A stretch of DNA of 64,000 bases. It comes from Spirosoma telluris. GTDB lineage: Bacteria; Bacteroidota; Bacteroidia; Cytophagales; Spirosomataceae. The notes under the pieces were generated by a model. The model was not told the origin of the DNA, did not search any database, and saw only the letters and a list, made by a program, of their open reading frames with translations. Below, one piece after another: positions 1-64,000 of this stretch. A program made the position numbers and the translations under genes. Every line of letters starts with the position of its first letter. Within the stretch, counting starts at the first letter, position 1. Where the stretch lies: the NCBI GenBank assembly GCA_003259005.1, contig QLII01000001.1, positions 248,001 to 312,000 on the forward strand, read 5' to 3'.

Positions 1-177
1 AGCGTCCTTGTTTTCAAAGTGACTGTAGATAACGGGAACACTGTATTCGATAGCGTCGGCAATCTTGCGAATAGAGAGTGCCTGCCAGCCCTCTTCCAGA
101 ACGAGCTGCCAGGCTGCCTGTAAGATACTGGTTTTCACTTCTGTTTTCTGACGTTGCCTACGCTCAAGAATGCCCAT
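1..177 (-). CDS. TetR-family transcriptional regulator, N-terminal part (cut by window edge)
   Basis: Reading leftwards from an ATG at 177, 59 codons are open to the window edge. They encode a typical TetR N-terminus: a basic start (MGILERRQRQK), then a helix-turn-helix with residues AAWQLVLEEG, ALSIRKIADAI and the recognition-helix signature YSVPVIYSHFENKDA. The family binds operator DNA as dimers and usually represses a neighbouring transporter or enzyme gene; the ligand-binding C-terminus lies outside the window. It is divergent from the small gene at 360, and the 182-base gap between them could hold both promoters. The family call rests on the HTH alone, and the ligand is unknown. Confidence 0.85.
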   Translation of the reverse strand, partial: MGILERRQRQKTEVKTSILQAAWQLVLEEGWQALSIRKIADAIEYSVPVIYSHFENKDA

Positions 178-359
178 TCTAGGTAGTGTTAAAATCTATA
201 ACAGTGTTAACTATTCTATCGATATGAAAGTTCACCAGTACTACATAATCTTTACATGAATTTGAGGAAGCTATTATTTATAGAACTCCAGGAGGCCGTT
301 AGAGGTTAGTCGATAGAAGAGGAAGCGATATTCTTACACCACAAAGCCAGGTAGCTATT

Positions 360-569
360 ATGGACCCAGAAATGAAATCTGTACTTACTGAACTCATTGC
401 CCAATTGGAAACCCTTCGATTGAAAGGGAATAGCTTGTTAGGCCATGTCGATGATAACCATCCCGATGCCCGCCAGCTCACCAACGCGACTGGATTTATG
501 ATGGATGCCATCACCAGCCTGCAAAAAATTGGCTTTGGCCTTGAATCTGAAATCAGTTACGACGACTAG
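360..569 (+). CDS. Small hypothetical protein (69 aa)
   Basis: An ATG-started frame of 69 codons with an acidic, mainly helical product. It begins MDPEMKSVLTELIAQLETLR and ends in an acidic tail (ESEISYDD). There is no signal peptide, membrane segment or motif that I recognise. It is divergent from the TetR gene and is followed by an inverted repeat that could end transcription. The amphipathic spacing of leucines suggests a small helical-bundle protein. No function can be assigned. I accept it as a gene because the frame fills the space between the two flanking elements and has normal amino-acid composition. Confidence 0.55.
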   Translation: MDPEMKSVLTELIAQLETLRLKGNSLLGHVDDNHPDARQLTNATGFMMDAITSLQKIGFGLESEISYDD

Positions 570-610
570 CTCTTGGACAACCTAGAGCTTTGACAAACTA
601 GAAACAATAG

Positions 611-672
611 TTTCTCTAGATTCTTTTGATAACTACTAGCTTAGCTATTAAGGCCAATAGAATCTAGAGAAA
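611..672. repeat. Inverted repeat, arms of 14 bp (GATTCT-type intergenic element)
   Basis: TTTCTCTAGATTCT at 611-624 is matched by its exact reverse complement at 659-672 across a 34-base spacer. It lies between two convergent genes (ends at 569 and 690), so it may act as a bidirectional terminator. Related sequence occurs in two other gene gaps of this window (8552-8631 and 15348-15422). Confidence 0.6.
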
Positions 673-689
673 CAATAGAAGCTCACAGT

Positions 690-1130
690 CTACAAGTTAT
701 TCGAATGCCTGACATCAAGCAAAGTAACGGTCTCATACCAATAGGATTTCAAGTTACTTAAGTAAACTTTCCAATCGGCATAACTAAAGGGTTTCACCGT
801 AAACGAAGATGCTCCGAAGGTATAAGCTCGCTCGACCAACTGAGCTGTTTTACTGGCTGACAGGACAACAACGGGCAGAATTCGCCCTTTGGGATGAGCG
901 CGTAATAGAGCCAAAAAATCCAGTCCGTCAACCTTATCCTGTAAGTCGATATCGAGTAAAACTATTTTTGGCCCTTTCCCTTCCAACTCCTCAATGTACC
1001 GTTTCGCAGCTTCGAATGTAGTTACATGAATAAACGAAGCTTCGGGAAAGTTGCTTTTAGCGGCTTTCGTCAGAATATCGGCAATCATTGGATCATCATC
1101 GACCAATAGAATAGGGAATTGGTTGGACAT
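690..1130 (-). CDS. Single-domain response regulator (CheY-like receiver)
   Basis: This 146-residue protein consists of one receiver domain. The acidic cluster is DDD at 11-13, the phosphoacceptor Asp is D60 (in VLLDIDLQD), the conserved Ser/Thr is S91 (VVVLSAS) and the Lys is K113 in TVKPF. There is no DNA-binding or enzymatic output domain, so it probably signals by protein-protein contact. It starts 14 bases after the stop of the PAS histidine kinase on the same strand, which makes that kinase the obvious partner. Rcp1-type single-domain regulators paired with PAS or phytochrome-like kinases have the same layout. The target of the phosphorylated form cannot be read from the sequence. Confidence 0.9.
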   Translation of the reverse strand: MSNQFPILLVDDDPMIADILTKAAKSNFPEASFIHVTTFEAAKRYIEELEGKGPKIVLLDIDLQDKVDGLDFLALLRAHPKGRILPVVVLSASKTAQLVERAYTFGASSFTVKPFSYADWKVYLSNLKSYWYETVTLLDVRHSNNL

Positions 1131-1144
1131 GCTTTGATGTAAAT

Positions 1145-3583
1145 TTATAAAGGAAAATAAAGGCTAAACGTGGCACCTTGCCCTGGTTTACTATGAGCCG
1201 TAATGGCTCCACCATGATTAGCAACCACTTTTTCACAGATAGCAAGGCCAATACCGGTTCCTGCGAATTCGGTCTTGCTATGTAATCGCTGGAAAACCTG
1301 AAATATACGATCAACGTACTTTTCATCAAAGCCAATCCCATTGTCGGCAACGGTAATACAATGGTAAGTTGCGGTTACACGGTTAGGTTTTACGGAAGGA
1401 GGGAGCTCCGTAGCGGCTATTATATAGGCACTTACACGTACCAATGGAGGAGTATCGGCCTTTCGAAACTTCAAGGCATTGCTTAGCAAGTTCTGAAACA
1501 ACTGCTCTAATTGTGACTTATCGCCCTGAATTCTTGGTAGGGAGTCGACGGTTACCAGGGCACCGGTTTCCTGAATACGTAGATCTAAATCCCCCAGAAC
1601 CGTACTCACAACGCCATTGAGCGATACTAACGACGATGCATCCTGCCGGGTTGATATTCGTGAAAAACTTAATAGGTCTTTAATTAGATTTGACATTCGA
1701 CTGGCGGCTGCCTGCATGCGTTCCAGATAACCAATGCCATCGCCTAACTGAGCAGCATACTGACTTTTTAGCAAATCGCCGAATTGCTGCACTTTGCGCA
1801 GAGGTTCCTGCAAATCATGACTGGCTACATAAGCGAACCGTTGTAGATTGTCATTGGATCGACTGAATAGCTGGTTGGCTTCTTCCAGTTCTTCGTTAGT
1901 CGTTGCGTATTCTTCATTGGTGGCTGCCAATTCTTCGTTAATGGCTGCCAGTTCTTCATTCGCGGCTTCCAGTTCTTCTGTACGTTCCTGTACCTGATGT
2001 TCCAGGGCTAACTGTAACTGACGTTGTGCCGTAATATCCTGTGCTGTACCGCTAAGGGTAACGGGTTCTCCATCAGCATTATAAAATACCTGAGCCTGGG
2101 CGTGAATAATGCGTACCTGACCAGTCAGCCGATTAATAATGGGATGCTCATTCTCGTAAAGACCCGAGGAACCGGGCGCAACCGCTGCGGCTATGGCATC
2201 GGCGACCGATTGCCTGAACTCGTCGGGTAAGGGATTGTAAGCTTCATCCATAGACTTGGTTGATTCGGAGAAGCCAAGCCAGCCCATAAACCGGTTCGAG
2301 TAACTAAAGACACCGGTTTTGACGTCCATACTCCAGGTGGCCAGTTCAGCCAGTTCAATAGCGCCACGCAAGGAGGCTTCGGTTTTTTCGACCTGCTGTT
2401 TCGCTACAACCAGATCGGTTATCTCGGCAGCCGTGTTCATCACCCCATAAATTTCCCCTTCTGCATTATAGAGCGGGGTAAAACTATAGTTGAAATAATA
2501 TGGCTGCAATTTTCCATCGACGGTAAGATCTACCCGTTGATTTTTGGCATGGAAAGGAATACCTGTCATATAAACACGATCCAACTGCTCATAGATCGAC
2601 TGACTTGCCAGCTCGGGCAATATCTCTGCGTAACGCTTGCCAATCACATCGTCGCCTTTACCCCACACTGTTTTTATGGACTGATTAGCCAGTTGGATCT
2701 GCATCTGGCGACCCACATAAACGCCAATGGGAAAGGGAGCACTTTCGACAAGGCTACGAATTTGGGCTTCACTCTCTTCCAGTTTACGGCGTGCCAAAAC
2801 CTGATCTGTAACATCCAGAACAAGACCAATAACCTCCTGGGGTTGCCTGGCTTCATCAAAAACATAGGCACCCTGCATCCGAACCCAGTGAATAGAGCCA
2901 TCTTGCCAGATAAATCGGACTTCATAGCGAACCCTTCCGGTCAGTAATCCGTCAGTATAAGCCTGATGACGAATAGGGCGATCGTCTGGATGAATAAAGT
3001 TGGTCAGCGTAGAGTGATCATATTGGGTGGTTTCCAGACCAGTCAGGATTTTGGCTAATATAGGTTGGTAGTCGATAGTCCCATCGGTTAGCCTGAGTCG
3101 AAAGGTTGCAACATCTGCCACTTCAGTAGCTAACTGATTAAGTTGTTCCGAAGCGGCTAGATGGGCTTGTTGCTGTATGAGGGTAGTAACATCCTGGACA
3201 ATACCCGAAAGTCGGACGGGTTCTCCCTGTTGATTAAAATAAGTTTTGCCTTTACATTGCAACCAGCGCGACGGATGGCCGGGTGTTTCCAGAGTGCGAA
3301 ACTGAATATCAAGAAGACCATCTAAGTGGTTAGCGAACGCTTCCTGCTGGGCTACAAATACACGTTCCTGATCATCAGGGTGAATTCGTTCCAGCGCTTG
3401 TTGAAAAGGGAGTACCGCTTTGCCAGAGAAACCGAATAGTTCCTGGCAACGATCATTCCAACGAATGAGCTGGTTGCTGGAGTTGAGATCCCAGGTGCCA
3501 ATTCCGGCAGCTTGTAAGGTAAATTGTAACCGCTCGAGTTCGGCGGTTTTATCCTGATCGAAGGGCTTTTGCTCGTCGGTCAT
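1145..3583 (-). CDS. Multi-PAS sensor histidine kinase
   Basis: A soluble 812-residue kinase. Four to five PAS/PAC modules fill roughly residues 10-520, with repeated PAC-type motifs such as GEPVRLSGIVQDVT and GEPVTLSGTAQDIT. A long coiled coil rich in NEEL repeats (about 535-575) leads to a HisKA domain with the phosphorylated His at about residue 589 (ASHDLQEPLRK). The HATPase_c domain has its N box (LLSNALKFRK), G1 box (DNGIGFD) and G2 box (GTGIGLAICEK) and runs to the C-terminus. There is no transmembrane segment and no receiver, so it senses a cytoplasmic signal through PAS-bound ligands or cofactors. It probably phosphorylates the receiver encoded 14 bases downstream. It diverges from the amine-oxidase gene at 3687. 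Confidence 0.93.
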   Translation of the reverse strand: MTDEQKPFDQDKTAELERLQFTLQAAGIGTWDLNSSNQLIRWNDRCQELFGFSGKAVLPFQQALERIHPDDQERVFVAQQEAFANHLDGLLDIQFRTLETPGHPSRWLQCKGKTYFNQQGEPVRLSGIVQDVTTLIQQQAHLAASEQLNQLATEVADVATFRLRLTDGTIDYQPILAKILTGLETTQYDHSTLTNFIHPDDRPIRHQAYTDGLLTGRVRYEVRFIWQDGSIHWVRMQGAYVFDEARQPQEVIGLVLDVTDQVLARRKLEESEAQIRSLVESAPFPIGVYVGRQMQIQLANQSIKTVWGKGDDVIGKRYAEILPELASQSIYEQLDRVYMTGIPFHAKNQRVDLTVDGKLQPYYFNYSFTPLYNAEGEIYGVMNTAAEITDLVVAKQQVEKTEASLRGAIELAELATWSMDVKTGVFSYSNRFMGWLGFSESTKSMDEAYNPLPDEFRQSVADAIAAAVAPGSSGLYENEHPIINRLTGQVRIIHAQAQVFYNADGEPVTLSGTAQDITAQRQLQLALEHQVQERTEELEAANEELAAINEELAATNEEYATTNEELEEANQLFSRSNDNLQRFAYVASHDLQEPLRKVQQFGDLLKSQYAAQLGDGIGYLERMQAAASRMSNLIKDLLSFSRISTRQDASSLVSLNGVVSTVLGDLDLRIQETGALVTVDSLPRIQGDKSQLEQLFQNLLSNALKFRKADTPPLVRVSAYIIAATELPPSVKPNRVTATYHCITVADNGIGFDEKYVDRIFQVFQRLHSKTEFAGTGIGLAICEKVVANHGGAITAHSKPGQGATFSLYFPL

Positions 3584-3686
3584 TGATTCGTCTCTGATTA
3601 CACGTAGATTTATTCTGCACTTAACCAGATATAGTAATGTAAGGTTTTACGTTTAGTGAAAACCGTCATTTGCTGGCTTACTTTTT

Positions 3687-4849
3687 ATGATTTTTGATGC
3701 AATTGTCGTTGGACTGGGTGCTATGGGTAGTGCTGCCCTCTATCAGCTTTCGAAACAAACGCCCCATGTGTTAGGCCTTGATCAGTTTTCGCCACCGCAT
3801 ACGCTGGGGTCTACCCATGGCGAAACCCGAATTACCCGGCAGGCTATTGGCGAAGGGGCTCATTTTGTGCCTCTGGCGCTGCGGTCGTATCAAATCTGGC
3901 GCGAGCTTGAGCAACAGACGGGTGAGCATCTACTGACCATCACGGGTGGACTTTTTGTTGGGCAGACTGCTTCTTACCAACCGATGCATAATAAGCCTGG
4001 CTGGCTCCGAACAACCATTGAAGCCGCCGAAACCTTTGGCATCGCTCATCGTATGCTGGATACTGTTGCACTTCGGCGGGAGTTCCCCCAGTTCAACTTT
4101 CGTACCAATGATATTGGCTACTATGAAAAAGAGGCCGGTTTTCTGAACCCGGAACGATGTATTTCTACACAGCTTGACCAGGCTCAAAAAAACGGAGCCT
4201 CTGTACGAACCAATGAACGAATGCTAGCCTTCGAATCGAAAGGGGCCATATTAACCGTTCGTACCGACCAGGCGACGTATCAGACCCGAAAACTGATTCT
4301 TACAACAGGTTCCTGGATAACCGAATTGCTTCGAAAAACCCTTACCATGACCTTCTTCGGGTGTACAGGCAGGTACTATACTGGTTTGCTATTCAGGATA
4401 ACTATTATCAGTATACACCTGATCGGTTCCCTGTATTTATTCTGAGCGACCGGGAGGTATATGGTTTTCCGGCCATTGGTGGTCTAAAGGGCGGCCTTAA
4501 ACTAGCGACTGAAGTATATGAGCAGGTAACGTCACCCCAGGTTGTAAACCGTATGGTGAGTACGGCCGAAACTCAGACCATGTATGAACAGCATGTGGCT
4601 CCTAATTTTGCAGGAATTGGCCCTGCCTGCGTTAAATCGGCCGTTTGTCTGTATACCATGACGCCAAACGGTGATTTTATTATTGATCAGCATCCAGATT
4701 ATTCGAATATAATCCTGGCGTCGGCCTGCTCAGGGCATGGATTTAAGCATTCAGCGGCTGTTGGGCAAATTTTATCGGAACTAGCCCTAAAAGAAACAAC
4801 CGAATTTAATATACAGGCATTTCGACTAGCTCGTTTTTTTAGTTTGTAG
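3687..4849 (+). CDS. FAD-dependent amine oxidase, sarcosine / N-methyltryptophan oxidase type (frame interrupted once)
   Basis: The N-terminal part starts MIFDAIVVGLGAMGS with the FAD Rossmann motif GLGAMG. The middle holds the MSOX/SolA-like signature THGETRITRQAIGEG. The C-terminal part resumes in another frame with VYRQVLYWF and a family-like ending (DFIIDQHP, SACSGHGFKHSAAVG). The two parts join near 4334-4341, a run of five A followed by three C. One extra base there restores 388 codons, the usual length for this family, which oxidises N-methyl amino acids with release of aldehyde and H2O2. The covalent-FAD cysteine is probably the one in ASACSGHG. Substrate specificity is not decidable. 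The break looks like a dropped homopolymer base rather than decay. Confidence 0.82.
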
Positions 4850-4958
4850 ATCACTACTACTACTAAAAATAATACCTATTGTCCTGAAAATAGAGATATA
4901 GTGCACTATTAAGGCATTTTTGGCATGATTGATGTTCTGTTTTTCAAAAAAGGCAATC

Positions 4959-5318
4959 ATGATTCTTGACGAACGAGCTCGTACCGTTTTCTCTTCTATC
5001 AGTGAACCACTCATCTGTTTTTGGGGCGCTAAAGCTAGCCAGGTGAGGGATGTTTACGAGGCTTATACGAGTTTGTGGGCGTCGACACCTAGCGAAGAAC
5101 AGGCTAGAGAAATTTATGACTCATTAGTAGCCATAGCTCTGGCCGAAGATAAATGTTACCCAATTCATTGGCTGTTAACGGAGCTACGGTTTGAGGCCTT
5201 CGCAGCGGCAACGGGCGACCGTAAGTGGGCGGCTCTTATGGATTTAACCCATGGAAAAAGGGTAAAAAATGATGCAGAGCTTGATCTCTATAATGAGCGA
5301 TTAATAAGGGAGCTTTAA
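4959..5318 (+). CDS. Hypothetical protein (119 aa)
   Basis: I chose the ATG at 4959 (MILDERARTVFSSI) over an in-frame ATG 30 bases upstream, whose extra residues (MMFCFSKKAI) look non-coding. The product is a small, soluble, helical protein rich in acidic and aromatic residues (CFWGAKASQ, YPIHWLLTELRFEAFAAATG). No signal peptide or membrane segment is present. I recognise no family. It sits alone on the plus strand between the amine oxidase and the convergent DUF2071 gene. Confidence 0.6.
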   Translation: MILDERARTVFSSISEPLICFWGAKASQVRDVYEAYTSLWASTPSEEQAREIYDSLVAIALAEDKCYPIHWLLTELRFEAFAAATGDRKWAALMDLTHGKRVKNDAELDLYNERLIREL

Positions 5319-5422
5319 GCTTCCGTTTGGTCAGGAATTACACGATCAAAAAAGCCTATCGAACCGGTCATAGCTAGGGCTTTCCAAAATATAGATTCTG
5401 AAGATTCTAGATTGGAAGAGGA

Positions 5423-6142
5423 TTAGTCTATGGCTGCTCCGGATTTGATTGCTACCGCCGACCCATCGGCCAGAAATACCGAGACGGGTGAGTGTTCAAA
5501 AAAAGGCGCAAATGTAGTCCCATATAGTGTTGCCACATCGCAGCGTACATCAAAGGTAGTTACAGGAAAGATGTTCCAGGGCGGGTGAACAACTTCATAC
5601 TCCGATGTACGTTCTGTTCCCCGACGAGTGTAACCCCAGTAATGTTCCGTAATGAAAGCCTCTGCACTCTCAGGAATCAGCGTATGTCCTACTCGGTCGG
5701 CACTGACCCGGATGTGATTCCAGTCGGAGCCGACTTTCCACTCATAGTCGATCTCCTGGGTTTTTTCCTGTATGTCCCAACGGTGGCGCATGGGGTGGGT
5801 TTCGTAGGGTTCGCCATACAGGGTGTTTGCAACCAGGGAAATGGCTAGTTTAGGGACCAGTTCTTTTACAAATACAACACCCCGTTTCCAGCCAGTTGGC
5901 GATTTTCGTCGGACATAAAAGCGCAGATTGAACTCTTCAAACTGGCGATGAAACGGAACAGACAGGCGTCCGAATAGCTTTACGTTTTGGAAATAAAACC
6001 CCACCAGACTTCCGTAGTAGACGCCATCAAGTTCATCAAGCTCAGTGCCATAGGGGAGGAGTGGCTTTAACACGGCCTGGTCGAGGGCGTAATTGGCAAA
6101 GATTAAATTTCGCCATTCGGCGGTCAGGAAAGTGGTAGCCAT
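5423..6142 (-). CDS. DUF2071 family protein (YqjF-like)
   Basis: The ATG at 6142 begins MATTFLTAEWRNLIFANYAL, the characteristic DUF2071/YqjF opening. A longer in-frame extension would run back through the preceding gene and is unlikely. Family-type features include LLPYGTELDELDGVYYGSLV, a beta-rich middle (NLRFYVRRKSPTGWKRGVVFV) and the late motif EHYWGYTRRG. The family adopts an acetoacetate-decarboxylase-like fold and has no settled activity. The gene starts one base after the stop of the quinone oxidoreductase on the same strand, so the two are almost certainly co-transcribed and perhaps translationally coupled. Confidence 0.85.
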   Translation of the reverse strand: MATTFLTAEWRNLIFANYALDQAVLKPLLPYGTELDELDGVYYGSLVGFYFQNVKLFGRLSVPFHRQFEEFNLRFYVRRKSPTGWKRGVVFVKELVPKLAISLVANTLYGEPYETHPMRHRWDIQEKTQEIDYEWKVGSDWNHIRVSADRVGHTLIPESAEAFITEHYWGYTRRGTERTSEYEVVHPPWNIFPVTTFDVRCDVATLYGTTFAPFFEHSPVSVFLADGSAVAIKSGAAID

Positions 6143-6143
6143 T

Positions 6144-7118
6144 CTATAGATCGTTTGGAATAGTAAGGATAATTTTGCCAATATGTTCGCTACCAGACAT
6201 AAGCTGTTGTGCCTGAGTAGCTTCCGTAAGCGGGAAGGTTCGGTAGACAACCGGCTTCAATCGCCCATCGACTAGTAGTGGCCAGACCTGTTGTTCGACC
6301 TGGGCCGTTAACGCAGCTTTGAAATCGGCATCTCGTGGTTTAAGCATACTGCCACTAAGGGTTATCCGTTTTTGCATCAGCGTAGGGATATGGATCTGAC
6401 TATCCGCTCCTTCCATCGCATTGATAAACATCAATCGTCCGTCTGTAGCCATTAGACGAAGATTTTTGGGCGTGTAGTCGCCCCCAACCATATCCAGAAC
6501 GACGTTGATGCCTACGCCTGAAAGCGCCTGTTCAAAATCTTCCTGTTTGTAATTGATGCATTGGGTGGCCCCTAATCGTTCGCAAGCGGCACATTTCTCA
6601 TCGCTACCTGCTGTTGCATAAGCGTTTGCCCCGAATGCCTTTGCCAGTTGAATGGCAGTGACACCAATGCCACTGCTACCACCATGTACCAGAAAATTTT
6701 CGCCCGGACTCAGGTGCGCCCACTGAAAAACCGTTGACCAGACGGTCAGAACCGTTTCGGGTAAGGAAGCTGCATCAACAAAGGAAAGATTTTGTGGAAT
6801 GGGCAGGCAGTGTCGTTCATCGACCGCTACATAGTCAGCATAGCCGCCCCCGGCAATAAGAGCACACACCCGGTCGCCAACCTGCCAGCGGCTTGAGTTG
6901 GGGCCGTTTTGCTCGATAATGCCCGCTACTTCAAGGCCCGGAATCTGGTCCGTCGGATTCATACCGTAGCCACCCTCGCGCAAAAGAATATCGCTTCGGT
7001 TAACACCCGCAGCGCACACGCGTACCAGCACTTGTCCAGATTCGGGTTTCGGAATCGGTCGTTCCTGTAACTTAAGTACAGCGCTATCGCCGGGGCGGGT
7101 TATGATAATTGCTTTCAT
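6144..7118 (-). CDS. NAD(P)H:quinone oxidoreductase, zinc-free MDR type (PIG3/QOR-like)
   Basis: A 324-residue medium-chain dehydrogenase/reductase without the structural zinc site. It begins MKAIIITRPG with the GroES-like half RVCAAGVNRSDILLREGGYG. The nucleotide-binding half has the NADP motif VHGGSSGIGVTAIQLAKAFG, followed by the QOR-type CINYKQEDFEQAL and LDMVGGDY. The family reduces quinones or enones with NADPH in the cytoplasm. It is the first gene of a two-gene unit with the DUF2071 gene one base downstream, and diverges from DinB at 7227. Confidence 0.92.
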   Translation of the reverse strand: MKAIIITRPGDSAVLKLQERPIPKPESGQVLVRVCAAGVNRSDILLREGGYGMNPTDQIPGLEVAGIIEQNGPNSSRWQVGDRVCALIAGGGYADYVAVDERHCLPIPQNLSFVDAASLPETVLTVWSTVFQWAHLSPGENFLVHGGSSGIGVTAIQLAKAFGANAYATAGSDEKCAACERLGATQCINYKQEDFEQALSGVGINVVLDMVGGDYTPKNLRLMATDGRLMFINAMEGADSQIHIPTLMQKRITLSGSMLKPRDADFKAALTAQVEQQVWPLLVDGRLKPVVYRTFPLTEATQAQQLMSGSEHIGKIILTIPNDL

Positions 7119-7226
7119 GCGTGGATAACGCTAAATACACTGGTTTTGTCAGAAAAAAGGCTGGCTGTTCGGGTCGGATAGCATAGATAAGGGAAGAAGT
7201 CAACAACTGGAGAATTGGTTTAAGAA

Positions 7227-7802
7227 ATGAGCATCATTAAAAAACAAAACTTCTTTGCCCAAAAATTCGTAGTTATAGAAGAACAGAAGTCAACCAGCAT
7301 GCCGCAACTCAATCAACCTGCCGACACGATACACTCAGTAGTTCAGACGCAATTGGTTAGTTTACTGACCGGAAGTAATGCCCACCAATCGTTTGACGAG
7401 GCAGTTAGGGGATTGCCAACCGAACTCCGAGGGGTAAAGCCCGACAAACTACCCTATAGTATCTGGCAACTGGTCGATCATATTCGTATTGCACAATGGG
7501 ATATTCTTGAATTTTCCCGAAATGCCGATCATCAGTCTCCTCCCTGGCCCGATGGGTACTGGGCAAAGGAGGTAGCACCGCCAAATGAGGATGCCTGGCA
7601 ACAGGCACTGGACCAGATCAGACAGGATCGATCCGACTTTGTTGAGCTGCTAAATGATCCTCAGCGTGATTTATACGCACCTTTTGCGCATAGCGATGGG
7701 CAGAACCTGCTCCGTGAAGCTCTGCTCATTGCTGATCATACGGCGTACCATGTGGGCGAAATTATCATCATCCGGCGGTTGCTGGGAGCCTGGAAAAAGT
7801 AA
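7227..7802 (+). CDS. DinB-family protein
   Basis: A four-helix DinB/YfiT-like protein. The core runs from about residue 40 (SFDEAVRGLPTELRG) through PYSIWQLVDHIRIAQWDILEF, with the first metal-type His, to HTAYHVGEIIIIRRLLGAW, which carries the other two. The His triad (VDH, DHTAYH) is the usual divalent-metal site. DinB proteins are often thiol-dependent metalloenzymes or damage-inducible proteins of unknown role. The start is uncertain: 7227 gives 191 aa, while an ATG at 7299 (MPQLNQPADT) gives the 167 aa more typical of the family. Confidence 0.85.
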   Translation: MSIIKKQNFFAQKFVVIEEQKSTSMPQLNQPADTIHSVVQTQLVSLLTGSNAHQSFDEAVRGLPTELRGVKPDKLPYSIWQLVDHIRIAQWDILEFSRNADHQSPPWPDGYWAKEVAPPNEDAWQQALDQIRQDRSDFVELLNDPQRDLYAPFAHSDGQNLLREALLIADHTAYHVGEIIIIRRLLGAWKK

Positions 7803-7866
7803 ACGGGAAAAACAGGCAAATTGCTAATTCTATCCCGCATAGTAAATTACTGATTTTATTATTATA

Positions 7867-7874
7867 TACCTTTG
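7867..7874 (+). promoter_or_regulatory. Probable -7 box of a Bacteroidota promoter (TACCTTTG)
   Basis: TACCTTTG fits the Bacteroidota -7 consensus TAnnTTTG and lies 22 bases before the ATG at 7897, giving a plausible short leader. A good -33 TTG element is not obvious, so this is moderate evidence only. Confidence 0.45.
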
Positions 7875-7896
7875 TGCTTCACTATAAGCAAGTCTC

Positions 7897-8280
7897 ATGT
7901 CTACAGACAGTCAACCGAATAAACTACCGAGTCAACCCGCTTTTACGATAACCTCACAATTAGCCAGTCACAAACAGGGTATTGTGAACGTACCAGCTAG
8001 TGTTGATTCGTATTTTGGTGAACATGGTAAAATTGTCGTAGTAACCCTTCCGAACGATCAACGCATTCATTGCCCCATTGAGCGGAAGAAAACATCTAAG
8101 CATGGAGCCAGTTTTTCTCACCCGTTGCTTAAAGAATATTTTGGGAACAAAGTCCAGAAAGACTGGGAATATCGGGTCAAAATCAGCGGTACCAACACCA
8201 TTAGTATCCGACCCATTGAAGCCCCTGTTGAAGATCCTGCCGAGGCTCCCGTTGACACTGTCGCAGAATCGCAGGAATAG
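7897..8280 (+). CDS. Hypothetical protein (127 aa) with acidic/proline tail
   Basis: A small soluble protein. Its first 20 residues are polar, the centre is probably a small beta-barrel (GIVNVPASVDSYFGEHGKIV, followed by RIHCPIERKKTSKHG), and the tail is low-complexity PVEDPAEAPVDTVAESQE. It has a promoter-like box upstream and a strong factor-independent terminator downstream (8373-8409), so it is a well-delimited monocistronic gene. I do not recognise the family. The basic patch around KKTSKHG could suggest nucleic-acid contact, but that is a guess. Confidence 0.7.
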   Translation: MSTDSQPNKLPSQPAFTITSQLASHKQGIVNVPASVDSYFGEHGKIVVVTLPNDQRIHCPIERKKTSKHGASFSHPLLKEYFGNKVQKDWEYRVKISGTNTISIRPIEAPVEDPAEAPVDTVAESQE

Positions 8281-8372
8281 CGGTTATTAGGTTTATGAGT
8301 TTTTCAGGTGCAGGGTAGTAAACCCCGATAGACTGAACCTACGAACAGCCAAACAAAATGGATTGTCCAAAG

Positions 8373-8412
8373 CAGGCACTTTCTCTGTTACAGATGAAGT
8401 GCCTGTTTTATT
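8373..8412 (+). terminator. Rho-independent terminator
   Basis: The stem CAGGCACTT (8373-8381) pairs exactly with AAGTGCCTG (8397-8405), and the T-rich tract TTTTATTTT follows. It is correctly placed and oriented to end the gene at 7897-8280. Confidence 0.85.
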
Positions 8413-8551
8413 TTATCGAACCTTTGGGTTACGAATGGCTTGCTAGTCGGCTGATTTAAATACGTTGTCATTAGTTGTCAGGTATGGTTATAACTAGTCA
8501 TCAGAAATTTGCTACGAATGATCATTCACCTTACTTAAGTAGTTGACCAAA

Positions 8552-8631
8552 TTTGATTCTATTGATTCTTGTAGATTCTTATTGGTCCTATTGACTTGAG
8601 AATCATCTCAAAAAGAATCAATAGAATCAAA
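8552..8631. repeat. Inverted repeat with perfect 19-bp arms (GATTCTATTGATTCT family)
   Basis: TTTGATTCTATTGATTCTT at 8552-8570 is exactly reverse-complemented at 8613-8631. The 42-base spacer holds a further small palindrome (TGAG-aatcat-CTCA). It lies in the 434-base gap between the terminator and the M20 peptidase; that gap holds nothing else that I can identify. The arm sequence recurs at 15348. Confidence 0.75.
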
Positions 8632-8714
8632 CCATAAACAATTCTGTCCTCATACTTAAATGCTTATCTTGAACACTTAAACAGACAACCGACCAACTTT
8701 GATTGATAGAAAAA

Positions 8715-10044
8715 ATGAAGATGAACCTTACTGCTACCTGTTTCCTCGGATTAGTTACCGGCTCCCTTCTGTGGATTACGCATGCCCATGCCCAGGAGGC
8801 AGAGCCGGGAAAAGAAGGTAAAGTGGAAGCCCAGTATAGTCGGGAAATTGATCAATTAGCCAGGGATAAACAGATACAAAAGGCTTTCCAGCACATTGTG
8901 GCGCAACAGAAGCAAAATCGCGAGGAGCTGATTATGCTTACCGAGATTCCGGCTCCTCCATTTATGGAACAAAAACGGGGAATCCGTTTCGCATCGATGC
9001 TGAAAGAAGCTGGCGCCGATTCTGTCTGGACGGACAAAGTAGGTAATGTGATTGCGTTACGCAAAGGCAGGAAAGGCAAGGGTTGTGTGGCACTAGATGG
9101 TCATTTGGACACCGTTTTCCCAGCGGAGACGGATGTGAAAGTAAAAATGAAAGGGGATACCCTATTTGCTCCGGGCATTGGCGATGATACACGGGGGCTG
9201 GTGGCGGTGGTTGCTGTTTTGCGAGCACTTGAAGACGCAAAAATTGAAACACAATCGGATGTTTTATTTATTGGTAGCGTAGGCGAAGAAGGGCTTGGCG
9301 ACTTAAGAGGGGTAAAACATTTGTTCAGCGATCAAAGCTGCCGAATTGACTCCTGGATTTCGATTGAAGCGGGGGCTATGGGACGCGTCAGTAACATGGG
9401 GCTGGGGTCTAACCGGTACAAGATTACGTTTAAAGGTCCGGGAGGACATTCCTGGGGCGCGTTCGGTCTGGCGAATCCCCAGCACGCTTTGGGATCCGCT
9501 ATTCACTATTTTTCGAAAGCGGCCGATAAATTCACGCGAAGCGGAGCCCGTACCAGCTTTAATGTGGGTCGAATTGGCGGGGGAACATCCGTTAACTCCA
9601 TTCCGTTTGCGTCGTGGATGGAGGTTGATATGCGCTCAGAAATTCCGGAAAACCTTGTTCTGATCGATTCGCTGTTAAAAGCCTCTGTCCAGAAAGCGCT
9701 GGAAGAGAATAACCAGATGCGCCGGTCAGGTCCGGCCTTAACGGTTGAGTTTGAGCGGATTGGTGAACGCCCTTCTGGCGAATTAGCGGAAACCCTGCCC
9801 TTAGTGCAGCGCTCTATGGCTTCTGTCGCCTATTTTGGCGCTTCCCAAAAACCGGTAGGGGGTCTACGAACTCAAATATCCCCATTTCAAAAGGAATCCC
9901 GGCGGTAACGATTGGGCAGGGAGGTACCACTGGGGTAATCATGCGCTCAACGAATGGTGGTATGATACGGAAGCTTACAAAGCCGTTCAGGCCGCGCTGC
10001 TAACCCTGGTTGCTGAAGCCGGAATGGTCAAAGTCAGACCCTGA
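8715..10044 (+). CDS. Exported M20-family metallopeptidase (frame interrupted twice)
   Basis: The ATG at 8715 starts a signal peptide (hydrophobic core LTATCFLGLVTGSLLWI, cleavage near HAHAQ). The M20 landmarks follow: VALDGHLDTVFP (metal His/Asp), GIGDDTRGLVAVVAVL, IGSVGEEGLGDLRG (catalytic Glu pair), SWISIEAGAMGR, the dimerisation-domain motif GPGGHSWGAFG, and a C-terminal NIPISKGIPAVTIG leading to the metal His in GGNHALNEWW. The last 45 residues need two frame corrections, each one missing G: in the run at 9858-9862 and at 9932-9935. With both restored the gene has 444 codons, normal for periplasmic M20 peptidases acting on di- or tripeptides. Stops appear only because of the shifts. Confidence 0.85.
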
Positions 10045-10075
10045 GAAAGTTTAAACGTAAAGGGGCAAAGGAAAA

Positions 10076-10114
10076 CGCAACGGGCGCAAAGAGATCTACT
10101 TTGCGCCCGTTGCG
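10076..10114. repeat. Perfect 16-bp hairpin (CGCAACGGGCGCAAAG)
   Basis: CGCAACGGGCGCAAAG at 10076-10091 and its exact reverse complement at 10099-10114 are separated by seven bases. It lies between two convergent genes (ends at 10044 and 10208). There is no T tract on either side, so it is either a weak bidirectional terminator or a dispersed palindromic repeat. Confidence 0.7.
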
Positions 10115-10207
10115 GTCCAAGAGTTATAGAAACTTACTTAACGTGACTACGGGATTAGAAATGGCCCTAACGGGCCAAAATAAAGATCACCTAATTACGT
10201 AGTATCG

Positions 10208-11056
10208 TTACCTGAGCGAGTAAGCCTTTACCGTATTGTGGAAAAAGGTAGGTACAAACAGCATCTGGCTGGCTGGATTATAGCCAATGTCGGCCGAGTT
10301 GATTTTTTCTTTTGAGGTGTCCAGTTTGAGTTCGGGTGTTCCATCGGCACCGATATACCAAACTTTTCCGCCCCATTCGGTAACCACATATTTTTTATTC
10401 CCTAAGGCGACAATACCATCAATACCCCCCATACCCTTAGCGATGGTGGTTAGTTTCTTGGTTGCCGGGTCCAGGCTGAGGAGTGAACCGTCGCCGTTGC
10501 CAATCAGTAACTGATCGTTTTCGAACAAAAGACCATTCGTTCCCTTGAGGGGTGTACCTTCCAGGACTAAACTTGGTTTTCCGTTAGTTATGGACCATAT
10601 TTTGCTGTCATTTGAATCGGAGACATACACAATATTCTTTTTGGTATCAATGGCGATATCATTGAGGAATTTGGCTCCTTCAATGGGGTAGCGGTTGAGT
10701 ATTTTACCTGTAGCCAGTGAAATCTCCGCCACCTGAGTCATCTCGGTAACGTAAAGTTTATCGCCCAAAATACCCATGCCTTTGGTCGAATTGAGGTTTT
10801 CGGTAAATTTCAGTTTGATCACTTTGCCATCCATGCCAACCTTGGCAATATAACTGCCTTTGTTTTCCATGTTTGGATTTCCATTGATACAGGCAACGTA
10901 TAAGGCCTTGTGGGCCGCGTCAACCAGCACACACTCAGGAGTTCTGAGGGTCGTATCCGTTTCCCATACTGGCTTTAAGGCGACGGTTTGCGCCTGAACA
11001 GACAACGTCAGGCTTGTTAGTAAACTAAATAGTGCAATGGAGAATGATTTTTTCAT
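10208..11056 (-). CDS. Secreted SMP-30/gluconolactonase-like beta-propeller protein
   Basis: The ATG at 11056 gives a clean signal peptide (MKKSFSIALFSLLTSLTL, cleavage after VQAQ); the upstream in-frame extension lacks one. The mature part is built of repeated short beta-blades typical of SMP-30/NHL propellers: TPECVLVDAAHKALYVACIN, LNDIAIDTKKNIVYVSDSND and a closing blade NSADIGYNPASQMLFVPTFF. It is periplasmic or extracellular and may bind a sugar lactone or act as a sensor-type propeller. Catalytic metal ligands cannot be assigned with confidence. It diverges from the LytS-type kinase at 11292. Confidence 0.8.
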   Translation of the reverse strand: MKKSFSIALFSLLTSLTLSVQAQTVALKPVWETDTTLRTPECVLVDAAHKALYVACINGNPNMENKGSYIAKVGMDGKVIKLKFTENLNSTKGMGILGDKLYVTEMTQVAEISLATGKILNRYPIEGAKFLNDIAIDTKKNIVYVSDSNDSKIWSITNGKPSLVLEGTPLKGTNGLLFENDQLLIGNGDGSLLSLDPATKKLTTIAKGMGGIDGIVALGNKKYVVTEWGGKVWYIGADGTPELKLDTSKEKINSADIGYNPASQMLFVPTFFHNTVKAYSLR

Positions 11057-11291
11057 AAGTACGTTTTGACTGGTGAAGAAAAAGATGGCTACCGAGTTTG
11101 ACAGGTAATGTCCGGCCAATGGATGTAGTTTCGGTCAATTAGGCCTATCAATCTAGTTCAATAAAGGCAGTAACCTATCACTCATACTACTCTGGCGATA
11201 ACGCTCATCCCCGAAATACTACGTTCCTGTACTTTATTTTATCGTTGCCGATAGATTGTGTTGCTTTGAGGCAAGATAAGCTACTAGCCGC

Positions 11292-12350
11292 GTGAAAAAC
11301 CAAGTATCCCTTTACTGGAAATGCCAATTGACAGGTTGGTCGCTGGCTGCGCTGTATTGGGGGTATACCGGCCTTACGGGTGGGCGATTCAATGTGGTCG
11401 TGGGACTTCTTCAATTTGTAACGGATGTTGCGGTTTATAGTCTGATTACGCATTTGTACCGGAATTTTGCGTTACGACATCGCTGGACAGAGCTAGAAAT
11501 CAATCCGTTATTAAGACGCCTTGCGCCGACAGTTTTGGTTTTAGGGGTCGTTTATGTAGGGGTTACAGCCGCTAAAATCTTTTTATTTCGACTTTGGTTT
11601 AGCGTTGGTCCTCTACAGAGCTTTTCGCAGTTTATCCAGCTAAATGGCGAAACGCTTTTTATCGCAGGGATTCGATTGATGTCTATTTGGCTGCTTGCCT
11701 ATCATCTGTATCACTATGCGCAGCGGGAACTCCGGTCCACTCAGGAAAATGCCCGTCTGGAAATCATGACCAGAGATGCTCGCTTACATAATCTGTCGGC
11801 ACAACTTAATCCGCACCTGCTGTTCAACTCGCTGAATACGATCAAATCTCTGGTGATCAGTGAGCCAGAAACGGCCAGACGAGCCATTGACCTGTTATCC
11901 GATCTGTTACGAACGGGCTTGTATAGGGGAGACGAAGTCCTTGTGTCGGTTAAAGACGAACTTGGCCTGGTCACAGACTATCTGGAACTGGAAAAACTTC
12001 GCTTTGACGAACGACTAACCTACCATGTGGAACTCGATGAGCGCCTGGCCTCGGTAAAAATACTGCGCTTATCCATTCAGACACTGGTCGAAAACGCACT
12101 CAAGCATGGCATAAGCAACAGGAAAGTGGGCGGACTGGTGTGTATCAGGATCGATAAGGAGGAGGATGATTTTATCCGCATTGTGGTTCAAAACCCCGGT
12201 TCTATCGACCTGCGGATACCCGTAACCGGTTTGGGACTCGCGAATTTGGCGGAACGGCTAAAACTTACCTTTGGGGAAAAAGCGGGCCTACAGATAACCA
12301 ACGAGCCGGAGGGCATTGTTTCCGCAAGTGTACGAATACCGATCGGATGA
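11292..12350 (+). CDS. LytS/YehU-type membrane sensor histidine kinase
   Basis: A GTG at 11292 starts a 352-residue protein with four membrane segments in the first 150 residues (LTGWSLAALYWGYTGL, VVGLLQFVTDVAVYSLI, and two more before YHLYHYAQRE). A short coiled linker follows, then a His_kinase domain with LSAQLNPHLLFNSLNTIKS, whose NPH histidine is the phosphorylation site. The ATP-binding half has LVENALKHGISNRKVGG and a GLGLANLAERL box. This is the kinase half of a LytS/LytTR system. Its stop overlaps the ATG of the regulator by four bases (ATGA), which indicates translational coupling. The stimulus is unknown. Confidence 0.92.
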   Translation: MKNQVSLYWKCQLTGWSLAALYWGYTGLTGGRFNVVVGLLQFVTDVAVYSLITHLYRNFALRHRWTELEINPLLRRLAPTVLVLGVVYVGVTAAKIFLFRLWFSVGPLQSFSQFIQLNGETLFIAGIRLMSIWLLAYHLYHYAQRELRSTQENARLEIMTRDARLHNLSAQLNPHLLFNSLNTIKSLVISEPETARRAIDLLSDLLRTGLYRGDEVLVSVKDELGLVTDYLELEKLRFDERLTYHVELDERLASVKILRLSIQTLVENALKHGISNRKVGGLVCIRIDKEEDDFIRIVVQNPGSIDLRIPVTGLGLANLAERLKLTFGEKAGLQITNEPEGIVSASVRIPIG

Positions 12351-13045
12351 AGAAGATAAGCGTACTGATCATTGATGACGAGCGCCACTCCCGAATGGAG
12401 CTTAAGCGACTGATCGCGGGGTTTCCTGAACTGGATTGTATTGGAGAGGCCAGAAACGCCGATGAAGCGCAACAGCTTATTGAGGATAAACACCCTGATC
12501 TGTTGTTCCTGGATATCCAGATGCCCGAACGTACGGGATTCGATTTGCTACAGGCATTGGAGCATGTTCCCCATGTCATCTTCACGACGGCGTTTGATCA
12601 ATATGCCGTAAAAGCGTTCGAAGTGAGCGCGCTGGATTATTTGTTGAAACCGATTCGGGCAGAACGGTTTGCGCAGGCCATTGCCAAACTGACTGCCAAA
12701 TCGGCTCATTCTGCGCACAGTAGACAGATTTTTGTGAAAGATCGGGAGTATTATCATTTTATCCGGTGGGAGAAGGTCTACCTGATCGAGTCGATGGATA
12801 ACTACGCCCGGCTATTCGTTGAGGAGAAAACGGTCTGGCTGAAGCGCTCGCTGAACCAACTTGTTAAAACGCTGGATGCTACAATGTTCTTCCGGATCAA
12901 CCGGGCACAGGTAATCAACCTGAATTTTATTCAAACGATTCATACAACCGAAACCGGCCGACTAACGGTCACGCTGACGTCAGGACAAACCCTGAACGTT
13001 TCACAACGGCAATCGGTCCGACTAAAAAGCACAGGTAAAATCTAA
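12347..13045 (+). CDS. LytTR-family response regulator
   Basis: This 232-residue regulator has an N-terminal receiver (acidic pair D10/D11, phosphoacceptor D56 in LLFLDIQMPE, T80/T81 and K101 in DYLLKPI) and a C-terminal LytTR DNA-binding domain (about 125-230) with RWEKVYLIESMDNYARLF and FFRINRAQVINLNFIQ. The receiver is phosphorylated by the LytS-type kinase whose gene it overlaps by four bases. LytTR proteins bind direct repeats with about 10-bp half-sites. The next gene, an S15-type hydrolase, begins 24 bases downstream and is either in the same transcript or a likely target. Confidence 0.94.
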   Translation: MKKISVLIIDDERHSRMELKRLIAGFPELDCIGEARNADEAQQLIEDKHPDLLFLDIQMPERTGFDLLQALEHVPHVIFTTAFDQYAVKAFEVSALDYLLKPIRAERFAQAIAKLTAKSAHSAHSRQIFVKDREYYHFIRWEKVYLIESMDNYARLFVEEKTVWLKRSLNQLVKTLDATMFFRINRAQVINLNFIQTIHTTETGRLTVTLTSGQTLNVSQRQSVRLKSTGKI

Positions 13046-13068
13046 GCGAATCAGTAAACAAAAATGAC

Positions 13069-15334
13069 ATGAAGAAAAAACTCATGATGGGATTACTATG
13101 CCTTTTCCTGACTACTATAGGCGTGGCACAGCGGTTAACATTGACAACCACAACCGTTGCCGATAGCCTCAGATTTGCTCAGGCAGTGCAACGGCTAGCC
13201 GGTGATATGCTGGCTGTTTATAAATCCCAAACAGACCAAAAGGCTTTTTTTGAGACGGATTTTCGCCTGCAACTGGTAGCTGGTAACTACGCCGAAGCGA
13301 GAAAGAGCCTTGCCTCAGTGCGGTCGTTGTCCAACGATTCCCTGGGCAGATTTCTGTATGCGCCCTATGACTTATTCGCCGAAGCGTGCTTAAGGCAACG
13401 CCAGGAGGAAGGCAGTTTTTCGTCGTACTTTAGCCCGCTGTTAACTACATTTTTGACTGGCCTGACTGATCGACAAGCGGTGGCTGTGTCGTCGGCTTTT
13501 GTTAGTCGGAATGGGTTGTCGGCTTGAAAAATGAACTGGTTAAGCGGCTATCTGAGGTTAACAAAGACAGTCTGGGTATATCTGAAGCCATCGCAATTTG
13601 TACTGCCTATGCTACTTTACAGGTGTATCAGCACATTGAAACGATTGCCAGGCCTGTGGTGAAGGCAGATGACGAGCGCCGGTTTATTATCGCAGATAGT
13701 GTACTGATCAAAACTAATGAGGGCGCAATACTATCGGCCGTCGTTGTTCGTAAACGAGGGGTAACAGTTCCCCAACCCACAGCCTTACTCTATTTTATTT
13801 ATTCCAATACAGATCGCAGTATAGCCGACGCAAAATATGCGGCAGCACGAGGGTATGTGGGTATGGTCGCCGACACACGAGGCAAACGGCTGAGTCCCAA
13901 TACGGTGGAGCCCTACGAGCATGAAGCCACTGATGTTAATTCGGTAATTGACTGGATCGTTCGGCAGCCCTGGAGTAATGGCAAAGTAGGTATGTATGGG
14001 GGCAGCTATTCCGGTTTCGCACAATGGGCGGCATTGAAACATCCACACCCTGCCCTGAAAACGATTGTGCCGTACGTAGCAGCAATTCCCGGTCAGGGTT
14101 ACCGATGGAAAACAACGTATTTCTAAACGCTAATTACCAGTGGGCGTTTTATGTAACGAATACGAAGTACGTTGATAATGAGGTAAATAATGACAATCAG
14201 CGCTGGCGTCGGATGCGGAACCGCTGGTATGAAACGGGAGCTGCCTATTCTAAAATTGACAGCATCGACGGGACGCCCAACCCCTGGTTACAGCGATGGT
14301 TAAAACACCCAGCCTATGATACATACTGGCAGAGGATGGTACCTTATGGGACTGACTTTTCGAACATTACGATTCCTGTGCTGAGCATCACTGGTTATTA
14401 TGATGATGGCCAGATTTCGGCCATGCAATACGTTACCGAGCACTATTCCTACAAACCCAATGCAGAGCATTACGTGATCATCGGCCCTTACGATCATTTT
14501 GGCGCTCAGCAGGGTGGAACGCCGATATTGCGTACCTATAGTGTGGACCCCGTCGCCTTGATCGACACGAAGGAAATCACGTTTGCCTGGCTGGATTATA
14601 TACTGAAGGGAGGACGGAAACCGGCACTATTGAAAGATAAGATTAACTACGAAGTAATGGGGGCCAATGTCTGGCAACATGCTCCATCCATCGCCAAAAT
14701 GAGTACGACCCGCCTACGACTTTACCTGTCCGATCAGAAAGAGGGGGATAACTTTCGGTTGAGCGCACAAAAGCCAGTCGTACCCAGCAAGCTAAATCAG
14801 CATGTTGACCTCGCCGACCGTAGTACCTCCAATAATGACTACTACCCGGACCCGATCATCAAAAAGTCATTGGACCGCAGTAATGGCCTGTTTTTTATAA
14901 GCGAGCCCTTCGATCAGGAAGTTTCCCTCAACGGGATGTTTTCGGGCGAACTGAAAGCCATAATCAATAAAAAGGATATGGACATTGGGGTCGTGCTATA
15001 TGAGCTGACGCCACAGGGTGAATATTTCGAGTTGTCTTATTTTTTGGGAAGAGCGAGTTACGCACGTGATGCAAGCCGTCGGCATTTGTTAAGGCCAGGT
15101 GTGGAGGAAACGATTCCATTTTCGAAGACAAGGCTGGTTAGTCGTCAGCTAAGCAAAGGAAGTCGGCTGCTGGTCGTGTTGAATATTGATAAAAACCCCT
15201 TTGCGCAAATCAATTATGGGACGGGTAAGGACGTGAGCCTGGAGACAATTCGGGATGCTGGCGAACCTTTAACAATTCAATGGCTTACCGATAGTTTTAT
15301 CGACGTCCCGATTCAACGAAATATGGGTCGTTAG
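13069..15334 (+). CDS. Exported CocE/NonD-type S15 hydrolase (X-Pro dipeptidyl-peptidase-like; frame interrupted twice)
   Basis: The signal peptide is MKKKLMMGLLCLFLTTIGVA. A helical N-terminal region of about 150 residues precedes the alpha/beta-hydrolase domain with its nucleophile motif GMYGGSYSGFAQW and the cap-region YPMENNVFL. The acid/His part (TGYYDDGQISAM, IGPYDHFG) and a C-terminal jelly-roll PepX_C domain (GLFFISEPFDQEVSLNG) follow. The family hydrolyses X-Pro dipeptides, esters or antibiotic-ester bonds. Frames break near 13513-13515 (GGG) and 14102-14103 (CC); one restored base at each gives 756 codons. It lies 24 bases behind the LytTR regulator, so it is probably regulated by or with that system. 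Confidence 0.82.
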
Positions 15335-15347
15335 TACGCGTCCAATT

Positions 15348-15422
15348 TAGATTCTATTGATTCTTGGATTTTATCGTACTGATAATCAGCGAGACAGAGT
15401 CTAAAAGGGTTAGTAGAATCTA
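15348..15422. repeat. Inverted repeat of the GATTCTATTGATTCT family (9-bp perfect arms)
   Basis: TAGATTCTA at 15348-15356 and TAGAATCTA at 15414-15422 form the arms. The left arm continues as TTGATTCTTGG, shared with the element at 8552. It lies between two convergent genes (ends at 15334 and 15459). Confidence 0.6.
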
Positions 15423-15458
15423 TTTTGATAAAGCATTAGCAAGACTAATAGTACACTA

Positions 15459-16223
15459 TTATTGCCAAACCTGAAATCGGTTGATTCCAATGCTGATGGA
15501 CTGAACGGTAGGGCGGAGTCCACCACGGTGGCCGATGATAAGGCCAATTTTGCCTCTTTTGGCCGATGCCACATTGTCGTTAAAAAGTACTCTTCCGTTA
15601 ACGCTCACGAGTAAGTGTTTTCCGAATCGCTCTACACGCAGTACTTGCTTGTTTTCGCTCGAGATCAGGCCACCAAGCCCGAAATCTTCGTCATCACCGG
15701 TTTCGACATAGAGGGTATTGGGCGTTGAGAAGGCGGCCTGATACTGATCTGGGTTTTGGTCGCCCTTAGCCTGAGCACCCCAAAAAATGCCTGCATAGGC
15801 ATCTCCACCCCAGATGCCAACCTGCATTTCTGCCGTAAAATCGCTAAACTCATCTTTAGAGCTAATAAAATAAGCCTGCGGATTTTGGCCCTTGTACACC
15901 ATGCCCGAAAAACTCAATTCTTTTTTTTTGATCGTGAAATAGCTGATGTTCGGATACGTAAAATCAAGCTGTTCAAATCGGCTATTGACAAAACTCTCGT
16001 CAATCGCCAGTTTCATCATCGTTTTTTTAGTTTCAATTTCTTTCTGAACAACGGCCTGTTCTTTTTGAATGGCAACCTGATTTTTCGCTTCCTCTATTTT
16101 TTGGGTTGCCTCCAGCGCTCGTTTATTCTGTAAGGCTTCGACGTTTTCGGGTTTGTTGGCCCATTGGACAAACAGGACGCCAAGAAAGAGAATAGATAAG
16201 ACCAGGATGGCTAAAATTTTCAT
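15459..16223 (-). CDS. Membrane-anchored hypothetical protein with coiled coil and LamG-like domain
   Basis: This 254-residue protein has one N-terminal membrane anchor (ILAILVLSILFLGVLFVQW), then a charged coiled coil of about 45 residues (ALEATQKIEEAKNQVAIQKE onwards). The C-terminal beta-sandwich of about 170 residues has a concanavalin/LamG-like flow: FTAEMQVGIWGGDAYAGIFW, NTLYVETGDDEDFG, GKHLLVSVNGRVLF and RGKIGLIIGHRG. That pattern resembles DUF1080-like sugar-binding domains, but no catalytic residues stand out. It probably faces the periplasm. It is followed on the same strand by the next two minus-strand genes' region, without clear operon spacing. Confidence 0.75.
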   Translation of the reverse strand: MKILAILVLSILFLGVLFVQWANKPENVEALQNKRALEATQKIEEAKNQVAIQKEQAVVQKEIETKKTMMKLAIDESFVNSRFEQLDFTYPNISYFTIKKKELSFSGMVYKGQNPQAYFISSKDEFSDFTAEMQVGIWGGDAYAGIFWGAQAKGDQNPDQYQAAFSTPNTLYVETGDDEDFGLGGLISSENKQVLRVERFGKHLLVSVNGRVLFNDNVASAKRGKIGLIIGHRGGLRPTVQSISIGINRFQVWQ

Positions 16224-16267
16224 GTTTATCCGAAGTTGTTCGTTAAAAAAGGGAAATCGCTTGATCC

Positions 16268-16720
16268 TTAATTACACTCGACTTTCAAACAGGCTATAAC
16301 CGCCTGTGGGATTCCTTTTAGTTTTTCGCAGGCGTAATCGCCTTCCGATAAGGCAATTCGTTTCCATTTACCTTTGCTGAATTTCAGTATCTGACTGGCT
16401 CCCTGTGCGGTTTCCTGTCTGTCTTTATTCAACAGATTTAGACTGACTTCGGCGTAATTACCACAGATTCCACCACCAACGACTGTTGCCTCTTGTTGAC
16501 TGACCACCTTGCCCGATTGGAGTTCGGCTGTGTAGTCAACTTTCCCGATTTTAACCAACAGAAATGCGTCCCCTTCTGAATGGGAATCGGACTGACTGGC
16601 CTCCTGAACGAGATGAGCAATTAGCAACGATTCGTTGGGCGTTTGCGTCTGCGCCGTTTGAAAACTCAGCGTCAACAGGATAAGCAAACTGGCGATAATC
16701 ACTAAAGGACAACTAGTCAT
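16268..16720 (-). CDS. Secreted hypothetical protein (150 aa)
   Basis: The N-terminus (MTSCPLVIIASLLILLTLSF, then QTAQTQTPNES) is a signal peptide. The mature part is about 120 residues of predicted beta structure (GDAFLLVKIGKVDYTAELQS, KWKRIALSEGDYACEKLKG) with several cysteines that could form disulphides (near positions 105, 129, 143 and 149). I recognise no family. It ends 44 bases before the start of the membrane-anchored protein on the same strand, so the two may form one transcript. Confidence 0.68.
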   Translation of the reverse strand: MTSCPLVIIASLLILLTLSFQTAQTQTPNESLLIAHLVQEASQSDSHSEGDAFLLVKIGKVDYTAELQSGKVVSQQEATVVGGGICGNYAEVSLNLLNKDRQETAQGASQILKFSKGKWKRIALSEGDYACEKLKGIPQAVIACLKVECN

Positions 16721-16879
16721 TTGAATCTCAATTCAGAGTCTGGTGATCAAAACTAGTACAACTACTGGCGACTCATTCGCAACACTCTACAGGAAGTAGT
16801 TCTCTCTTTACATTCGGCAGGATTTACCCCAAAAGTGGTTCGTTTACTGGGTGAAAAGTGAATGTAAAGTGGTCTGGCA

Positions 16880-17404
16880 TCAGGCATTTTCATAAGCCAG
16901 TAACGCAACGTATGGATTACCCTCAAGACAAAGCAGTTTTCCAAAGGCAGGCTCGGTTTTCAAGCCTGCTCGTTTGAGGGCAATAACCTGCTGCCGAAAC
17001 GTTTCCCCCCGTTCTATCAGCAGTTTATGCTCGATCAGCATATGCCGGTAAGCCATTTGTTGATGGGTGGGAATATTCTGGCCAAACAACTCGATTTCAA
17101 ATCCATCAAGCCAGAAGTTAGCCACGACAACGTCTCGACCTGTTGCCGACGATTCTCTGATCGTGAATGCCTTTTCCTTACCAAAGCAATCGAGCACAAC
17201 AGCTATAAACGCTTGCCTATCGGTCCAGTAGCAGATGATATCGAGATCGCTGGTGTCAATGTCAATATTGATCGGAATGGTGCCCACCAGCATAGGGGTA
17301 AACGGTTCCAGCCTGACCAGAACATTATGTTCTGTCAATACCCAATAGGCTTCTCGCTGCCTTGGTGTGCCCTCTTTCAAATAGTCAATCGTGCTAAAAT
17401 TCAT
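16880..17404 (-). CDS. DUF4269 protein (nucleotidyltransferase-like fold)
   Basis: A 174-residue cytoplasmic protein. It begins MNFSTIDYLKEGTPRQREAY and carries LVGTIPINIDIDTSDLDIIC, a nucleotidyltransferase-like G(T/S)-x-D-x-D pattern characteristic of DUF4269. The C-terminal half has ANFWLDGFEIELFGQNIPTH and the late motif KLLIERGETFRQQVIALKRA. The two Asp in the TSDLD segment are the expected metal-binding residues. The family is related to DNA-polymerase-beta-like transferases, but substrates are unknown. It is divergent from lutA. Confidence 0.85.
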   Translation of the reverse strand: MNFSTIDYLKEGTPRQREAYWVLTEHNVLVRLEPFTPMLVGTIPINIDIDTSDLDIICYWTDRQAFIAVVLDCFGKEKAFTIRESSATGRDVVVANFWLDGFEIELFGQNIPTHQQMAYRHMLIEHKLLIERGETFRQQVIALKRAGLKTEPAFGKLLCLEGNPYVALLAYENA

Positions 17405-17583
17405 CGTCGTTGGTAAAACGGCTCCAAATGTATACCTATAAAGTAGTTGGCGGGGTAGGTGACCTTTCTTTTACCAGTGATCGCGAAAGCTATTTTTCTG
17501 ATAAGCAATAGCGTAGTAAGATAGCCGACTTCACCGCTTTAGACGATAATTCGCATGCAAACGCTGATCCTATACTTCCCCCT

Positions 17584-18321
17584 ATGAGAGTTGGACTTTT
17601 TATTCCCTGCTACGTCAATCAGTTTTATCCACAGGCAGCGATTGCTACATTGCAGTTGCTGCAAAAACTTGGGGTCAACGTAGTTTATCCGCCCAGGCAA
17701 ACCTGTTGTGGACAGCCAATGGCCAACTCAGGATTTGAACATCTAACGCAGGAATGCAATGATCTATTTCTGGAAAACTTTTCCGAATTTGATTACATCG
17801 TAGCCCCTTCGGCCAGTTGTGTTTTGCATGTGAAGGACCATTTGCACTCAACTAGTGATCCGGCACAGGCAGAGCGCGTTCGGTCACGTGTATATGAATT
17901 GGTCGAGTTTCTGACCGATATTCTGAAAGTAGAAAATTTGACGGCACGCTTCCCACATCGTGTCGGTATTCACCAGAGTTGCCACGGGTTGAGGGGGTTG
18001 CATCTGGCGCAGATGAGCGAACTGAATGCGAAGCCCTTTTCTAAGCCGGTCTATTTGCTAAACATGGTAGAGGGCCTGGAGCTGGTTTCCCTGGATCGGC
18101 CGGATGAGTGCTGTGGCTTCGGCGGTACCTTTTGTGTCGCCGAAGAAGCCGTATCGGTAAAAATGGGGAAAGATCGGGTTACCGATCATACAAAAAATGG
18201 AGCCGAGTACATTACATCCGTTGACCTTTCCTGTCTGATGCATCTGGAAGGAATTCTACAGCGGAATAAAAGTGCCGTAAAAGCCGTACATATTGCTGAA
18301 ATTCTAAACTCGACCTTGTGA
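17584..18321 (+). CDS. lutA: Lactate utilisation protein LutA (Fe-S oxidoreductase subunit)
   Basis: A 245-residue protein with two CCG domains that bind Fe-S or heterodisulphide-type clusters: TCCGQPMANSGF with its partner ASCVLHV in the first half, and HQSCHGLRGLH plus DECCGFGGTFCV in the second. This is the typical LutA/YkgE layout and length. LutABC together oxidise L-lactate to pyruvate and pass electrons to the respiratory chain. It is the first gene of lutABC; its TGA overlaps the ATG of lutB. The 179-base gap upstream, towards the divergent DUF4269 gene, should hold the promoter. Confidence 0.95.
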   Translation: MRVGLFIPCYVNQFYPQAAIATLQLLQKLGVNVVYPPRQTCCGQPMANSGFEHLTQECNDLFLENFSEFDYIVAPSASCVLHVKDHLHSTSDPAQAERVRSRVYELVEFLTDILKVENLTARFPHRVGIHQSCHGLRGLHLAQMSELNAKPFSKPVYLLNMVEGLELVSLDRPDECCGFGGTFCVAEEAVSVKMGKDRVTDHTKNGAEYITSVDLSCLMHLEGILQRNKSAVKAVHIAEILNSTL

Positions 18322-19721
18322 TGGAAAAGCAACTAAAGGACCATGCGGCCTTAGCCGAAGCGTTTATCCGCGATGAGGAGCATGTCAACTGGCACGATGG
18401 CGCACTCTGGTGGATCAGGCAGAAACGGGATATTGCCTCTAAGCAAATTCCGGAGTGGGAAGATTTACGGGAAGCCGCATCCCGGATAAAAAGTAATGTA
18501 CTGTCAAATCTCCACGACTACCTGTTGCAGTTTGAGGCCAATGCAATCAAAAACGGAATAAAGGTGCACTGGGCGGCTGATGCCGACGAGCATAATGCCA
18601 TTGTTTACTCGATTCTGAAAGAAAAGGACATTCGCCAGATGGTCAAGAGCAAGTCGATGCTGACCGAGGAATGTCATCTGAATGAATACCTGATCGAACG
18701 GGGAATCGACGTCATCAACTCCGATCTGGGGGAATACATCCAGCAACTGGATAACGAACCACCCAGTCATATTGTACTGCCGTGTATTCATAAACGGAAG
18801 GAGGAAATTGGCGAGCTTTTTCATGAACATCTGGGAACAGAAAAAGGCGTATCAGACCCTACGTTGCTAACTCGGGTGGCACGCGGTCACTTACGGAACG
18901 TTTTCATTACCAGACGCGCTGCGCTGACGGGTGTGAATTTTGCGGTTGCTGAAACCGGCGAATACGTTGTGTGTACCAACGAAGGGAATGCGGATATGGG
19001 GGCGCATTTATCCGAGGTGCAGATTGCTTCGATGGGACTCGAAAAGATCGTTCCTCAGAAGAAACACCTGGGCGTTTTTCTGCGACTGCTGGCCAGAAGT
19101 GCAACCGGGCAGCCGATTACTATTTATTCCAGTCATTTTAAAAAACCGCGTGAGGGCCAGGAGATGCACTTGATTCTGGTTGATTATGGTCGCAGTCGGC
19201 AACTGGGTCGGCCCGAATTTCGGGATTCCTTAAAATGCATCCGTTGCGGAGCCTGTATGAATACCTGCCCGGTTTACCGGAAGAGCGGAGGATTGAGTTA
19301 CCATAATACCATTTCCGGGCCTATTGGGGCCATTCTGGCCCCTAACCTCGACATGAAAAAACATGCTGATCTTCCCTTTGCGTCCACGCTATGCGGCTCC
19401 TGCTCAAATGTATGCCCCGTAAAAATCAATATTCATGAACAATTGTATCAGTGGCGACAGGTGATTGTCCGGGAAGGCTATGCTGCCAATACCAAAGTGC
19501 TGAGTATGAAAGCTATGGCCTGGACGCTATCCTCGCCCACATCATATTCCACAATCGGGAGAGCCGGACGGTGGGTTCTGAACAATATTCCATTCGCGGT
19601 CAATAATAAATTCAACCCCTGGTATAAACAACGAGAAATGCCAGACGGGCCGAAAGAGTCATTTGGCGAATGGTATGCCAGAAATAATGACCAGACCAAT
19701 GATGTAAATGATTCAAAATGA
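18321..19721 (+). CDS. lutB: Lactate utilisation iron-sulphur protein LutB
   Basis: I chose the ATG at 18321, which overlaps the lutA stop (TGATG); a GTG one codon earlier is possible. The 466-residue protein has the LUD domain in its N-terminal two-thirds (HWAADADEHNAIVYSILKEK, GVNFAVAETGEYVVCTNEGN). Two 4Fe-4S ferredoxin motifs follow: CIRCGACMNTCPVY and CGSCSNVCPVKI. A C-terminal DUF3390-like tail ends near FGEWYARN. It transfers electrons within the LutABC lactate dehydrogenase complex. Confidence 0.95.
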   Translation: MEKQLKDHAALAEAFIRDEEHVNWHDGALWWIRQKRDIASKQIPEWEDLREAASRIKSNVLSNLHDYLLQFEANAIKNGIKVHWAADADEHNAIVYSILKEKDIRQMVKSKSMLTEECHLNEYLIERGIDVINSDLGEYIQQLDNEPPSHIVLPCIHKRKEEIGELFHEHLGTEKGVSDPTLLTRVARGHLRNVFITRRAALTGVNFAVAETGEYVVCTNEGNADMGAHLSEVQIASMGLEKIVPQKKHLGVFLRLLARSATGQPITIYSSHFKKPREGQEMHLILVDYGRSRQLGRPEFRDSLKCIRCGACMNTCPVYRKSGGLSYHNTISGPIGAILAPNLDMKKHADLPFASTLCGSCSNVCPVKINIHEQLYQWRQVIVREGYAANTKVLSMKAMAWTLSSPTSYSTIGRAGRWVLNNIPFAVNNKFNPWYKQREMPDGPKESFGEWYARNNDQTNDVNDSK

Positions 19722-19769
19722 TCTGATTGTCAGGGATGAATAAACTAGATTTAACCTACGCGTACGGGA

Positions 19770-20381
19770 ATGAGTAGCCGAGAATCCATATTAGCCGCTG
19801 TGCTGACAAACCAGCCGTCAGCCAGCCCGCTACCCGATGTTGATAGTTTTAAGGGCGGAACCCAGGATAGTGTCAGAACCTACTGTGATGTATTTACCAG
19901 TATTGGTGGGCTGCTATACGTAGTAAATGATTTTGCAGCGATTAGCGCGCTCATTAAAACGAATTTTGACACAACGAAACGGATCATTACGACGTTGCCC
20001 GAGTTGAGTGAACCGTTTGAATTGCTTTCCACCTCCGTCGATCCCCATACCTTCGATGATGTTGAGCTGGCCATCATTAAGGCTGAGCTCGCCGTCGCTG
20101 AAAACGGAGCCGTTTGGCTCCCGGAACAGCGGATGGGCCAACGGATTATTCCTTATATCTGTCAGCATCTGGCCGTAGTCGTGCCGGCTGAAACCATTGT
20201 TCCGACCCTGCATGAAGCGTATGATCAAATTGGCGAAGGGCAATACGGTTTCGGTGCGTTCATTGGAGGACCATCTAAAACGGCAGATATTGAGCAGGCA
20301 TTAGTCATGGGTGCTCACGGCCCCATTACCATGACGGTTTTCATTCTGAAACAGGCCGATGATTTGACAGTTGTAGTCTAA
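19770..20381 (+). CDS. lutC: Lactate utilisation protein LutC
   Basis: A 203-residue LUD-domain protein starting MSSRESILAAVLTNQPSA. Characteristic segments are DDVELAIIKAELAVAENGAV, QHLAVVVPAETIVPTLHEAY and the C-terminal FIGGPSKTADIEQALVMGAH with GP. It has no Fe-S motif, as expected of LutC. It is the third gene of lutABC and follows lutB by 48 bases. No clear terminator is visible after it; the 284 bases to the next gene hold no supported gene, only a possible transposase scrap at 20573-20641. Confidence 0.94.
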   Translation: MSSRESILAAVLTNQPSASPLPDVDSFKGGTQDSVRTYCDVFTSIGGLLYVVNDFAAISALIKTNFDTTKRIITTLPELSEPFELLSTSVDPHTFDDVELAIIKAELAVAENGAVWLPEQRMGQRIIPYICQHLAVVVPAETIVPTLHEAYDQIGEGQYGFGAFIGGPSKTADIEQALVMGAHGPITMTVFILKQADDLTVVV

Positions 20382-20665
20382 TCTCGACAGGCTGTATTTC
20401 TGGTAGAGGCATTCAATAACTGACCAGTTTAGCAAGCAAGGCAATACCGCAGAAGCCGTTCGCTACAGGCTTGATCGCAGTACGTAAGCGCCCAGTATTT
20501 TACGGATAATGTCATGAATGTAGCACGCCCATCGACCTATCAGTTCATTGAAAAAGGGGGCGATGAGGTTCAATGGATGAAGAATTTCAAAAAAAAGCTG
20601 TGGCACGGTTTGTTGAAGAACCAGGCCACAGCTTGTTATGAAATTCCAGAAAGGAGTGAACAATT

Positions 20666-21553
20666 CTACGTCAATTTCGCCGTAAAAAAGTCAATGGTAC
20701 GCTTCCAGGCCAGTTCTGCGGCTGCTTTGTCATAACGAGGGGTAGTATCATTATGAAAGCCATGGTTAGCATTCGGATAGATGTAAGCCGTGTATTCCTT
20801 GTTGTTCTTTTTTAGGGCCTCCTCATAGGCTGGCCAACCCGCATTCACTCCTTTATCCAGTTCACCGTAGTGTAAAAGGAGGGGAGCTTTTATTTTAGGG
20901 ACATCCTCGGCGGCTGGCTGACCCCCATAAAAGGGCACGGCTGCTGCTAAATCGGGGATTCGAACGGCCATCATGTTAGCAATCCAACCGCCAAAGCAAA
21001 AGCCAACTACGCCAATTTTGCCATTGCAGTCTTTGTCTTTTTTTAGATAATCATAAGCCGCAATAAAATCCTCAAGCATCTCATTGCGATCCCGCTTGCT
21101 TTGCATGGTACGACCCTCATCATCCGTACCCGGATAGCCGCCTAATGGGCTGAGCATATCTGGCGCAATCGTAACAAATCCGGCCAAAGCAGCTCGTCGG
21201 GCTACATCGGCAATATGCGGATTCAGTCCCCGGTTTTCATGAACAACGATGATGCCGCCAAGCTTTTTGGTCGTATTCTTCGGCTTCGATAACAGGGCTT
21301 TAATCGTTCCGGCACCTTTGGGCGATGGATAATTCACATAGTCGGATTGCAGTCGAGGATCATCGGGTTTAACCTGGATGTTGCCCTGGTAATCGGGCAT
21401 TAAAAATCCCATTAGTGACGCTACCGTAATACCGCCCACGGCATAGGCAGAAAGCCTTTGCACAAAGTCCCGCCTGTCGAGTCTGTTGTGGGCATAGTCG
21501 TCATAAAGGTCAAACACTTCCTGTTTGATATCTTCTTTTTTGATTTCGTTCAT
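20666..21553 (-). CDS. Dienelactone-hydrolase family protein with N-terminal export signal
   Basis: A 295-residue alpha/beta hydrolase. The N-terminus holds a twin-arginine-like signal ([20 protein letters not shown]), a layout common in Bacteroidota exported DLH proteins. The hydrolase core has [19 protein letters not shown] and the nucleophile elbow [10 protein letters not shown] with catalytic Cys. The acid residue lies in [10 protein letters not shown] and the His in [11 protein letters not shown]. Dienelactone hydrolases open cyclic lactone rings, but many members are general carboxyl-ester hydrolases. It stands alone on the minus strand, convergent with lutC. Confidence 0.9.
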
Positions 21554-21732
21554 GTTTGTCTGATTGTGTAGTTCGCTATCCGTTAATTGGTTGACATTCT
21601 AAGAAGGTATAAGCACTCAATTGTTACTTCTCAATTACGTTTCCAGTTTTGATATTACCCACATTTGACTTCTTTGCGACACGTATTGCCAAATTCATTT
21701 TTTACCGAAACCCTTGACTGGAGGCTGTTTAA

Positions 21733-22069
21733 GCGTTTCAAAAAGGCAATGCACGTTGGGCTGTAGTGCCGCTTTGGCAGCCCGCTATTGTTACCTCTGG
21801 CAGCTATGAGAAGTTCGTCATGTTCAACGGCAAACGGTATGCACACATCATTAACCCCAAGACGGGTTATCCCGCTACGGGGCAGTGTGACGATCTTTGG
21901 GCCCAGCACTGAAACGGCCAATCGATTCAGCACGTCGGTCATGGTATTGGGAAAGGTGGTCGGTCTGAGACTCATCAAAAAATACCCACAATACAACTAT
22001 ATCATGATTACCGACGATGGGCAGATTCTTTCTACCCGAAATCTGGACATGAAAAAGTATAGGTTGTAG
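21733..22069 (+). pseudogene. apbE-like remnant (FAD:protein FMN transferase C-terminal fragment)
   Basis: Only the last third of an ApbE-type flavin transferase can be read. One frame gives [14 protein letters not shown] then [18 protein letters not shown], including the signature [13 protein letters not shown]. It then jumps frame near 21880-21885 to [20 protein letters not shown] and the tail KKYPQYNYIMITDDG. The N-terminal two-thirds is absent: the frame meets a stop at 21730-21732 and nothing ApbE-like precedes it. The break needs one base more or two fewer, so it is not the single-drop pattern seen in other genes. This is a real remnant. ApbE flavinylates FMN-binding proteins in the periplasm. 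Confidence 0.75.
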
Positions 22070-22111
22070 GAAAAGATGGTTAATATTTGCTAAAAATAGC
22101 CTTTGGGCATC

Positions 22112-23299
22112 ATGGATATAGTACCACCTATGCATGTAGTAAAGGCACGCCTGGCCACACAGTTGATCTTTCTCGTTTGTGGTTTGGGTATGGCCAGTTG
22201 GGCACCCATGATTCCCCTGGCAAAAGATCGCTTAGCTTTGAACGATGCTAACCTGGGATTTCTGTTGCTATTGGTAGGGGCTGGTGCCATGCTAATGATG
22301 CCTACCACAGGCTGGCTGGTAGCTCGCTTTGGCAGTCGCATCATCATGGCCTGTGCGGCTCTGGTCATAGCTCTTGCCTTGCCACTCCTGCTTACATTGT
22401 CTTCTATCGCTTCCATCGCAATAACACTGTTTATATTCGGTTCAAGTATTGGTTCTATTGACGTGGCTATGAATGCGCAGGGCGTACACGTGCAGAATCT
22501 GTATGGAAGACCCATTATGTCATCCCTGCATGGCCTCTTTAGTGTAGGTGGGCTGTTCGGTTCCCTTGGGTTGGGCTTTTTGATTAAGCTAGGATTGAAC
22601 CCCGTTTACGCCATTGTCAGTATTGCGACACTGATGATCCTAATTATGTTAAGTCAGTATAAAAACTTATTCCCCTTAGAGGTAGAGCAACAGACCACTG
22701 CCAGATTCTCTACGGTTGATAAGCTATCGGAGGGTAATCCGCGATTCAACTGGTTGCACAGCAGCGTGCTGTTCCTGGGAATAATGTGCTTTGTCGTTTT
22801 TCTGGCAGAAGGGGCCATCCTTGACTGGAGCGCTATCTTTCTACGGGATACAAAAGGAATTGCAACGGAGTTTGCGGGGGCAGGTTATGCGGCCTTTTCC
22901 ATTGCTATGGCGACAATGCGTTTAGTTGGAGACAAACTGGTAGCCCGACTGAATAGCAAAACGGTTGTCGTGAGTGGCAGTTTAATCGGCGCAGCCGGTT
23001 TGTTTATCGCCGTTTTAAGCCCCTGGGTATTTGGCGCACTCGTTGGCTTTGTGCTGATGGGTATGGGGGCGGCCAATATTGTGCCCGTGTTTTTCAGTGA
23101 TGCAGGCCGATTGCCCGGGATTGCCCCAACAGTCAGCATACCGGTCATTACGACCATTGGCTATACGGGCCTGCTGGCAGGCCCGGCTTTACTGGGTTTT
23201 ATTGCTCAACAGTTTTCCCTGTCAACGGCGCTAGGTTTCGTCGCTCTGCTGTTGCTGTTAGTCTCGCTGAGTTATAGTGTAAAAGGGAAAGCGAATTAA
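22112..23299 (+). CDS. MFS transporter, YbjJ-like
   Basis: A roughly 395-residue integral membrane protein with about 12 hydrophobic segments and the MFS layout. A loop-2/3 motif occurs as GWLVARFGSRIIMACAAL, and typical fifth-helix residues GSIDVAMNAQGVHVQ (a YbjJ/fucose-permease-like signature) are followed by LHGLFSVGGLFGSLGLGFL. The ATG at 22112 is used; another ATG at 22130 (MHVVKARLATQ) is equally plausible and gives a tighter N-terminus. It overlaps no other gene and begins 43 bases after the apbE remnant. The substrate is unknown. Confidence 0.88.
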   Translation: MDIVPPMHVVKARLATQLIFLVCGLGMASWAPMIPLAKDRLALNDANLGFLLLLVGAGAMLMMPTTGWLVARFGSRIIMACAALVIALALPLLLTLSSIASIAITLFIFGSSIGSIDVAMNAQGVHVQNLYGRPIMSSLHGLFSVGGLFGSLGLGFLIKLGLNPVYAIVSIATLMILIMLSQYKNLFPLEVEQQTTARFSTVDKLSEGNPRFNWLHSSVLFLGIMCFVVFLAEGAILDWSAIFLRDTKGIATEFAGAGYAAFSIAMATMRLVGDKLVARLNSKTVVVSGSLIGAAGLFIAVLSPWVFGALVGFVLMGMGAANIVPVFFSDAGRLPGIAPTVSIPVITTIGYTGLLAGPALLGFIAQQFSLSTALGFVALLLLLVSLSYSVKGKAN

Positions 23300-23612
23300 A
23301 TACAGACGCCTTTATTTCTCAACAGGCTGACTATCCAGTCAATTAAAGACCTTTCAGGTAATTGAATTTCACGGAGTCTCTCCGCTCTAATTGCTTTACT
23401 GTCGGTTGAAGTCATAAGGCTTCCTGATAATTATCATTGTAGGCTACCAGTTAAAACCTCTGCTTTGTGAATGTATTAAATGACTGATTAGGGCGGAGAG
23501 AGTTGTCTCGTTGATCTAATCAATCTATCCCACATCATCGGTAACCGATTTTTGGTACTTGTTGCTATCAGTTACCCTTGTTCAACTGTCAATAAAACCA
23601 ATTTTCACGATC

Positions 23613-24470
23613 ATGTTTAACTCACCTGTACTGTTGAAGTTCATTAGCTTACTATTGATAACCAGTCTGTTAGCCTGTAGTGACCACCGGATTCCGGGTT
23701 TAAGTCCAAGTCGTTTACGGTTGAAAACCCTTATACAACAAAATGGTCGTCAGCTGGTTAGTGAGTTTCAATACAACCCGCAAGGGCAGCTAAGCGGTAT
23801 TAAAACACTAAAGTCAGACTCGACTCAGCGGGAGAACAGCACCTATACCTATGATAGTCAAAATCGGCTTAGTCAGATACAACGGGTCATCCAGATTAAA
23901 TTTCCCGCTGACCCACTCAAAATACAAACTGAAAGCTATACGTTCAGCTATACAGGGGCGGGCCAAATCGCAGAAATACGGTATACCAATTCTACCGCCG
24001 TTGGACTTCTTTTTGTATGTAAACCTATCTATGATGCTGCGAATCAAATAGTTGGGAATCAGGTCGATAGTTATAATGGCTATGAGTCACGCCAATTTAC
24101 CAGCAAGTATATATATGCAAATTCTAATCTTACGGCGGCCCATATCACCTTTTCCCCTTCCAGTTATTTCGACTATACCTTTACGTATGATTCCAATATA
24201 AACCCCTTTTACGGTATCATCCTACCTACTGGCAGCGTTGACATCGCCCCCGCACCTAACGATCCCATAACGGTCTTCGTCTATCCTGCCAAGAATCAGG
24301 GTATCGCTAATCTACTATCGTTGAGCCGGAATAATGTCCTCAACGATGGCTATAATGAATATATCTATACGTATAATAATGTAGGCTTGCCAATCAGCCG
24401 AAGCGCCCGAAGTCCCTTGCCTGACCATTCCGTGAGAGGAACTTTATTTTTTGAGTATGAGTCCTATTGA
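23613..24470 (+). CDS. Lipoprotein with YD/RHS-like repeats
   Basis: The ATG at 23613 gives a lipoprotein signal (LLKFISLLLITSLLACS, lipobox LLAC), better than the upstream start. The mature 270 residues contain YD-type beta repeats such as EFQYNPQGQLSGIKTL, TYTYDSQNRLSQIQRV, YTFSYTGAGQIAEIRY and EYIYTYNNVGLPISRS. This small YD-repeat lipoprotein type is frequent in Cytophagales; it is far shorter than RHS toxins and has no toxin domain. It is probably outer-membrane anchored. Function is unknown. The 260-base gap before it holds nothing that I can identify. Confidence 0.78.
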   Translation: MFNSPVLLKFISLLLITSLLACSDHRIPGLSPSRLRLKTLIQQNGRQLVSEFQYNPQGQLSGIKTLKSDSTQRENSTYTYDSQNRLSQIQRVIQIKFPADPLKIQTESYTFSYTGAGQIAEIRYTNSTAVGLLFVCKPIYDAANQIVGNQVDSYNGYESRQFTSKYIYANSNLTAAHITFSPSSYFDYTFTYDSNINPFYGIILPTGSVDIAPAPNDPITVFVYPAKNQGIANLLSLSRNNVLNDGYNEYIYTYNNVGLPISRSARSPLPDHSVRGTLFFEYESY

Positions 24471-24493
24471 GCCGCCACTAAACGAGATGAAAC

Positions 24494-24907
24494 TTAATCG
24501 CAATCCATCAATATCTGGCTGTGCGATTGGTAAACACTTACGCTATTGCCCCGTTTCGTCTGGCAGATGGTTTCGAGTAAGTCAAGTCCAGCGATCCACA
24601 AATCATTAAGACGCGGACTACACGCCAATCGAATACAGCCGCTCTCGGTGGTCGTTGGCTGGATAGATGGCCAGTAAGTCGCCAGACGTAACCTTGCTCC
24701 GACGTTTGGGCTGCAACCTAATCAAAAAGGTGCCGTCTGGTTCAGGTGTGCGGATATTGTCATGACCAAGGTGTCAAAACGGGGGGCGGCAACCCTCAGC
24801 AAGTCGGACGAAATTGTAATGGGTATATTGGCTTGTTGTGATCAGGCTTCGGCCCATAAGCCAAATTCGTTGGGCGACCGATCGTTAACCGTATTCGAGC
24901 GTAGCAT
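24494..24907 (-). pseudogene. Remnant of a flavodoxin/FAD-type oxidoreductase (CysJ-like, PepSY-associated type)
   Basis: On the minus strand several frames together spell the C-terminal half of a flavodoxin-reductase-like protein. From 24907: NDRSPNEFGLWAEA, a stop (TGA at 24842-24844, where a Trp codon is likely), then ITISSDLLRVAAPRFDTL. After a frame change comes TPEPDGTFLIRLQPKRRS with the FAD-binding segment SGDLLAIYPANDHRERLYSI. The NADP-binding middle is missing, and the end is legible as LMICGSL and LLETICQTKRGNSVSVYQSH. An in-frame stop, frame changes and an internal deletion together show real decay. The 524-base gap between 24470 and 24995 holds nothing else. Confidence 0.65.
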
Positions 24908-24994
24908 GACCTGGGTCAATGAAAAGCCCTGAAGATAGGTAGGTCATACCATCTTTAGGGCTTCTCGATGTCATCCAGATCACGCCTGCTCTTA

Positions 24995-25375
24995 CTATTT
25001 AAGGCGAACGGCTGTCGACTCAAGCATGCTCATCAGCATCCCTTTCAAATGATCATCATCTACTTTGGTGAGTTCCACCGGGATCTCGCCTGCCTGCGCG
25101 GTGTTGAAGTAGATCGTCAGTTTTTTGCCAGGGTCTTCCTCAATTTTGGTAATCGGCATGGCAGGGTTCGTACCCGTTGGATCTTTCAGTTCACCCGTTA
25201 ATTTGCCGTCTTTGCGGATCAGCTCGGTTACCATTTTTGCATCCCCGGTTGGGGTACCTGTGATGGTGATTTCCCATTTTCCGGCAAAAAAATCGGTCGG
25301 GGGAGTGGTTTGAGAAAAGCCCTTGACGCAAACGCCCAGGAGGAAAATAACTAGGAATAGACTTACTTTTTTCAT
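24995..25375 (-). CDS. Secreted hypothetical protein (126 aa)
   Basis: A signal peptide (MKKVSLFLVIFLLGVCVKGF, cleavage near FSQ) precedes about 105 residues of beta structure: FFAGKWEITITGTPTGDAKM, KDGKLTGELKDPTGTNP and AGEIPVELTKVDDDHLKGML. The pattern is a small lipocalin/DUF-like barrel common next to sugar-dehydrogenase or oxidoreductase genes in Bacteroidota. The gene starts 44 bases after the ThuA/sugar-dehydrogenase gene and shares its strand, so it is probably the last gene of that unit. Confidence 0.75.
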   Translation of the reverse strand: MKKVSLFLVIFLLGVCVKGFSQTTPPTDFFAGKWEITITGTPTGDAKMVTELIRKDGKLTGELKDPTGTNPAMPITKIEEDPGKKLTIYFNTAQAGEIPVELTKVDDDHLKGMLMSMLESTAVRLK

Positions 25376-25419
25376 TATGATTATTGGTTAAACGTGAAAT
25401 TTTTCGGGAGAACCCCTCC

Positions 25420-28400
25420 TTACTTGACTCCTTTGAACGTCATGCCCTGAACCTGAAGCGTTATGGATATGGCCTTCTGGTCGGCATCACGGTCGAATTT
25501 AATAACCGAATTGCTCGCCCCTTTAAATTCATCGGTGTTTGCTCCCGGTGTGAGCTCACTTACATTGTCACCTGCCTTTAGGAACAGCTTACCTTCTTTG
25601 GGGGTGACTTCGATGTACTCAAAAGGAAGCCCACTCATTTTGTATTTCCCTGCATAAGCGTCCAGGTTCTGGGTGGATGAGCTCGATGTCGTTGCGGCTG
25701 GTTTGAGGCTGCTTAATGCTGACTGGCTGGTTTGAAAGTCCACATCCATGAGCACAAACAGGGCTTGACCGGCTGGGGCTTTCTCATTTTTAAAGACCAG
25801 ATAGACATCATGGAATCCTGTCACCTCCGAAAGTTTCGCGATGACTGGCGGTGGCAGATTGGTCATACTGGCTCCATCAGCCGGTGCAATAAACGCTGTT
25901 TCGCCAATTAGTTTTCCCGTCGGTTCATCCAGCCGAACTTCGATACTGCCACCGGCTGCGTTTAACTGGGATTTAGGAGCCGACGCGATAAATTTCAACT
26001 GAGTAATACCCGTTAAGTCAATGTTACTGAAGCCGATACTTGACCCTTTTACCGAGGCAATAATTACAGTGCCGTACTTCATGACCCCATCTATCTTATC
26101 GGCTTTTCCGGCAAGTATTTTTGAACTGCGTAATAACAGTGTTTTTTCGGCCATAATAGGAGGGATGCCGCCGTTGCCTTTGTCCTGATAAGCAGCCCGG
26201 ACCAGGTAACGGCCTTCTCCCTTGTCACCCGAAGGCAGGGTCATGGTATAGCTCCCTTTCACGGGCAGCGAAGGCGCGGCCTGTTTCTTTTCGGCCAGAC
26301 TCAGAATATAGGAAACCATAACACCGGCATCGGCCTGTGACAATTGCGGGTGAGCGCTCATCGCAACGTCGCCCCACACACCACTACCGCCCGAAATGAC
26401 CTTCTTGGTCAGCCGGTCAGCAGCGCTGGCATCGCCTTTGTACTTAAGAGCTACCTGTTGGTAGGCGGGGCCAATGGACTTTTTCTCGATACTATGACAG
26501 GCTTTGCAATCATTGGCTTCAATCAGACTAAGCCCTTTGCCTACCTGGGCGGTTGCATCGGCGCTGCGATGCCCTTGAGCAATCGTGACCAGGTCATAGC
26601 CCTCGGACAGATAGTCGATGTTAACGGCGACCTGACCCGGCTTGATCTTTCCAGTAGAGAGACTACCGTCCTCCTTGTCATTTACCTTGACCTCATACTC
26701 AAACGGCTGGCCGGGAAAGAAAAAAGTCTGGTTACTGTTTTGGGTTTCGAACGTAAGCACAGGCTCTTCATTTCCCGCCATAATCTCGATGGACCGACTG
26801 CTGCTGCCGCCCTTGGTATCGGTTACCGTCAGGGTCGCTTTGTAAATACCGGCTTTGTCAAAAGCTACGGTTGGGTTCGCTTCCCGGAAGGTACGGGCGG
26901 TGCCGCCTGCTGCGGGTTTTACAGTCCAGACATACGTGAGTGCATCATTGTCAAAGTCTTTCGTGCCAGCCGAAGAAAGGCGAGCTTTGAAAGGAACTGA
27001 CCCCCTTTTTTAGAGGTAGCTACCTGAACGATTGGCTTACGATTACCACCGTTATATTCAATACGAACCAGCCGGGCGTCATCATTCTGGGTAAACCAGC
27101 CACTGCCGTATTCCAGCATATACAAATCCCCCTCTGGCCCAAACTCCATGTCCATGGGGTTGGAGAATTTATAGCTGGGCATTACCCGCTCCATCGACTT
27201 ATAATTGCCGGAAGCATCCAGCGTAACGGCCATCAGCCAGCCCCGCATCCATTCATACGTCAGGAGTTTGCCATCATAATAATCTGGAAAAGGACGCTTG
27301 GCGGCACCAAACTGGTCGCGGTAAAAGACGGGACCCGCCATTGCTGAACGACCGCCCGATCCGACGAGTGGAAACTCTTTCGACTCGGCATAGGGATACC
27401 ACATAAAGGCTTTCTGGGCTGGCGGCAACTGGTTTAATCCCGTGTTATTGACCGATTTATTGATGGGTTGGGCCGGGTCATATAAAGGGCCAGACTCGCC
27501 GGTCGCAAAGTTGTACTGATGATAGGGTTTATTATCGCCCACAAAATAAGGCCAGCCGTAATTACCGGCCTTACGGGCCTGTCCAACCTCATCCTGACCT
27601 GCAGGACCACGCTTGTCATTAGGCTGAGAGGCATCGGGACCAATGTCTCCCCAGTAGAGGAAGCCCGTTTTAGGGTCCACTGAGATTCGGAACGGATTCC
27701 GGTGACCCATCGTGTAGATTTCGGGACGCGTTTTCTGAGTGCCTTTGGGGAATAGGTTACCTTCTGGGATGGTATACGTGCCATCGGCTTCCGGATGAAT
27801 TCGGATGATTTTACCCCGCAGATCGTTCGTGTTGGCTGAGGTCATCTGTGCATCGAAGGGTTCCGGCCTAGGCGCTCATCTGAAGGGCTATAGCCGTTGG
27901 ATTGCTGCGGATTAATGTTGTCGCCAGTTGACAGGTATAAGTTTCCCTTCGCATCGAAGGTTAACGAGCCGCCTGCATGGCCACTGATTTCCCGCTGGGT
28001 TGCTACCTCCAGAATGACTTTTTTCGAAGAGAGGACAAGTTCATCCCCTTTCAGTTCATAGCGGGTCAGGCTATTTTTGGCCTCCTTCCCTTCAGGGGAG
28101 TAGTACAGATAAATCCAGTGATTCTCCGAAAAGTTCGGGTCTTTGGTGATACCCAGCAAGCCGCCTTCATCTTCGCCAACTTTTCCTTCCTTATCGGTAA
28201 CTTTGGTATTCACCGGAATATGCGCAATCGTAGTGAGCTTACCAGTGGAGGGGCTGTACAGTTTAACAGCCCCTTTGCGTTCAACGAGCAACACACGGCT
28301 ATCCGGTAGCACTACTAGTTCCATTGGCTCGTCGAGTTTCTCGGCCAGAACGACTTTTGAAAACCGGTTTTCGTCGGGTAGTAGTTTTGATTTTGCCTTG

Positions 28401-29182
28401 GTATAGTCAATTGGTTTAGGCGAGTCACCTCCCATCACGTAGTGCAAACCAGCGCCTAAATGCCGCAAAAACAGGGGCTCTGAGAAAGTAGCTTCAGTGT
28501 GGCCACCCGCCGTGTAGAACGAACGGCCGCCATCAAATTCCTGATACCAGGCCATCGGGTGATTGTCGCCATTGGTGCCGCCTTTGTAGGTTTTTTCGTC
28601 AATGGTTAGCAGTACATGCAGGGCCGGACTGATGTTTTTAAAGGAATAAAATTCATCTTCCCGCTCCCAGCGTTCCGGCAGGAAACGAGTTGCCGGGTTG
28701 TTTTTATCCACGACAACGAACGTTCCTTTCTGGACGTTATCGGGCATGGGGTGATTGGCGAACCAGGCACCGGCCAACTGGTTGTACCAGGGCCAGTCAT
28801 ATTCGGTATCGGTAGCCGCATGAACTCCCAGATAACCTCCGCCCGCCTGGATATAGCGTTCAAAGGCATTTTGCTGCTGCGGATTCAACACATCGCCAGT
28901 TGTACTTAAAAAGACGACCGCCCGATAGCGTTTTAGGTTCTCTTCGGTAAAGCGAGTTGCGTTCTCGGTGGTATCGACGGCAAAGCCCTGCTCTTTGCCT
29001 AGTTTGAACAAGGCTTGTTGACCCGCCCCGATGGAGGCATGGCGAAAGGCGGCTGTTTTGCTAAATACCAGAATACGGGGTGGGTCTATGGCAGCCACAT
29101 AGGACCAAAGTCCAATGGACATCAGGCCAACCAGTACCGTTCCAATGAACCAGCGAAGGGTATTAGGAAGAAACTGTAGCAT
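25420..29182 (-). CDS. ThuA / PQQ-type sugar dehydrogenase / PKD / cytochrome c fusion (frame interrupted twice)
   Basis: Restored length is 1,254 residues. In order: a membrane or signal segment (FIGTVLVGLMSIGLWSYVA); a ThuA domain (RILVFSKTAAFRHASIGAG, DWPWYNQLAGAWFANHP); a glucose/sorbosone-dehydrogenase propeller (LLGITKDPNFSENHWIYLYY, IYTMGHRNPFRISVDPKTG); a PKD domain; a class-I cytochrome c with CKACH near residue 893; a carbohydrate-binding-like beta domain; and a C-terminal DUF3471-like barrel (LDAYAGKYKMSGLPFEYIEV). It probably oxidises sugars in the periplasm and passes electrons to its own haem. Frames break at 27856-27860 and in the C run at 27001-27005; one base at each restores 1,255 codons. 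It is divergent from the Nudix-type regulator. Confidence 0.87.
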
Positions 29183-29230
29183 TGAAAAGTAATTAATTAT
29201 TTGTTGGAAAAATTGAAATAAACTTAATAG

Positions 29231-29286
29231 CGTAAATTTTACGGAATAAAGGTAGGGCGCATTTTTTTCTAATACGTAAATTTTAC
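29231..29286. promoter_or_regulatory. Paired operator-like palindromes GTAAATTTTAC in a divergent promoter
   Basis: GTAAATTTTAC occurs twice, at 29232-29242 (extended to CGTAAATTTTACG) and at 29276-29286. Each is a 5-bp inverted repeat around one central base, with centres 44 bases apart. A -7-like TACCTTTA (minus strand, 29247-29254) lies between them. A TAGTTTTG box (plus strand, 29300-29307) sits just before the regulator ATG. The placement fits a regulator that controls both its own gene and the ThuA/sugar-dehydrogenase gene. Confidence 0.7.
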
Positions 29287-29312
29287 AGATTATTTTTTCT
29301 AGTTTTGATACT

Positions 29313-30089
29313 ATGAATTCGCTGGAAGAAGTCGAAGACTTTGTTAGGAACGGACATCGGCATTATCTGCCTCATTTGAGTATCGATCCGGTCATTTTTG
29401 GTTACCACGATCAGCAACTCAAAATTTTACTTCTTAACTGGAAAGGACTTAATGGTTGGGGACTGCCCGGTGGTTTTATTCAGCGGAGAGAACCTCTAAG
29501 TCAGGCCGCGCATCGCATTTTACAGGAGCGAACAGGGCTGGAAAATGTATTTCTTCAACAGTTTCATACGTTTGGTGATTCTCCTTATCGATTACAGGAA
29601 CGGAACCCCCGCGAGTTTTTTGAAAAATATGGAGTTGACATGGGCGAGGATAACTGGCTGTTCGAACGGACACTTTCAGTTGGCTACTTTGCCTTAGTTG
29701 ATTACTCGAAGGTTAACGTCAGGACTGATTTTTTTACCCAGAATTACCAATGGTGTGATGTAAAAGAGATTCCTTCACTTTTATTTGACCATAATGAGGC
29801 TGTGGACAAGGCGTTAGCCACACTTCGGCTCCAGATTTATCATCAGCCCATTGGCTATAAGCTGTTGCCTGAAAAATTCACCCTGCCGGAAATCCATACA
29901 CTTTACGAAACAATTTTAGGTAAAGAGCTGGATCCGCGGAATTTTGCTAAAAAACTCGTTGCCCTGGGGCTAATCAAAAAACTGGCGGAACAGCGGGCTA
30001 TTGGCCCACACCGGTCTCCTTATCTATATCAATTTGAGAAAGAAACCTATGAGGATGCCTTGAAGCAGGGTATCGTGCATACCTATTAA
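29313..30089 (+). CDS. Nudix-type transcriptional regulator (NrtR/AraR-like)
   Basis: A 258-residue protein whose N-terminal Nudix domain (about 20-160) is followed by a winged helix (about 170-240; FTLPEIHTLYETILGKELDP, NFAKKLVALGLIKKL). The Nudix box is degenerate: after GGFIQRREPLSQAAHRILQE the catalytic REXXEE glutamates are not conserved, as in NrtR-family regulators that use the fold to sense a ligand. In Bacteroidota members of this group control sugar catabolism (AraR of Bacteroides). It is divergent from the ThuA/sugar-dehydrogenase gene, with two palindromes between them. A sugar or sugar-nucleotide effector is an inference. Confidence 0.88.
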   Translation: MNSLEEVEDFVRNGHRHYLPHLSIDPVIFGYHDQQLKILLLNWKGLNGWGLPGGFIQRREPLSQAAHRILQERTGLENVFLQQFHTFGDSPYRLQERNPREFFEKYGVDMGEDNWLFERTLSVGYFALVDYSKVNVRTDFFTQNYQWCDVKEIPSLLFDHNEAVDKALATLRLQIYHQPIGYKLLPEKFTLPEIHTLYETILGKELDPRNFAKKLVALGLIKKLAEQRAIGPHRSPYLYQFEKETYEDALKQGIVHTY

Positions 30090-30201
30090 GTAGGTGATCA
30101 TTTATTGTCAGGCATTGTCGTCCCGTTGTCATTGATTGTAATAAGCTACTTAACCATGAATGGCCATAACTGACAATACGTGACTGCGATTAACAATCTT
30201 A

Positions 30202-30561
30202 CTATGATTCCTGAATCACAAAACTCTCTTCGGGGGTTGCCTGCACAACGAACGTCTTTGTGAGGGTTTCTGTACCTGTTGAAATCGTAAATCGATAGGT
30301 GCCAGCGCCTAAACCTGAAATGTCGAATTGCTGACTCAGTCCTTTTTGAAGAGCCACCGTTGCGCTATATACCGATTGGCCATGGGCATCCTGAATCCCA
30401 AGCTGAGCTTTGGTAGGAAGGGGTTGAATGTAAAGTTTGATTTTATGTTCGGCCGTCATTAGCATATGGGCCTGAGCGGCAGTAGGTTGAGTCGTTACAT
30501 GGTGAGCGAACGATGCGGTACTGGCTACCAGGCCCAGCATCAGAATGAGTACTTTTTTCAT
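30202..30561 (-). CDS. Small secreted protein, DUF3244-like
   Basis: A 119-residue protein with a signal peptide (KKVLILMLGLVASTASF, cleavage after AHH) and a single immunoglobulin-like beta-sandwich: AQLGIQDAHGQSVYSATVAL, QFDISGLGAGTYRFTISTGT, ETLTKTFVVQ. It resembles DUF3244 or the beta-domain of T9SS proteins, but is too short and lacks the usual Asn/Gly signature for a sorting domain. It is convergent with the Nudix regulator. Function is unknown. Confidence 0.75.
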   Translation of the reverse strand: MKKVLILMLGLVASTASFAHHVTTQPTAAQAHMLMTAEHKIKLYIQPLPTKAQLGIQDAHGQSVYSATVALQKGLSQQFDISGLGAGTYRFTISTGTETLTKTFVVQATPEESFVIQES

Positions 30562-31066
30562 GGCTTTTTAGTAAGTGTAAGTTTGTCTCGTTTGATCGCA
30601 CCGTGTCGGCGATTCGGTGAGACAAAATTGCCTTATACATAGTAAGCCAGAAAATGAAAGCCGACGAGCCCTTAAATAAGGAAGACGAGTGAAGATTTTT
30701 GCCTGATGAGCGAATAATCATCTTTGGCTTGGGCGTCTGATCGACCTTACTCCTAATGCTTTGAGAATAGTCGCCCCCATTGATTTGCCCCTTTACCAAA
30801 GCCATGGCCAGTATGCATCCAGTAAATGATAAGACGGCCTTTTTCATATTGTCAAAATTATGACATCAAAAAAAGGTTCTTTTCTAGTGATTAGTGAGGT
30901 CAATGTGAATTTGGACAGCCTGACTGTGAATTCGGATTGGTTGGTGAGAAAGGCACCCCTGTGAGTCTATGAGGATTAATGAAGCAGAAAACCAGTTGAT
31001 TTGTTGCCTACCATTTTCAGGAGCGACAACAAGCCAACTGGTTCTTAAAAATTGGGAATCCCTATA
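30562..31066. other. Gap of 505 bases, no firm gene
   Basis: A minus-strand frame starting at 30847 encodes a plausible signal peptide (MKKAVLSFTGCILAMALVKG) followed by about 30 polar residues (QINGGDYSQSIRSKV). Beyond this it runs on into the next gene in another frame with an unconvincing composition. It may be a decayed small secreted gene. Nothing else is seen apart from AT-rich sequence around 30850-30950. Confidence 0.4.
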
Positions 31067-32725
31067 TTACGCCAACGCTTTCCGGGCTTCCCGGTCTGGG
31101 TCGTTGACCAGCGCAGAAGTATCATCCAGAATCATGGTTTCGCCGTTTTGAACGGTATACGGTTTCCAGGGGGGTAAACCACCGCCGTTTGGATTGCCGG
31201 TCTTCACAAAGTTCAGGAACGAACCTGCCATCTTTTCCGATAAAGCTCGGGGTCGTTTGCCGCCACCCGTGTGGGTTAGCATCAGATCGGTATTGTAGAA
31301 CCAGAAACAGATGTCATCGCAGTGGAACGCCCGCATCCGGCCATCGAACAGGGGAGGCTGCCAGCCAAACCAGGCCACATAGACGGGGGCTTTTTGTCCG
31401 GACACTTTCGCATCGGCGGTGGCAATGGCATTCTTCCGGTTGGAAACAACTAACGCCCAAATCTCGATAGGACGCGCCTTCGGGAAGTTTTTGGCATACG
31501 CATCCACGATATCACTGGTCTTATCGCCAAAACGAGGTTTGAGTTTCTCCTTCACGCCCTCTATCGAAATACTTTCCAGGGAGGCATCCGTCCGATCGGG
31601 GTTCATCTCATGAAATGTAGAGCAAATCATCAGCGGAATGTTGGCTGAGAAGTGATTCGGGTCCGTGAAAAATGTGCCCTGATTGAGGTACGTTCCGTCG
31701 GCTACTGGCGAATAACCTCCCCGTTGGATACCCATCTTTTTGGCCTCATCGGCCATTTTCTCAACAGCCCTGTTAGCAATATCGATGTACTCGCGCCACG
31801 GAATCTGTTGGAGCTTGTCAATTTCGCCCGGCTTTAAACCGGCCTCCTCCATGACTTTCACCCCCAATTTTTCGGCATATTCCTTATTGGTTCCGGCCAG
31901 CGAGCTACCGCTCAAGGCAACGGCCTTATGAAACAGTCCTTTGGCTGATGGCATATTCATCAGCGTAGTTACTTTGGCTCCTCCTCCCGACTGGCCGATA
32001 ATCGTTACGTTGTTTGGGTCGCCACCAAAATTGGCAATGTTGTTTTTGACCCATTCGAGTGCCGCCACCATATCCAGATTGCCCACATTTCCGGATGCTG
32101 CATGCCCACCTGCCGCTTTCAGGTCACTATAGCCCAGCGCACCGAGTCGGTGGTTGATTGAACAGAAAACGACATTTCCCAGGCGGGAAATGTTCTCGCC
32201 GTGATAGCCATCCTGCTCAATTGCATTTCCATTGACGAATCCGCCCCCGTGCAACCAGACGATTACGGGCCGTTTCTGGGTATCCAGGGCAGGTGTCCAG
32301 ACGTTCAGTTTCAGGCAGTCTTCAGAGACGTCGTCATAATTCCAGTGGTCAACAAACGAGGCATAGACATTGGCATACCGTTTCTCCATGATCTGGGGAG
32401 CGGAGTTTCCCCACCAAAGGGCCGGACGAATATCGGTCCACGAGGCCGGTTTTTGGGGAGGCATGAACCGATTCTTGCCTGAGGTGTCGGCTCCGTAGGG
32501 GATGCCTAAAAACTGGTGGATGTCACGCAGAATAAACCCTCTGACTTTTCCATATTCCGTTTTGGCAATTGCGATGTTGTCTCCTACTAACAAAATCTGC
32601 CCGTCACCTGCTGGCTTTGCTGTTTTTGGTGGTTTCAATCCAACAGCAGTAGCTTGTTGAGATACACCCAAACTGGCTACGCCAACTCCGAGTGATTGTA
32701 AGAAATTTCGTCTTGACGGTTTCAT
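31067..32725 (-). CDS. Exported type-B carboxylesterase (para-nitrobenzyl esterase-like)
   Basis: The ATG at 32725 starts MKPSRRNFLQSLGVGVASLG, a Tat-type signal. The 552-residue body is a carboxylesterase-lipase: oxyanion-hole segment VIVWLHGGGFVNGN, nucleophile VTIIGQSGGGAKVTTLMNMP (GQSGG), the N-terminal signature EDCLKLNVWTPA, and a C-terminal His near FHCDDICFWF. The upstream in-frame extension is not needed. It hydrolyses carboxyl esters in the periplasm. It is not tightly linked to its neighbours, with 113 bases to the downstream gene. Confidence 0.93.
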   Translation of the reverse strand: MKPSRRNFLQSLGVGVASLGVSQQATAVGLKPPKTAKPAGDGQILLVGDNIAIAKTEYGKVRGFILRDIHQFLGIPYGADTSGKNRFMPPQKPASWTDIRPALWWGNSAPQIMEKRYANVYASFVDHWNYDDVSEDCLKLNVWTPALDTQKRPVIVWLHGGGFVNGNAIEQDGYHGENISRLGNVVFCSINHRLGALGYSDLKAAGGHAASGNVGNLDMVAALEWVKNNIANFGGDPNNVTIIGQSGGGAKVTTLMNMPSAKGLFHKAVALSGSSLAGTNKEYAEKLGVKVMEEAGLKPGEIDKLQQIPWREYIDIANRAVEKMADEAKKMGIQRGGYSPVADGTYLNQGTFFTDPNHFSANIPLMICSTFHEMNPDRTDASLESISIEGVKEKLKPRFGDKTSDIVDAYAKNFPKARPIEIWALVVSNRKNAIATADAKVSGQKAPVYVAWFGWQPPLFDGRMRAFHCDDICFWFYNTDLMLTHTGGGKRPRALSEKMAGSFLNFVKTGNPNGGGLPPWKPYTVQNGETMILDDTSALVNDPDREARKALA

Positions 32726-32874
32726 CGTAGCATATATATTAGAAGGTAAGGAAAATCTCAATGGATGAGCTTAGCGTAAAAAGGACATATTGAGAAGTTT
32801 TTACTAGCCTCAACAACGAATTTATTACTGACAATCAGCGATATGACGGACGACTCTGTGGTTACGTAGTCTTC

Positions 32875-33312
32875 TCAAAGCTTTTTAACAAAGCAAACGA
32901 TACGATTTACTTCGTCAAATCCGATATTCTTGTGAAAGTCGATAGCAATTGAATTCGTTAGTTCAGTATCTGAGGCAAGTTGCCCGCACCCCTTTTGTCT
33001 GCTCCAATTTTCTCCCGCACTCACTAGTTTGCTGCCAAGGCCAAGCTTCTGATAAGTTGGCTTTACGTATAGAGCTTCGATGTAGGCAACTGGAAATTCG
33101 GTTGCCCCTTCAACGTAGTCTGTTCGAATCGTCAAATGAATAAATGCGATGTAAATACCTTGGTCTTTTAGAAGATAACAAATTTCATTGTCTAAGCGCA
33201 AAATCCGTTTGTAGTTTTCATACTCTTCCTCAAAGGCACAGTCTGTCCAAAGCTCCAAAACAAGGTCAACGAACTCATGAAGATTGTTTTCTGATAGTTG
33301 TTGAATTTCCAT
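32875..33312 (-). CDS. Aminoglycoside 6'-N-acetyltransferase-like GNAT protein
   Basis: The ATG at 33312 gives 145 residues, the usual AAC(6')-I length; a GTG three codons upstream is the alternative. Family-like segments occur in order: VLELWTDCAFEEEYENYKRI, IHLTIRTDYVEGATEFPVAY, the acetyl-CoA pyrophosphate loop YQKLGLGSKLV, and the ending CGQLASDTELTNSIAIDFHK with NIGF. AAC(6')-I enzymes acetylate the 6'-amine of kanamycin, tobramycin and similar drugs. Activity of this chromosomal homologue is not shown. The gene starts 44 bases after the FAD oxidoreductase ends, on the same strand. Confidence 0.82.
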   Translation of the reverse strand: MEIQQLSENNLHEFVDLVLELWTDCAFEEEYENYKRILRLDNEICYLLKDQGIYIAFIHLTIRTDYVEGATEFPVAYIEALYVKPTYQKLGLGSKLVSAGENWSRQKGCGQLASDTELTNSIAIDFHKNIGFDEVNRIVCFVKKL

Positions 33313-33356
33313 TTCGATCACGTACTCATGGTCGTCTTGAGAGACGAGTTTTGACT

Positions 33357-35054
33357 TTATAGCGTAAGTCGTTGCTTGTCGTTGAGTAACACCTCTTTAA
33401 GTTTAGCATAAGGTACCTGTTGAACGGTAGTCTTACCCTCGATAGCCAGAACGGCAGCTGTTGCTGCTGATTGCCCTAAAATCATAAACACGGGTTCCAT
33501 CCGAATTGATCCATAGGCTATATGCGAACTCGATACACAAACAGGTACCAACAAATTGGTGCACTCAGCCGCTTTAGGTACAATTGATCCATAGGCTATC
33601 GAGTAGGGCTTGTCGGGATGGATGCCTATATCGCCTTCATTTTGAACAAAGCCGTCCTTTTTTACGAATCGTTGTGAATTGTGGGCGTCCAGGGCATAAG
33701 AACCCATGCCAACCGGGTTTGGTACGTTGGTTTTGCCTAACGCATCGTCTTCTTTCATGACGAACTCGCCTTGCATTCGGCGGGCCTCCCGAATGTAGAG
33801 TTGATGCGGCCAGCCACCGTTGTCCTTAAATTCATCCTTTGGTAAGCCCCACTGTTGCATGGCATCGTGCACATCGGCCGGTACCTTCGGGTCGTTCTGC
33901 AAAAAATAAAGCAACCCTTTCTGGTAGAGTTCGTGGTCCTTAATGAGTTGCCTCCGACGTTCGTAAGTAGCATTGGGATAATCGTAGTTTTTGCCGATAT
34001 AGTCAGTGCTGAACGGGCCGTGGTTGTTGGTGTCGGTTTTTCGGTTGGGAATAGGGTCGTATTTGTCGAAGGTTTCGCGCCAGCCCGAGGCAAATACGCG
34101 GGCCAAAAGTTCGTACCGATTGGGGTCGTAGCCAGCGGGTTTCGGAAATGGAATTCGATTGTCAGGATGGTTGCTCAGGCACATTCGAAAGCAATACGCC
34201 TGAATTTTGTGATCGCCTGATCCGTTTTCGCCAGGCTCATCGGCCGATACTTCGGGCAGTAAGCCACTTGTCGCATCGCCCGCTACTTTATAGGGGCTGA
34301 TGTTGCTTTTAAAATAGTGCCCGTGCTGGAAAACACCGACCTGCACGCCATTGTGGGTCTCCTTGTAAACGCTGTTGGCTTCCCGGCCAACGTGGTAACG
34401 AACGCCCGCAGCCGCCATCAGGTCGCCTTCATAGGTAGCGTCGATGAAAACAGAGCCTTCATACACGTTTCCATTCAGCGTCCGAAACGATTGGATCGCC
34501 TTAGCCTTTTTTTGAATCCCCTTCACCGAACGGTCAAGCCATTCATCTCGATAAATAGTCAGTTTATACTCTCGTACAAAGTCCTCAAAAACCTGTTCGG
34601 CCGCATGGGGTTCAAAAATCCACATGGTTCGGTTGGTGCCGTCGATGGCGGGGGTTCCCTGACCTTTGTTGCCGTATTCAGACCGTTTTTGCCATTCCCA
34701 TGAGCTATCTTTCTGATAATGTTGGTAGAGCCGCTGGTAAAACTCGCGCGAAAGGCCGCCAATGACTTCTTTGTTGCCAGTATCTGTAAAGCCAAGCCCT
34801 CCCGCCGATAAGCCACCCAAGTGCTTATCTGGCGAGACAATGATAACTGATTTACCCATTTTCTTGACCTGGACGGCTGCCATGACCGCGGCCGATGTAC
34901 CTCCATAAATAATCACATCGGCATGTCGGGTCGCTAATTTGCTTGTTGTGGTTTTAGGTGGTTGTGTATAGGGGGTGCGGTAGCTCGGCAGGAGGATAAT
35001 TAATCCGAAAAGCCAGGTAAAAACCAACCACTTTCTACTACTATGATTTATCAT
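33357..35054 (-). CDS. Exported FAD-dependent oxidoreductase (FAD_oxidored, PF12831 type)
   Basis: A 565-residue protein with a signal or anchor segment (WLVFTWLFGLIILLPSYRT) and an N-terminal FAD fold: ADVIIYGGTSAAVMAAVQVK, SVIIVSPDKHLGGLSAGGLG and FTDTG. Later motifs fit the PF12831 group (VFIDATYEGDLMAAAGVRYH, VPVCVSSSHIAYGSIRMEP, ILGQSAATAAVLA). Such proteins are common in Bacteroidota polysaccharide and sugar-metabolism regions and are predicted to oxidise sugars or sugar-like substrates in the periplasm. Exact substrate is unknown. The next gene on the strand is the AAC(6')-like gene. Confidence 0.88.
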   Translation of the reverse strand: MINHSSRKWLVFTWLFGLIILLPSYRTPYTQPPKTTTSKLATRHADVIIYGGTSAAVMAAVQVKKMGKSVIIVSPDKHLGGLSAGGLGFTDTGNKEVIGGLSREFYQRLYQHYQKDSSWEWQKRSEYGNKGQGTPAIDGTNRTMWIFEPHAAEQVFEDFVREYKLTIYRDEWLDRSVKGIQKKAKAIQSFRTLNGNVYEGSVFIDATYEGDLMAAAGVRYHVGREANSVYKETHNGVQVGVFQHGHYFKSNISPYKVAGDATSGLLPEVSADEPGENGSGDHKIQAYCFRMCLSNHPDNRIPFPKPAGYDPNRYELLARVFASGWRETFDKYDPIPNRKTDTNNHGPFSTDYIGKNYDYPNATYERRRQLIKDHELYQKGLLYFLQNDPKVPADVHDAMQQWGLPKDEFKDNGGWPHQLYIREARRMQGEFVMKEDDALGKTNVPNPVGMGSYALDAHNSQRFVKKDGFVQNEGDIGIHPDKPYSIAYGSIVPKAAECTNLLVPVCVSSSHIAYGSIRMEPVFMILGQSAATAAVLAIEGKTTVQQVPYAKLKEVLLNDKQRLTL

Positions 35055-35195
35055 AACTGAACGGGGTGCCTGAGTGTAAAGACTAGTTTAAGATTTACTG
35101 TTATGCCGACCAGAACGGACAACACTACCCTCTGTAAGCATAAACCGGACAATTTCTATTGAGAAAAGGCTACTAAATTATCGGACCTGTAAGGC

Positions 35196-36509
35196 TTAGT
35201 CCCACTGGAGCGACAGTAAATTTCCAACTAGCAGCAGATTACTGAGATACCATCCATTTTCGGCGTAGCGACTCGGGTCGTCTATTTTGATGTTCCGTTT
35301 TTGGAGAATGGCCGCCTTGTCGAACCCGGTTCGGGGCACACGGACAGTTACTTCATGGACACTATCACTCAATCCATCCAGAAAATAGCTACTTCTTCGG
35401 TAATAGTGGCAGAACTGATCGAAGCGCTGGACTTCTTTTTTTACGCCGTCGAGCGTCACTTCGAGAATCCCTGATTTTGGCCCGATCACATCATAAAAAC
35501 CTAACGTAGTACCCTTGAACTTGATCCGTAGGATGGCATTGGGCGTCGTTGGCTGATAGATAGATGGCATGGATTTGGAAAAGGCTTTTACAACTTCGTG
35601 ATCGGCGGGCAGTTTCTGCCAATGGGCCGATGGGGGTAGTTCAGACAGGGAAATGAGTTGACTGGTTTCCCAATTGTCAGCAATCAATGGAGTTGGTAGT
35701 CCATGTGGTTTTTCACCGATCATCTCTTCCATTTCGGTAAGATACTTCCGTACCACACTGGCGTAAATGGGATGCCCCGATTTTGATAAGGGGTGTGTTT
35801 TGTCCGTCGTAAATACAATCTTGCCCGGATTTTCTTCGGGTTTACCCGTAAACACCAGCTTGCCTTCCTTGGCCAATCGGGCTACTTCTACACCCATGTG
35901 AATGGACGGAATCTGGTATTTGTCGGCGATTTTCTCCATGGTTTGCGCCGTTGCCTGATAGTGTCCATCCTGTATCTCTTGCAAGACGTTTTCGGCCAGC
36001 GTATACACAAAACAGATGTCTGTATTCGGATTGGCTTTCCAGATTTTCCGAATAATACCTTCCATGGATTGATTGATCTGGTGAGAAGAACGACCGAAAT
36101 CATTGACGGCAAATTCCACGAATACCAGATCCGGCTTTTGCTCCAATATGTCGTGATCCATCCGAAAAACGCCCAGATTCGACCCCGTTCCGCCGATAGT
36201 CGCGTTGATTTCAGTGAAGGGGGTGTGCGGGTAGTTAATTCGTAACCAGTTAAAGGTCATACTACGCCAGCCGTCGCCAGCTTCGGTGATGCTACCACCG
36301 AAATAGGCCACTTTAACATCCCGTCCTTCCTTTACCTTCTGGAAAAAATTTGGTAAGCCGCCCCGCTGATGGAATTCCGGCAAGCCCGATGGGCGTGTTT
36401 GGCTCCTGGTATCAACGTGAGTAGAGAGCGGCTTTTGGCAACTCCCAATAAGAATAAGCGTACTAAACAATGTGCCTGCAATTAGCCCGCGGAACTTCAT
36501 CTCTTTCAT
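35196..36509 (-). CDS. SGNH/GDSL-type hydrolase lipoprotein
   Basis: The ATG at 36509 gives a lipoprotein signal (GLIAGTLFSTLILIGSCQK, lipobox IGSC); the longer frame starting at 36554 is less likely. The SGNH blocks are AYFGGSITEAGDGW (nucleophile Ser), the Gly in GGTGSNLGVF, Asn in VEFAVNDFG, and the D-x-x-H in FTTDKTHPLSKSGH. A C-terminal beta-sandwich of about 150 residues ends the protein. These enzymes usually deacylate carbohydrates. The start is close to a terminator-like hairpin that ends the preceding minus-strand transcription unit, so the gene is probably monocistronic. Confidence 0.86.
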   Translation of the reverse strand: MKEMKFRGLIAGTLFSTLILIGSCQKPLSTHVDTRSQTRPSGLPEFHQRGGLPNFFQKVKEGRDVKVAYFGGSITEAGDGWRSMTFNWLRINYPHTPFTEINATIGGTGSNLGVFRMDHDILEQKPDLVFVEFAVNDFGRSSHQINQSMEGIIRKIWKANPNTDICFVYTLAENVLQEIQDGHYQATAQTMEKIADKYQIPSIHMGVEVARLAKEGKLVFTGKPEENPGKIVFTTDKTHPLSKSGHPIYASVVRKYLTEMEEMIGEKPHGLPTPLIADNWETSQLISLSELPPSAHWQKLPADHEVVKAFSKSMPSIYQPTTPNAILRIKFKGTTLGFYDVIGPKSGILEVTLDGVKKEVQRFDQFCHYYRRSSYFLDGLSDSVHEVTVRVPRTGFDKAAILQKRNIKIDDPSRYAENGWYLSNLLLVGNLLSLQWD

Positions 36510-36553
36510 TATGACCCTTTTCAAGCTTTTGGAAAACGATTTTATATAAACCA

Positions 36554-36588
36554 AAAAGCCCCGAATTACGTGCTAATTCGGGGCTTTT
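36554..36588 (-). terminator. Strong hairpin, 15-bp perfect stem
   Basis: AAAAGCCCCGAATTA (36554-36568) pairs exactly with TAATTCGGGGCTTTT (36574-36588) around a five-base loop. The flanking A and T tracts let it terminate in both directions. It is positioned after the end (36667) of the LolA-like gene reading leftwards. Confidence 0.88.
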
Positions 36589-36666
36589 GCATCACCATAG
36601 TAGCAATTGTTATTGATAGATATGGAGAAACTTGTCGCTTAATTGGTTAATCATAAGATCAAAGGC

Positions 36667-37389
36667 TTACTTCAGGGCCGGTAATTTAAAAATGCGCTCA
36701 TCGACAGCTGGATTGATCTCGATCGTGTTAAATTGAATCGTCTGTTCCCCAGATTCCCCAGCAGACTGAATTTTGATCGTGAACGCAAACGAGTATCCGT
36801 TTACCTTCTTGTAATTCAGCGACCGGGATTCAGATGCCTGCTCTTCGCCGTTTACCCGCTGAATTGAGGTAGATTTGGCTAATAAATAGGTTGTAGCGTC
36901 GATATAATCGTACTCAACTTTACCACTCTTACGAGTCAGTTTGAGTTTATACACATCGGTAGTACCCAGCTTTTCTTTTCCCATTAAACTGACCTTGTTG
37001 CCCTTTGCCTGATAATCGACCAAACCACCAGCCAGGTCGAGCTGATCGGCGAGCGTTTGCTGCATGTCGTTGGGCATCGGTTCGGGATTGGGTTGTCCCA
37101 TAAACGGATTGGTCATCCAACTGGTACTATCGGTAATCGCCGTCGTTTGAGTCATGCCCTGAACCACGACATCCATCCGCATCCCTTTGTGATTAATCGC
37201 CTGGATAGTCAGTGGGGCTGTATTCCCTTTCATCCGAATACTCCCCATCATTTTTACACTCTGGATGGCCCGAAGGTTGGCAATACCTCCCATTGCTTCC
37301 AGATGGCGACTAACGACTTCGTCGACCGTCTGAGCCTGTACCGTCCAGACAGTGAGGGATACCAGGATCGTAACTAGGAATCGGTTCAT
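36667..37389 (-). CDS. Secreted outer-membrane lipoprotein carrier-like protein
   Basis: A signal peptide (MNRFLVTILVSLTVWTVQA) is followed by 220 residues: a helix with LEAMGGIANLRAIQSVKMMG, then antiparallel strands such as KLKLTRKSGKVEYDYIDATT and YLLAKSTSIQRVNGEEQASE. This is a LolA/LolB-like half-barrel, a fold that binds acyl chains, and it is common as uncharacterised periplasmic proteins in Bacteroidota. There is no lipobox. It lies downstream of the haloperoxidase gene with a 96-base gap that contains an inverted repeat, and is followed by a strong terminator. Confidence 0.75.
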   Translation of the reverse strand: MNRFLVTILVSLTVWTVQAQTVDEVVSRHLEAMGGIANLRAIQSVKMMGSIRMKGNTAPLTIQAINHKGMRMDVVVQGMTQTTAITDSTSWMTNPFMGQPNPEPMPNDMQQTLADQLDLAGGLVDYQAKGNKVSLMGKEKLGTTDVYKLKLTRKSGKVEYDYIDATTYLLAKSTSIQRVNGEEQASESRSLNYKKVNGYSFAFTIKIQSAGESGEQTIQFNTIEINPAVDERIFKLPALK

Positions 37390-37428
37390 AAATTGATTTA
37401 TCTAAATGATATATACTTGAAAATCAGT

Positions 37429-37483
37429 GGATAATGAATAATGGCGATCATGCTCATTTTACATTATCCATTGCTCATTATCC
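37429..37483. repeat. Imperfect inverted repeat (GGATAATGAATAATGG)
   Basis: GGATAATGAATAATGG at 37429-37444 pairs at 14 of 16 positions with CCATTGCTCATTATCC at 37468-37483. It fills the gap between the haloperoxidase end and the LolA-like gene start, so it may be a processing or termination site, or a dispersed repeat. Confidence 0.5.
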
Positions 37484-37485
37484 AT

Positions 37486-38861
37486 TCACATCCCCAGCTT
37501 CTGGCCTATGAACTTCCCAATGGCTTCACCCTGACGCATTCCGTTCTCAATGGAGTCCCGAAAGTGAATGCCGCCATATAATCGGGAAATCGCGGCTTCC
37601 TGCGCTGCCTGTCTGAACGATTGATAGGAGCGGGCAGGCACGCCAAACTCTTCCTCAACGGTATCTACGTAGGCGATAGGTTTCCCCGCCAACTGCGTTA
37701 ACACAACAGCAACGGCATTTGACATAACACTATGCCCACTCGTATACTCTGGAAACGGGGGTGTTTGCAGCATGGGCCGCCAGGTTCGATCCAGAAATTG
37801 ATTGATGTAGGTTTCGGGACGAACCCGATTGCTGGTGTATTTTTCCTGCCAGCATGAGCTAAGGGCGTCCGACATCGTCAGTGCCACCAGTGTATGCCAG
37901 CGGACGGCTTCGTCGAGCGGCAAATCCTGCTGAAGACTCAACAGACTCGTAATCCCCATCCAGTGACCACTTGGCGAGATTTTTTTAGTTCCGAAACTCA
38001 GGTGGCCTTTCTGATTCAGGAAGAACGGATTACAGTCCCAGAAGTTAGCGATATGTCGTTGTTCGGGCGTCAATAGTCGAACGGTATCATAGACTTCTTT
38101 GGCCAACCGATAAAAAGCTGATCCAGGCCGTTCACTGTAGACAACTGGACCAACAGGCCGAAACTGAGCTGCACTATCGAGCAGAAAAGGGCGTAGGGTT
38201 GCCCAGTGCGCTTCGTAAGCTTCGGCGTAGGCGGGCGGGGTAGGTTTCCAGAAACCGGGCCTCAGATCGGGGTATAGCGCGGGTAACCGCTGGTTTTTAT
38301 GTACCCATCGCTGGCTGCATACCGAACGATTTGCTTCGCTATACCGTCGGCATGGTCCTGCGTGGCCTTGATCTGTTCGGCACTAAGATGGCGATGGGTA
38401 AGCGCGTTGGTAACGAACTGATTTCGTGTCTTTTCCAGTAAATAACCAGACGGAAGCATAGCTTCGCCTACCCGCAGCAGGACGTATACGCACCCAAACT
38501 CAACGTCAATCAGACTGTCGGGATTCGCCAGCTTAATCGTGGGATAGTCATGCAGAAAACCCGAAAATGATAGGTATGAGGACGGATGTTTCGCCTGGTA
38601 CATAAACTCATAGGCAGCCAGATTCGCATAGGTATAATAGCGGGCGGCACCACAGGGACCAACCACATCGTTGACCATCACATCGGTTAGTTGCTTAACC
38701 GCCTGTGTGTAAGCAATCGTTGCGAGATTTTGGTTACTAGTGGAAGTGGGACGATGACATATGTCATATCTTGGAGATATGGCATATGTCTTCCCGCTGA
38801 CTCCACCACTGACCAAAATTATCAATAGCATCAACAACCAATACCGTGTCACGTGCTTCAT
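37486..38861 (-). CDS. Vanadium-dependent haloperoxidase / PAP2-superfamily protein (frame interrupted once)
   Basis: Signal peptide YWLLMLLIILVSGGVSG. The vanadate/phosphate site is clear in the C-terminal half: SNRVRPETYINQFLDRTWRP, the PSGH-equivalent PFPEYTSGHSVMSNAVAVVL and SRLYGGIHFRDSIENG, which together supply the Arg, Ser-Gly-His and Arg-x3-Gly-x-His residues of the family. The frame breaks in a run of four C (38279-38282, C on the coding strand); one base restores 459 codons, and the linking segment reads PDLRPGFWKPTPPAY. Its ATG overlaps the stop of the FG-GAP gene by one base, so the two are coupled. Either haloperoxidase or phosphatase activity is possible. Confidence 0.88.
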
Positions 38862-41800
38862 TACTTTTTACGGTACACCTGAATAGTGTTGTTATTTCGA
38901 CCAAACAAAATGCGTTGGCTTTTCCCCTTGCCGACCACGATTATATCCCGTACATCACCTTTTACCACAAACCCCGACTGAGGCTGGGGCAGATAGGTAA
39001 ACCTACAGGCGCCTTCATTATGAAATAATTGTCCATAATTAGCATCCATCCGACCGATTTTAAGTCGGGCATTTGATTGATTCCCTCCCAGTAACAGGTC
39101 TTTTCGCCCGTCGCCGTCCATATCCAGCAGGCCTACCGCGTAAACGGGGGAAAACTGGGCTTCGGTGGGCAATTCATGCCAATTAAACGTACTATTCCCC
39201 GGTTTTCCAGTATGCCGGTTGCAAACTGGACAGCCTTTGCAGTATCCGCCAGTTGAACCTGTTCCGGGGTAAGAATCTGATCCAGCGTCGCGTCAGCGTA
39301 GGATTGATAGGTCGTAAATTTCCGGCGTAAGGAGAACAGTTGGTTCAGCGCTTCGTCGCGGGTGGCCATAGGATACGAGGTTCCCTGAATGTAGTAGCAC
39401 AGAAACGGATCAACAGATTCGTTTTGATCAAAATCTCCATAGACCAGCGTAACCGGCTCTTTGTCGGTCGGTTTCAACTGGCAGTTTCGACCAAAGTTAC
39501 CCACTACTAAGTCCTCATCTCCATCGCCGTCCATATCCGCCTTTTCAATCCGATTCCACCAGCCAGCCGCCTGAATCGATACGGGCGTTGACAGACCTTT
39601 TCCTTGTTCGTTTCGCAGAATGGAAACCGGCATCCACTCACCAACGAGCACAATATCCAGCCAGCCGTCTTTATCAACGTCCAGCTCGACGGCGTCGGTG
39701 ACCATGCCAAACTTCGTCAGAAACGGTGCCAATCGGTTGGTCTCATCGGTAAACGTTCCTTTGCCATCATTCACCAGAATCCGACTGCTGACAGGTTCCG
39801 GTAACGTCCTGGCTGAACCCGTCCGCCAACAAACAAATCCATATCCCCGTCCTTGTCAATATCCAGTGCCACTACACAAGCATCGCTAAATTGTTCGGTT
39901 GGTATTTGGCCGGTGGCTCGACTGAACTTGCCTTTGCCGTCGTTCAGATAAAGCCGATCCTGTAATAGTGGGCTGTTAGGTTGATAATTATAGCCGCCAC
40001 TGACGACATACAGATCGGGGTCTCCATCCTGATCCGCATCGAAAAACAGGGCATCGGTATCCTCGGCCTGTCGATCAGCCTCGAAAGCGGGTTGGGGCAT
40101 CTCTTTCCACAAGCCATCTTTTTGGCCGAGTAACAGAACCCCAGCCTGCCCTTTTGCACCGGGTGCGTATAAATCCGTCAGACCATCATGGTTCACATCG
40201 GCCTGCGCCAGGTGCGGCCCCTGGTACGATAACATATTGGGCATCAGAGGCTGCCGTTTGAAATCATTGACCAGATCCTCCGTATGTCGATAGGGGATCG
40301 AATCCGTTGCAATTTGTGCATACAGTGGCTTTGGCGCAGTCCCATACTGATAGCGACTAAGCGCTACTTTCGGGTGCACAACCAATAACTGATTGGCCTT
40401 TATCTGTCGAAGCAATTGTGTCTGATCATTTGGCCAGACAATACGAATACTGTCAATTAGTATGGCCTTTCCCAACCCAAAATGCAGGGGTGTATACATG
40501 CACGATTGAAACCCGCGCGATGGGTTGAACTCCTGATATTGCATCATGCCTTCAGCGTACACCCAAACTTTGGCCCCAACAGCGGGCGTGGCTGAATTTG
40601 CGCCTAGCTGAATCTGCAGAAAATGCTGATCGACGACGCGGCAATCGTTGCGGTACACACTCGCTGGTGCATTTACATTGCTGGTAATGATGTCCAGATC
40701 GCCATCACCGTCCAGATCGGCATAAGCGGCCCCACTGGCCACAATCGGCTGATCGAATCCCCAGTCAACTACTTTATTCTCAAAAGTAAGAGCCCCTGCC
40801 GACCTATCGGACCGTGCATCGCCGGATTGATTTCGGAAAATGTAGCTCTTCGTTGCAGTGGAGGGCATCCTTTTTACCATGTCCATCATGGCAGCTGGCC
40901 GATTGTGCGACGCTTTCATGACTGAGTCGGCGTAGAACTTCAGGAAGTCCATATTCGTGTAGTCGCGCAGGAAACCGTTCGAGACGTAGAGATCTTTCCA
41001 GCCGTCGTTGTCGAAGTCGGCGGCTAAGGGTGCCCAACTCCAGTCGGTGTTGGAGATACCTGCCAACTGTCCGATTTCGCTAAAGGTTGGCACCGAAACT
41101 CCGTTCGTTGGGAGCGGTTGTTGCCGTTGTTGAGTTGCAGCATATTCCGCATCAACTGATGCCCAAACCCACTCCGAACGACGTTCTGATACAGTTCATA
41201 ATTTTCTGAACTCTGGAGTAGTTTCTGTCGCCGGTTATCCGCCGGTAACATATCCAGGGTGATGATATCCGGCCAGCCATCGTTGTTCAGGTCGGCCACT
41301 TCATTCCCCATCGACGAATAACTCTGGTGCCCAACCGCCGTCCCCTGATGGTCTGTAAATGTGGGCGCAATACCTCGTTTCCCGTTGTTTAGGTACAGGT
41401 AATCGGGCTCCATATAATCGTTGGAGACGTAGATGTCCGGCCAGCCATCCAGGTTTAGGTCAGCCACAGCCACGCCCAATCCGAAACCGAGAGGAGAAGC
41501 TTTGATATGGGTTTCTTCGCTTATATCGACAAATTTTCGCTGCGACCCAACCGTTCGGTCGTTGCGAAAGAGCTGGTCACCGGCAAACTCATCGCGGGTA
41601 GTTTCGGATAATACTGGGTCGAAACGGGTAAAATGACTGACGTTATGATTGAGCAGGAAACAGTCGAGATCGCCGTCTTTGTCGTAATCAAAAAAGACGC
41701 TCTGCGTACTATAAGCGGGCGAATCGAGTCCATACGCAGCCGCTTCTTCGGTGAAGGTTGGGAGTTGGCCCTTTCCCTTTTTATTGTTGATATAGAGTCG

Positions 41801-42241
41801 GTTTCGCCGGGTTTCGGGTTCGCCATGACCCGAGTAGCAAACGTAGATATCAAGCCAGCCGTCCTGGTTAATGTCAACGAAGGTAACGCCGGTTTTCCAG
41901 CCGCTGCCCTGCCCAACACCGGCTGTAGCGCTAACCTCCTCATACGTCAGATTTCCTTTATTCAGGTATAAACGATCCGGCGTCATATTGCCGGTAAAAT
42001 ACAGATCGGGTAGGCCATCGTTGTTCAGATCACCCACGGCTACACCGGCTCCGTTGTAGAAATAATCGTACTCGATGACATTGTTTTCTTCACTCTCCGT
42101 CAGCCTATTTTCGAACAGAATACCCGTCTGCGCCGGATCGAGTCGGGTAAACTGCGCCACCGCCTGCGATCGGAACAGAAGCCCGACCAGGCAGATAAGC
42201 CAGGGTAACCAGCGTCGGTAGATCGATTCGGATTGCGGCAT
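38861..42241 (-). CDS. Secreted FG-GAP/VCBS-repeat protein with UnbV/ASPIC domain (frame interrupted three times)
   Basis: The start MPQSESIYRRWLPWLI is a signal peptide. Four ORFs form one 1,127-residue protein. FG-GAP repeats with calcium-loop D-x-D-x-DG motifs run throughout: VGDLNNDGLPDLYFTGN, VAVADLNLDGWPDIYVSNDY, YADLDGDGDLDIITSN, ALDIDKDGDMDLFVGG. An ASPIC/UnbV-type segment (FNPSRGFQSCMYTPLHFGLG) is in the middle. Breaks at 41110-41112, 39800-39801 and 39197-39200 are each explained by one missing base; together they give exactly 1,128 codons. Such propellers are secreted calcium-binding proteins, often paired with vanadium haloperoxidases; here the stop overlaps the haloperoxidase ATG. 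Confidence 0.88.
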
Positions 42242-42266
42242 TCGGTTAATGGGTTGAGCAACTATT

Positions 42267-42409
42267 AGCCCACTGCTTTAGCTGTGGGTTTAGGTGGAAA
42301 ATAACGAACCTATTCCTAACCGTTTCAACGGTTTTTGCCGATAAACCGTTGAAACGGTTAGACAGGAACGCATCGTTCAATTGATTTCCCACAGCTAAAG
42401 CGGTGGGCT
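42267..42409. repeat. Nested palindromic element: REP-like arms around an 18-bp hairpin
   Basis: The outer arms AGCCCACTGCTTTAGCTGTGGG (42267-42288) and CCCACAGCTAAAGCGGTGGGCT (42388-42409) pair with one mismatch; each is itself near-palindromic. Inside, an 18-base arm (42317-42334, TAACCGTTTCAACGGTTT) pairs perfectly with 42343-42360 around eight bases. Flanking TTCCT/AGGAA and AACGA/TCGTT extend the inner stem. The 143-bp element fills the gap between two co-oriented operons and may terminate the upstream one. Confidence 0.8.
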
Positions 42410-42423
42410 GATAATTTGCCAAA

Positions 42424-43759
42424 TTACGGCGTCCGTTGTACTTTAATATCGACCAGAATCGTCGAATCCTGAGCGCCTTTCGGAATGAATTGCTTGATTT
42501 TCAGCGCCCCTTTCGACCATCGGCTGTCAGGAATAAGAGTACCCGAGGGACTTTCTCATTTGAAAAATAAAGGGGATCATCCACAATCGCTGCATTCGAT
42601 AGCCCTTTGAAGAACGTATCATCGTTGATGGCATCAAAGGCATCGACGGACAGCAGCGTTTGCGTTGACATCCAACTAGTTGCCCTGGCTCCCGGAATCG
42701 CATCAAACGTATACTCCTGGACCTTAGTAGGGGATACGAATTTGTTTAACGCAAACGTTGGGTCAAGTCCGAAAAACACAATGTCGATAGCAGCGCCCAG
42801 AGTGGGCGTTAGCACATCGGTGCTTTTGATCGTTTTCCGTAAACTCGTGGAATAAAAACTCCCGATGGTCGAGCTGGCGGTGTTGATGCCTAACGATACA
42901 TCGGTAACGCTGTAGATGCCTGTACCGGGCTTCACCGTAATCGACTTCTCCACCGACTTCGTTTTCTTCCCGTTCGACGCTGTCAGGTTGATCGTGTAAG
43001 TGCCCGCTTTTGAAAACGTTATGGTTGGTTCCTTGGCTGTGCTGCTGGATAGGGTGCCGCCCGTTGTCCAGGTAAACGAGGTACCGCTGGTGGTCGAATT
43101 AGAAATGACCACCGTAAGAGGTGCCTCCAGGGCAGCATCGTCGGGTAGTATCGCGAAGTCGGGACCAGGTCTGGTGCAACGGTAATAACCGTGTCTTTCT
43201 GACGAGCGATTCGGCCATTGCTGATACTAAGCGAGATCTTGTGCGGACCGGGTTGCTCGAAAATCACATTCGGTTCTTTATCCGTCGACGTAGCGGGCGT
43301 TCCTCCCTCGAACGTCCAGGCATAGGTGACTCCCCCAACCGACAAGTTAGTCAGTTTGACTGTTGCAGGGGGGTAGTTATTGTCAACCACACTCGCCGTA
43401 AAATTGGCCGAGATAGAGGCATCAATCACAATCGTCTGTGTTTTTGTATCGACCTGCCCATCGCTATTCGACGCCTGAAGCGTGATTTTATAGGTGCCCG
43501 CCTGTAGATAAACCACGTCCGATGGATTTTTGGCCGTAGATGTTGCAGGCGTTCCTCCCTCAAACGTCCAGGCATAAGTCTGAGCACCCGTCGTGCGGTT
43601 AGCTATGCTGACACTTACGGGAATGGTCGTATAACCTGCGTTGACAGGTGACGCCGAAAAGTCAACGGCGACAGGAATACTAACTTCTTTCACACACGAC
43701 CACACCAGGGCTAGCAGCAGGATAGGTACGAACAGAAACGATCGGAATATAGACTTCAT
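42424..43759 (-). CDS. PKD-repeat lipoprotein (frame interrupted twice)
   Basis: A lipoprotein signal (FLFVPILLLALVWSCVK) precedes three PKD-like beta-sandwich repeats: TYAWTFEGGTPATSTAKNPS, TYAWTFEGGTPATSTDKEPN (near-identical copies) and SFTWTTGGTLSSSTAKEPTI. A C-terminal domain of about 160 residues (GIYSVTDVSLGINTASSTIG to DSTILVDIKVQRTP) follows. The two breaks at 43161-43163 and 42547-42549 are each one missing C on the coding strand; restored length is 446 codons. The gene starts five bases after the giant SprB-repeat gene, in the same operon. It probably sits on the outer membrane and interacts with, or anchors, the giant protein. That role is an inference. Confidence 0.83.
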
Positions 43760-43764
43760 ACGGG

Positions 43765-46700
43765 TTATCGAGCGATAAGGAGCTTCGTGGACTGAATAGC
43801 TTTGGCTGTTTCCAGCGTCAATAAATAAACACCCGTCTGGAGATTGGGAATATTGACCGACAGTTCATAGACGTTCTGGCCAGTCGCCGACTGCTGGTAG
43901 ATGTCTACTCCCGTAGACAGCAGGGGTTTGACCTTTATTTTTACATCGCTGACTCCCGACAGCGTAATTCGAACCTTGAACTCGCCCGAACTCGGATTCG
44001 GCAGAATGGTGAGTTCCTGAATAAATGGCGTAGTCTGAACACTCGTAGTAAGCTGTGGTTCGGCCACAACCGTTACGGATTTTGTTATCGCAAAGGCACA
44101 CTGACCTTGCTGCCCGTTTAACGTAATCGGGTAGGTGCCGAGTTGATTGAACGTTACCACGAGCTGATCCTCCGTACTACTGACTACCTGAGCCCCAGGC
44201 GGTGCTGTCCAACTGGACTGAGCTGGTCGGGGATTCGTCAGGTTGACCGCAATCAGGGGTTCTCCGATGCCAACCTTCGAGCCGACGGCAAACGCTAGCG
44301 TTGGGGCCGGGGTGTCAGACGCCGTCAGCGTAATTTGGGCAGTAGCTACACAGCCATTCTTATCGGTCGCAACGACCTGATATCGTCCGGCGGCCGTAAC
44401 GCTGACCATGGCTGTCGTTCTGGTAGACCCGTCCGGGTAGGTCCAGACATAGGTAACCCCGTCTGTAATCGTACCATCCAGATCGACTACTTGTCCTTTG
44501 CAGATGAAGGTATTGGCACGCAGAACAATCAGTTTCTGCACTGGACGAGTTAGGGATGTTGTCTGGGTTACCGTGCATCCATTCGCATCAGTAACCGCCA
44601 CGGTATAACTTCCACTACATAAACCCGTCAGTGACAGCGACTGACTGACCGGATTCTGCCAGGTAACCCCATAAGGTGCCGTTCCTCCCGTTGGAGTTAT
44701 GGTTATGCGGCCATCGCAGTTGTCATAGCAGGTAGGAGTAGCCGTTACCGTAGCAATCGTTAGGCCTGGGTTGCTGGATCTGCACCGATACCTGTGCCTG
44801 ACAGGAGTTGGCATCGGTGATGACAGCCAGGTATTTACCCGCCTGCATGTTGGCAAGCGAAAGTCCGGTTTGCTGCGTGCTCCAGCGAGTAACATACGGA
44901 GCTGCTCCACCCTGAATGGTCACACTGGCACTTCCGTTTGCCAACCCAAAACAGCTAACGTTTGTCAGAGATGCTACCGTTGCTACCAGTGGAAGCGGCT
45001 CAGGCAGGAAAATCTCGAAATCTCTGGAAACACCATTCCCATCTGTAGCCGTTACGACATAGGTGGTCGAACTGGCATTGGTCAGGCGATTAGTACCTTG
45101 TGTGACTACCAAACCCGATGATTTTACTTTCCAGCTATACGAATACGGATCACGGGATGGTTTAGGAGTTCCCCCCGACACGTCGACAGAAACAATTCCA
45201 TCGGACCCTGAGGCACAGGAAACTGCCTTAACCACCGTGAACTGTGCCTGGAGCTGAGTCGGTTGGGTCAAGGTGTACGATGCCTGGGTAGTACAGCCTG
45301 CCTTATCCGTTACCATGACGGTATAGGTCCCACCGCCAAGATTCGAAATGGTGTGGGTTACCCCGAATTAGCGGGCTGCGTTGATGTCGTCGGATTTGAC
45401 ACCGACCAGGCAAAGCTGTAATCGGGAGTGCCGCCAGTTACGTTCAAGGTGATAGTCCCGTCGGTCAACTGAAACCCGGATGGATTTTTAACAACTCCAC
45501 TCGTAATCGTAAGCGAAGCAGCAGGCTGGGCAATCGTTACTAAAATCGGTTGAGCCGACAGGCAGGCATTCCCATCCCGAAGCTGAATTGAGTAGGTGCC
45601 GGATGACAGGTTATTGATCTGATGCTGAGCGCCCGACTGGAAGTTCTGGAAAGCGCCCCCGTTGATGGCAAACTGATAGGGGCCAACACCGCCATTCGCA
45701 ACCAGCGTAATCGTGCCATTGGTATTTCCAAAGCACAGGACATCGGATTTGGTCGCCGAGAGCGTTATCGGTGGGTTATCATCAATGGTAAAATCCTGAA
45801 CAGTCTCATCCGATGGTTGTGCCCCAACAATTGACTGTACTCGAACCCGATACGAACCTTTCGCAAACACGCTCGGCGATGTGAACGTGGACCCCGTGAA
45901 GGTGTAGGACGTAACCAGTGTCTCAACGCCCCCCGCCAGAGTATACACCCGAGCCTGAAAAGCGGATTCGCCCGCTTCCAGACCTCGACTCAGTATCAGA
46001 CTGAACGAACCGGTCGACGAACCCGAACAGACCGCTTTTAGGGTTGTCAGCGAACTAATCGTTGGTGGCGTTTGACGGATGGTCACCGTGAGTACATTCG
46101 AGATCATAATGGGGCTCAACGCCCGAAATTGAATCGCCTGATTCAGGTAAGCTGGCGCTTCGTTTCCTAAGAATGACGTGGCCGAAACCGTAATCGGTGT
46201 ACTGTTGTCAAAGGTTGACGGGAAGTTCACCCAATCGCCTGTAGCTGTTTTGTATTGCCATACAAACGAGCCAATGTTTTGCGTCACCGTCCCAATCCAG
46301 GTAACGGCGTTCAACGGCAGTATATCGCTGGAGCCTGCCAGTTGCAGAATCGGCTGGGTAACGGATACGCTGACAGGTGACGTACAGCTAACGGAGCCCG
46401 CTTCCGTTGAGATTAGACACGTGGCTGAATACGTAGTTGTCAGCGTTGGGCTAACGACAATCGAAGACCCATTCTGCTGCGAACTCCAGGTGACGGTTCC
46501 GCCCGTACAACCCGAAGCGGTCAGCGTCGTGCTTTGTCCGTTAAAGATAGCCGTTGGGTTAGCCTGCACACTAAGATTACAAACGGGCCGGGCAATGACT
46601 GTAACTGTTGCCGAGGCCAGACACGTAACCGACCCAGCAGCCGTACTAATGGTACAGGTGGCCGTATAGGAAGTCGTAGCCGCAGGACTAACTGGAATAC

Positions 46701-49700
46701 TCGTGCCAGACTGTCCCGTATTCCAGCTTACGGTACCGCTACAGCCTGTAGCCGTTAGACTTGCCGTGCTTCCGGCGAATATAGTCGGCGTATTGGTTTG
46801 CACTTGCAGGTTGCAAGCGGGCCGGTTAATAACCGTTACGGTCACCGGCGCAGTACAAACAACCGGGTTACCCGAGGTTGGTATCGTACAACTGGCGGTA
46901 TAAACGGTTGTTTCACTCGGACTCACGACCAACGTTGATCCAATTTGCTGCGAGTTGTTCCAGGAAATGGTACCATTCGCACAACCCGATGCGGTGAGCG
47001 TCGTACTCTGGCCGTTAAAAATCGTTGTCGGATTCGCCTGAGCTGTAAGCGAACATGTGGGTTGATTAACCGTTACAGTCACCACACTGGTACAGGTAAC
47101 CGGACTGCCCGAAGTTGGGATACTACAGATGGCGGTGTAAGACGTCGTTTGGGTAGGACTGACCACATAGATTGAATTAGCTGGCCCACCTACCCAACTC
47201 ACCGTTCCACTACATCCACTGGCCGTCAGGGTTGAACTCTGCCCATTGGTGATCGTAAAAGGAGAGGCAGAGGTTGTTAGTGTACATAGGGGTTGATTGA
47301 CCGTCACCGTAACTTGGCTAGTGCAGGTATTAGATTCGGACAACGTACAAACCGCCGTGTAAGTAGTCGTCTGAGTCGGGTTGACTACATAGACTGAGTT
47401 AGTTGGCCCACCCACCCAGTTAACTGTCCCACTGCATCCACTAGCCGTCAAGGTCGAACTTTGGCCGTTGGTGATAGTCGAGGGAGAAGCGGAGGTGGTC
47501 AGAGTACACGGAATTGGATTGACCGTAACGGTGACCGCACTAGTGCAACTAACCGGGCTTCCTGACGTAGGAATAGTACAGGTAGCGGTATAGGTAGTTG
47601 TCGCAGAAGGGCTTACAATAATAGATGCCCCGGTCTGTTCGCTATTCGTCCAGCTGATGGTGCCTGAACAGCCGCTGGCCGTCAGGCTAGCACTCTGGCC
47701 ATTCGTAATAGTGGTAGGGCTGGCCGAGGTAGTCAGATTGCAGGCAGGTTGATTAACCGTCACTGTCACCACGCTGGTGCAGGTATTAGAGGCTGATAAC
47801 GTACAAATCGCGGTGTAGGTGGTCGTCTGGGTGGGGTTGACCACATAGACTGAGTTGGTTGGTCCACCCACCCAGTTAACTGTCCCACTGCATCCGCTGG
47901 CGGTCAGGGTTGCACTCTGCCCGTTAGTAATTGTCAAAGGAGAAGCCGAGGTCGTTAGTATACAAGGGATTGGATTAACCGTGACGGTGACCGCACTGGT
48001 ACAGCTAACCGGGCTTCCCGAGGTCGGAATACTACACGTCGCGATGTAAGTGGTGGTATTGGAGGGGCTTACGACAATAGACGATCCCGTTTGCTCGGTG
48101 TTTGTCCAGGTGATGGTGCCCGAACAGCCACTGGCCGTCAGCGTCGAACTTTGCCCAACAGTAATAGTGGTAGGGCTAGCCGAGGTAGTCAGATTGCAGG
48201 CAGGTTGATTAACGGTCACTGTCACTACGCTCGTACAGGTAACCGGAGCGCCCGAGGTCGGGATGCTACAAGTTACGGTATACGATGTCGTTTGGGTCGG
48301 ATTCACCACATAGACTGAGTTGGTCGGGCCTCCAGCCCAACTCACCGTTCCACTGCAGCCAGTGGCTGTTAAGGTTGCGCTTTGCCCGTTGGTGATGGTG
48401 CTAGGAGAAGCCGAGGTAGTCAGCGTACAGAGTGGTTGATTAACGGTCACCGTGACGATCGACTGACAGGTGACCGGACTACCTGAGGTGGCGATCGTAC
48501 AGGTTGCCGTGTACGATGTCGTCTGTGTGGGATGGACTACATAAACCAAGGCAGTCGGTCCACCCACCCAACTCACCGTTCCACTGCACCCGCTGGCCGT
48601 CAGGGTCGAACTTTGGCCGTTGGTGATGGTCAAAGGAGAAGCCGAGGTGGTCAGCGTACAAGGGATTGGATTGACTGTCACGGTGACAGCGCTTGTACAA
48701 CTCACCGGGCTTCCTGAGGTAGGAATACTACATGTCGCGATGTAAGTAGTCGTATTTGAAGGACTTACGACAATAGACGATCCTGACTGTTCGGTGTTTG
48801 TCCAGGTGATAGTGCCTGAACAGCTGCTGGCTGTCAGCGTCGAACTCTGTCCAATCGTAATGGTGGTAGGGCTGGCCGAGGTAGTCAGCGTACAGGGTGG
48901 TTGATTAACGGTCACCGTGACGATCGACTGACAGGTGACCGGACTACCTGAGGTAGCGATCGTACAAGTTGTCGTATACGATGTCGTCTGAGTAGGATTG
49001 ACTACATACACTGAGCTAGCTGGTCCCCCAGCCCAACTCACCGTTCCACCGCATCCACTAGCCGTCAGTGTTGCACTCTGCCCGTTGGTGATGGTCAAAG
49101 GAGAAGCCGAGGTGGTCAGAGCGCAAACGGGTTGGTTGACCGCCACGGTCACCACGCTGGTGCAGGTATTAGAGGCCGATAAAGTGCAGATAGCTGTGTA
49201 AGTAGTTGTCTGAGTCGGGTTGACTATATAGACTGAGTTCGTTGGACCACCCACCCAACTGACGGCTCCGGCACATCCGCTGGCCGTCAGGGTCGAACTC
49301 TGTCCGTTGGTGATGGTCAATGGAGAAGCCGATGTGGTGATACTACATACAGGCTGACCAATTGTTACGGTTACCTCACTGGTACAAATTACTGGATCGC
49401 CCGAGGTTGTGATGACACAGGATGCCGTATAGGATGTCGTCTGAGTCGGATTCACCACAATCGAATTACCTCCCCGGTCCACTCCACCGCCACTCCAGTA
49501 TACCGCCCCACTGCACCCGCTAGCGGTCAGGGTCGAACTTTGCCCACTCGTAATGGTGGTGGGACTGGCCAAGGTGATGAGGTTGCAGGCAGGTTGATTG
49601 ACTGTCACCGTGACGGCACTGGTACAGCTAACCGGGCTCCCTGAGGTAGGAATGCTACAGGTGGCGATATAGCTAGTCGTGAGCGAGGGGCTTACGACAA

Positions 49701-52700
49701 TAGATGCCCCGGTCTGTTCGGTGTTGGTCCAGGTGATGTTACCACTACAACCGCTGGCCGTCAACGTAGCACTCTGTCCATTCGTAATGGTCGTGGGAGA
49801 GGCCGAAGTAGTCAGATTGCAAACGGGTTGATTAACTGTTACGGTTACACTACTGCTACAAGTATTGGACGCCGATAACGTACAAATAGCCGTATAGGTA
49901 GTTGTCTGGGTCGGATTGACTATGTAAACTGAGCCTTCCTGGGCCGTCCCAATCCAACTAATTGCCCCACTGCATCCACTGACTGTTAAGGTCGAACTTT
50001 GTCCGTTGGTGATCGTGGCAGGCTTCGCGACCACTGAAATAGCGCAAAGGGGATTAAACGTGACCGTGACTTCACTCCGGCAGGTACCTGCTCCATTGAT
50101 GGCGCAAATTGCTGTATAGGAGGTCGTTTGAGTGGGGCTAACTACATAAACTGAGTTCGTTGGTCCACCTACCCAGCTTACTGTTCCGCTACAGCCACTG
50201 GCCGTCAGGGTGGCACTCTGGCCATTGGTGATTGTTGTCGGGCTGGCCACAGTTGTGAGGCAGCAGGCAGGGGTCACCGTAACGCTGGTTGGCGTTTGAC
50301 AGCCATTGGCATCTTTCACGATAATCGCATATGCACCTGCCTGTAAATCGGTAAACTGCGGACTATCCTGATAGCTTCCGCCATTATTAATCGAGTATTG
50401 ATAAGCCCCTGCACCACCCGTAGCACTCAGACTAATAGCGCCGGAGTTCGCACTCGAACAATTGATAATATCCGTCTTGCTCACCGAAACTACCAATGGC
50501 TGAGGCTGGCTTAAACTCACCGAACGTACATCACTTAAACATCCATTCGCGTCTTTAACAACAATCAGATAGGCTCCTGCTGTCAGATTCGAAAATTGAT
50601 TGCTGGCCTGAAAAGTAGCTCCATTGTTTTTCGAGTATTGATAAGCCCTGAGCCGCCTGAAGCACTCACCGTTATACTTCCCGAATTACCGCCAGAACAG
50701 GCCACATCGGTTTGGCTTATACTAAAGGTAACCGCATCTGGCTGAGTGACCTCCGTCGTTGGTGCATCCAGGAGGCAGTTATTGGCATCTCGTACAATAA
50801 TATGATAAGTTCCTGCCGACAGACCCGTAAATTGGTTGCTCGTCTGATAACTCGATCCATCGGTAATCGAATAGCGATAGGGGGCGGTACCGCCTGTAAC
50901 CTGCACCGAAATTGACCCATTAGTACCACTGTAACAGGAAACAGGAGTGGCCGTTGTCGTGGCCGAAAGAGCCGATGGCTGGCTAATCGTTGTTGACTGG
51001 GTCGTGCTTAGGCAACTGTTAGCATCTTTTGCTACCACCTGATAGATGCCAGCGGGAAGGTTTGTAAACTGATTGCCCGGTTGAAAATTGCTCCCATTAT
51101 CAATCGAATATTGGTAAGCACCTGTACCACCCGACGCCGTTAGGCTGATACTTCCCGTATTGGCACCAAAACAGGTTGTGACATTGGTCTTGCTCAGGCT
51201 AAGCGTAACCACGGCTGGCTGGGTAATCGTTATGGTTTGGGCGGTTGTGGTGCAGTTGTTCCCGTCTTTTACCACCACCTGGTAGGGACCTGCGGCTAAA
51301 TCACTAAACGTACTGCTGGTTTGATAAGTGGCTCCGTTATCCCGAGAGTACTGATACGAACCGCTTCCTCCCGTGGCCGTTACACTGATACTCCCATTGG
51401 TAGCACCGGAACAAGTGGTTACGTTCGTTTTGCCAATCACAACGCTTAGTGTGGCAGGCTGGGTGATCGTGAAGGCTTGTGCCGGAGTTACACAGTTATT
51501 GGCATCTTTTAAGATAACCTGATACGTCCCTGCACCAAGATTTGTAAATTGATTACCAGGCTGGTACGTTGACCCATTGTTTTTTGAATATTGATAGGGA
51601 GCCGTACCGCCACTGGCCGTCAGGGTTATCTGACCGTTGTTTCCCCGGCACAACTCACCTCGGTCAATGTACTGGTAAACGTAAGTGGATCAGGCTGCGA
51701 GATGGTCACTGTCGATTGGCTCGTACTACAGCCGTTGGCATCACCAACCGCTATTGTATAGTCGCCAGCCGCCAAACCCGAGGGCGAGCGTATCGCATCA
51801 AATTCACCTCCATTCAGGGAAAGCCGATAGGGGGGTGTCCCGCCCGATGCCGTCACCGTAAACGAACCGGTAGCACTGCCATTACAGCTAACATTGGTTT
51901 TGGCTACGGTATAACTGATGGCTGAGGGTTGCGTCAGGACGATTGACTGAGCCGACGTCTGGCAACCGTTAACATCGCTGACGACGACCGCATAGGTACC
52001 AGCCCCTAAATCGGTAAACTGATTTCCCTTCTGGAAGGTAGCCCCATTATCTTTGGAGTATTGATAAGGAGCCGTGCCCCCTGTAGCCGTTACGGAGATA
52101 GAGCCCGTGGTGTTGCCAAAGCAACCCGTTACATTCACTTTCGTGGTATTGAAGGCTAATACAGCCGGTTGCGTAAGAGTAGTCGATTGAACGGGTGTCA
52201 GGCAATTATTGCCATACTTGACTACGACTGGATACACACCCGCTCCGAGTGAATTGAAGCGGAAATTGGTGGTAAACGTAGTTCCGTTGTTAATAGATGC
52301 ATACGTCTGACCCAGATCAGCACCACCCGTCAGGTCTACCAGAATCGAACCGTTCTGCAAACCATTACAACTCACGTTGGTCACCTGTGGCGTAATTGTA
52401 GGAGCTACCGAGGATGACATCTGATAAGAAGCGGGCTTCACCACACAACCATTGGCATCTTTCACCACTAATGCATAAGAACCTAGCCCTAAGCCGGTGA
52501 AAAGGGGACTGGTCTGGTACGTCTTTCCATCATCGAGCGAGTATTGATAAGGTGATGTTCCCCCAGTTGCTGTTACGCTGTAGGCTCCTACACTGAGTCC
52601 AGGGCAAGTCTGGGTCATTGACGTTACACTGGCTTCTATCGCTGATGGCTGGTTAATGACTACGTTCTGGGCTGATGTGGTACACCCATTCGCATCTTTT

Positions 52701-55700
52701 ACTACGACCTGGTAAGTGCCAGCCGCAAGTCCGGTAAACTGGTTACTGGTCTGGAAGGTAGCCCCATTATCTTTTGAGTACTGATAAGCAGCCGTACCCC
52801 GGAGGCCGTTACCGTAATACTGCCTGTACTGGCACTAAAGCAGGTGGTCACATCAGTTTTGGCCGTAGTAAAGGAGACAGCCGTGGGCTGGCTAATGACG
52901 ACGGTCTGGCTGGAACTGGTACAGGCATACCCATCTCGCGCCACAACGGTATACGTTCCAGCAGCCAACCCTCGAAGAAAGGTCCCTGATACGTTTGGCC
53001 GTTATCAATCGAGTACTGAAATTCATTCCGCCCCCCCGAAGCCGTTAGAGTAATCGTACCATTTGTACCACCGAAGCAGGTAGTCACGTTGGTTTTCTCA
53101 ACGGTCAGGCTGATTGAGTTGGGTTGATTTATTGTAAGAGTCTGAACGCCACTCAGGCAATTGTTCGCATCTTTAACAACAATCAGGTAGGTGCCTGCTG
53201 CCAGATTCGGAAATTGATTGCCTGGCTGAAAGCTGGCTCCATTATTTTTTGAGTACTGATAAGCCCCCGTACCACCCGAAGCACTCACTGTGATACTCCC
53301 CGAATTACCCCCAAAACAGGTCACATCCACTTGGTCGGTACTAAAGGCAACCGCATCCGGTTGAGAGACCTCCGTCGTTGGTGCATCCAGGAGGCAGTTA
53401 TTGGCATCGCGTACAATAATATGATAAGACCCCGCTGACAGGCCTGTAAACTGATTACTCGTCTGATAGGTAGATCCATCAGTAATCGAATAGCGATAGG
53501 GCGCTGTGCCCCCGTTACCTGCACCGTAATTGACCCATTGGTGCCACTGTAACAGGAAACAGGAGTGGCCGTTGTCGTGGCCGACAGGGCCGGTGGCTGA
53601 TTAAGTATAACCGATTGAGCATTCGCTACGCAACCGTTGGCGTCTTTCACCACCACCTGGTATGTTCCGGCGGGAAGATTTGTGAATTGATTGCTGGCCT
53701 GAAAGGTAGCCCCGTTGTCTTTGGAATATTGGTAGGGGCCTGTACCACCGGAAGTCGTTACCGAAATGGAGCCTGTACTGTTTCCGAAGCAACCCGTTAC
53801 ATCGCCTTTTGTTGTACTAAACGCTAACAAGGTGGGTTGCCCAATGGTCACGTTCTGAGCCGTGGTTACGCAGTTGTTGGCGTCTTTCACCACTATCTGA
53901 TAGGTGCTCGCGGGAAGACTAGTAAATTGATTGCTGGCTTGAAAAGTGGCCCCGTTGTCTCGGGAATATTGATATCCACTCGTACCGCCCGATGCCGTTA
54001 CTGTGATGCTGCCATTCGTCCCGCCGAAGCAGGTGGTCACGTCGGTCTTGCTGATCGCAGCCGTCAGAACCGAAGGCTGCGTAACGGTCACCGACTGTAC
54101 GGCTGTCACGCAGTTATTGGCGTCTTTCACCACTACCTGATAGGTGCCAGCGCTCAGATTATCGAACTGGTTGGCGGGCTGGTAGTTCGCTCCGTTGTCT
54201 TTGGAGTATTGATACCCACCCGTGCCGCCGGAAGCCGTCACCGTAATACGTCCGTTCGATCCACCCGCACAGAGTACGGGCGATGCCGAAGTTGTAATCG
54301 ATATAGCGGATGGCTGGTTAATCGTACTGGTTAGATTTATGGAACAACCGTTTGCATCTCGAACGGTCAGGTAATAGGTTTGGGCTGCTAGACTGTTGTA
54401 TTGCTGTCCAGCCGCTGCCCGTGCCCCACGAAGACCAGCCTGTTGGCTTGTTGCACGCAGCACACTCGGATTGGAAATCAAAGCGGGTCCGTACATCGAA
54501 AAAGTATACTGATAAGGCCCCGTTCCACCTTGTGCGTCAATGGTGATGCGCCCATCATTGCCCCCAAAGCAGCTCACATCTACTTCTGTAAGCGTATAGG
54601 TAAGTGCCGTTGGCTGGCTGATCACAATGTTCTGAGCGGCAGTTACGCAACCGTTGGCATCTTTCACCATAACCGGATAGGTGTCAGCCCCCAGGTCAGC
54701 AAAAAACCGATCGTCTGTATAGCGATTTCCATTATCGATTGAATACAGATAATAGGATGTTCCGCCCGAAGCGCTGACCGATAGGGAGCCGCTGCTGTTC
54801 CCAAAACAATCGCTTACATCCGTCTTAGCCACGGTGAAAGTCAATAAATCGGGTTGGCCGACGGTCACGCTTTGGGCCGCTGAAACACAGCCGTTGGCAT
54901 CCTTCACCACAATCGGATAGGTGTTAGCAGCCAAATCCGTGAATGTGTTACTGCTTTGGTAGGTGGCCCCGTTATCGCGGGAGTATTGATAGGAATCTAT
55001 ACCACCCGATGCATTAACCTCAATAGAACCCGTACTGCTTCCGAAACAGGTTGCATTGGTTTGATTAGCGGTAAACGTTACGACGGTAGGTTCGCTAACC
55101 TCAACTGACTTGCTTTCCGACAGGCAGTTATGCGCATCCTTAACCACGATTGCATAGTTACCCGCTGACAGTCCCGTAAACTGAGCGTTGGTCTGAAACG
55201 TAGTGCCACCATCGCGGGAGTACTGGTAAGGGGCCGTTCCACCTGACGGTATTACTGTAATACTACCACTTGAAGTGCTGTTGCACTGGGCGTTAGTAAC
55301 GGAGGTCTCGGCCACCAAAGCGGAAGGCTGATCAAGCGTAACGTCTATTGATGTATAACAGAAATTAGCGTCATGAATTGTGATATAGTAGGTCTGTGCG
55401 GCTAAGTTGTCGTACTGTTCACCAGCAGCCACCCGCGCTCCGCGACCATCGGCCAATTTGCTGGTTGTGCGTGGGTCATTGGGATTGCGAATCGACGCAG
55501 GGCCATAGGCAGAAAAGAAGTATTCGTAGGGACCTGTACCGCCCGATGCCTCAATTGAGATTCGCCCATCTGTTTCCCCAAAGCAGCTGACATCTGTTTG
55601 GGTAATCGTGTAGGTAACCGCTGTCGGCTGGCTAAGCTCCACCGTCTGAACCGGAGCCGTACAACCATTGGCATCCTTCACCGCAATCCGATAGCTTCCG

Positions 55701-56692
55701 GCTCCCAGTTCACCGAACAGGTTACCATCCTGATACGTATTGCCGTTGTCTTTTGAGTATACATATGAACCCGATCCGCCAGCGGCTGTTACGGTAATAC
55801 TACCTGTTGTTGCATCATGGCAATTTAGGGTACTGGTTATCGCAGTGCTGAACGATACGGGAGCCGGCTGGGTCACGCTAACCGATTGAACCGGCGTTAC
55901 GCAGTTATTGGCATATTTTACCAGTATCGGATAGGTGCCCACTCCCAGCAGATGGAACTGGGTGTCGTTCACATAAGTGGCTCCATTGTTGATCGAAATA
56001 AGGGCTTGACCAATATTGACGCCACCCGATAGCGTGACTCGAATCGAGCCGTCCTGAAGACCATTGCAACTCACATTGGTTACGCTTGGTGTTACGGTCG
56101 GAGCCGTGGGAGCCGTTACCTGATAGGTGGTATTTCCAAACACGCAGCCATTGGCATCTTTAACCTTCAATGGGTAAAAGTTAGCGGGTAAAGAAGTAAA
56201 CAGAGAACTCGCCTGATACGAATCACCCCCATTCAGTGAATATTGGTAAGGTCCTACACCACCACCTGCGCTTGTACTGATCGCGCCTGTACTTAGGCCG
56301 GGGCAGGTAGACGTCACGGACGTAACACTGGCGGTTAGAGGGGCTGGCTGGTTGATGGTCACCGCCTGAGCCGCCGATACGACATTACTCCCGTCCTTTA
56401 CAACAACCTGATAGGTCCCGGCGGTCAGATTCGTGAATTGGGGAGTATCGGTAAAGGTAGCGCCGTTGTCTTTGGAGTAGAGGTAGTTACCCGTCCCTCC
56501 CGATGCCGTTATCGAAATGCTCCCCGTCGCCTGACCATTGCAAAGCAAGACATCGGTTTTGGTGTAGGTAAAGGTGGGGGCAGCCGCCAGACCGTCTGAA
56601 TACGTTGCCTTATCAGTGGTGGTCGCGTTGACTTGAATTGACCCTGCCAATAGCCAGACTAAAGCCAGAAGAAATACGTATAAGTTTTTCAT
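43765..56692 (-). CDS. Giant SprB-repeat, T9SS-secreted adhesin (frame interrupted seven times)
   Basis: The ATG at 56692 gives a signal peptide (MKNLYVFLLALVWLLAGSIQ). Restored length is about 4,311 residues. From about 41 to 2142 there are some 26 SprB-type repeats of about 80 residues (consensus SYQYSKDNGATFQ, F.NL.AGTYQVVVKDANGC). Then come 17 Cys-bearing Ig-like repeats (about 2143-3448), about five more SprB-like repeats, and a T9SS type-A sorting domain (LTILPNPSSGEF to STKLLIAR) in the last 82 residues. Six breaks (53509, 52969, 52797, 51643, 50646, 45361) need one base each in G/C runs; 44763-44770 needs two more bases or one fewer. SprB in Flavobacterium johnsoniae is the mobile gliding adhesin. 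It is probably surface-exposed; ligand unknown. Confidence 0.9.
46351..50265 (-). repeat. Array of 17 tandem ~77-residue Ig-like coding repeats
   Basis: Seventeen consecutive repeats within the giant gene. Each opens with C, contains ITNGQS(A/S)TLTASGC, a W and a run of the type NPTQTTTYTA, and ends TVTVNQP. Each has four cysteines at fixed places. Two subtypes, WVGGPTNSVYVV (A) and WTNTEQTGSSIVV (B), recur in an A-A-B order in several places. The DNA repeat is about 230 bases. Confidence 0.9.
50266..56572 (-). repeat. Array of ~26 SprB-type coding repeats
   Basis: About 26 repeats of roughly 243 bases, each with one CFG-type cysteine near the start and DANGC or DANNC near the end. Two repeats carry the same insertion of about 20 residues (around 55396-55531 and 54382-54513). 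One pair of repeats (53361-53600) is almost identical to another (50740-50984). Confidence 0.88.
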
Positions 56693-56730
56693 AAAAAAGG
56701 AAGGCTTGGCTTCGTAGTTGGGCACATTTT

Positions 56731-56818
56731 TCAAACACAGAGGCACAGAGATCACAGAGAAATAAATGGCTGATTTCAAGAAAATTAAACTCTGTGTTCT
56801 CTGTGCCTCTGTGTTTGA
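56731..56818. repeat. Long inverted repeat between adhesin and upstream gene
   Basis: TCAAACACAGAGGCACAGAG and nine more bases (56731-56759) pair with 56790-56818 at 28 of 29 positions around a 30-base spacer. The sequence (CACAGAGGCACAGAG) has the look of a dispersed repeat. It lies in the 153-base gap before the giant gene and could form an attenuator or RNA-processing hairpin within the operon. Confidence 0.8.
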
Positions 56819-56845
56819 CTATGTGGCATTATATTGCTCAAGTAC

Positions 56846-59040
56846 CTATTTTGGGATCGTATAGCTAATTGTGAGCTCGTTCGTGCTGGCATAGTAACCA
56901 TCTTTCATCATCGTTTTGATGACGTATCGATAGGGGACATTCTCCGTTTCGGGTCGGTCAGAGAGGGTCGATTCGGTTGGGGAAAGCTCCCGCAGGACGC
57001 TGAGTTTATCGCCGGGTGCCTGTCGAAAAATATAGAGCTTGTCGATGCCCGGATCGGTCGGGGCCTGCCAGTTCAGGACAATCTGCTTCGTCGTTTGATC
57101 AATGGTGGCTTTGAAATCGGCGATGTTGATTTTTCGGACAAAAAATGGCGTTTCAATCACCAGAGGCTTTGTTGGTTCTGCCTGATTTCCAGCTTCATCC
57201 ACACACATAAGCACGTAGACGTAAATCCGTTTTTCCTGAACTGTTGTGTCTGTAAACGTATTAACCCGGCGCTTTTTGAAGTCAGCAATCACCGTCCAGG
57301 CTGTATCACTATCGACCGCCGATGTGGGAACCGACCGCCGATACAAGAGCGTACTGGCCAGATCCTCATCAATGTTTTCACCCCACTTCAGCGTCACTTT
57401 ATGGTCGTCGACGGTATAATCGTTGAAGGCCACCTGCGTAGGAGGGGTTATATCCGGGCGTTTCAGAACGAGTACTTTTGAATACGAAGAGTGATTAAAC
57501 CGGCGGTCAATGGCCAGCACGTAGTAGTAAATTTTGTGGTTGAGCAAGGTAACGTCAACCGAATCGGTAAACGCGTTTTGGGTAATAAATTCCTTGATGC
57601 GCCGAACCGGAGCCGAGGCCGAGTCATTCGCCATGAACACATAATACCCCTGCATGTCGCGCTCACTGTTGGCATCCCATTTGATGCGCACAACACCCGC
57701 TTTGTCGATCTCACCGGTTAGACCCGCGGGGCCGCTGGTGGAATACTGTCGGCCAACTGAACCAGCGTCGGGAAGGACGGAATGGCGTAGCCCTCCCGGT
57801 TGAGCACGGCTACTGAATAATAAGTGGCATCATATACGCTATCGACAATAATCGTTCGCTGCGTAATGGGCAATACCTTCGTGAACTCCACAAAATTGCT
57901 ATCCACATAGGCCGATCGCCGGATCACAAACCCCTTGATCTTGCTATTGAGTGCTTCAGGAAACGTCCAGTTGAGTCGTGCTCGGGTCGTATCGATCATC
58001 GTCCCTGTCACCCGAACAGGCGGCAAGGGCGGCACTCCTCTTCCCTTCACCATGTTGGAGGGTGCGCCAAGCTCCTGGAAAATGGTCGAACCCCGAACCC
58101 GGTAGTAGTAGACAGTTTCGTTATTAGCCAGACTATCCGAATAGCGAGACATCGAATCGGAGTCGGGCGTCAGGTTCGTGACCGGCATGGAACTGATTTG
58201 CCGGTAGCGGATGCTATCCGTTGCGCGCTCAATCGTGTACGAATTAAAGCTGCTTTCCAGTTTACGGTAGTTCCACAACAGACCAGCCCGCTTATCGGCA
58301 AACAACACACTCAAATCCTGAACAGCAGGCAGCGGTTCAGCTTCGCCAGCTGTCAGTAGAATATGCCCTTCGGTTACCCGAAGTATTTTCGTGGGTACCA
58401 GCGTGCGGATTGTATAGAGATACCTGGTGCCTTTTTTTACCGTCGAATCCGTTATTCCCAGGCCAGCCACCTGAGCAGCGGCAAAACTGAACGAAGCCCC
58501 CCATAAAGCAGCCCCATAATGGTCGTTCACCGAAACCGTGTCCTTTTTAGTCGGTGAATTCTGGGCGGCCAGGCTCCCTTTCATGGTGTGATCGGCGATC
58601 ATGGCGTGATAGGGCGTTCGCTTATTGATGTACCGTACCCAGCCTGCATTGGTAGGTGGTTTAATTGCTTTTCCTCCCCCCAGAACGGTACGGTTAGTCA
58701 GGAAATACTGGACCGAGTCGATCATAATGTCATTCATCATGGCATTTACATTCGCCGAATCCCGACCTTCCTTCACGAGCGTGAAGCGAATGACTTCATA
58801 GCCATATACATTCGCCTGTTGCCAGACCGCTGGTGAGCTGGGAAACCAGCGCAGTACGTTCCGGGTTGGCTGAGCCCTGCCCACTACATAGATCGTTGGA
58901 CCCGTTCGTCCGTTGGGCGGGCCTGGGATATTGACCTGAGCATCCGTATGCGTTGGCAACAGCATAGCGAACACACTCAGCAAACCGATGAGCAGGCAGG
59001 ATCGTGTAGCAGTTACCAGACTAGTTGAGAGAGGAGACAT
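56846..59040 (-). CDS. Secreted fibronectin type III-rich protein (frame interrupted once)
   Basis: The ATG at 59040 starts a signal peptide (LLIGLLSVFAMLLPTHTDA). Restored length is 731 residues. FnIII-type beta-sandwiches can be read through most of it: WNYRKLESSFNSYTIERATD, VRVTGTMIDTTRARLNWTFP, GVVRIKWDANSERDMQGYYV and VTLKWGENIDEDLASTLLYR. Unlike many T9SS cargo proteins it ends (NELTISYTIPK) without a recognisable sorting domain. The frame breaks in CCCC at 57728-57731 (coding-strand C); one base restores it. It follows the next protein by 39 bases and precedes the giant adhesin by 153, so it is part of the same operon. Confidence 0.82.
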
Positions 59041-59079
59041 AAAAAGCACGTAAATAAGTTTGGGAGGTGTAGAGCAGCG

Positions 59080-62000
59080 TTAGTTACACTTGGTGCCAAG
59101 CGATATATCGATACTGCCCCCACCTTTATATAGACAGACTTCGGTGGTATACGATTTCCAGGATGTACTACAGTGTAGTACAGTATTATGCCATCCGCCC
59201 CACCAGCAGTTCGTTTCGGGATACCAGATGGTAAGGTTGTTACACAGGATGCGGGCATAAAAAGACAGTGTGCCATTAAAGTAGAGGGGGTCCATACCCC
59301 CTGCGTTCAGGTTGGCACTCACCGTAGCCTGAGCAAGGTCATAGTCGCTTCCACCAACCCGCACACCTGCCCGCCCCGAAGCTGAGAAATAGACGCTTAG
59401 CGTGGCGTACCAATCTTTCGTTTGCCGGACATTAGCGCAGTATACATTCTTCTGGAGGAGGAATTTAAGCCCCATATTGAAGTTCAGTTCGGCGTAGAAA
59501 ATGGAGCCGCGCATCATACCCGTGCCGCCCCGCAAATCGTAGGCAAAGCCTAGCCCGGAGCCCCCATTCTGAAACGGAGAAGGGAGCGAACTTCCGGTAA
59601 CCAGATAGGCCGTAGCCGAACCCGTAAAGGTTCCTTTCTGGAAACTCAGGCTGAGTGGTGTGGCGGGCTTACCAACGTAGATGTACCAGCTATTGGCACT
59701 GAAATACATGTCGACATTGCCAACCTTGTTATTTGCATACGACCCGTGCAGCGAACCATCGGGCGTGCTGAAATAGGCCGCTCCGGCAACAATTAGCTCA
59801 TTCGTGGAAAAGTTATAGTCGACCCCCAGATTGGCCGTCATAATGGCCGACGATTGGGCCGGGCGAGGCACACTAGCCGACTTATCGGTCATGCTACCCG
59901 CGGTACTCGTAGGCAGGGTCTTGTAGGTGCTGGCCAGGTTAGCCCCCCCACTAGCGCCGAAGTTGCCAATCTTGGCACTCACAAACAGGCCTATGCGGGT
60001 CAGCCCATAACTACCACTCATTTCCATCATGAACCCCCCGTACCATCCAGCGTTTTTCCCGCATCGAACGAGGATCGAAAAGCCAGGGCGAACATGACCC
60101 CATAATTATCTTTCTTCGGTTCGTAGGCCATACCAGTCATCGAAAAATCGCTGGTTTTCTGCGGCTTACGCTCCATGTTGATCGCGAAGCCACCGCCTAG
60201 GCCATATAGCTCCATGGGGCCAATTCGAATGCCAACGGGCAGGGTCACCATAGCGTCCAGATAGAAATAGTAGTAGTCGTTGACGCGGCCGAAAATGGAT
60301 TTCACATCCACCGTAACCGAGCTGCCCATAGCGGCCCCAACATTGATATTTAACGTTCCTTTAAAGCCATTACCGAAAATGGGGTCCTGCCGCATGAACT
60401 CCAGTCTCCCCTTTATTTTGAACGCGGAGAAATCGGCATCAATAGCAAAATTGTTTAAAGCGACCCCGCTCAAGTCCCACGAATCTTCGCCGTTAATGGT
60501 GGTTTTTGTCCAGGTGATATCCCCGTCGACCTTAGCCGCAAACGATTTGCTTTGCAGGGTCAAATCCAGTCCCAGACCCAGAATGAAGGTGGGTTGTCGG
60601 GAACTGTTTTGCCCGAAACTGGCCTGAACGCGTCGGATTTGGAGTGGAAAACCACCTAAGCTATTGGTTTCATCTTTGTAGCCGAAGCTCGTTACCGAGA
60701 TGTAGGGCTCTACGGTCTGGAGAACCAGATTCTGGAAGTTGATCTGTTTGAAGCCAACATCTTTGGCCGTTCCGGCACCGGCTCCGCCAGATACATCGCC
60801 CGACAGGTTGACGCCAAATGCCCAGGTGCCCGATAAAACGGCTTTCGGTTTAAAGGTACCCTGCGACACTTTTAACTCCACGTACGAATTAGGAGCCAAC
60901 GTTGCCTGACCACCGAACATATTGAGTGGCTTCAAATTGCCGATGCCGATGGTTAACGAATACTCTTCCTGAATGGGGTCGATCAGGCCCCGGTAGGTCA
61001 GAATTTCAGGAACGTCTTTGGGGTTCGTTGAGGTGCTTACTGTCTGGCCTTTTTTCGATGCGATGGGTAATTTAATCCGACCCGCCAGCGAAAGGCGCTG
61101 AAACTCATTTCGTTTAATAGAAAGATTTAATGTATCGAGCGATAAGGGCCAGCCACCGGCAGCGCCATTCTCGAGGGCAATCATGTTGTAGGCAAACAAC
61201 GAGAAAGTCATCCCGGTACCATCAATGAACAGGTCCTTGGTCCCGAATGCCCGGAGCGGATCATCGGCGGATGGTGTTGAGGCAGCAGCGCCATTGGCTG
61301 GCTTTTTAGAGGCCGCAATTTCTTTAGGGAGTAACACCTTAAGTGTCTTGATATACACCCCCGCCAGGCGGCAAACTCAGTGGCATCTTTATAGGTGGGG
61401 TCGTAATTGATCAGCGCAGTTTTCATGTCGGCAGAGGACATGTCGTCGCTGAAATCAAAGGTGGCATCCTGCACCACAAACCCAACTTTCTTAGCAAACT
61501 TAGCCAGTGAAAAGGCGGGCAGGCTGATGCTGAACACAAAGTTCTGGAAACCCTGGATCTGCGTTTTAATGGTGGTCGATACGGGTTGGCCCGCCAGTAC
61601 TGCACCGGTTTTCTCGTCGATGCGAACAAACGTACTGGATGTCAACCCAAGCGTAGCCGAAAGGGAAATCTGTTTGAACTTGCCGCAGTCAAACTCCAGC
61701 GAAGTTTGATCCGACATCACACCGGTTTGACTGATCGTGCCTCCATTCAGCTGGAGGGTCATGCTTGAACCGATGTTGAAGGTGTAGTTGCCCAGCAGAA
61801 CCAGCTTGGCCGTACCGGCAAAACCGGTTCCCTGGATGTATTTAAGCTTATCGATACCAAAGAAAATCTCACGTCCTTTGATGTAAGCGCGCACATAAGC
61901 CGACATTTCGATGTAGCCCGGAAAGAACGTTACCTTGTTGATTCCCAGTAGTAAACCCGTCGAATCTTTCGCATTGGTTGCTCCGTTCGTGGCGGCACCG

Positions 62001-62428
62001 GCTTTCCCAACCTTTACGAAAAAGGGTAGCTCTTTGAACGAGTCGGAGGAGAAATCGTCAGCTACAATGCCCCCCGATGTTGCCAATCCATCGAAGAGTT
62101 TTTTAGCCGCGGATGCATCGGCCGACAACACATCAGGCACATCAATCGCTGCCAATTCCTTCGCACGGGCCAGCAGTTCCTGCCGTGCCGGAGCGGGCAG
62201 GCTGTTCATTAGCGCCTGATCTAACTTGCTCAGCGTTTTTAAACTGATCGTCGTGTTGACCGCACCATCTGGTTTAGTCGGACTGGGCAGGCTCGGCGTA
62301 CCTTCACGAACCGGATTTTTAGTGTCGTCCGTGACGTGTTCCCGGCCAGTAGCCGTGTAGCCCCGCTGGCCTAACAGACTCAGCCAACCGATCAGGAACA
62401 GTCGTAAAAAAGTAGAAAGTTTACTCAT
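59080..62428 (-). CDS. Large secreted beta-rich protein of unknown family (frame interrupted twice)
   Basis: The ATG at 62428 starts MSKLSTFLRLFLIGWLSLLG, a signal peptide. The restored protein has 1,116 residues. After a helical segment (LSKLDQALMNSLPAPARQEL) it is almost entirely alternating beta strands rich in Gly, Ser, Thr and Phe, with many amphipathic strand pairs (AVLSGTWAFGVNLSGDVSGG, TFILGLGLDLTLQSKSFAAK, RGSIFYAELNFNMGLKFLL). This suggests a long beta-solenoid or a barrel-like surface structure. The Cys/Trp-rich end (NCWWGGWHNTVLHCSTSWKS) is notable. Breaks lie in runs of C at 60034-60039 and 61358-61362; one base at each gives 1,117 codons. Not recognised; an outer-membrane or secreted scaffold is only a guess. 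Confidence 0.78.
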
Positions 62429-62468
62429 TAGGCTCGGGAAGGAACGTGATAGGTTGGTAGGGATGAGT

Positions 62469-64000
62469 TCATTTGGCAGCAACCGCTTGGGCACCGAAGA
62501 GGATGGGGCCGTTTTTCAGGAAGCCCTGCGTGTTTGTCCAGTATCTATCCTGCTTCATGAAGTTGTCGATCTTCACGAACTGCGCATCGGTTTTGGTTTT
62601 CTGGCTAGTCATTACCTGAATTTGATCCGTCAGATAGGTCACCTTCAACTGGGAGTCGTTGTCAGTCAGTAACTTGAACTTATCGGCATTTTTGGTCATG
62701 TCGGTAACCACGAGCTGGATCTTGGCTGATTTGTCGGACAGCGTCGCTTTCAGGCTAATGATATTTTTCTTGATAGCCGCAACGTCCGCATTGTTCAGGA
62801 ATTGATTTCGGATGGTGATCGTCATATCGTCGGCCGTCTTCGTCAGCAAGTCGATTGCCTTGATTGCCTCCAGCGGCAGTACATTGTCTTTTTTGAGTTC
62901 CTGCTTCGCCGTAGCATTCGCGGTCTGACTCGCTCCTTTAGCTACCTGCGCTTGCGTTATGGATGCCTGATACTTTGCGTTGTTGAAGGTGGTTTCCATA
63001 CTGCCCGCCTTCAGTTCCATAAATTCGTTGACTTTAACATCTTTGAAGTTCAGAGCGAAGGCCACTTTTTTACTCACAAACGGCATATCCACGAATACCA
63101 TACCTTTGTTGTTGCCCAGCGCAATGATGTCATACCCGGCTACGTGGATGGTATCTCCTGCGGTAATTTTGCCCTCCGTACTCATATCGATATTGACCGC
63201 CGGATTGGCGCAGGTGGGCGTTGCATAGGGATGTTTTTTCGAGACAGTTGCCACGGCTGTGCTATCGTCCGACAGAATATCGTTGTGGTTGCTGCCGTCC
63301 AGATCAATGGGTGTAATCGTTCCGTCGTCCGTCTCGACAATCGGCTTTTTAACCTCCGTTACCACCACTTTATCGACCGTCTTGTACACGACTGTCGTTG
63401 TTGTGACAGGCTGCATCGAACAAATAGTTATTGGAAAGAATCCGATCCTCTTCGTGGTACAAACCAGCTGATAGGTGGTGGTTACCACGTTTTCCGGCAC
63501 CTGCACTTTGGTAACCGTCGTTACCTGCTCAATTTTATAAATCGGGTTGATGGTCCGAATAACCGTATAAGCGATATTATTCGAGTTCTGCATGGAGATC
63601 CCGCCAATCTGATACTCATACGTTTTCGTATTCAGTAAGTCGGGCATCGATAGTCGATAGGTGGCTCCGTATTTCGCCTGCTGACCGGCTATTTTCCGCT
63701 CCAGCCAGGTTAGCGTCCCTTTTTCCCGGTACCGAATCAGGAAATTGTCGTGCAGAATATTGTCTTCCCAGCTTAGATCAAGGGTGGTATTCCAGTCGGC
63801 ACTTTCGTTGAAAGGGGCCTGATTCTCATAACCATACATAAAAAAGCGAATCTCGCTGTAGCCGTCATTCCGAAAAATACCGATCTCTTCGAGGCCACGT
63901 TTAGCTCTGGCCCGAACCCGGTAGCCATAAATTCGGCCCCGGATCAAAGGAGGATAAGCGGGTCCGTAGAGGAAGGAGGTTGTCGGTGTGGTGGTCGTAA
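62469..64000 (-). CDS. FnIII-type protein with Thr/Val-rich and coiled-coil parts, C-terminal portion (cut by window edge)
   Basis: The frame is open to the right edge, so the start lies outside the window. From the edge it reads an FnIII-like segment (IYGYRVRARAKRGLEEIGIF, WEDNILHDNFLIRYREKGTL), then a Thr/Val-rich stretch with repeated TTV motifs and several Cys (QLVCTTKRIGFFPITICSMQ). A beta domain (GYDIIALGNNKGMVFVDMPF) and a C-terminal helical region of about 180 residues (LTKTADDMTITIRNQFLNNA onwards) follow. It ends 40 bases before the next gene and is the first visible gene of the five-gene operon. I recognise no specific family beyond FnIII. Confidence 0.75.
   Translation of the reverse strand, partial: TTTTPTTSFLYGPAYPPLIRGRIYGYRVRARAKRGLEEIGIFRNDGYSEIRFFMYGYENQAPFNESADWNTTLDLSWEDNILHDNFLIRYREKGTLTWLERKIAGQQAKYGATYRLSMPDLLNTKTYEYQIGGISMQNSNNIAYTVIRTINPIYKIEQVTTVTKVQVPENVVTTTYQLVCTTKRIGFFPITICSMQPVTTTTVVYKTVDKVVVTEVKKPIVETDDGTITPIDLDGSNHNDILSDDSTAVATVSKKHPYATPTCANPAVNIDMSTEGKITAGDTIHVAGYDIIALGNNKGMVFVDMPFVSKKVAFALNFKDVKVNEFMELKAGSMETTFNNAKYQASITQAQVAKGASQTANATAKQELKKDNVLPLEAIKAIDLLTKTADDMTITIRNQFLNNADVAAIKKNIISLKATLSDKSAKIQLVVTDMTKNADKFKLLTDNDSQLKVTYLTDQIQVMTSQKTKTDAQFVKIDNFMKQDRYWTNTQGFLKNGPILFGAQAVAAK

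Follow-up and report, generated by a model that had tools for sequence, protein, structure and literature searches.

Genes split by single-base losses, mainly at G/C runs, across the Spirosoma telluris assembly are very probably consensus errors

The frame breaks that split ten genes in the window, the whole 64,000-nucleotide stretch of DNA analysed here, are in all probability consensus errors of the genome assembly, that is, ordinary artefacts, and we infer a sequencing or consensus cause for them. The window is not special: the effect spans the whole genome, well beyond the ten genes. These genes should almost certainly not be called dead, and the breaks reveal no new biology.

A preliminary description of this DNA had placed the breaks at about 23 positions, and all 23 were backed by a coding-frame HMM or by relatives. 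The HMM had seven states, and neither its training nor its run used the list of breaks; for 20 of the listed positions it placed a frame switch on the same strand no more than 38 bases away. The remaining three (9858 and 9932 in the M20-type peptidase gene, and 42547) showed no HMM switch and were seen by comparison with relatives. The split genes are:

3687..4849, + strand: N-methyl-L-tryptophan oxidase/sarcosine oxidase-like gene; two frames, break near 4339 (listed at 4334).
8703..10032, + strand: M20-type peptidase gene; three frames, breaks near 9844 (listed at 9858) and 9933 (listed at 9932).
13060..15334, + strand: CocE/NonD hydrolase gene (TIGR00976); three frames, breaks near 13514 and 14098, both HMM switches.
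25420..29200, - strand: large PQQ-dehydrogenase-type gene; three frames, breaks near 27004 and 27863, both HMM switches.
37486..38861, - strand: PAP2-superfamily gene (PF01569); two frames, break near 38270 (HMM switch at 38269, -1).
38876..42241, - strand: FG-GAP repeat gene (PF13517); four frames, breaks near 39197, 39801 and 41108.
42400..43759 (outer limits approximate), - strand: PKD-like domain gene; breaks near 43164 and about 42507 (listed at 42547).
43765..56779, - strand: giant gene for an SprB-repeat, type IX secretion-type surface protein; eight pieces, seven breaks, near 44766 (+1) and near 45361, 50646, 51645, 52799, 52956 and 53471 (all -1), from HMM switches.
56846..59049, - strand: fibronectin type III-like gene (weak match to PF00041, under its cut-off); two frames, break near 57728 (HMM switch, -1).
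59080..62494, - strand: DUF6603-like large gene (weak match to PF20248, under its cut-off); three frames, breaks near 60032 and 61366, both HMM switches.

Synteny with the examined parts of the relatives was found only at the lactate-utilisation genes (17.5-20.4 kb), and relatives were therefore sought gene by gene. They carry the genes compared in this way mostly as single open frames. The oxidase-like gene, whose first piece is matched by NF008425, corresponds to an open frame of 388-392 aa in the five best relatives versus 261 here, and a single-base gap against all five accompanies the HMM switch; this gene was left out of the frame mapping by relatives, the longest frame at the relative loci being a neighbouring gene. 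For the M20 gene (440-450 aa in relatives) gaps were seen against three of three relatives, and the frame of L090 maps to frames 3, 2 and 1 in succession, that of L089 to frames 3 and 2. The CocE/NonD gene is one frame of 765-781 aa in four of the five best relatives and of 606 aa in the fifth, and maps to frames 1, 3 and 2 here, while the PQQ-dehydrogenase-type gene, a single frame of 1260-1275 aa in the five best relatives, maps to frames -1, -3 and -2 at 85-95% identity. The four closest relatives have the FG-GAP gene in one frame (1092-1114 aa); the mapping to frames -1, -3 and -2 covers two of its breaks, and the third comes from the HMM alone. For the PKD-like gene, L215 maps to frame -1 and then -3, and the tail of this distant relative (44% identity) matches a third frame about 40 bases from 42547, near 42507; the DUF6603-like gene, a single 989-aa frame in L107, maps to -1, -3 and -2 at 27-33% identity. 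We take the eight pieces at 43765..56779 to be one gene; one piece has 12 SprB stretches (PF13573) and the last has the T9SS sorting domain (TIGR04183).

It had also been proposed that each break needs one added base. This agrees with 22 of the 23 breaks, where the shift is -1 (one base lost, or two gained), but not with 44763, where it is +1. That the genes contain no other in-frame stops held for most tblastn matches, which have none; the M20 and CocE matches contain stops, and these matches run across the break in one frame. Internal stops inside HMM segments were discarded as evidence, because stops carry a penalty in the HMM, which does not read past them. The location of the breaks in short, mostly G/C runs was checked at the junctions of 14 single-base gaps against relatives in eight genes, nine in the window and five elsewhere (one of the five probably lies just upstream of dnaA). 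A G/C run of at least 3 was present at 10 of the 14 and an A/T run of at least 3 at 5 of the 14. In relatives, two or more of the junctions, those near 9933 and 27004 among them, lack a pure run.

Genome-wide, 193 switches of -1 were counted in 958 kb of coding sequence (20.1 per 100 kb) in 60 of the assembly's own 20-kb stretches, drawn from the 9.09-Mb genome, versus 21 in 953 kb (2.2 per 100 kb) in 57 control stretches from eight same-genus genomes, a rate about nine times as high (p 6e-36). In the same stretches +1 switches showed no clear excess (28 versus 21, p 0.39). Two of the own stretches (contig C1, at 4.34 and 5.88 Mb) and two from the complete, single-contig relative G001 were chosen for their rpoBC and ribosomal gene clusters; the others were taken at regular steps or, in some relatives, around lactate-utilisation genes. 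The -1 rate was even across the 60 stretches, which lie on four contigs (chi-square 60.7, 59 degrees of freedom, p 0.41). A gradient along the chromosome, suspected in the first 20 stretches (overall p 0.12), faded with 60. The window itself, with 16 counted switches in 56.5 kb of coding sequence, shows no difference in rate from the genome elsewhere (p 0.18); the HMM switches at 33360 (-1) and 62489 (+1) resemble gene borders and were excluded as breaks, although the genome-wide counting rule includes them.

The -1 sites concentrate on G/C runs. Among 209 sites, a G/C run of at least 4 was found at 131 (expected 36.4), of at least 5 at 66 (expected 8.0) and of at least 6 at 21 (expected 1.4), whereas A/T runs of these lengths were found at 58, 20 and 8 sites (expected 72.4, 27.6 and 8.6). 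The share of all G/C runs that lie at shift sites rises with remaining run length, being 1.1, 2.4, 6.5, 14.9 and 25% for lengths 3 to 7 (4 of 16 runs at length 7, and 0 of 4 at length 8), while that of A/T runs is flat at 0.5-0.9% for lengths 3-7. The few own +1 sites likewise lean to G/C runs (a run of at least 5 at 5 of 30, expected 0.9), so some insertions or two-base losses occur. Bulk shortening of runs was also considered, but the run-length spectra of the own stretches and of relatives do not clearly differ, and the loss thus touches a small share of runs. A search for a methylation-type motif at 77 sites returned G/C runs as the top enriched k-mers, and no palindromic motif led.

Essential genes are broken as well. 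Eight of the 35 essential-type genes found here are in more than one frame (7 of 34 without a tufA-like match at 33% identity that is probably a paralogous GTPase), versus 0 of 33 in control stretches; matches to valS (17% coverage), gyrB (32% identity) and, in controls, gyrA may also be paralogs. Nine of the ten frame steps in the eight genes are in the lost-base direction, and with ten steps in the 31 kb covered, essential-type genes are affected no less than others. Nowhere in the genome is there an intact copy of dnaA, which lies in three pieces, or of rplP, which lies in two, while four of four relatives have one uninterrupted copy of each. Also split in the sampled stretches are rplD, rplE, leuS, gyrA and obgE.

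Since a living cell cannot carry split sole copies of dnaA and rplP, consensus error is the fitting reading. When reads are merged, G or C runs would occasionally come out one base short, the more often the longer the run, with A/T runs spared; each omission inside a gene would shift the frame by -1, and the recorded sequence would show a split gene where the living cell has an intact one. The preliminary description had favoured consensus error and cautioned against calling pseudogenes without a check, and both are supported by the genome-wide -1 excess, the G/C dose response and the split sole essential genes. As in long-read deletion error, bases are lost in excess, in runs, at a length-dependent risk, and throughout the genome in genes of any function. 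Several observations speak against consensus error. No G/C run of at least 4 lies in the credible interval of 78 of the 209 sites (37%); the break at 44763 and the first frame step in gyrA are +1; and the preference for G over C on the gene strand in runs of at least 4 (107 of 156 at sites versus 59% elsewhere, p 0.018) is not expected from a strand-symmetric error. Furthermore, 27 of the 35 essential-type genes, including rpoB and rpoC, are in one frame, and a few -1 sites on long G/C runs turn up in control genomes too. As 5 of the 21 control -1 sites carry a run of at least 5 (expected 0.7), a small natural or residual background exists there.

A hypermutator strain, for example one defective in mismatch repair, would make the frameshifts real slippage mutations and many of the genes pseudogenes. 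Polymerase slippage likewise favours long runs, and G/C runs are the preferred sites here. Slippage should, however, also add bases and strike A/T runs, and +1 shifts show no clear excess and A/T runs no enrichment; essential genes, moreover, are not spared, and the splitting of the sole dnaA and rplP should not be survivable, which leaves this explanation extremely unlikely. Recoding, in which slippage of ribosomes or RNA polymerase at G/C runs keeps the genes functional, would account for the preference of the shift sites for such runs. Yet 4,367 G/C runs of at least 4 elsewhere are read in frame, and the same sequence does not always shift: 134 of the 156 site runs have an identical run with two identical flanking bases on each side in frame elsewhere, and 122 of the 156 are matched in the same codon phase too, although this control is thin for runs of at least 6 (4 of 21). 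With the same genes mostly in one frame in relatives, recoding is vanishingly improbable.

Programmed frameshifting and phase-variable homopolymer tracts are few, and are conserved or lie in contingency genes. The breaks resemble them in that the frame changes at mononucleotide runs, but they occur throughout the genome, are seldom seen in relatives and strike sole essential genes. Some breaks, chiefly in the SprB-repeat gene (43765..56779), might still be real changes in G/C-run length by which a surface protein secreted through the type IX system is turned on and off, the other breaks being errors. This gene has seven of the 23 listed breaks, including the sole +1, with two to three expected in 13 kb at about 20 per 100 kb. 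Switching is hinted at because a similar giant surface region, of PKD/Ig type, is also in several frames in G001, where three of its four switches fall on G/C runs, 8, 5 and 5 bases long. Against this, the SprB-repeat gene sits in a GC-richer part of the window, the G001 region may be residual error or separate genes, and the breaks are not confined to contingency or surface genes, housekeeping genes being struck too. We consider such switching very unlikely.

Consensus errors of this kind have precedents. In the consulted part of PMC4888979, a PacBio consensus of about 3.2 Mb had 561 single-base homopolymer deletions, about 18 per 100 kb; like that unpolished consensus, with hundreds of single-base run deletions per genome, the assembly has an excess of about 18 per 100 kb of coding sequence. 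The text consulted is silent on any preference for G/C runs, and apart from this paper our literature searches gave no findings on the base preference of PacBio deletions. Nanopore run errors similarly cause frameshifts and fragment genes (PMC12007338, PMC9262707, as far as consulted). In the MinION assembly of the former, the errors were for the most part false deletions, in runs of two to eight, and orthologs were fragmented; deletions were most frequent in A/T runs and about half as numerous in G/C runs, whereas A/T runs here show no excess. We guess that the source is a PacBio-type consensus of low depth that lacked polishing with short reads, PacBio being the likeliest platform.

Gene counts and completeness estimates taken from this assembly are distorted, and so are its pseudogene calls. 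As it is the sole genome of its species in the collection used, any gene loss or absence deduced from it needs checking. By extrapolation, the genome would have about 1,300 excess coding frameshifts. Assembly completeness is 94.65%, whereas among 35 same-genus genomes 31 reach 99-100% and the remaining four are highly fragmented.

A frame-tracking HMM (six coding frames plus a non-coding state, with a fourth-order codon-phase model trained on fetched stretches) was run blind to the 23 frameshift sites that the preliminary description had placed in ten split genes, and all of the breaks were supported in the sequence: a switch fell at most 38 bases from 20 of the 23, and the other three were recovered by comparison with relatives. 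All had been read as lost bases, and this direction (-1, equally two gained bases) stands for 22, namely 19 of the 20 HMM-supported sites and all three relative-supported ones (sign test on 22/23, two-sided p near 6e-6, by hand), but not for 44763, which is +1. The break listed at 42547 has sign -1 and lay about 40 bases from its listed position when located through relatives. The sole listed break of opposite sign lies near 44766 in the giant SprB-repeat gene.

Homologues were searched for in 36 same-genus genomes, the source genome among them. Matches were found in 28 genomes for the oxidase, 33 each for the M20 peptidase and the CocE hydrolase, and all 36 for the PQQ and FG-GAP genes. A single long frame was seen for the oxidase (388-392 aa, five best relatives), the M20 peptidase (440-450 aa, three best), the PQQ gene (1,260-1,275 aa, five best), the FG-GAP gene (1,092-1,114 aa, four best) and CocE (765-781 aa in all but one of the five best relatives, the exception having 606 aa). 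Some weaker matches carry a stop or a shorter frame, and region 60027-61358 has only distant matches, in 11 of the 36 genomes. Mapped onto the window, the relatives' frames gave successive -1 steps at 10 breaks in five genes; one PKD gene break was mapped as a -1 step through a relative, and the second was found by a separate comparison with a relative. At the DNA level, nine single-base gaps were identified in five window genes, the base being present in every relative covering each gap.

The same excess of -1 switches extends across the genome. In sixty 20-kb stretches of the source genome, with 958.4 kb of HMM-coding sequence, 193 switches of sign -1 fell inside genes (20.1 per 100 kb), compared with 21 in 953.4 kb (2.2 per 100 kb) in 57 control stretches from eight same-genus genomes; +1 switches numbered 28 and 21, respectively. 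Two kinds of switch were left out of these counts: those with a new-frame start codon at most 20 bases from the old-frame stop, which may mark overlapping genes (144 own, 73 control), and those at abutting genes (11 own, 9 control). Because several true window breaks landed in the overlap class, breaks are undercounted. The own rate was uniform (chi-square 60.7, df 59, p 0.41), with at least one switch in 58 of the 60 stretches, and that of the window did not differ from the rest of the genome (p 0.18).

Run content was assessed within the HMM credible interval, whose median width was 45 bases for the window and 29.5 for the first 20 own stretches. Relative to 300 random placements, the 209 own -1 sites showed a strong enrichment of G/C runs and none of A/T runs. 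Own +1 sites (n=30) and control -1 sites (n=21) likewise favour G/C runs (length of at least 5 at 5 sites in each, expected 0.9 and 0.7), and control +1 sites (n=21) showed no such lean. The share of G/C runs lying at shift sites rose with remaining length from 1.1% at 3, a value near background, to 25% at 7 (4/16), with 0/4 at 8; for A/T runs it was constant at 0.5-0.9% for lengths 3-7. Some junctions are not pure runs in relatives. Were the proteins of the split genes restored by slippage on the runs, identical sequences should slip every time. This is not so: of the 156 G/C runs with at least 4 bases at shift sites, 134 are also read in frame elsewhere with identical two-base flanks, although just 4 of 21 are for runs of at least 6. 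Among the G/C runs of at least 4 at shift sites in the window and 60 own stretches, G exceeded C on the gene strand (107/156 vs 59% elsewhere, p 0.018).

To separate error from biology, 110 E. coli K-12 proteins, which we take to be mostly essential, were searched for in two samples, one made up of the window plus the 60 own stretches and the other of the 57 control stretches. Eight of the 35 found in the own sample lay in two or more frames (rplE, rplP, rplD, a tufA-like GTPase that is probably a paralog, obgE, dnaA in three frames, leuS, and gyrA with two steps), and the other 27, rpoB and rpoC included, in a single frame; among controls it was 0 of 33 (one-sided Fisher p ~0.003, by hand). 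Nine of the ten steps were -1, the first gyrA step being +1. Family-model searches of the whole genome recovered dnaA in three adjacent pieces and rplP in two, with no other copy of either found, and one uninterrupted copy of each in all four relatives searched. Loss of the replication initiator or of ribosomal protein L16 should leave a cell inviable, so these breaks are almost certainly absent from the organism. The genome-wide lost-base excess, the G/C runs and the split of the sole dnaA and rplP thus bear out the proposed consensus artefact, also for the ten split genes, but its extent had been drawn too narrowly, as the effect reaches beyond them. Pending reads, the genes are to be regarded as intact in the organism.

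The window spans G000:C1:248001-312000 of the source genome, whose gene content and size point to the genus Spirosoma. This genome (9.09 Mb, four contigs) has a completeness of 94.65% and a contamination of 4.15%; among 35 other same-genus genomes completeness is 99-100% in 31 and 71-84% in four highly fragmented ones. As to the source of error, we lean by inference toward low-depth PacBio data. The density of run losses resembles that of a PacBio consensus with 561 single-base losses in runs for a 2.9-Mb chromosome and three plasmids (PMC4888979). Two further reports describe run indels as a cause of frameshift errors in nanopore assemblies (PMC9262707) and a MinION assembly with deletions mostly at A/T runs (PMC12007338), unlike the assembly studied here.

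It is very improbable that a few breaks within the SprB-repeat gene (43765-56779, minus strand, eight pieces, putatively of one gene) are real on/off switches. A giant surface region of PKD/Ig type in a relative whose genome is complete (positions 6154-15504 of locus L059, G001:C1:6860001-6880000) is also spread over several frames, and three of its four switches have G/C runs, of 8, 5 and 5; this may reflect residual error, real phase variation or the presence of separate genes. The window's lactate-utilisation operon (17584-20381; LutB/LldF family and neighbours) is intact and has 71-79% DNA identity, in pieces, with four other genomes. A second LutB-like copy of the source genome (G000:C1:7527555-7528909) is broken up, in two overlapping pieces.
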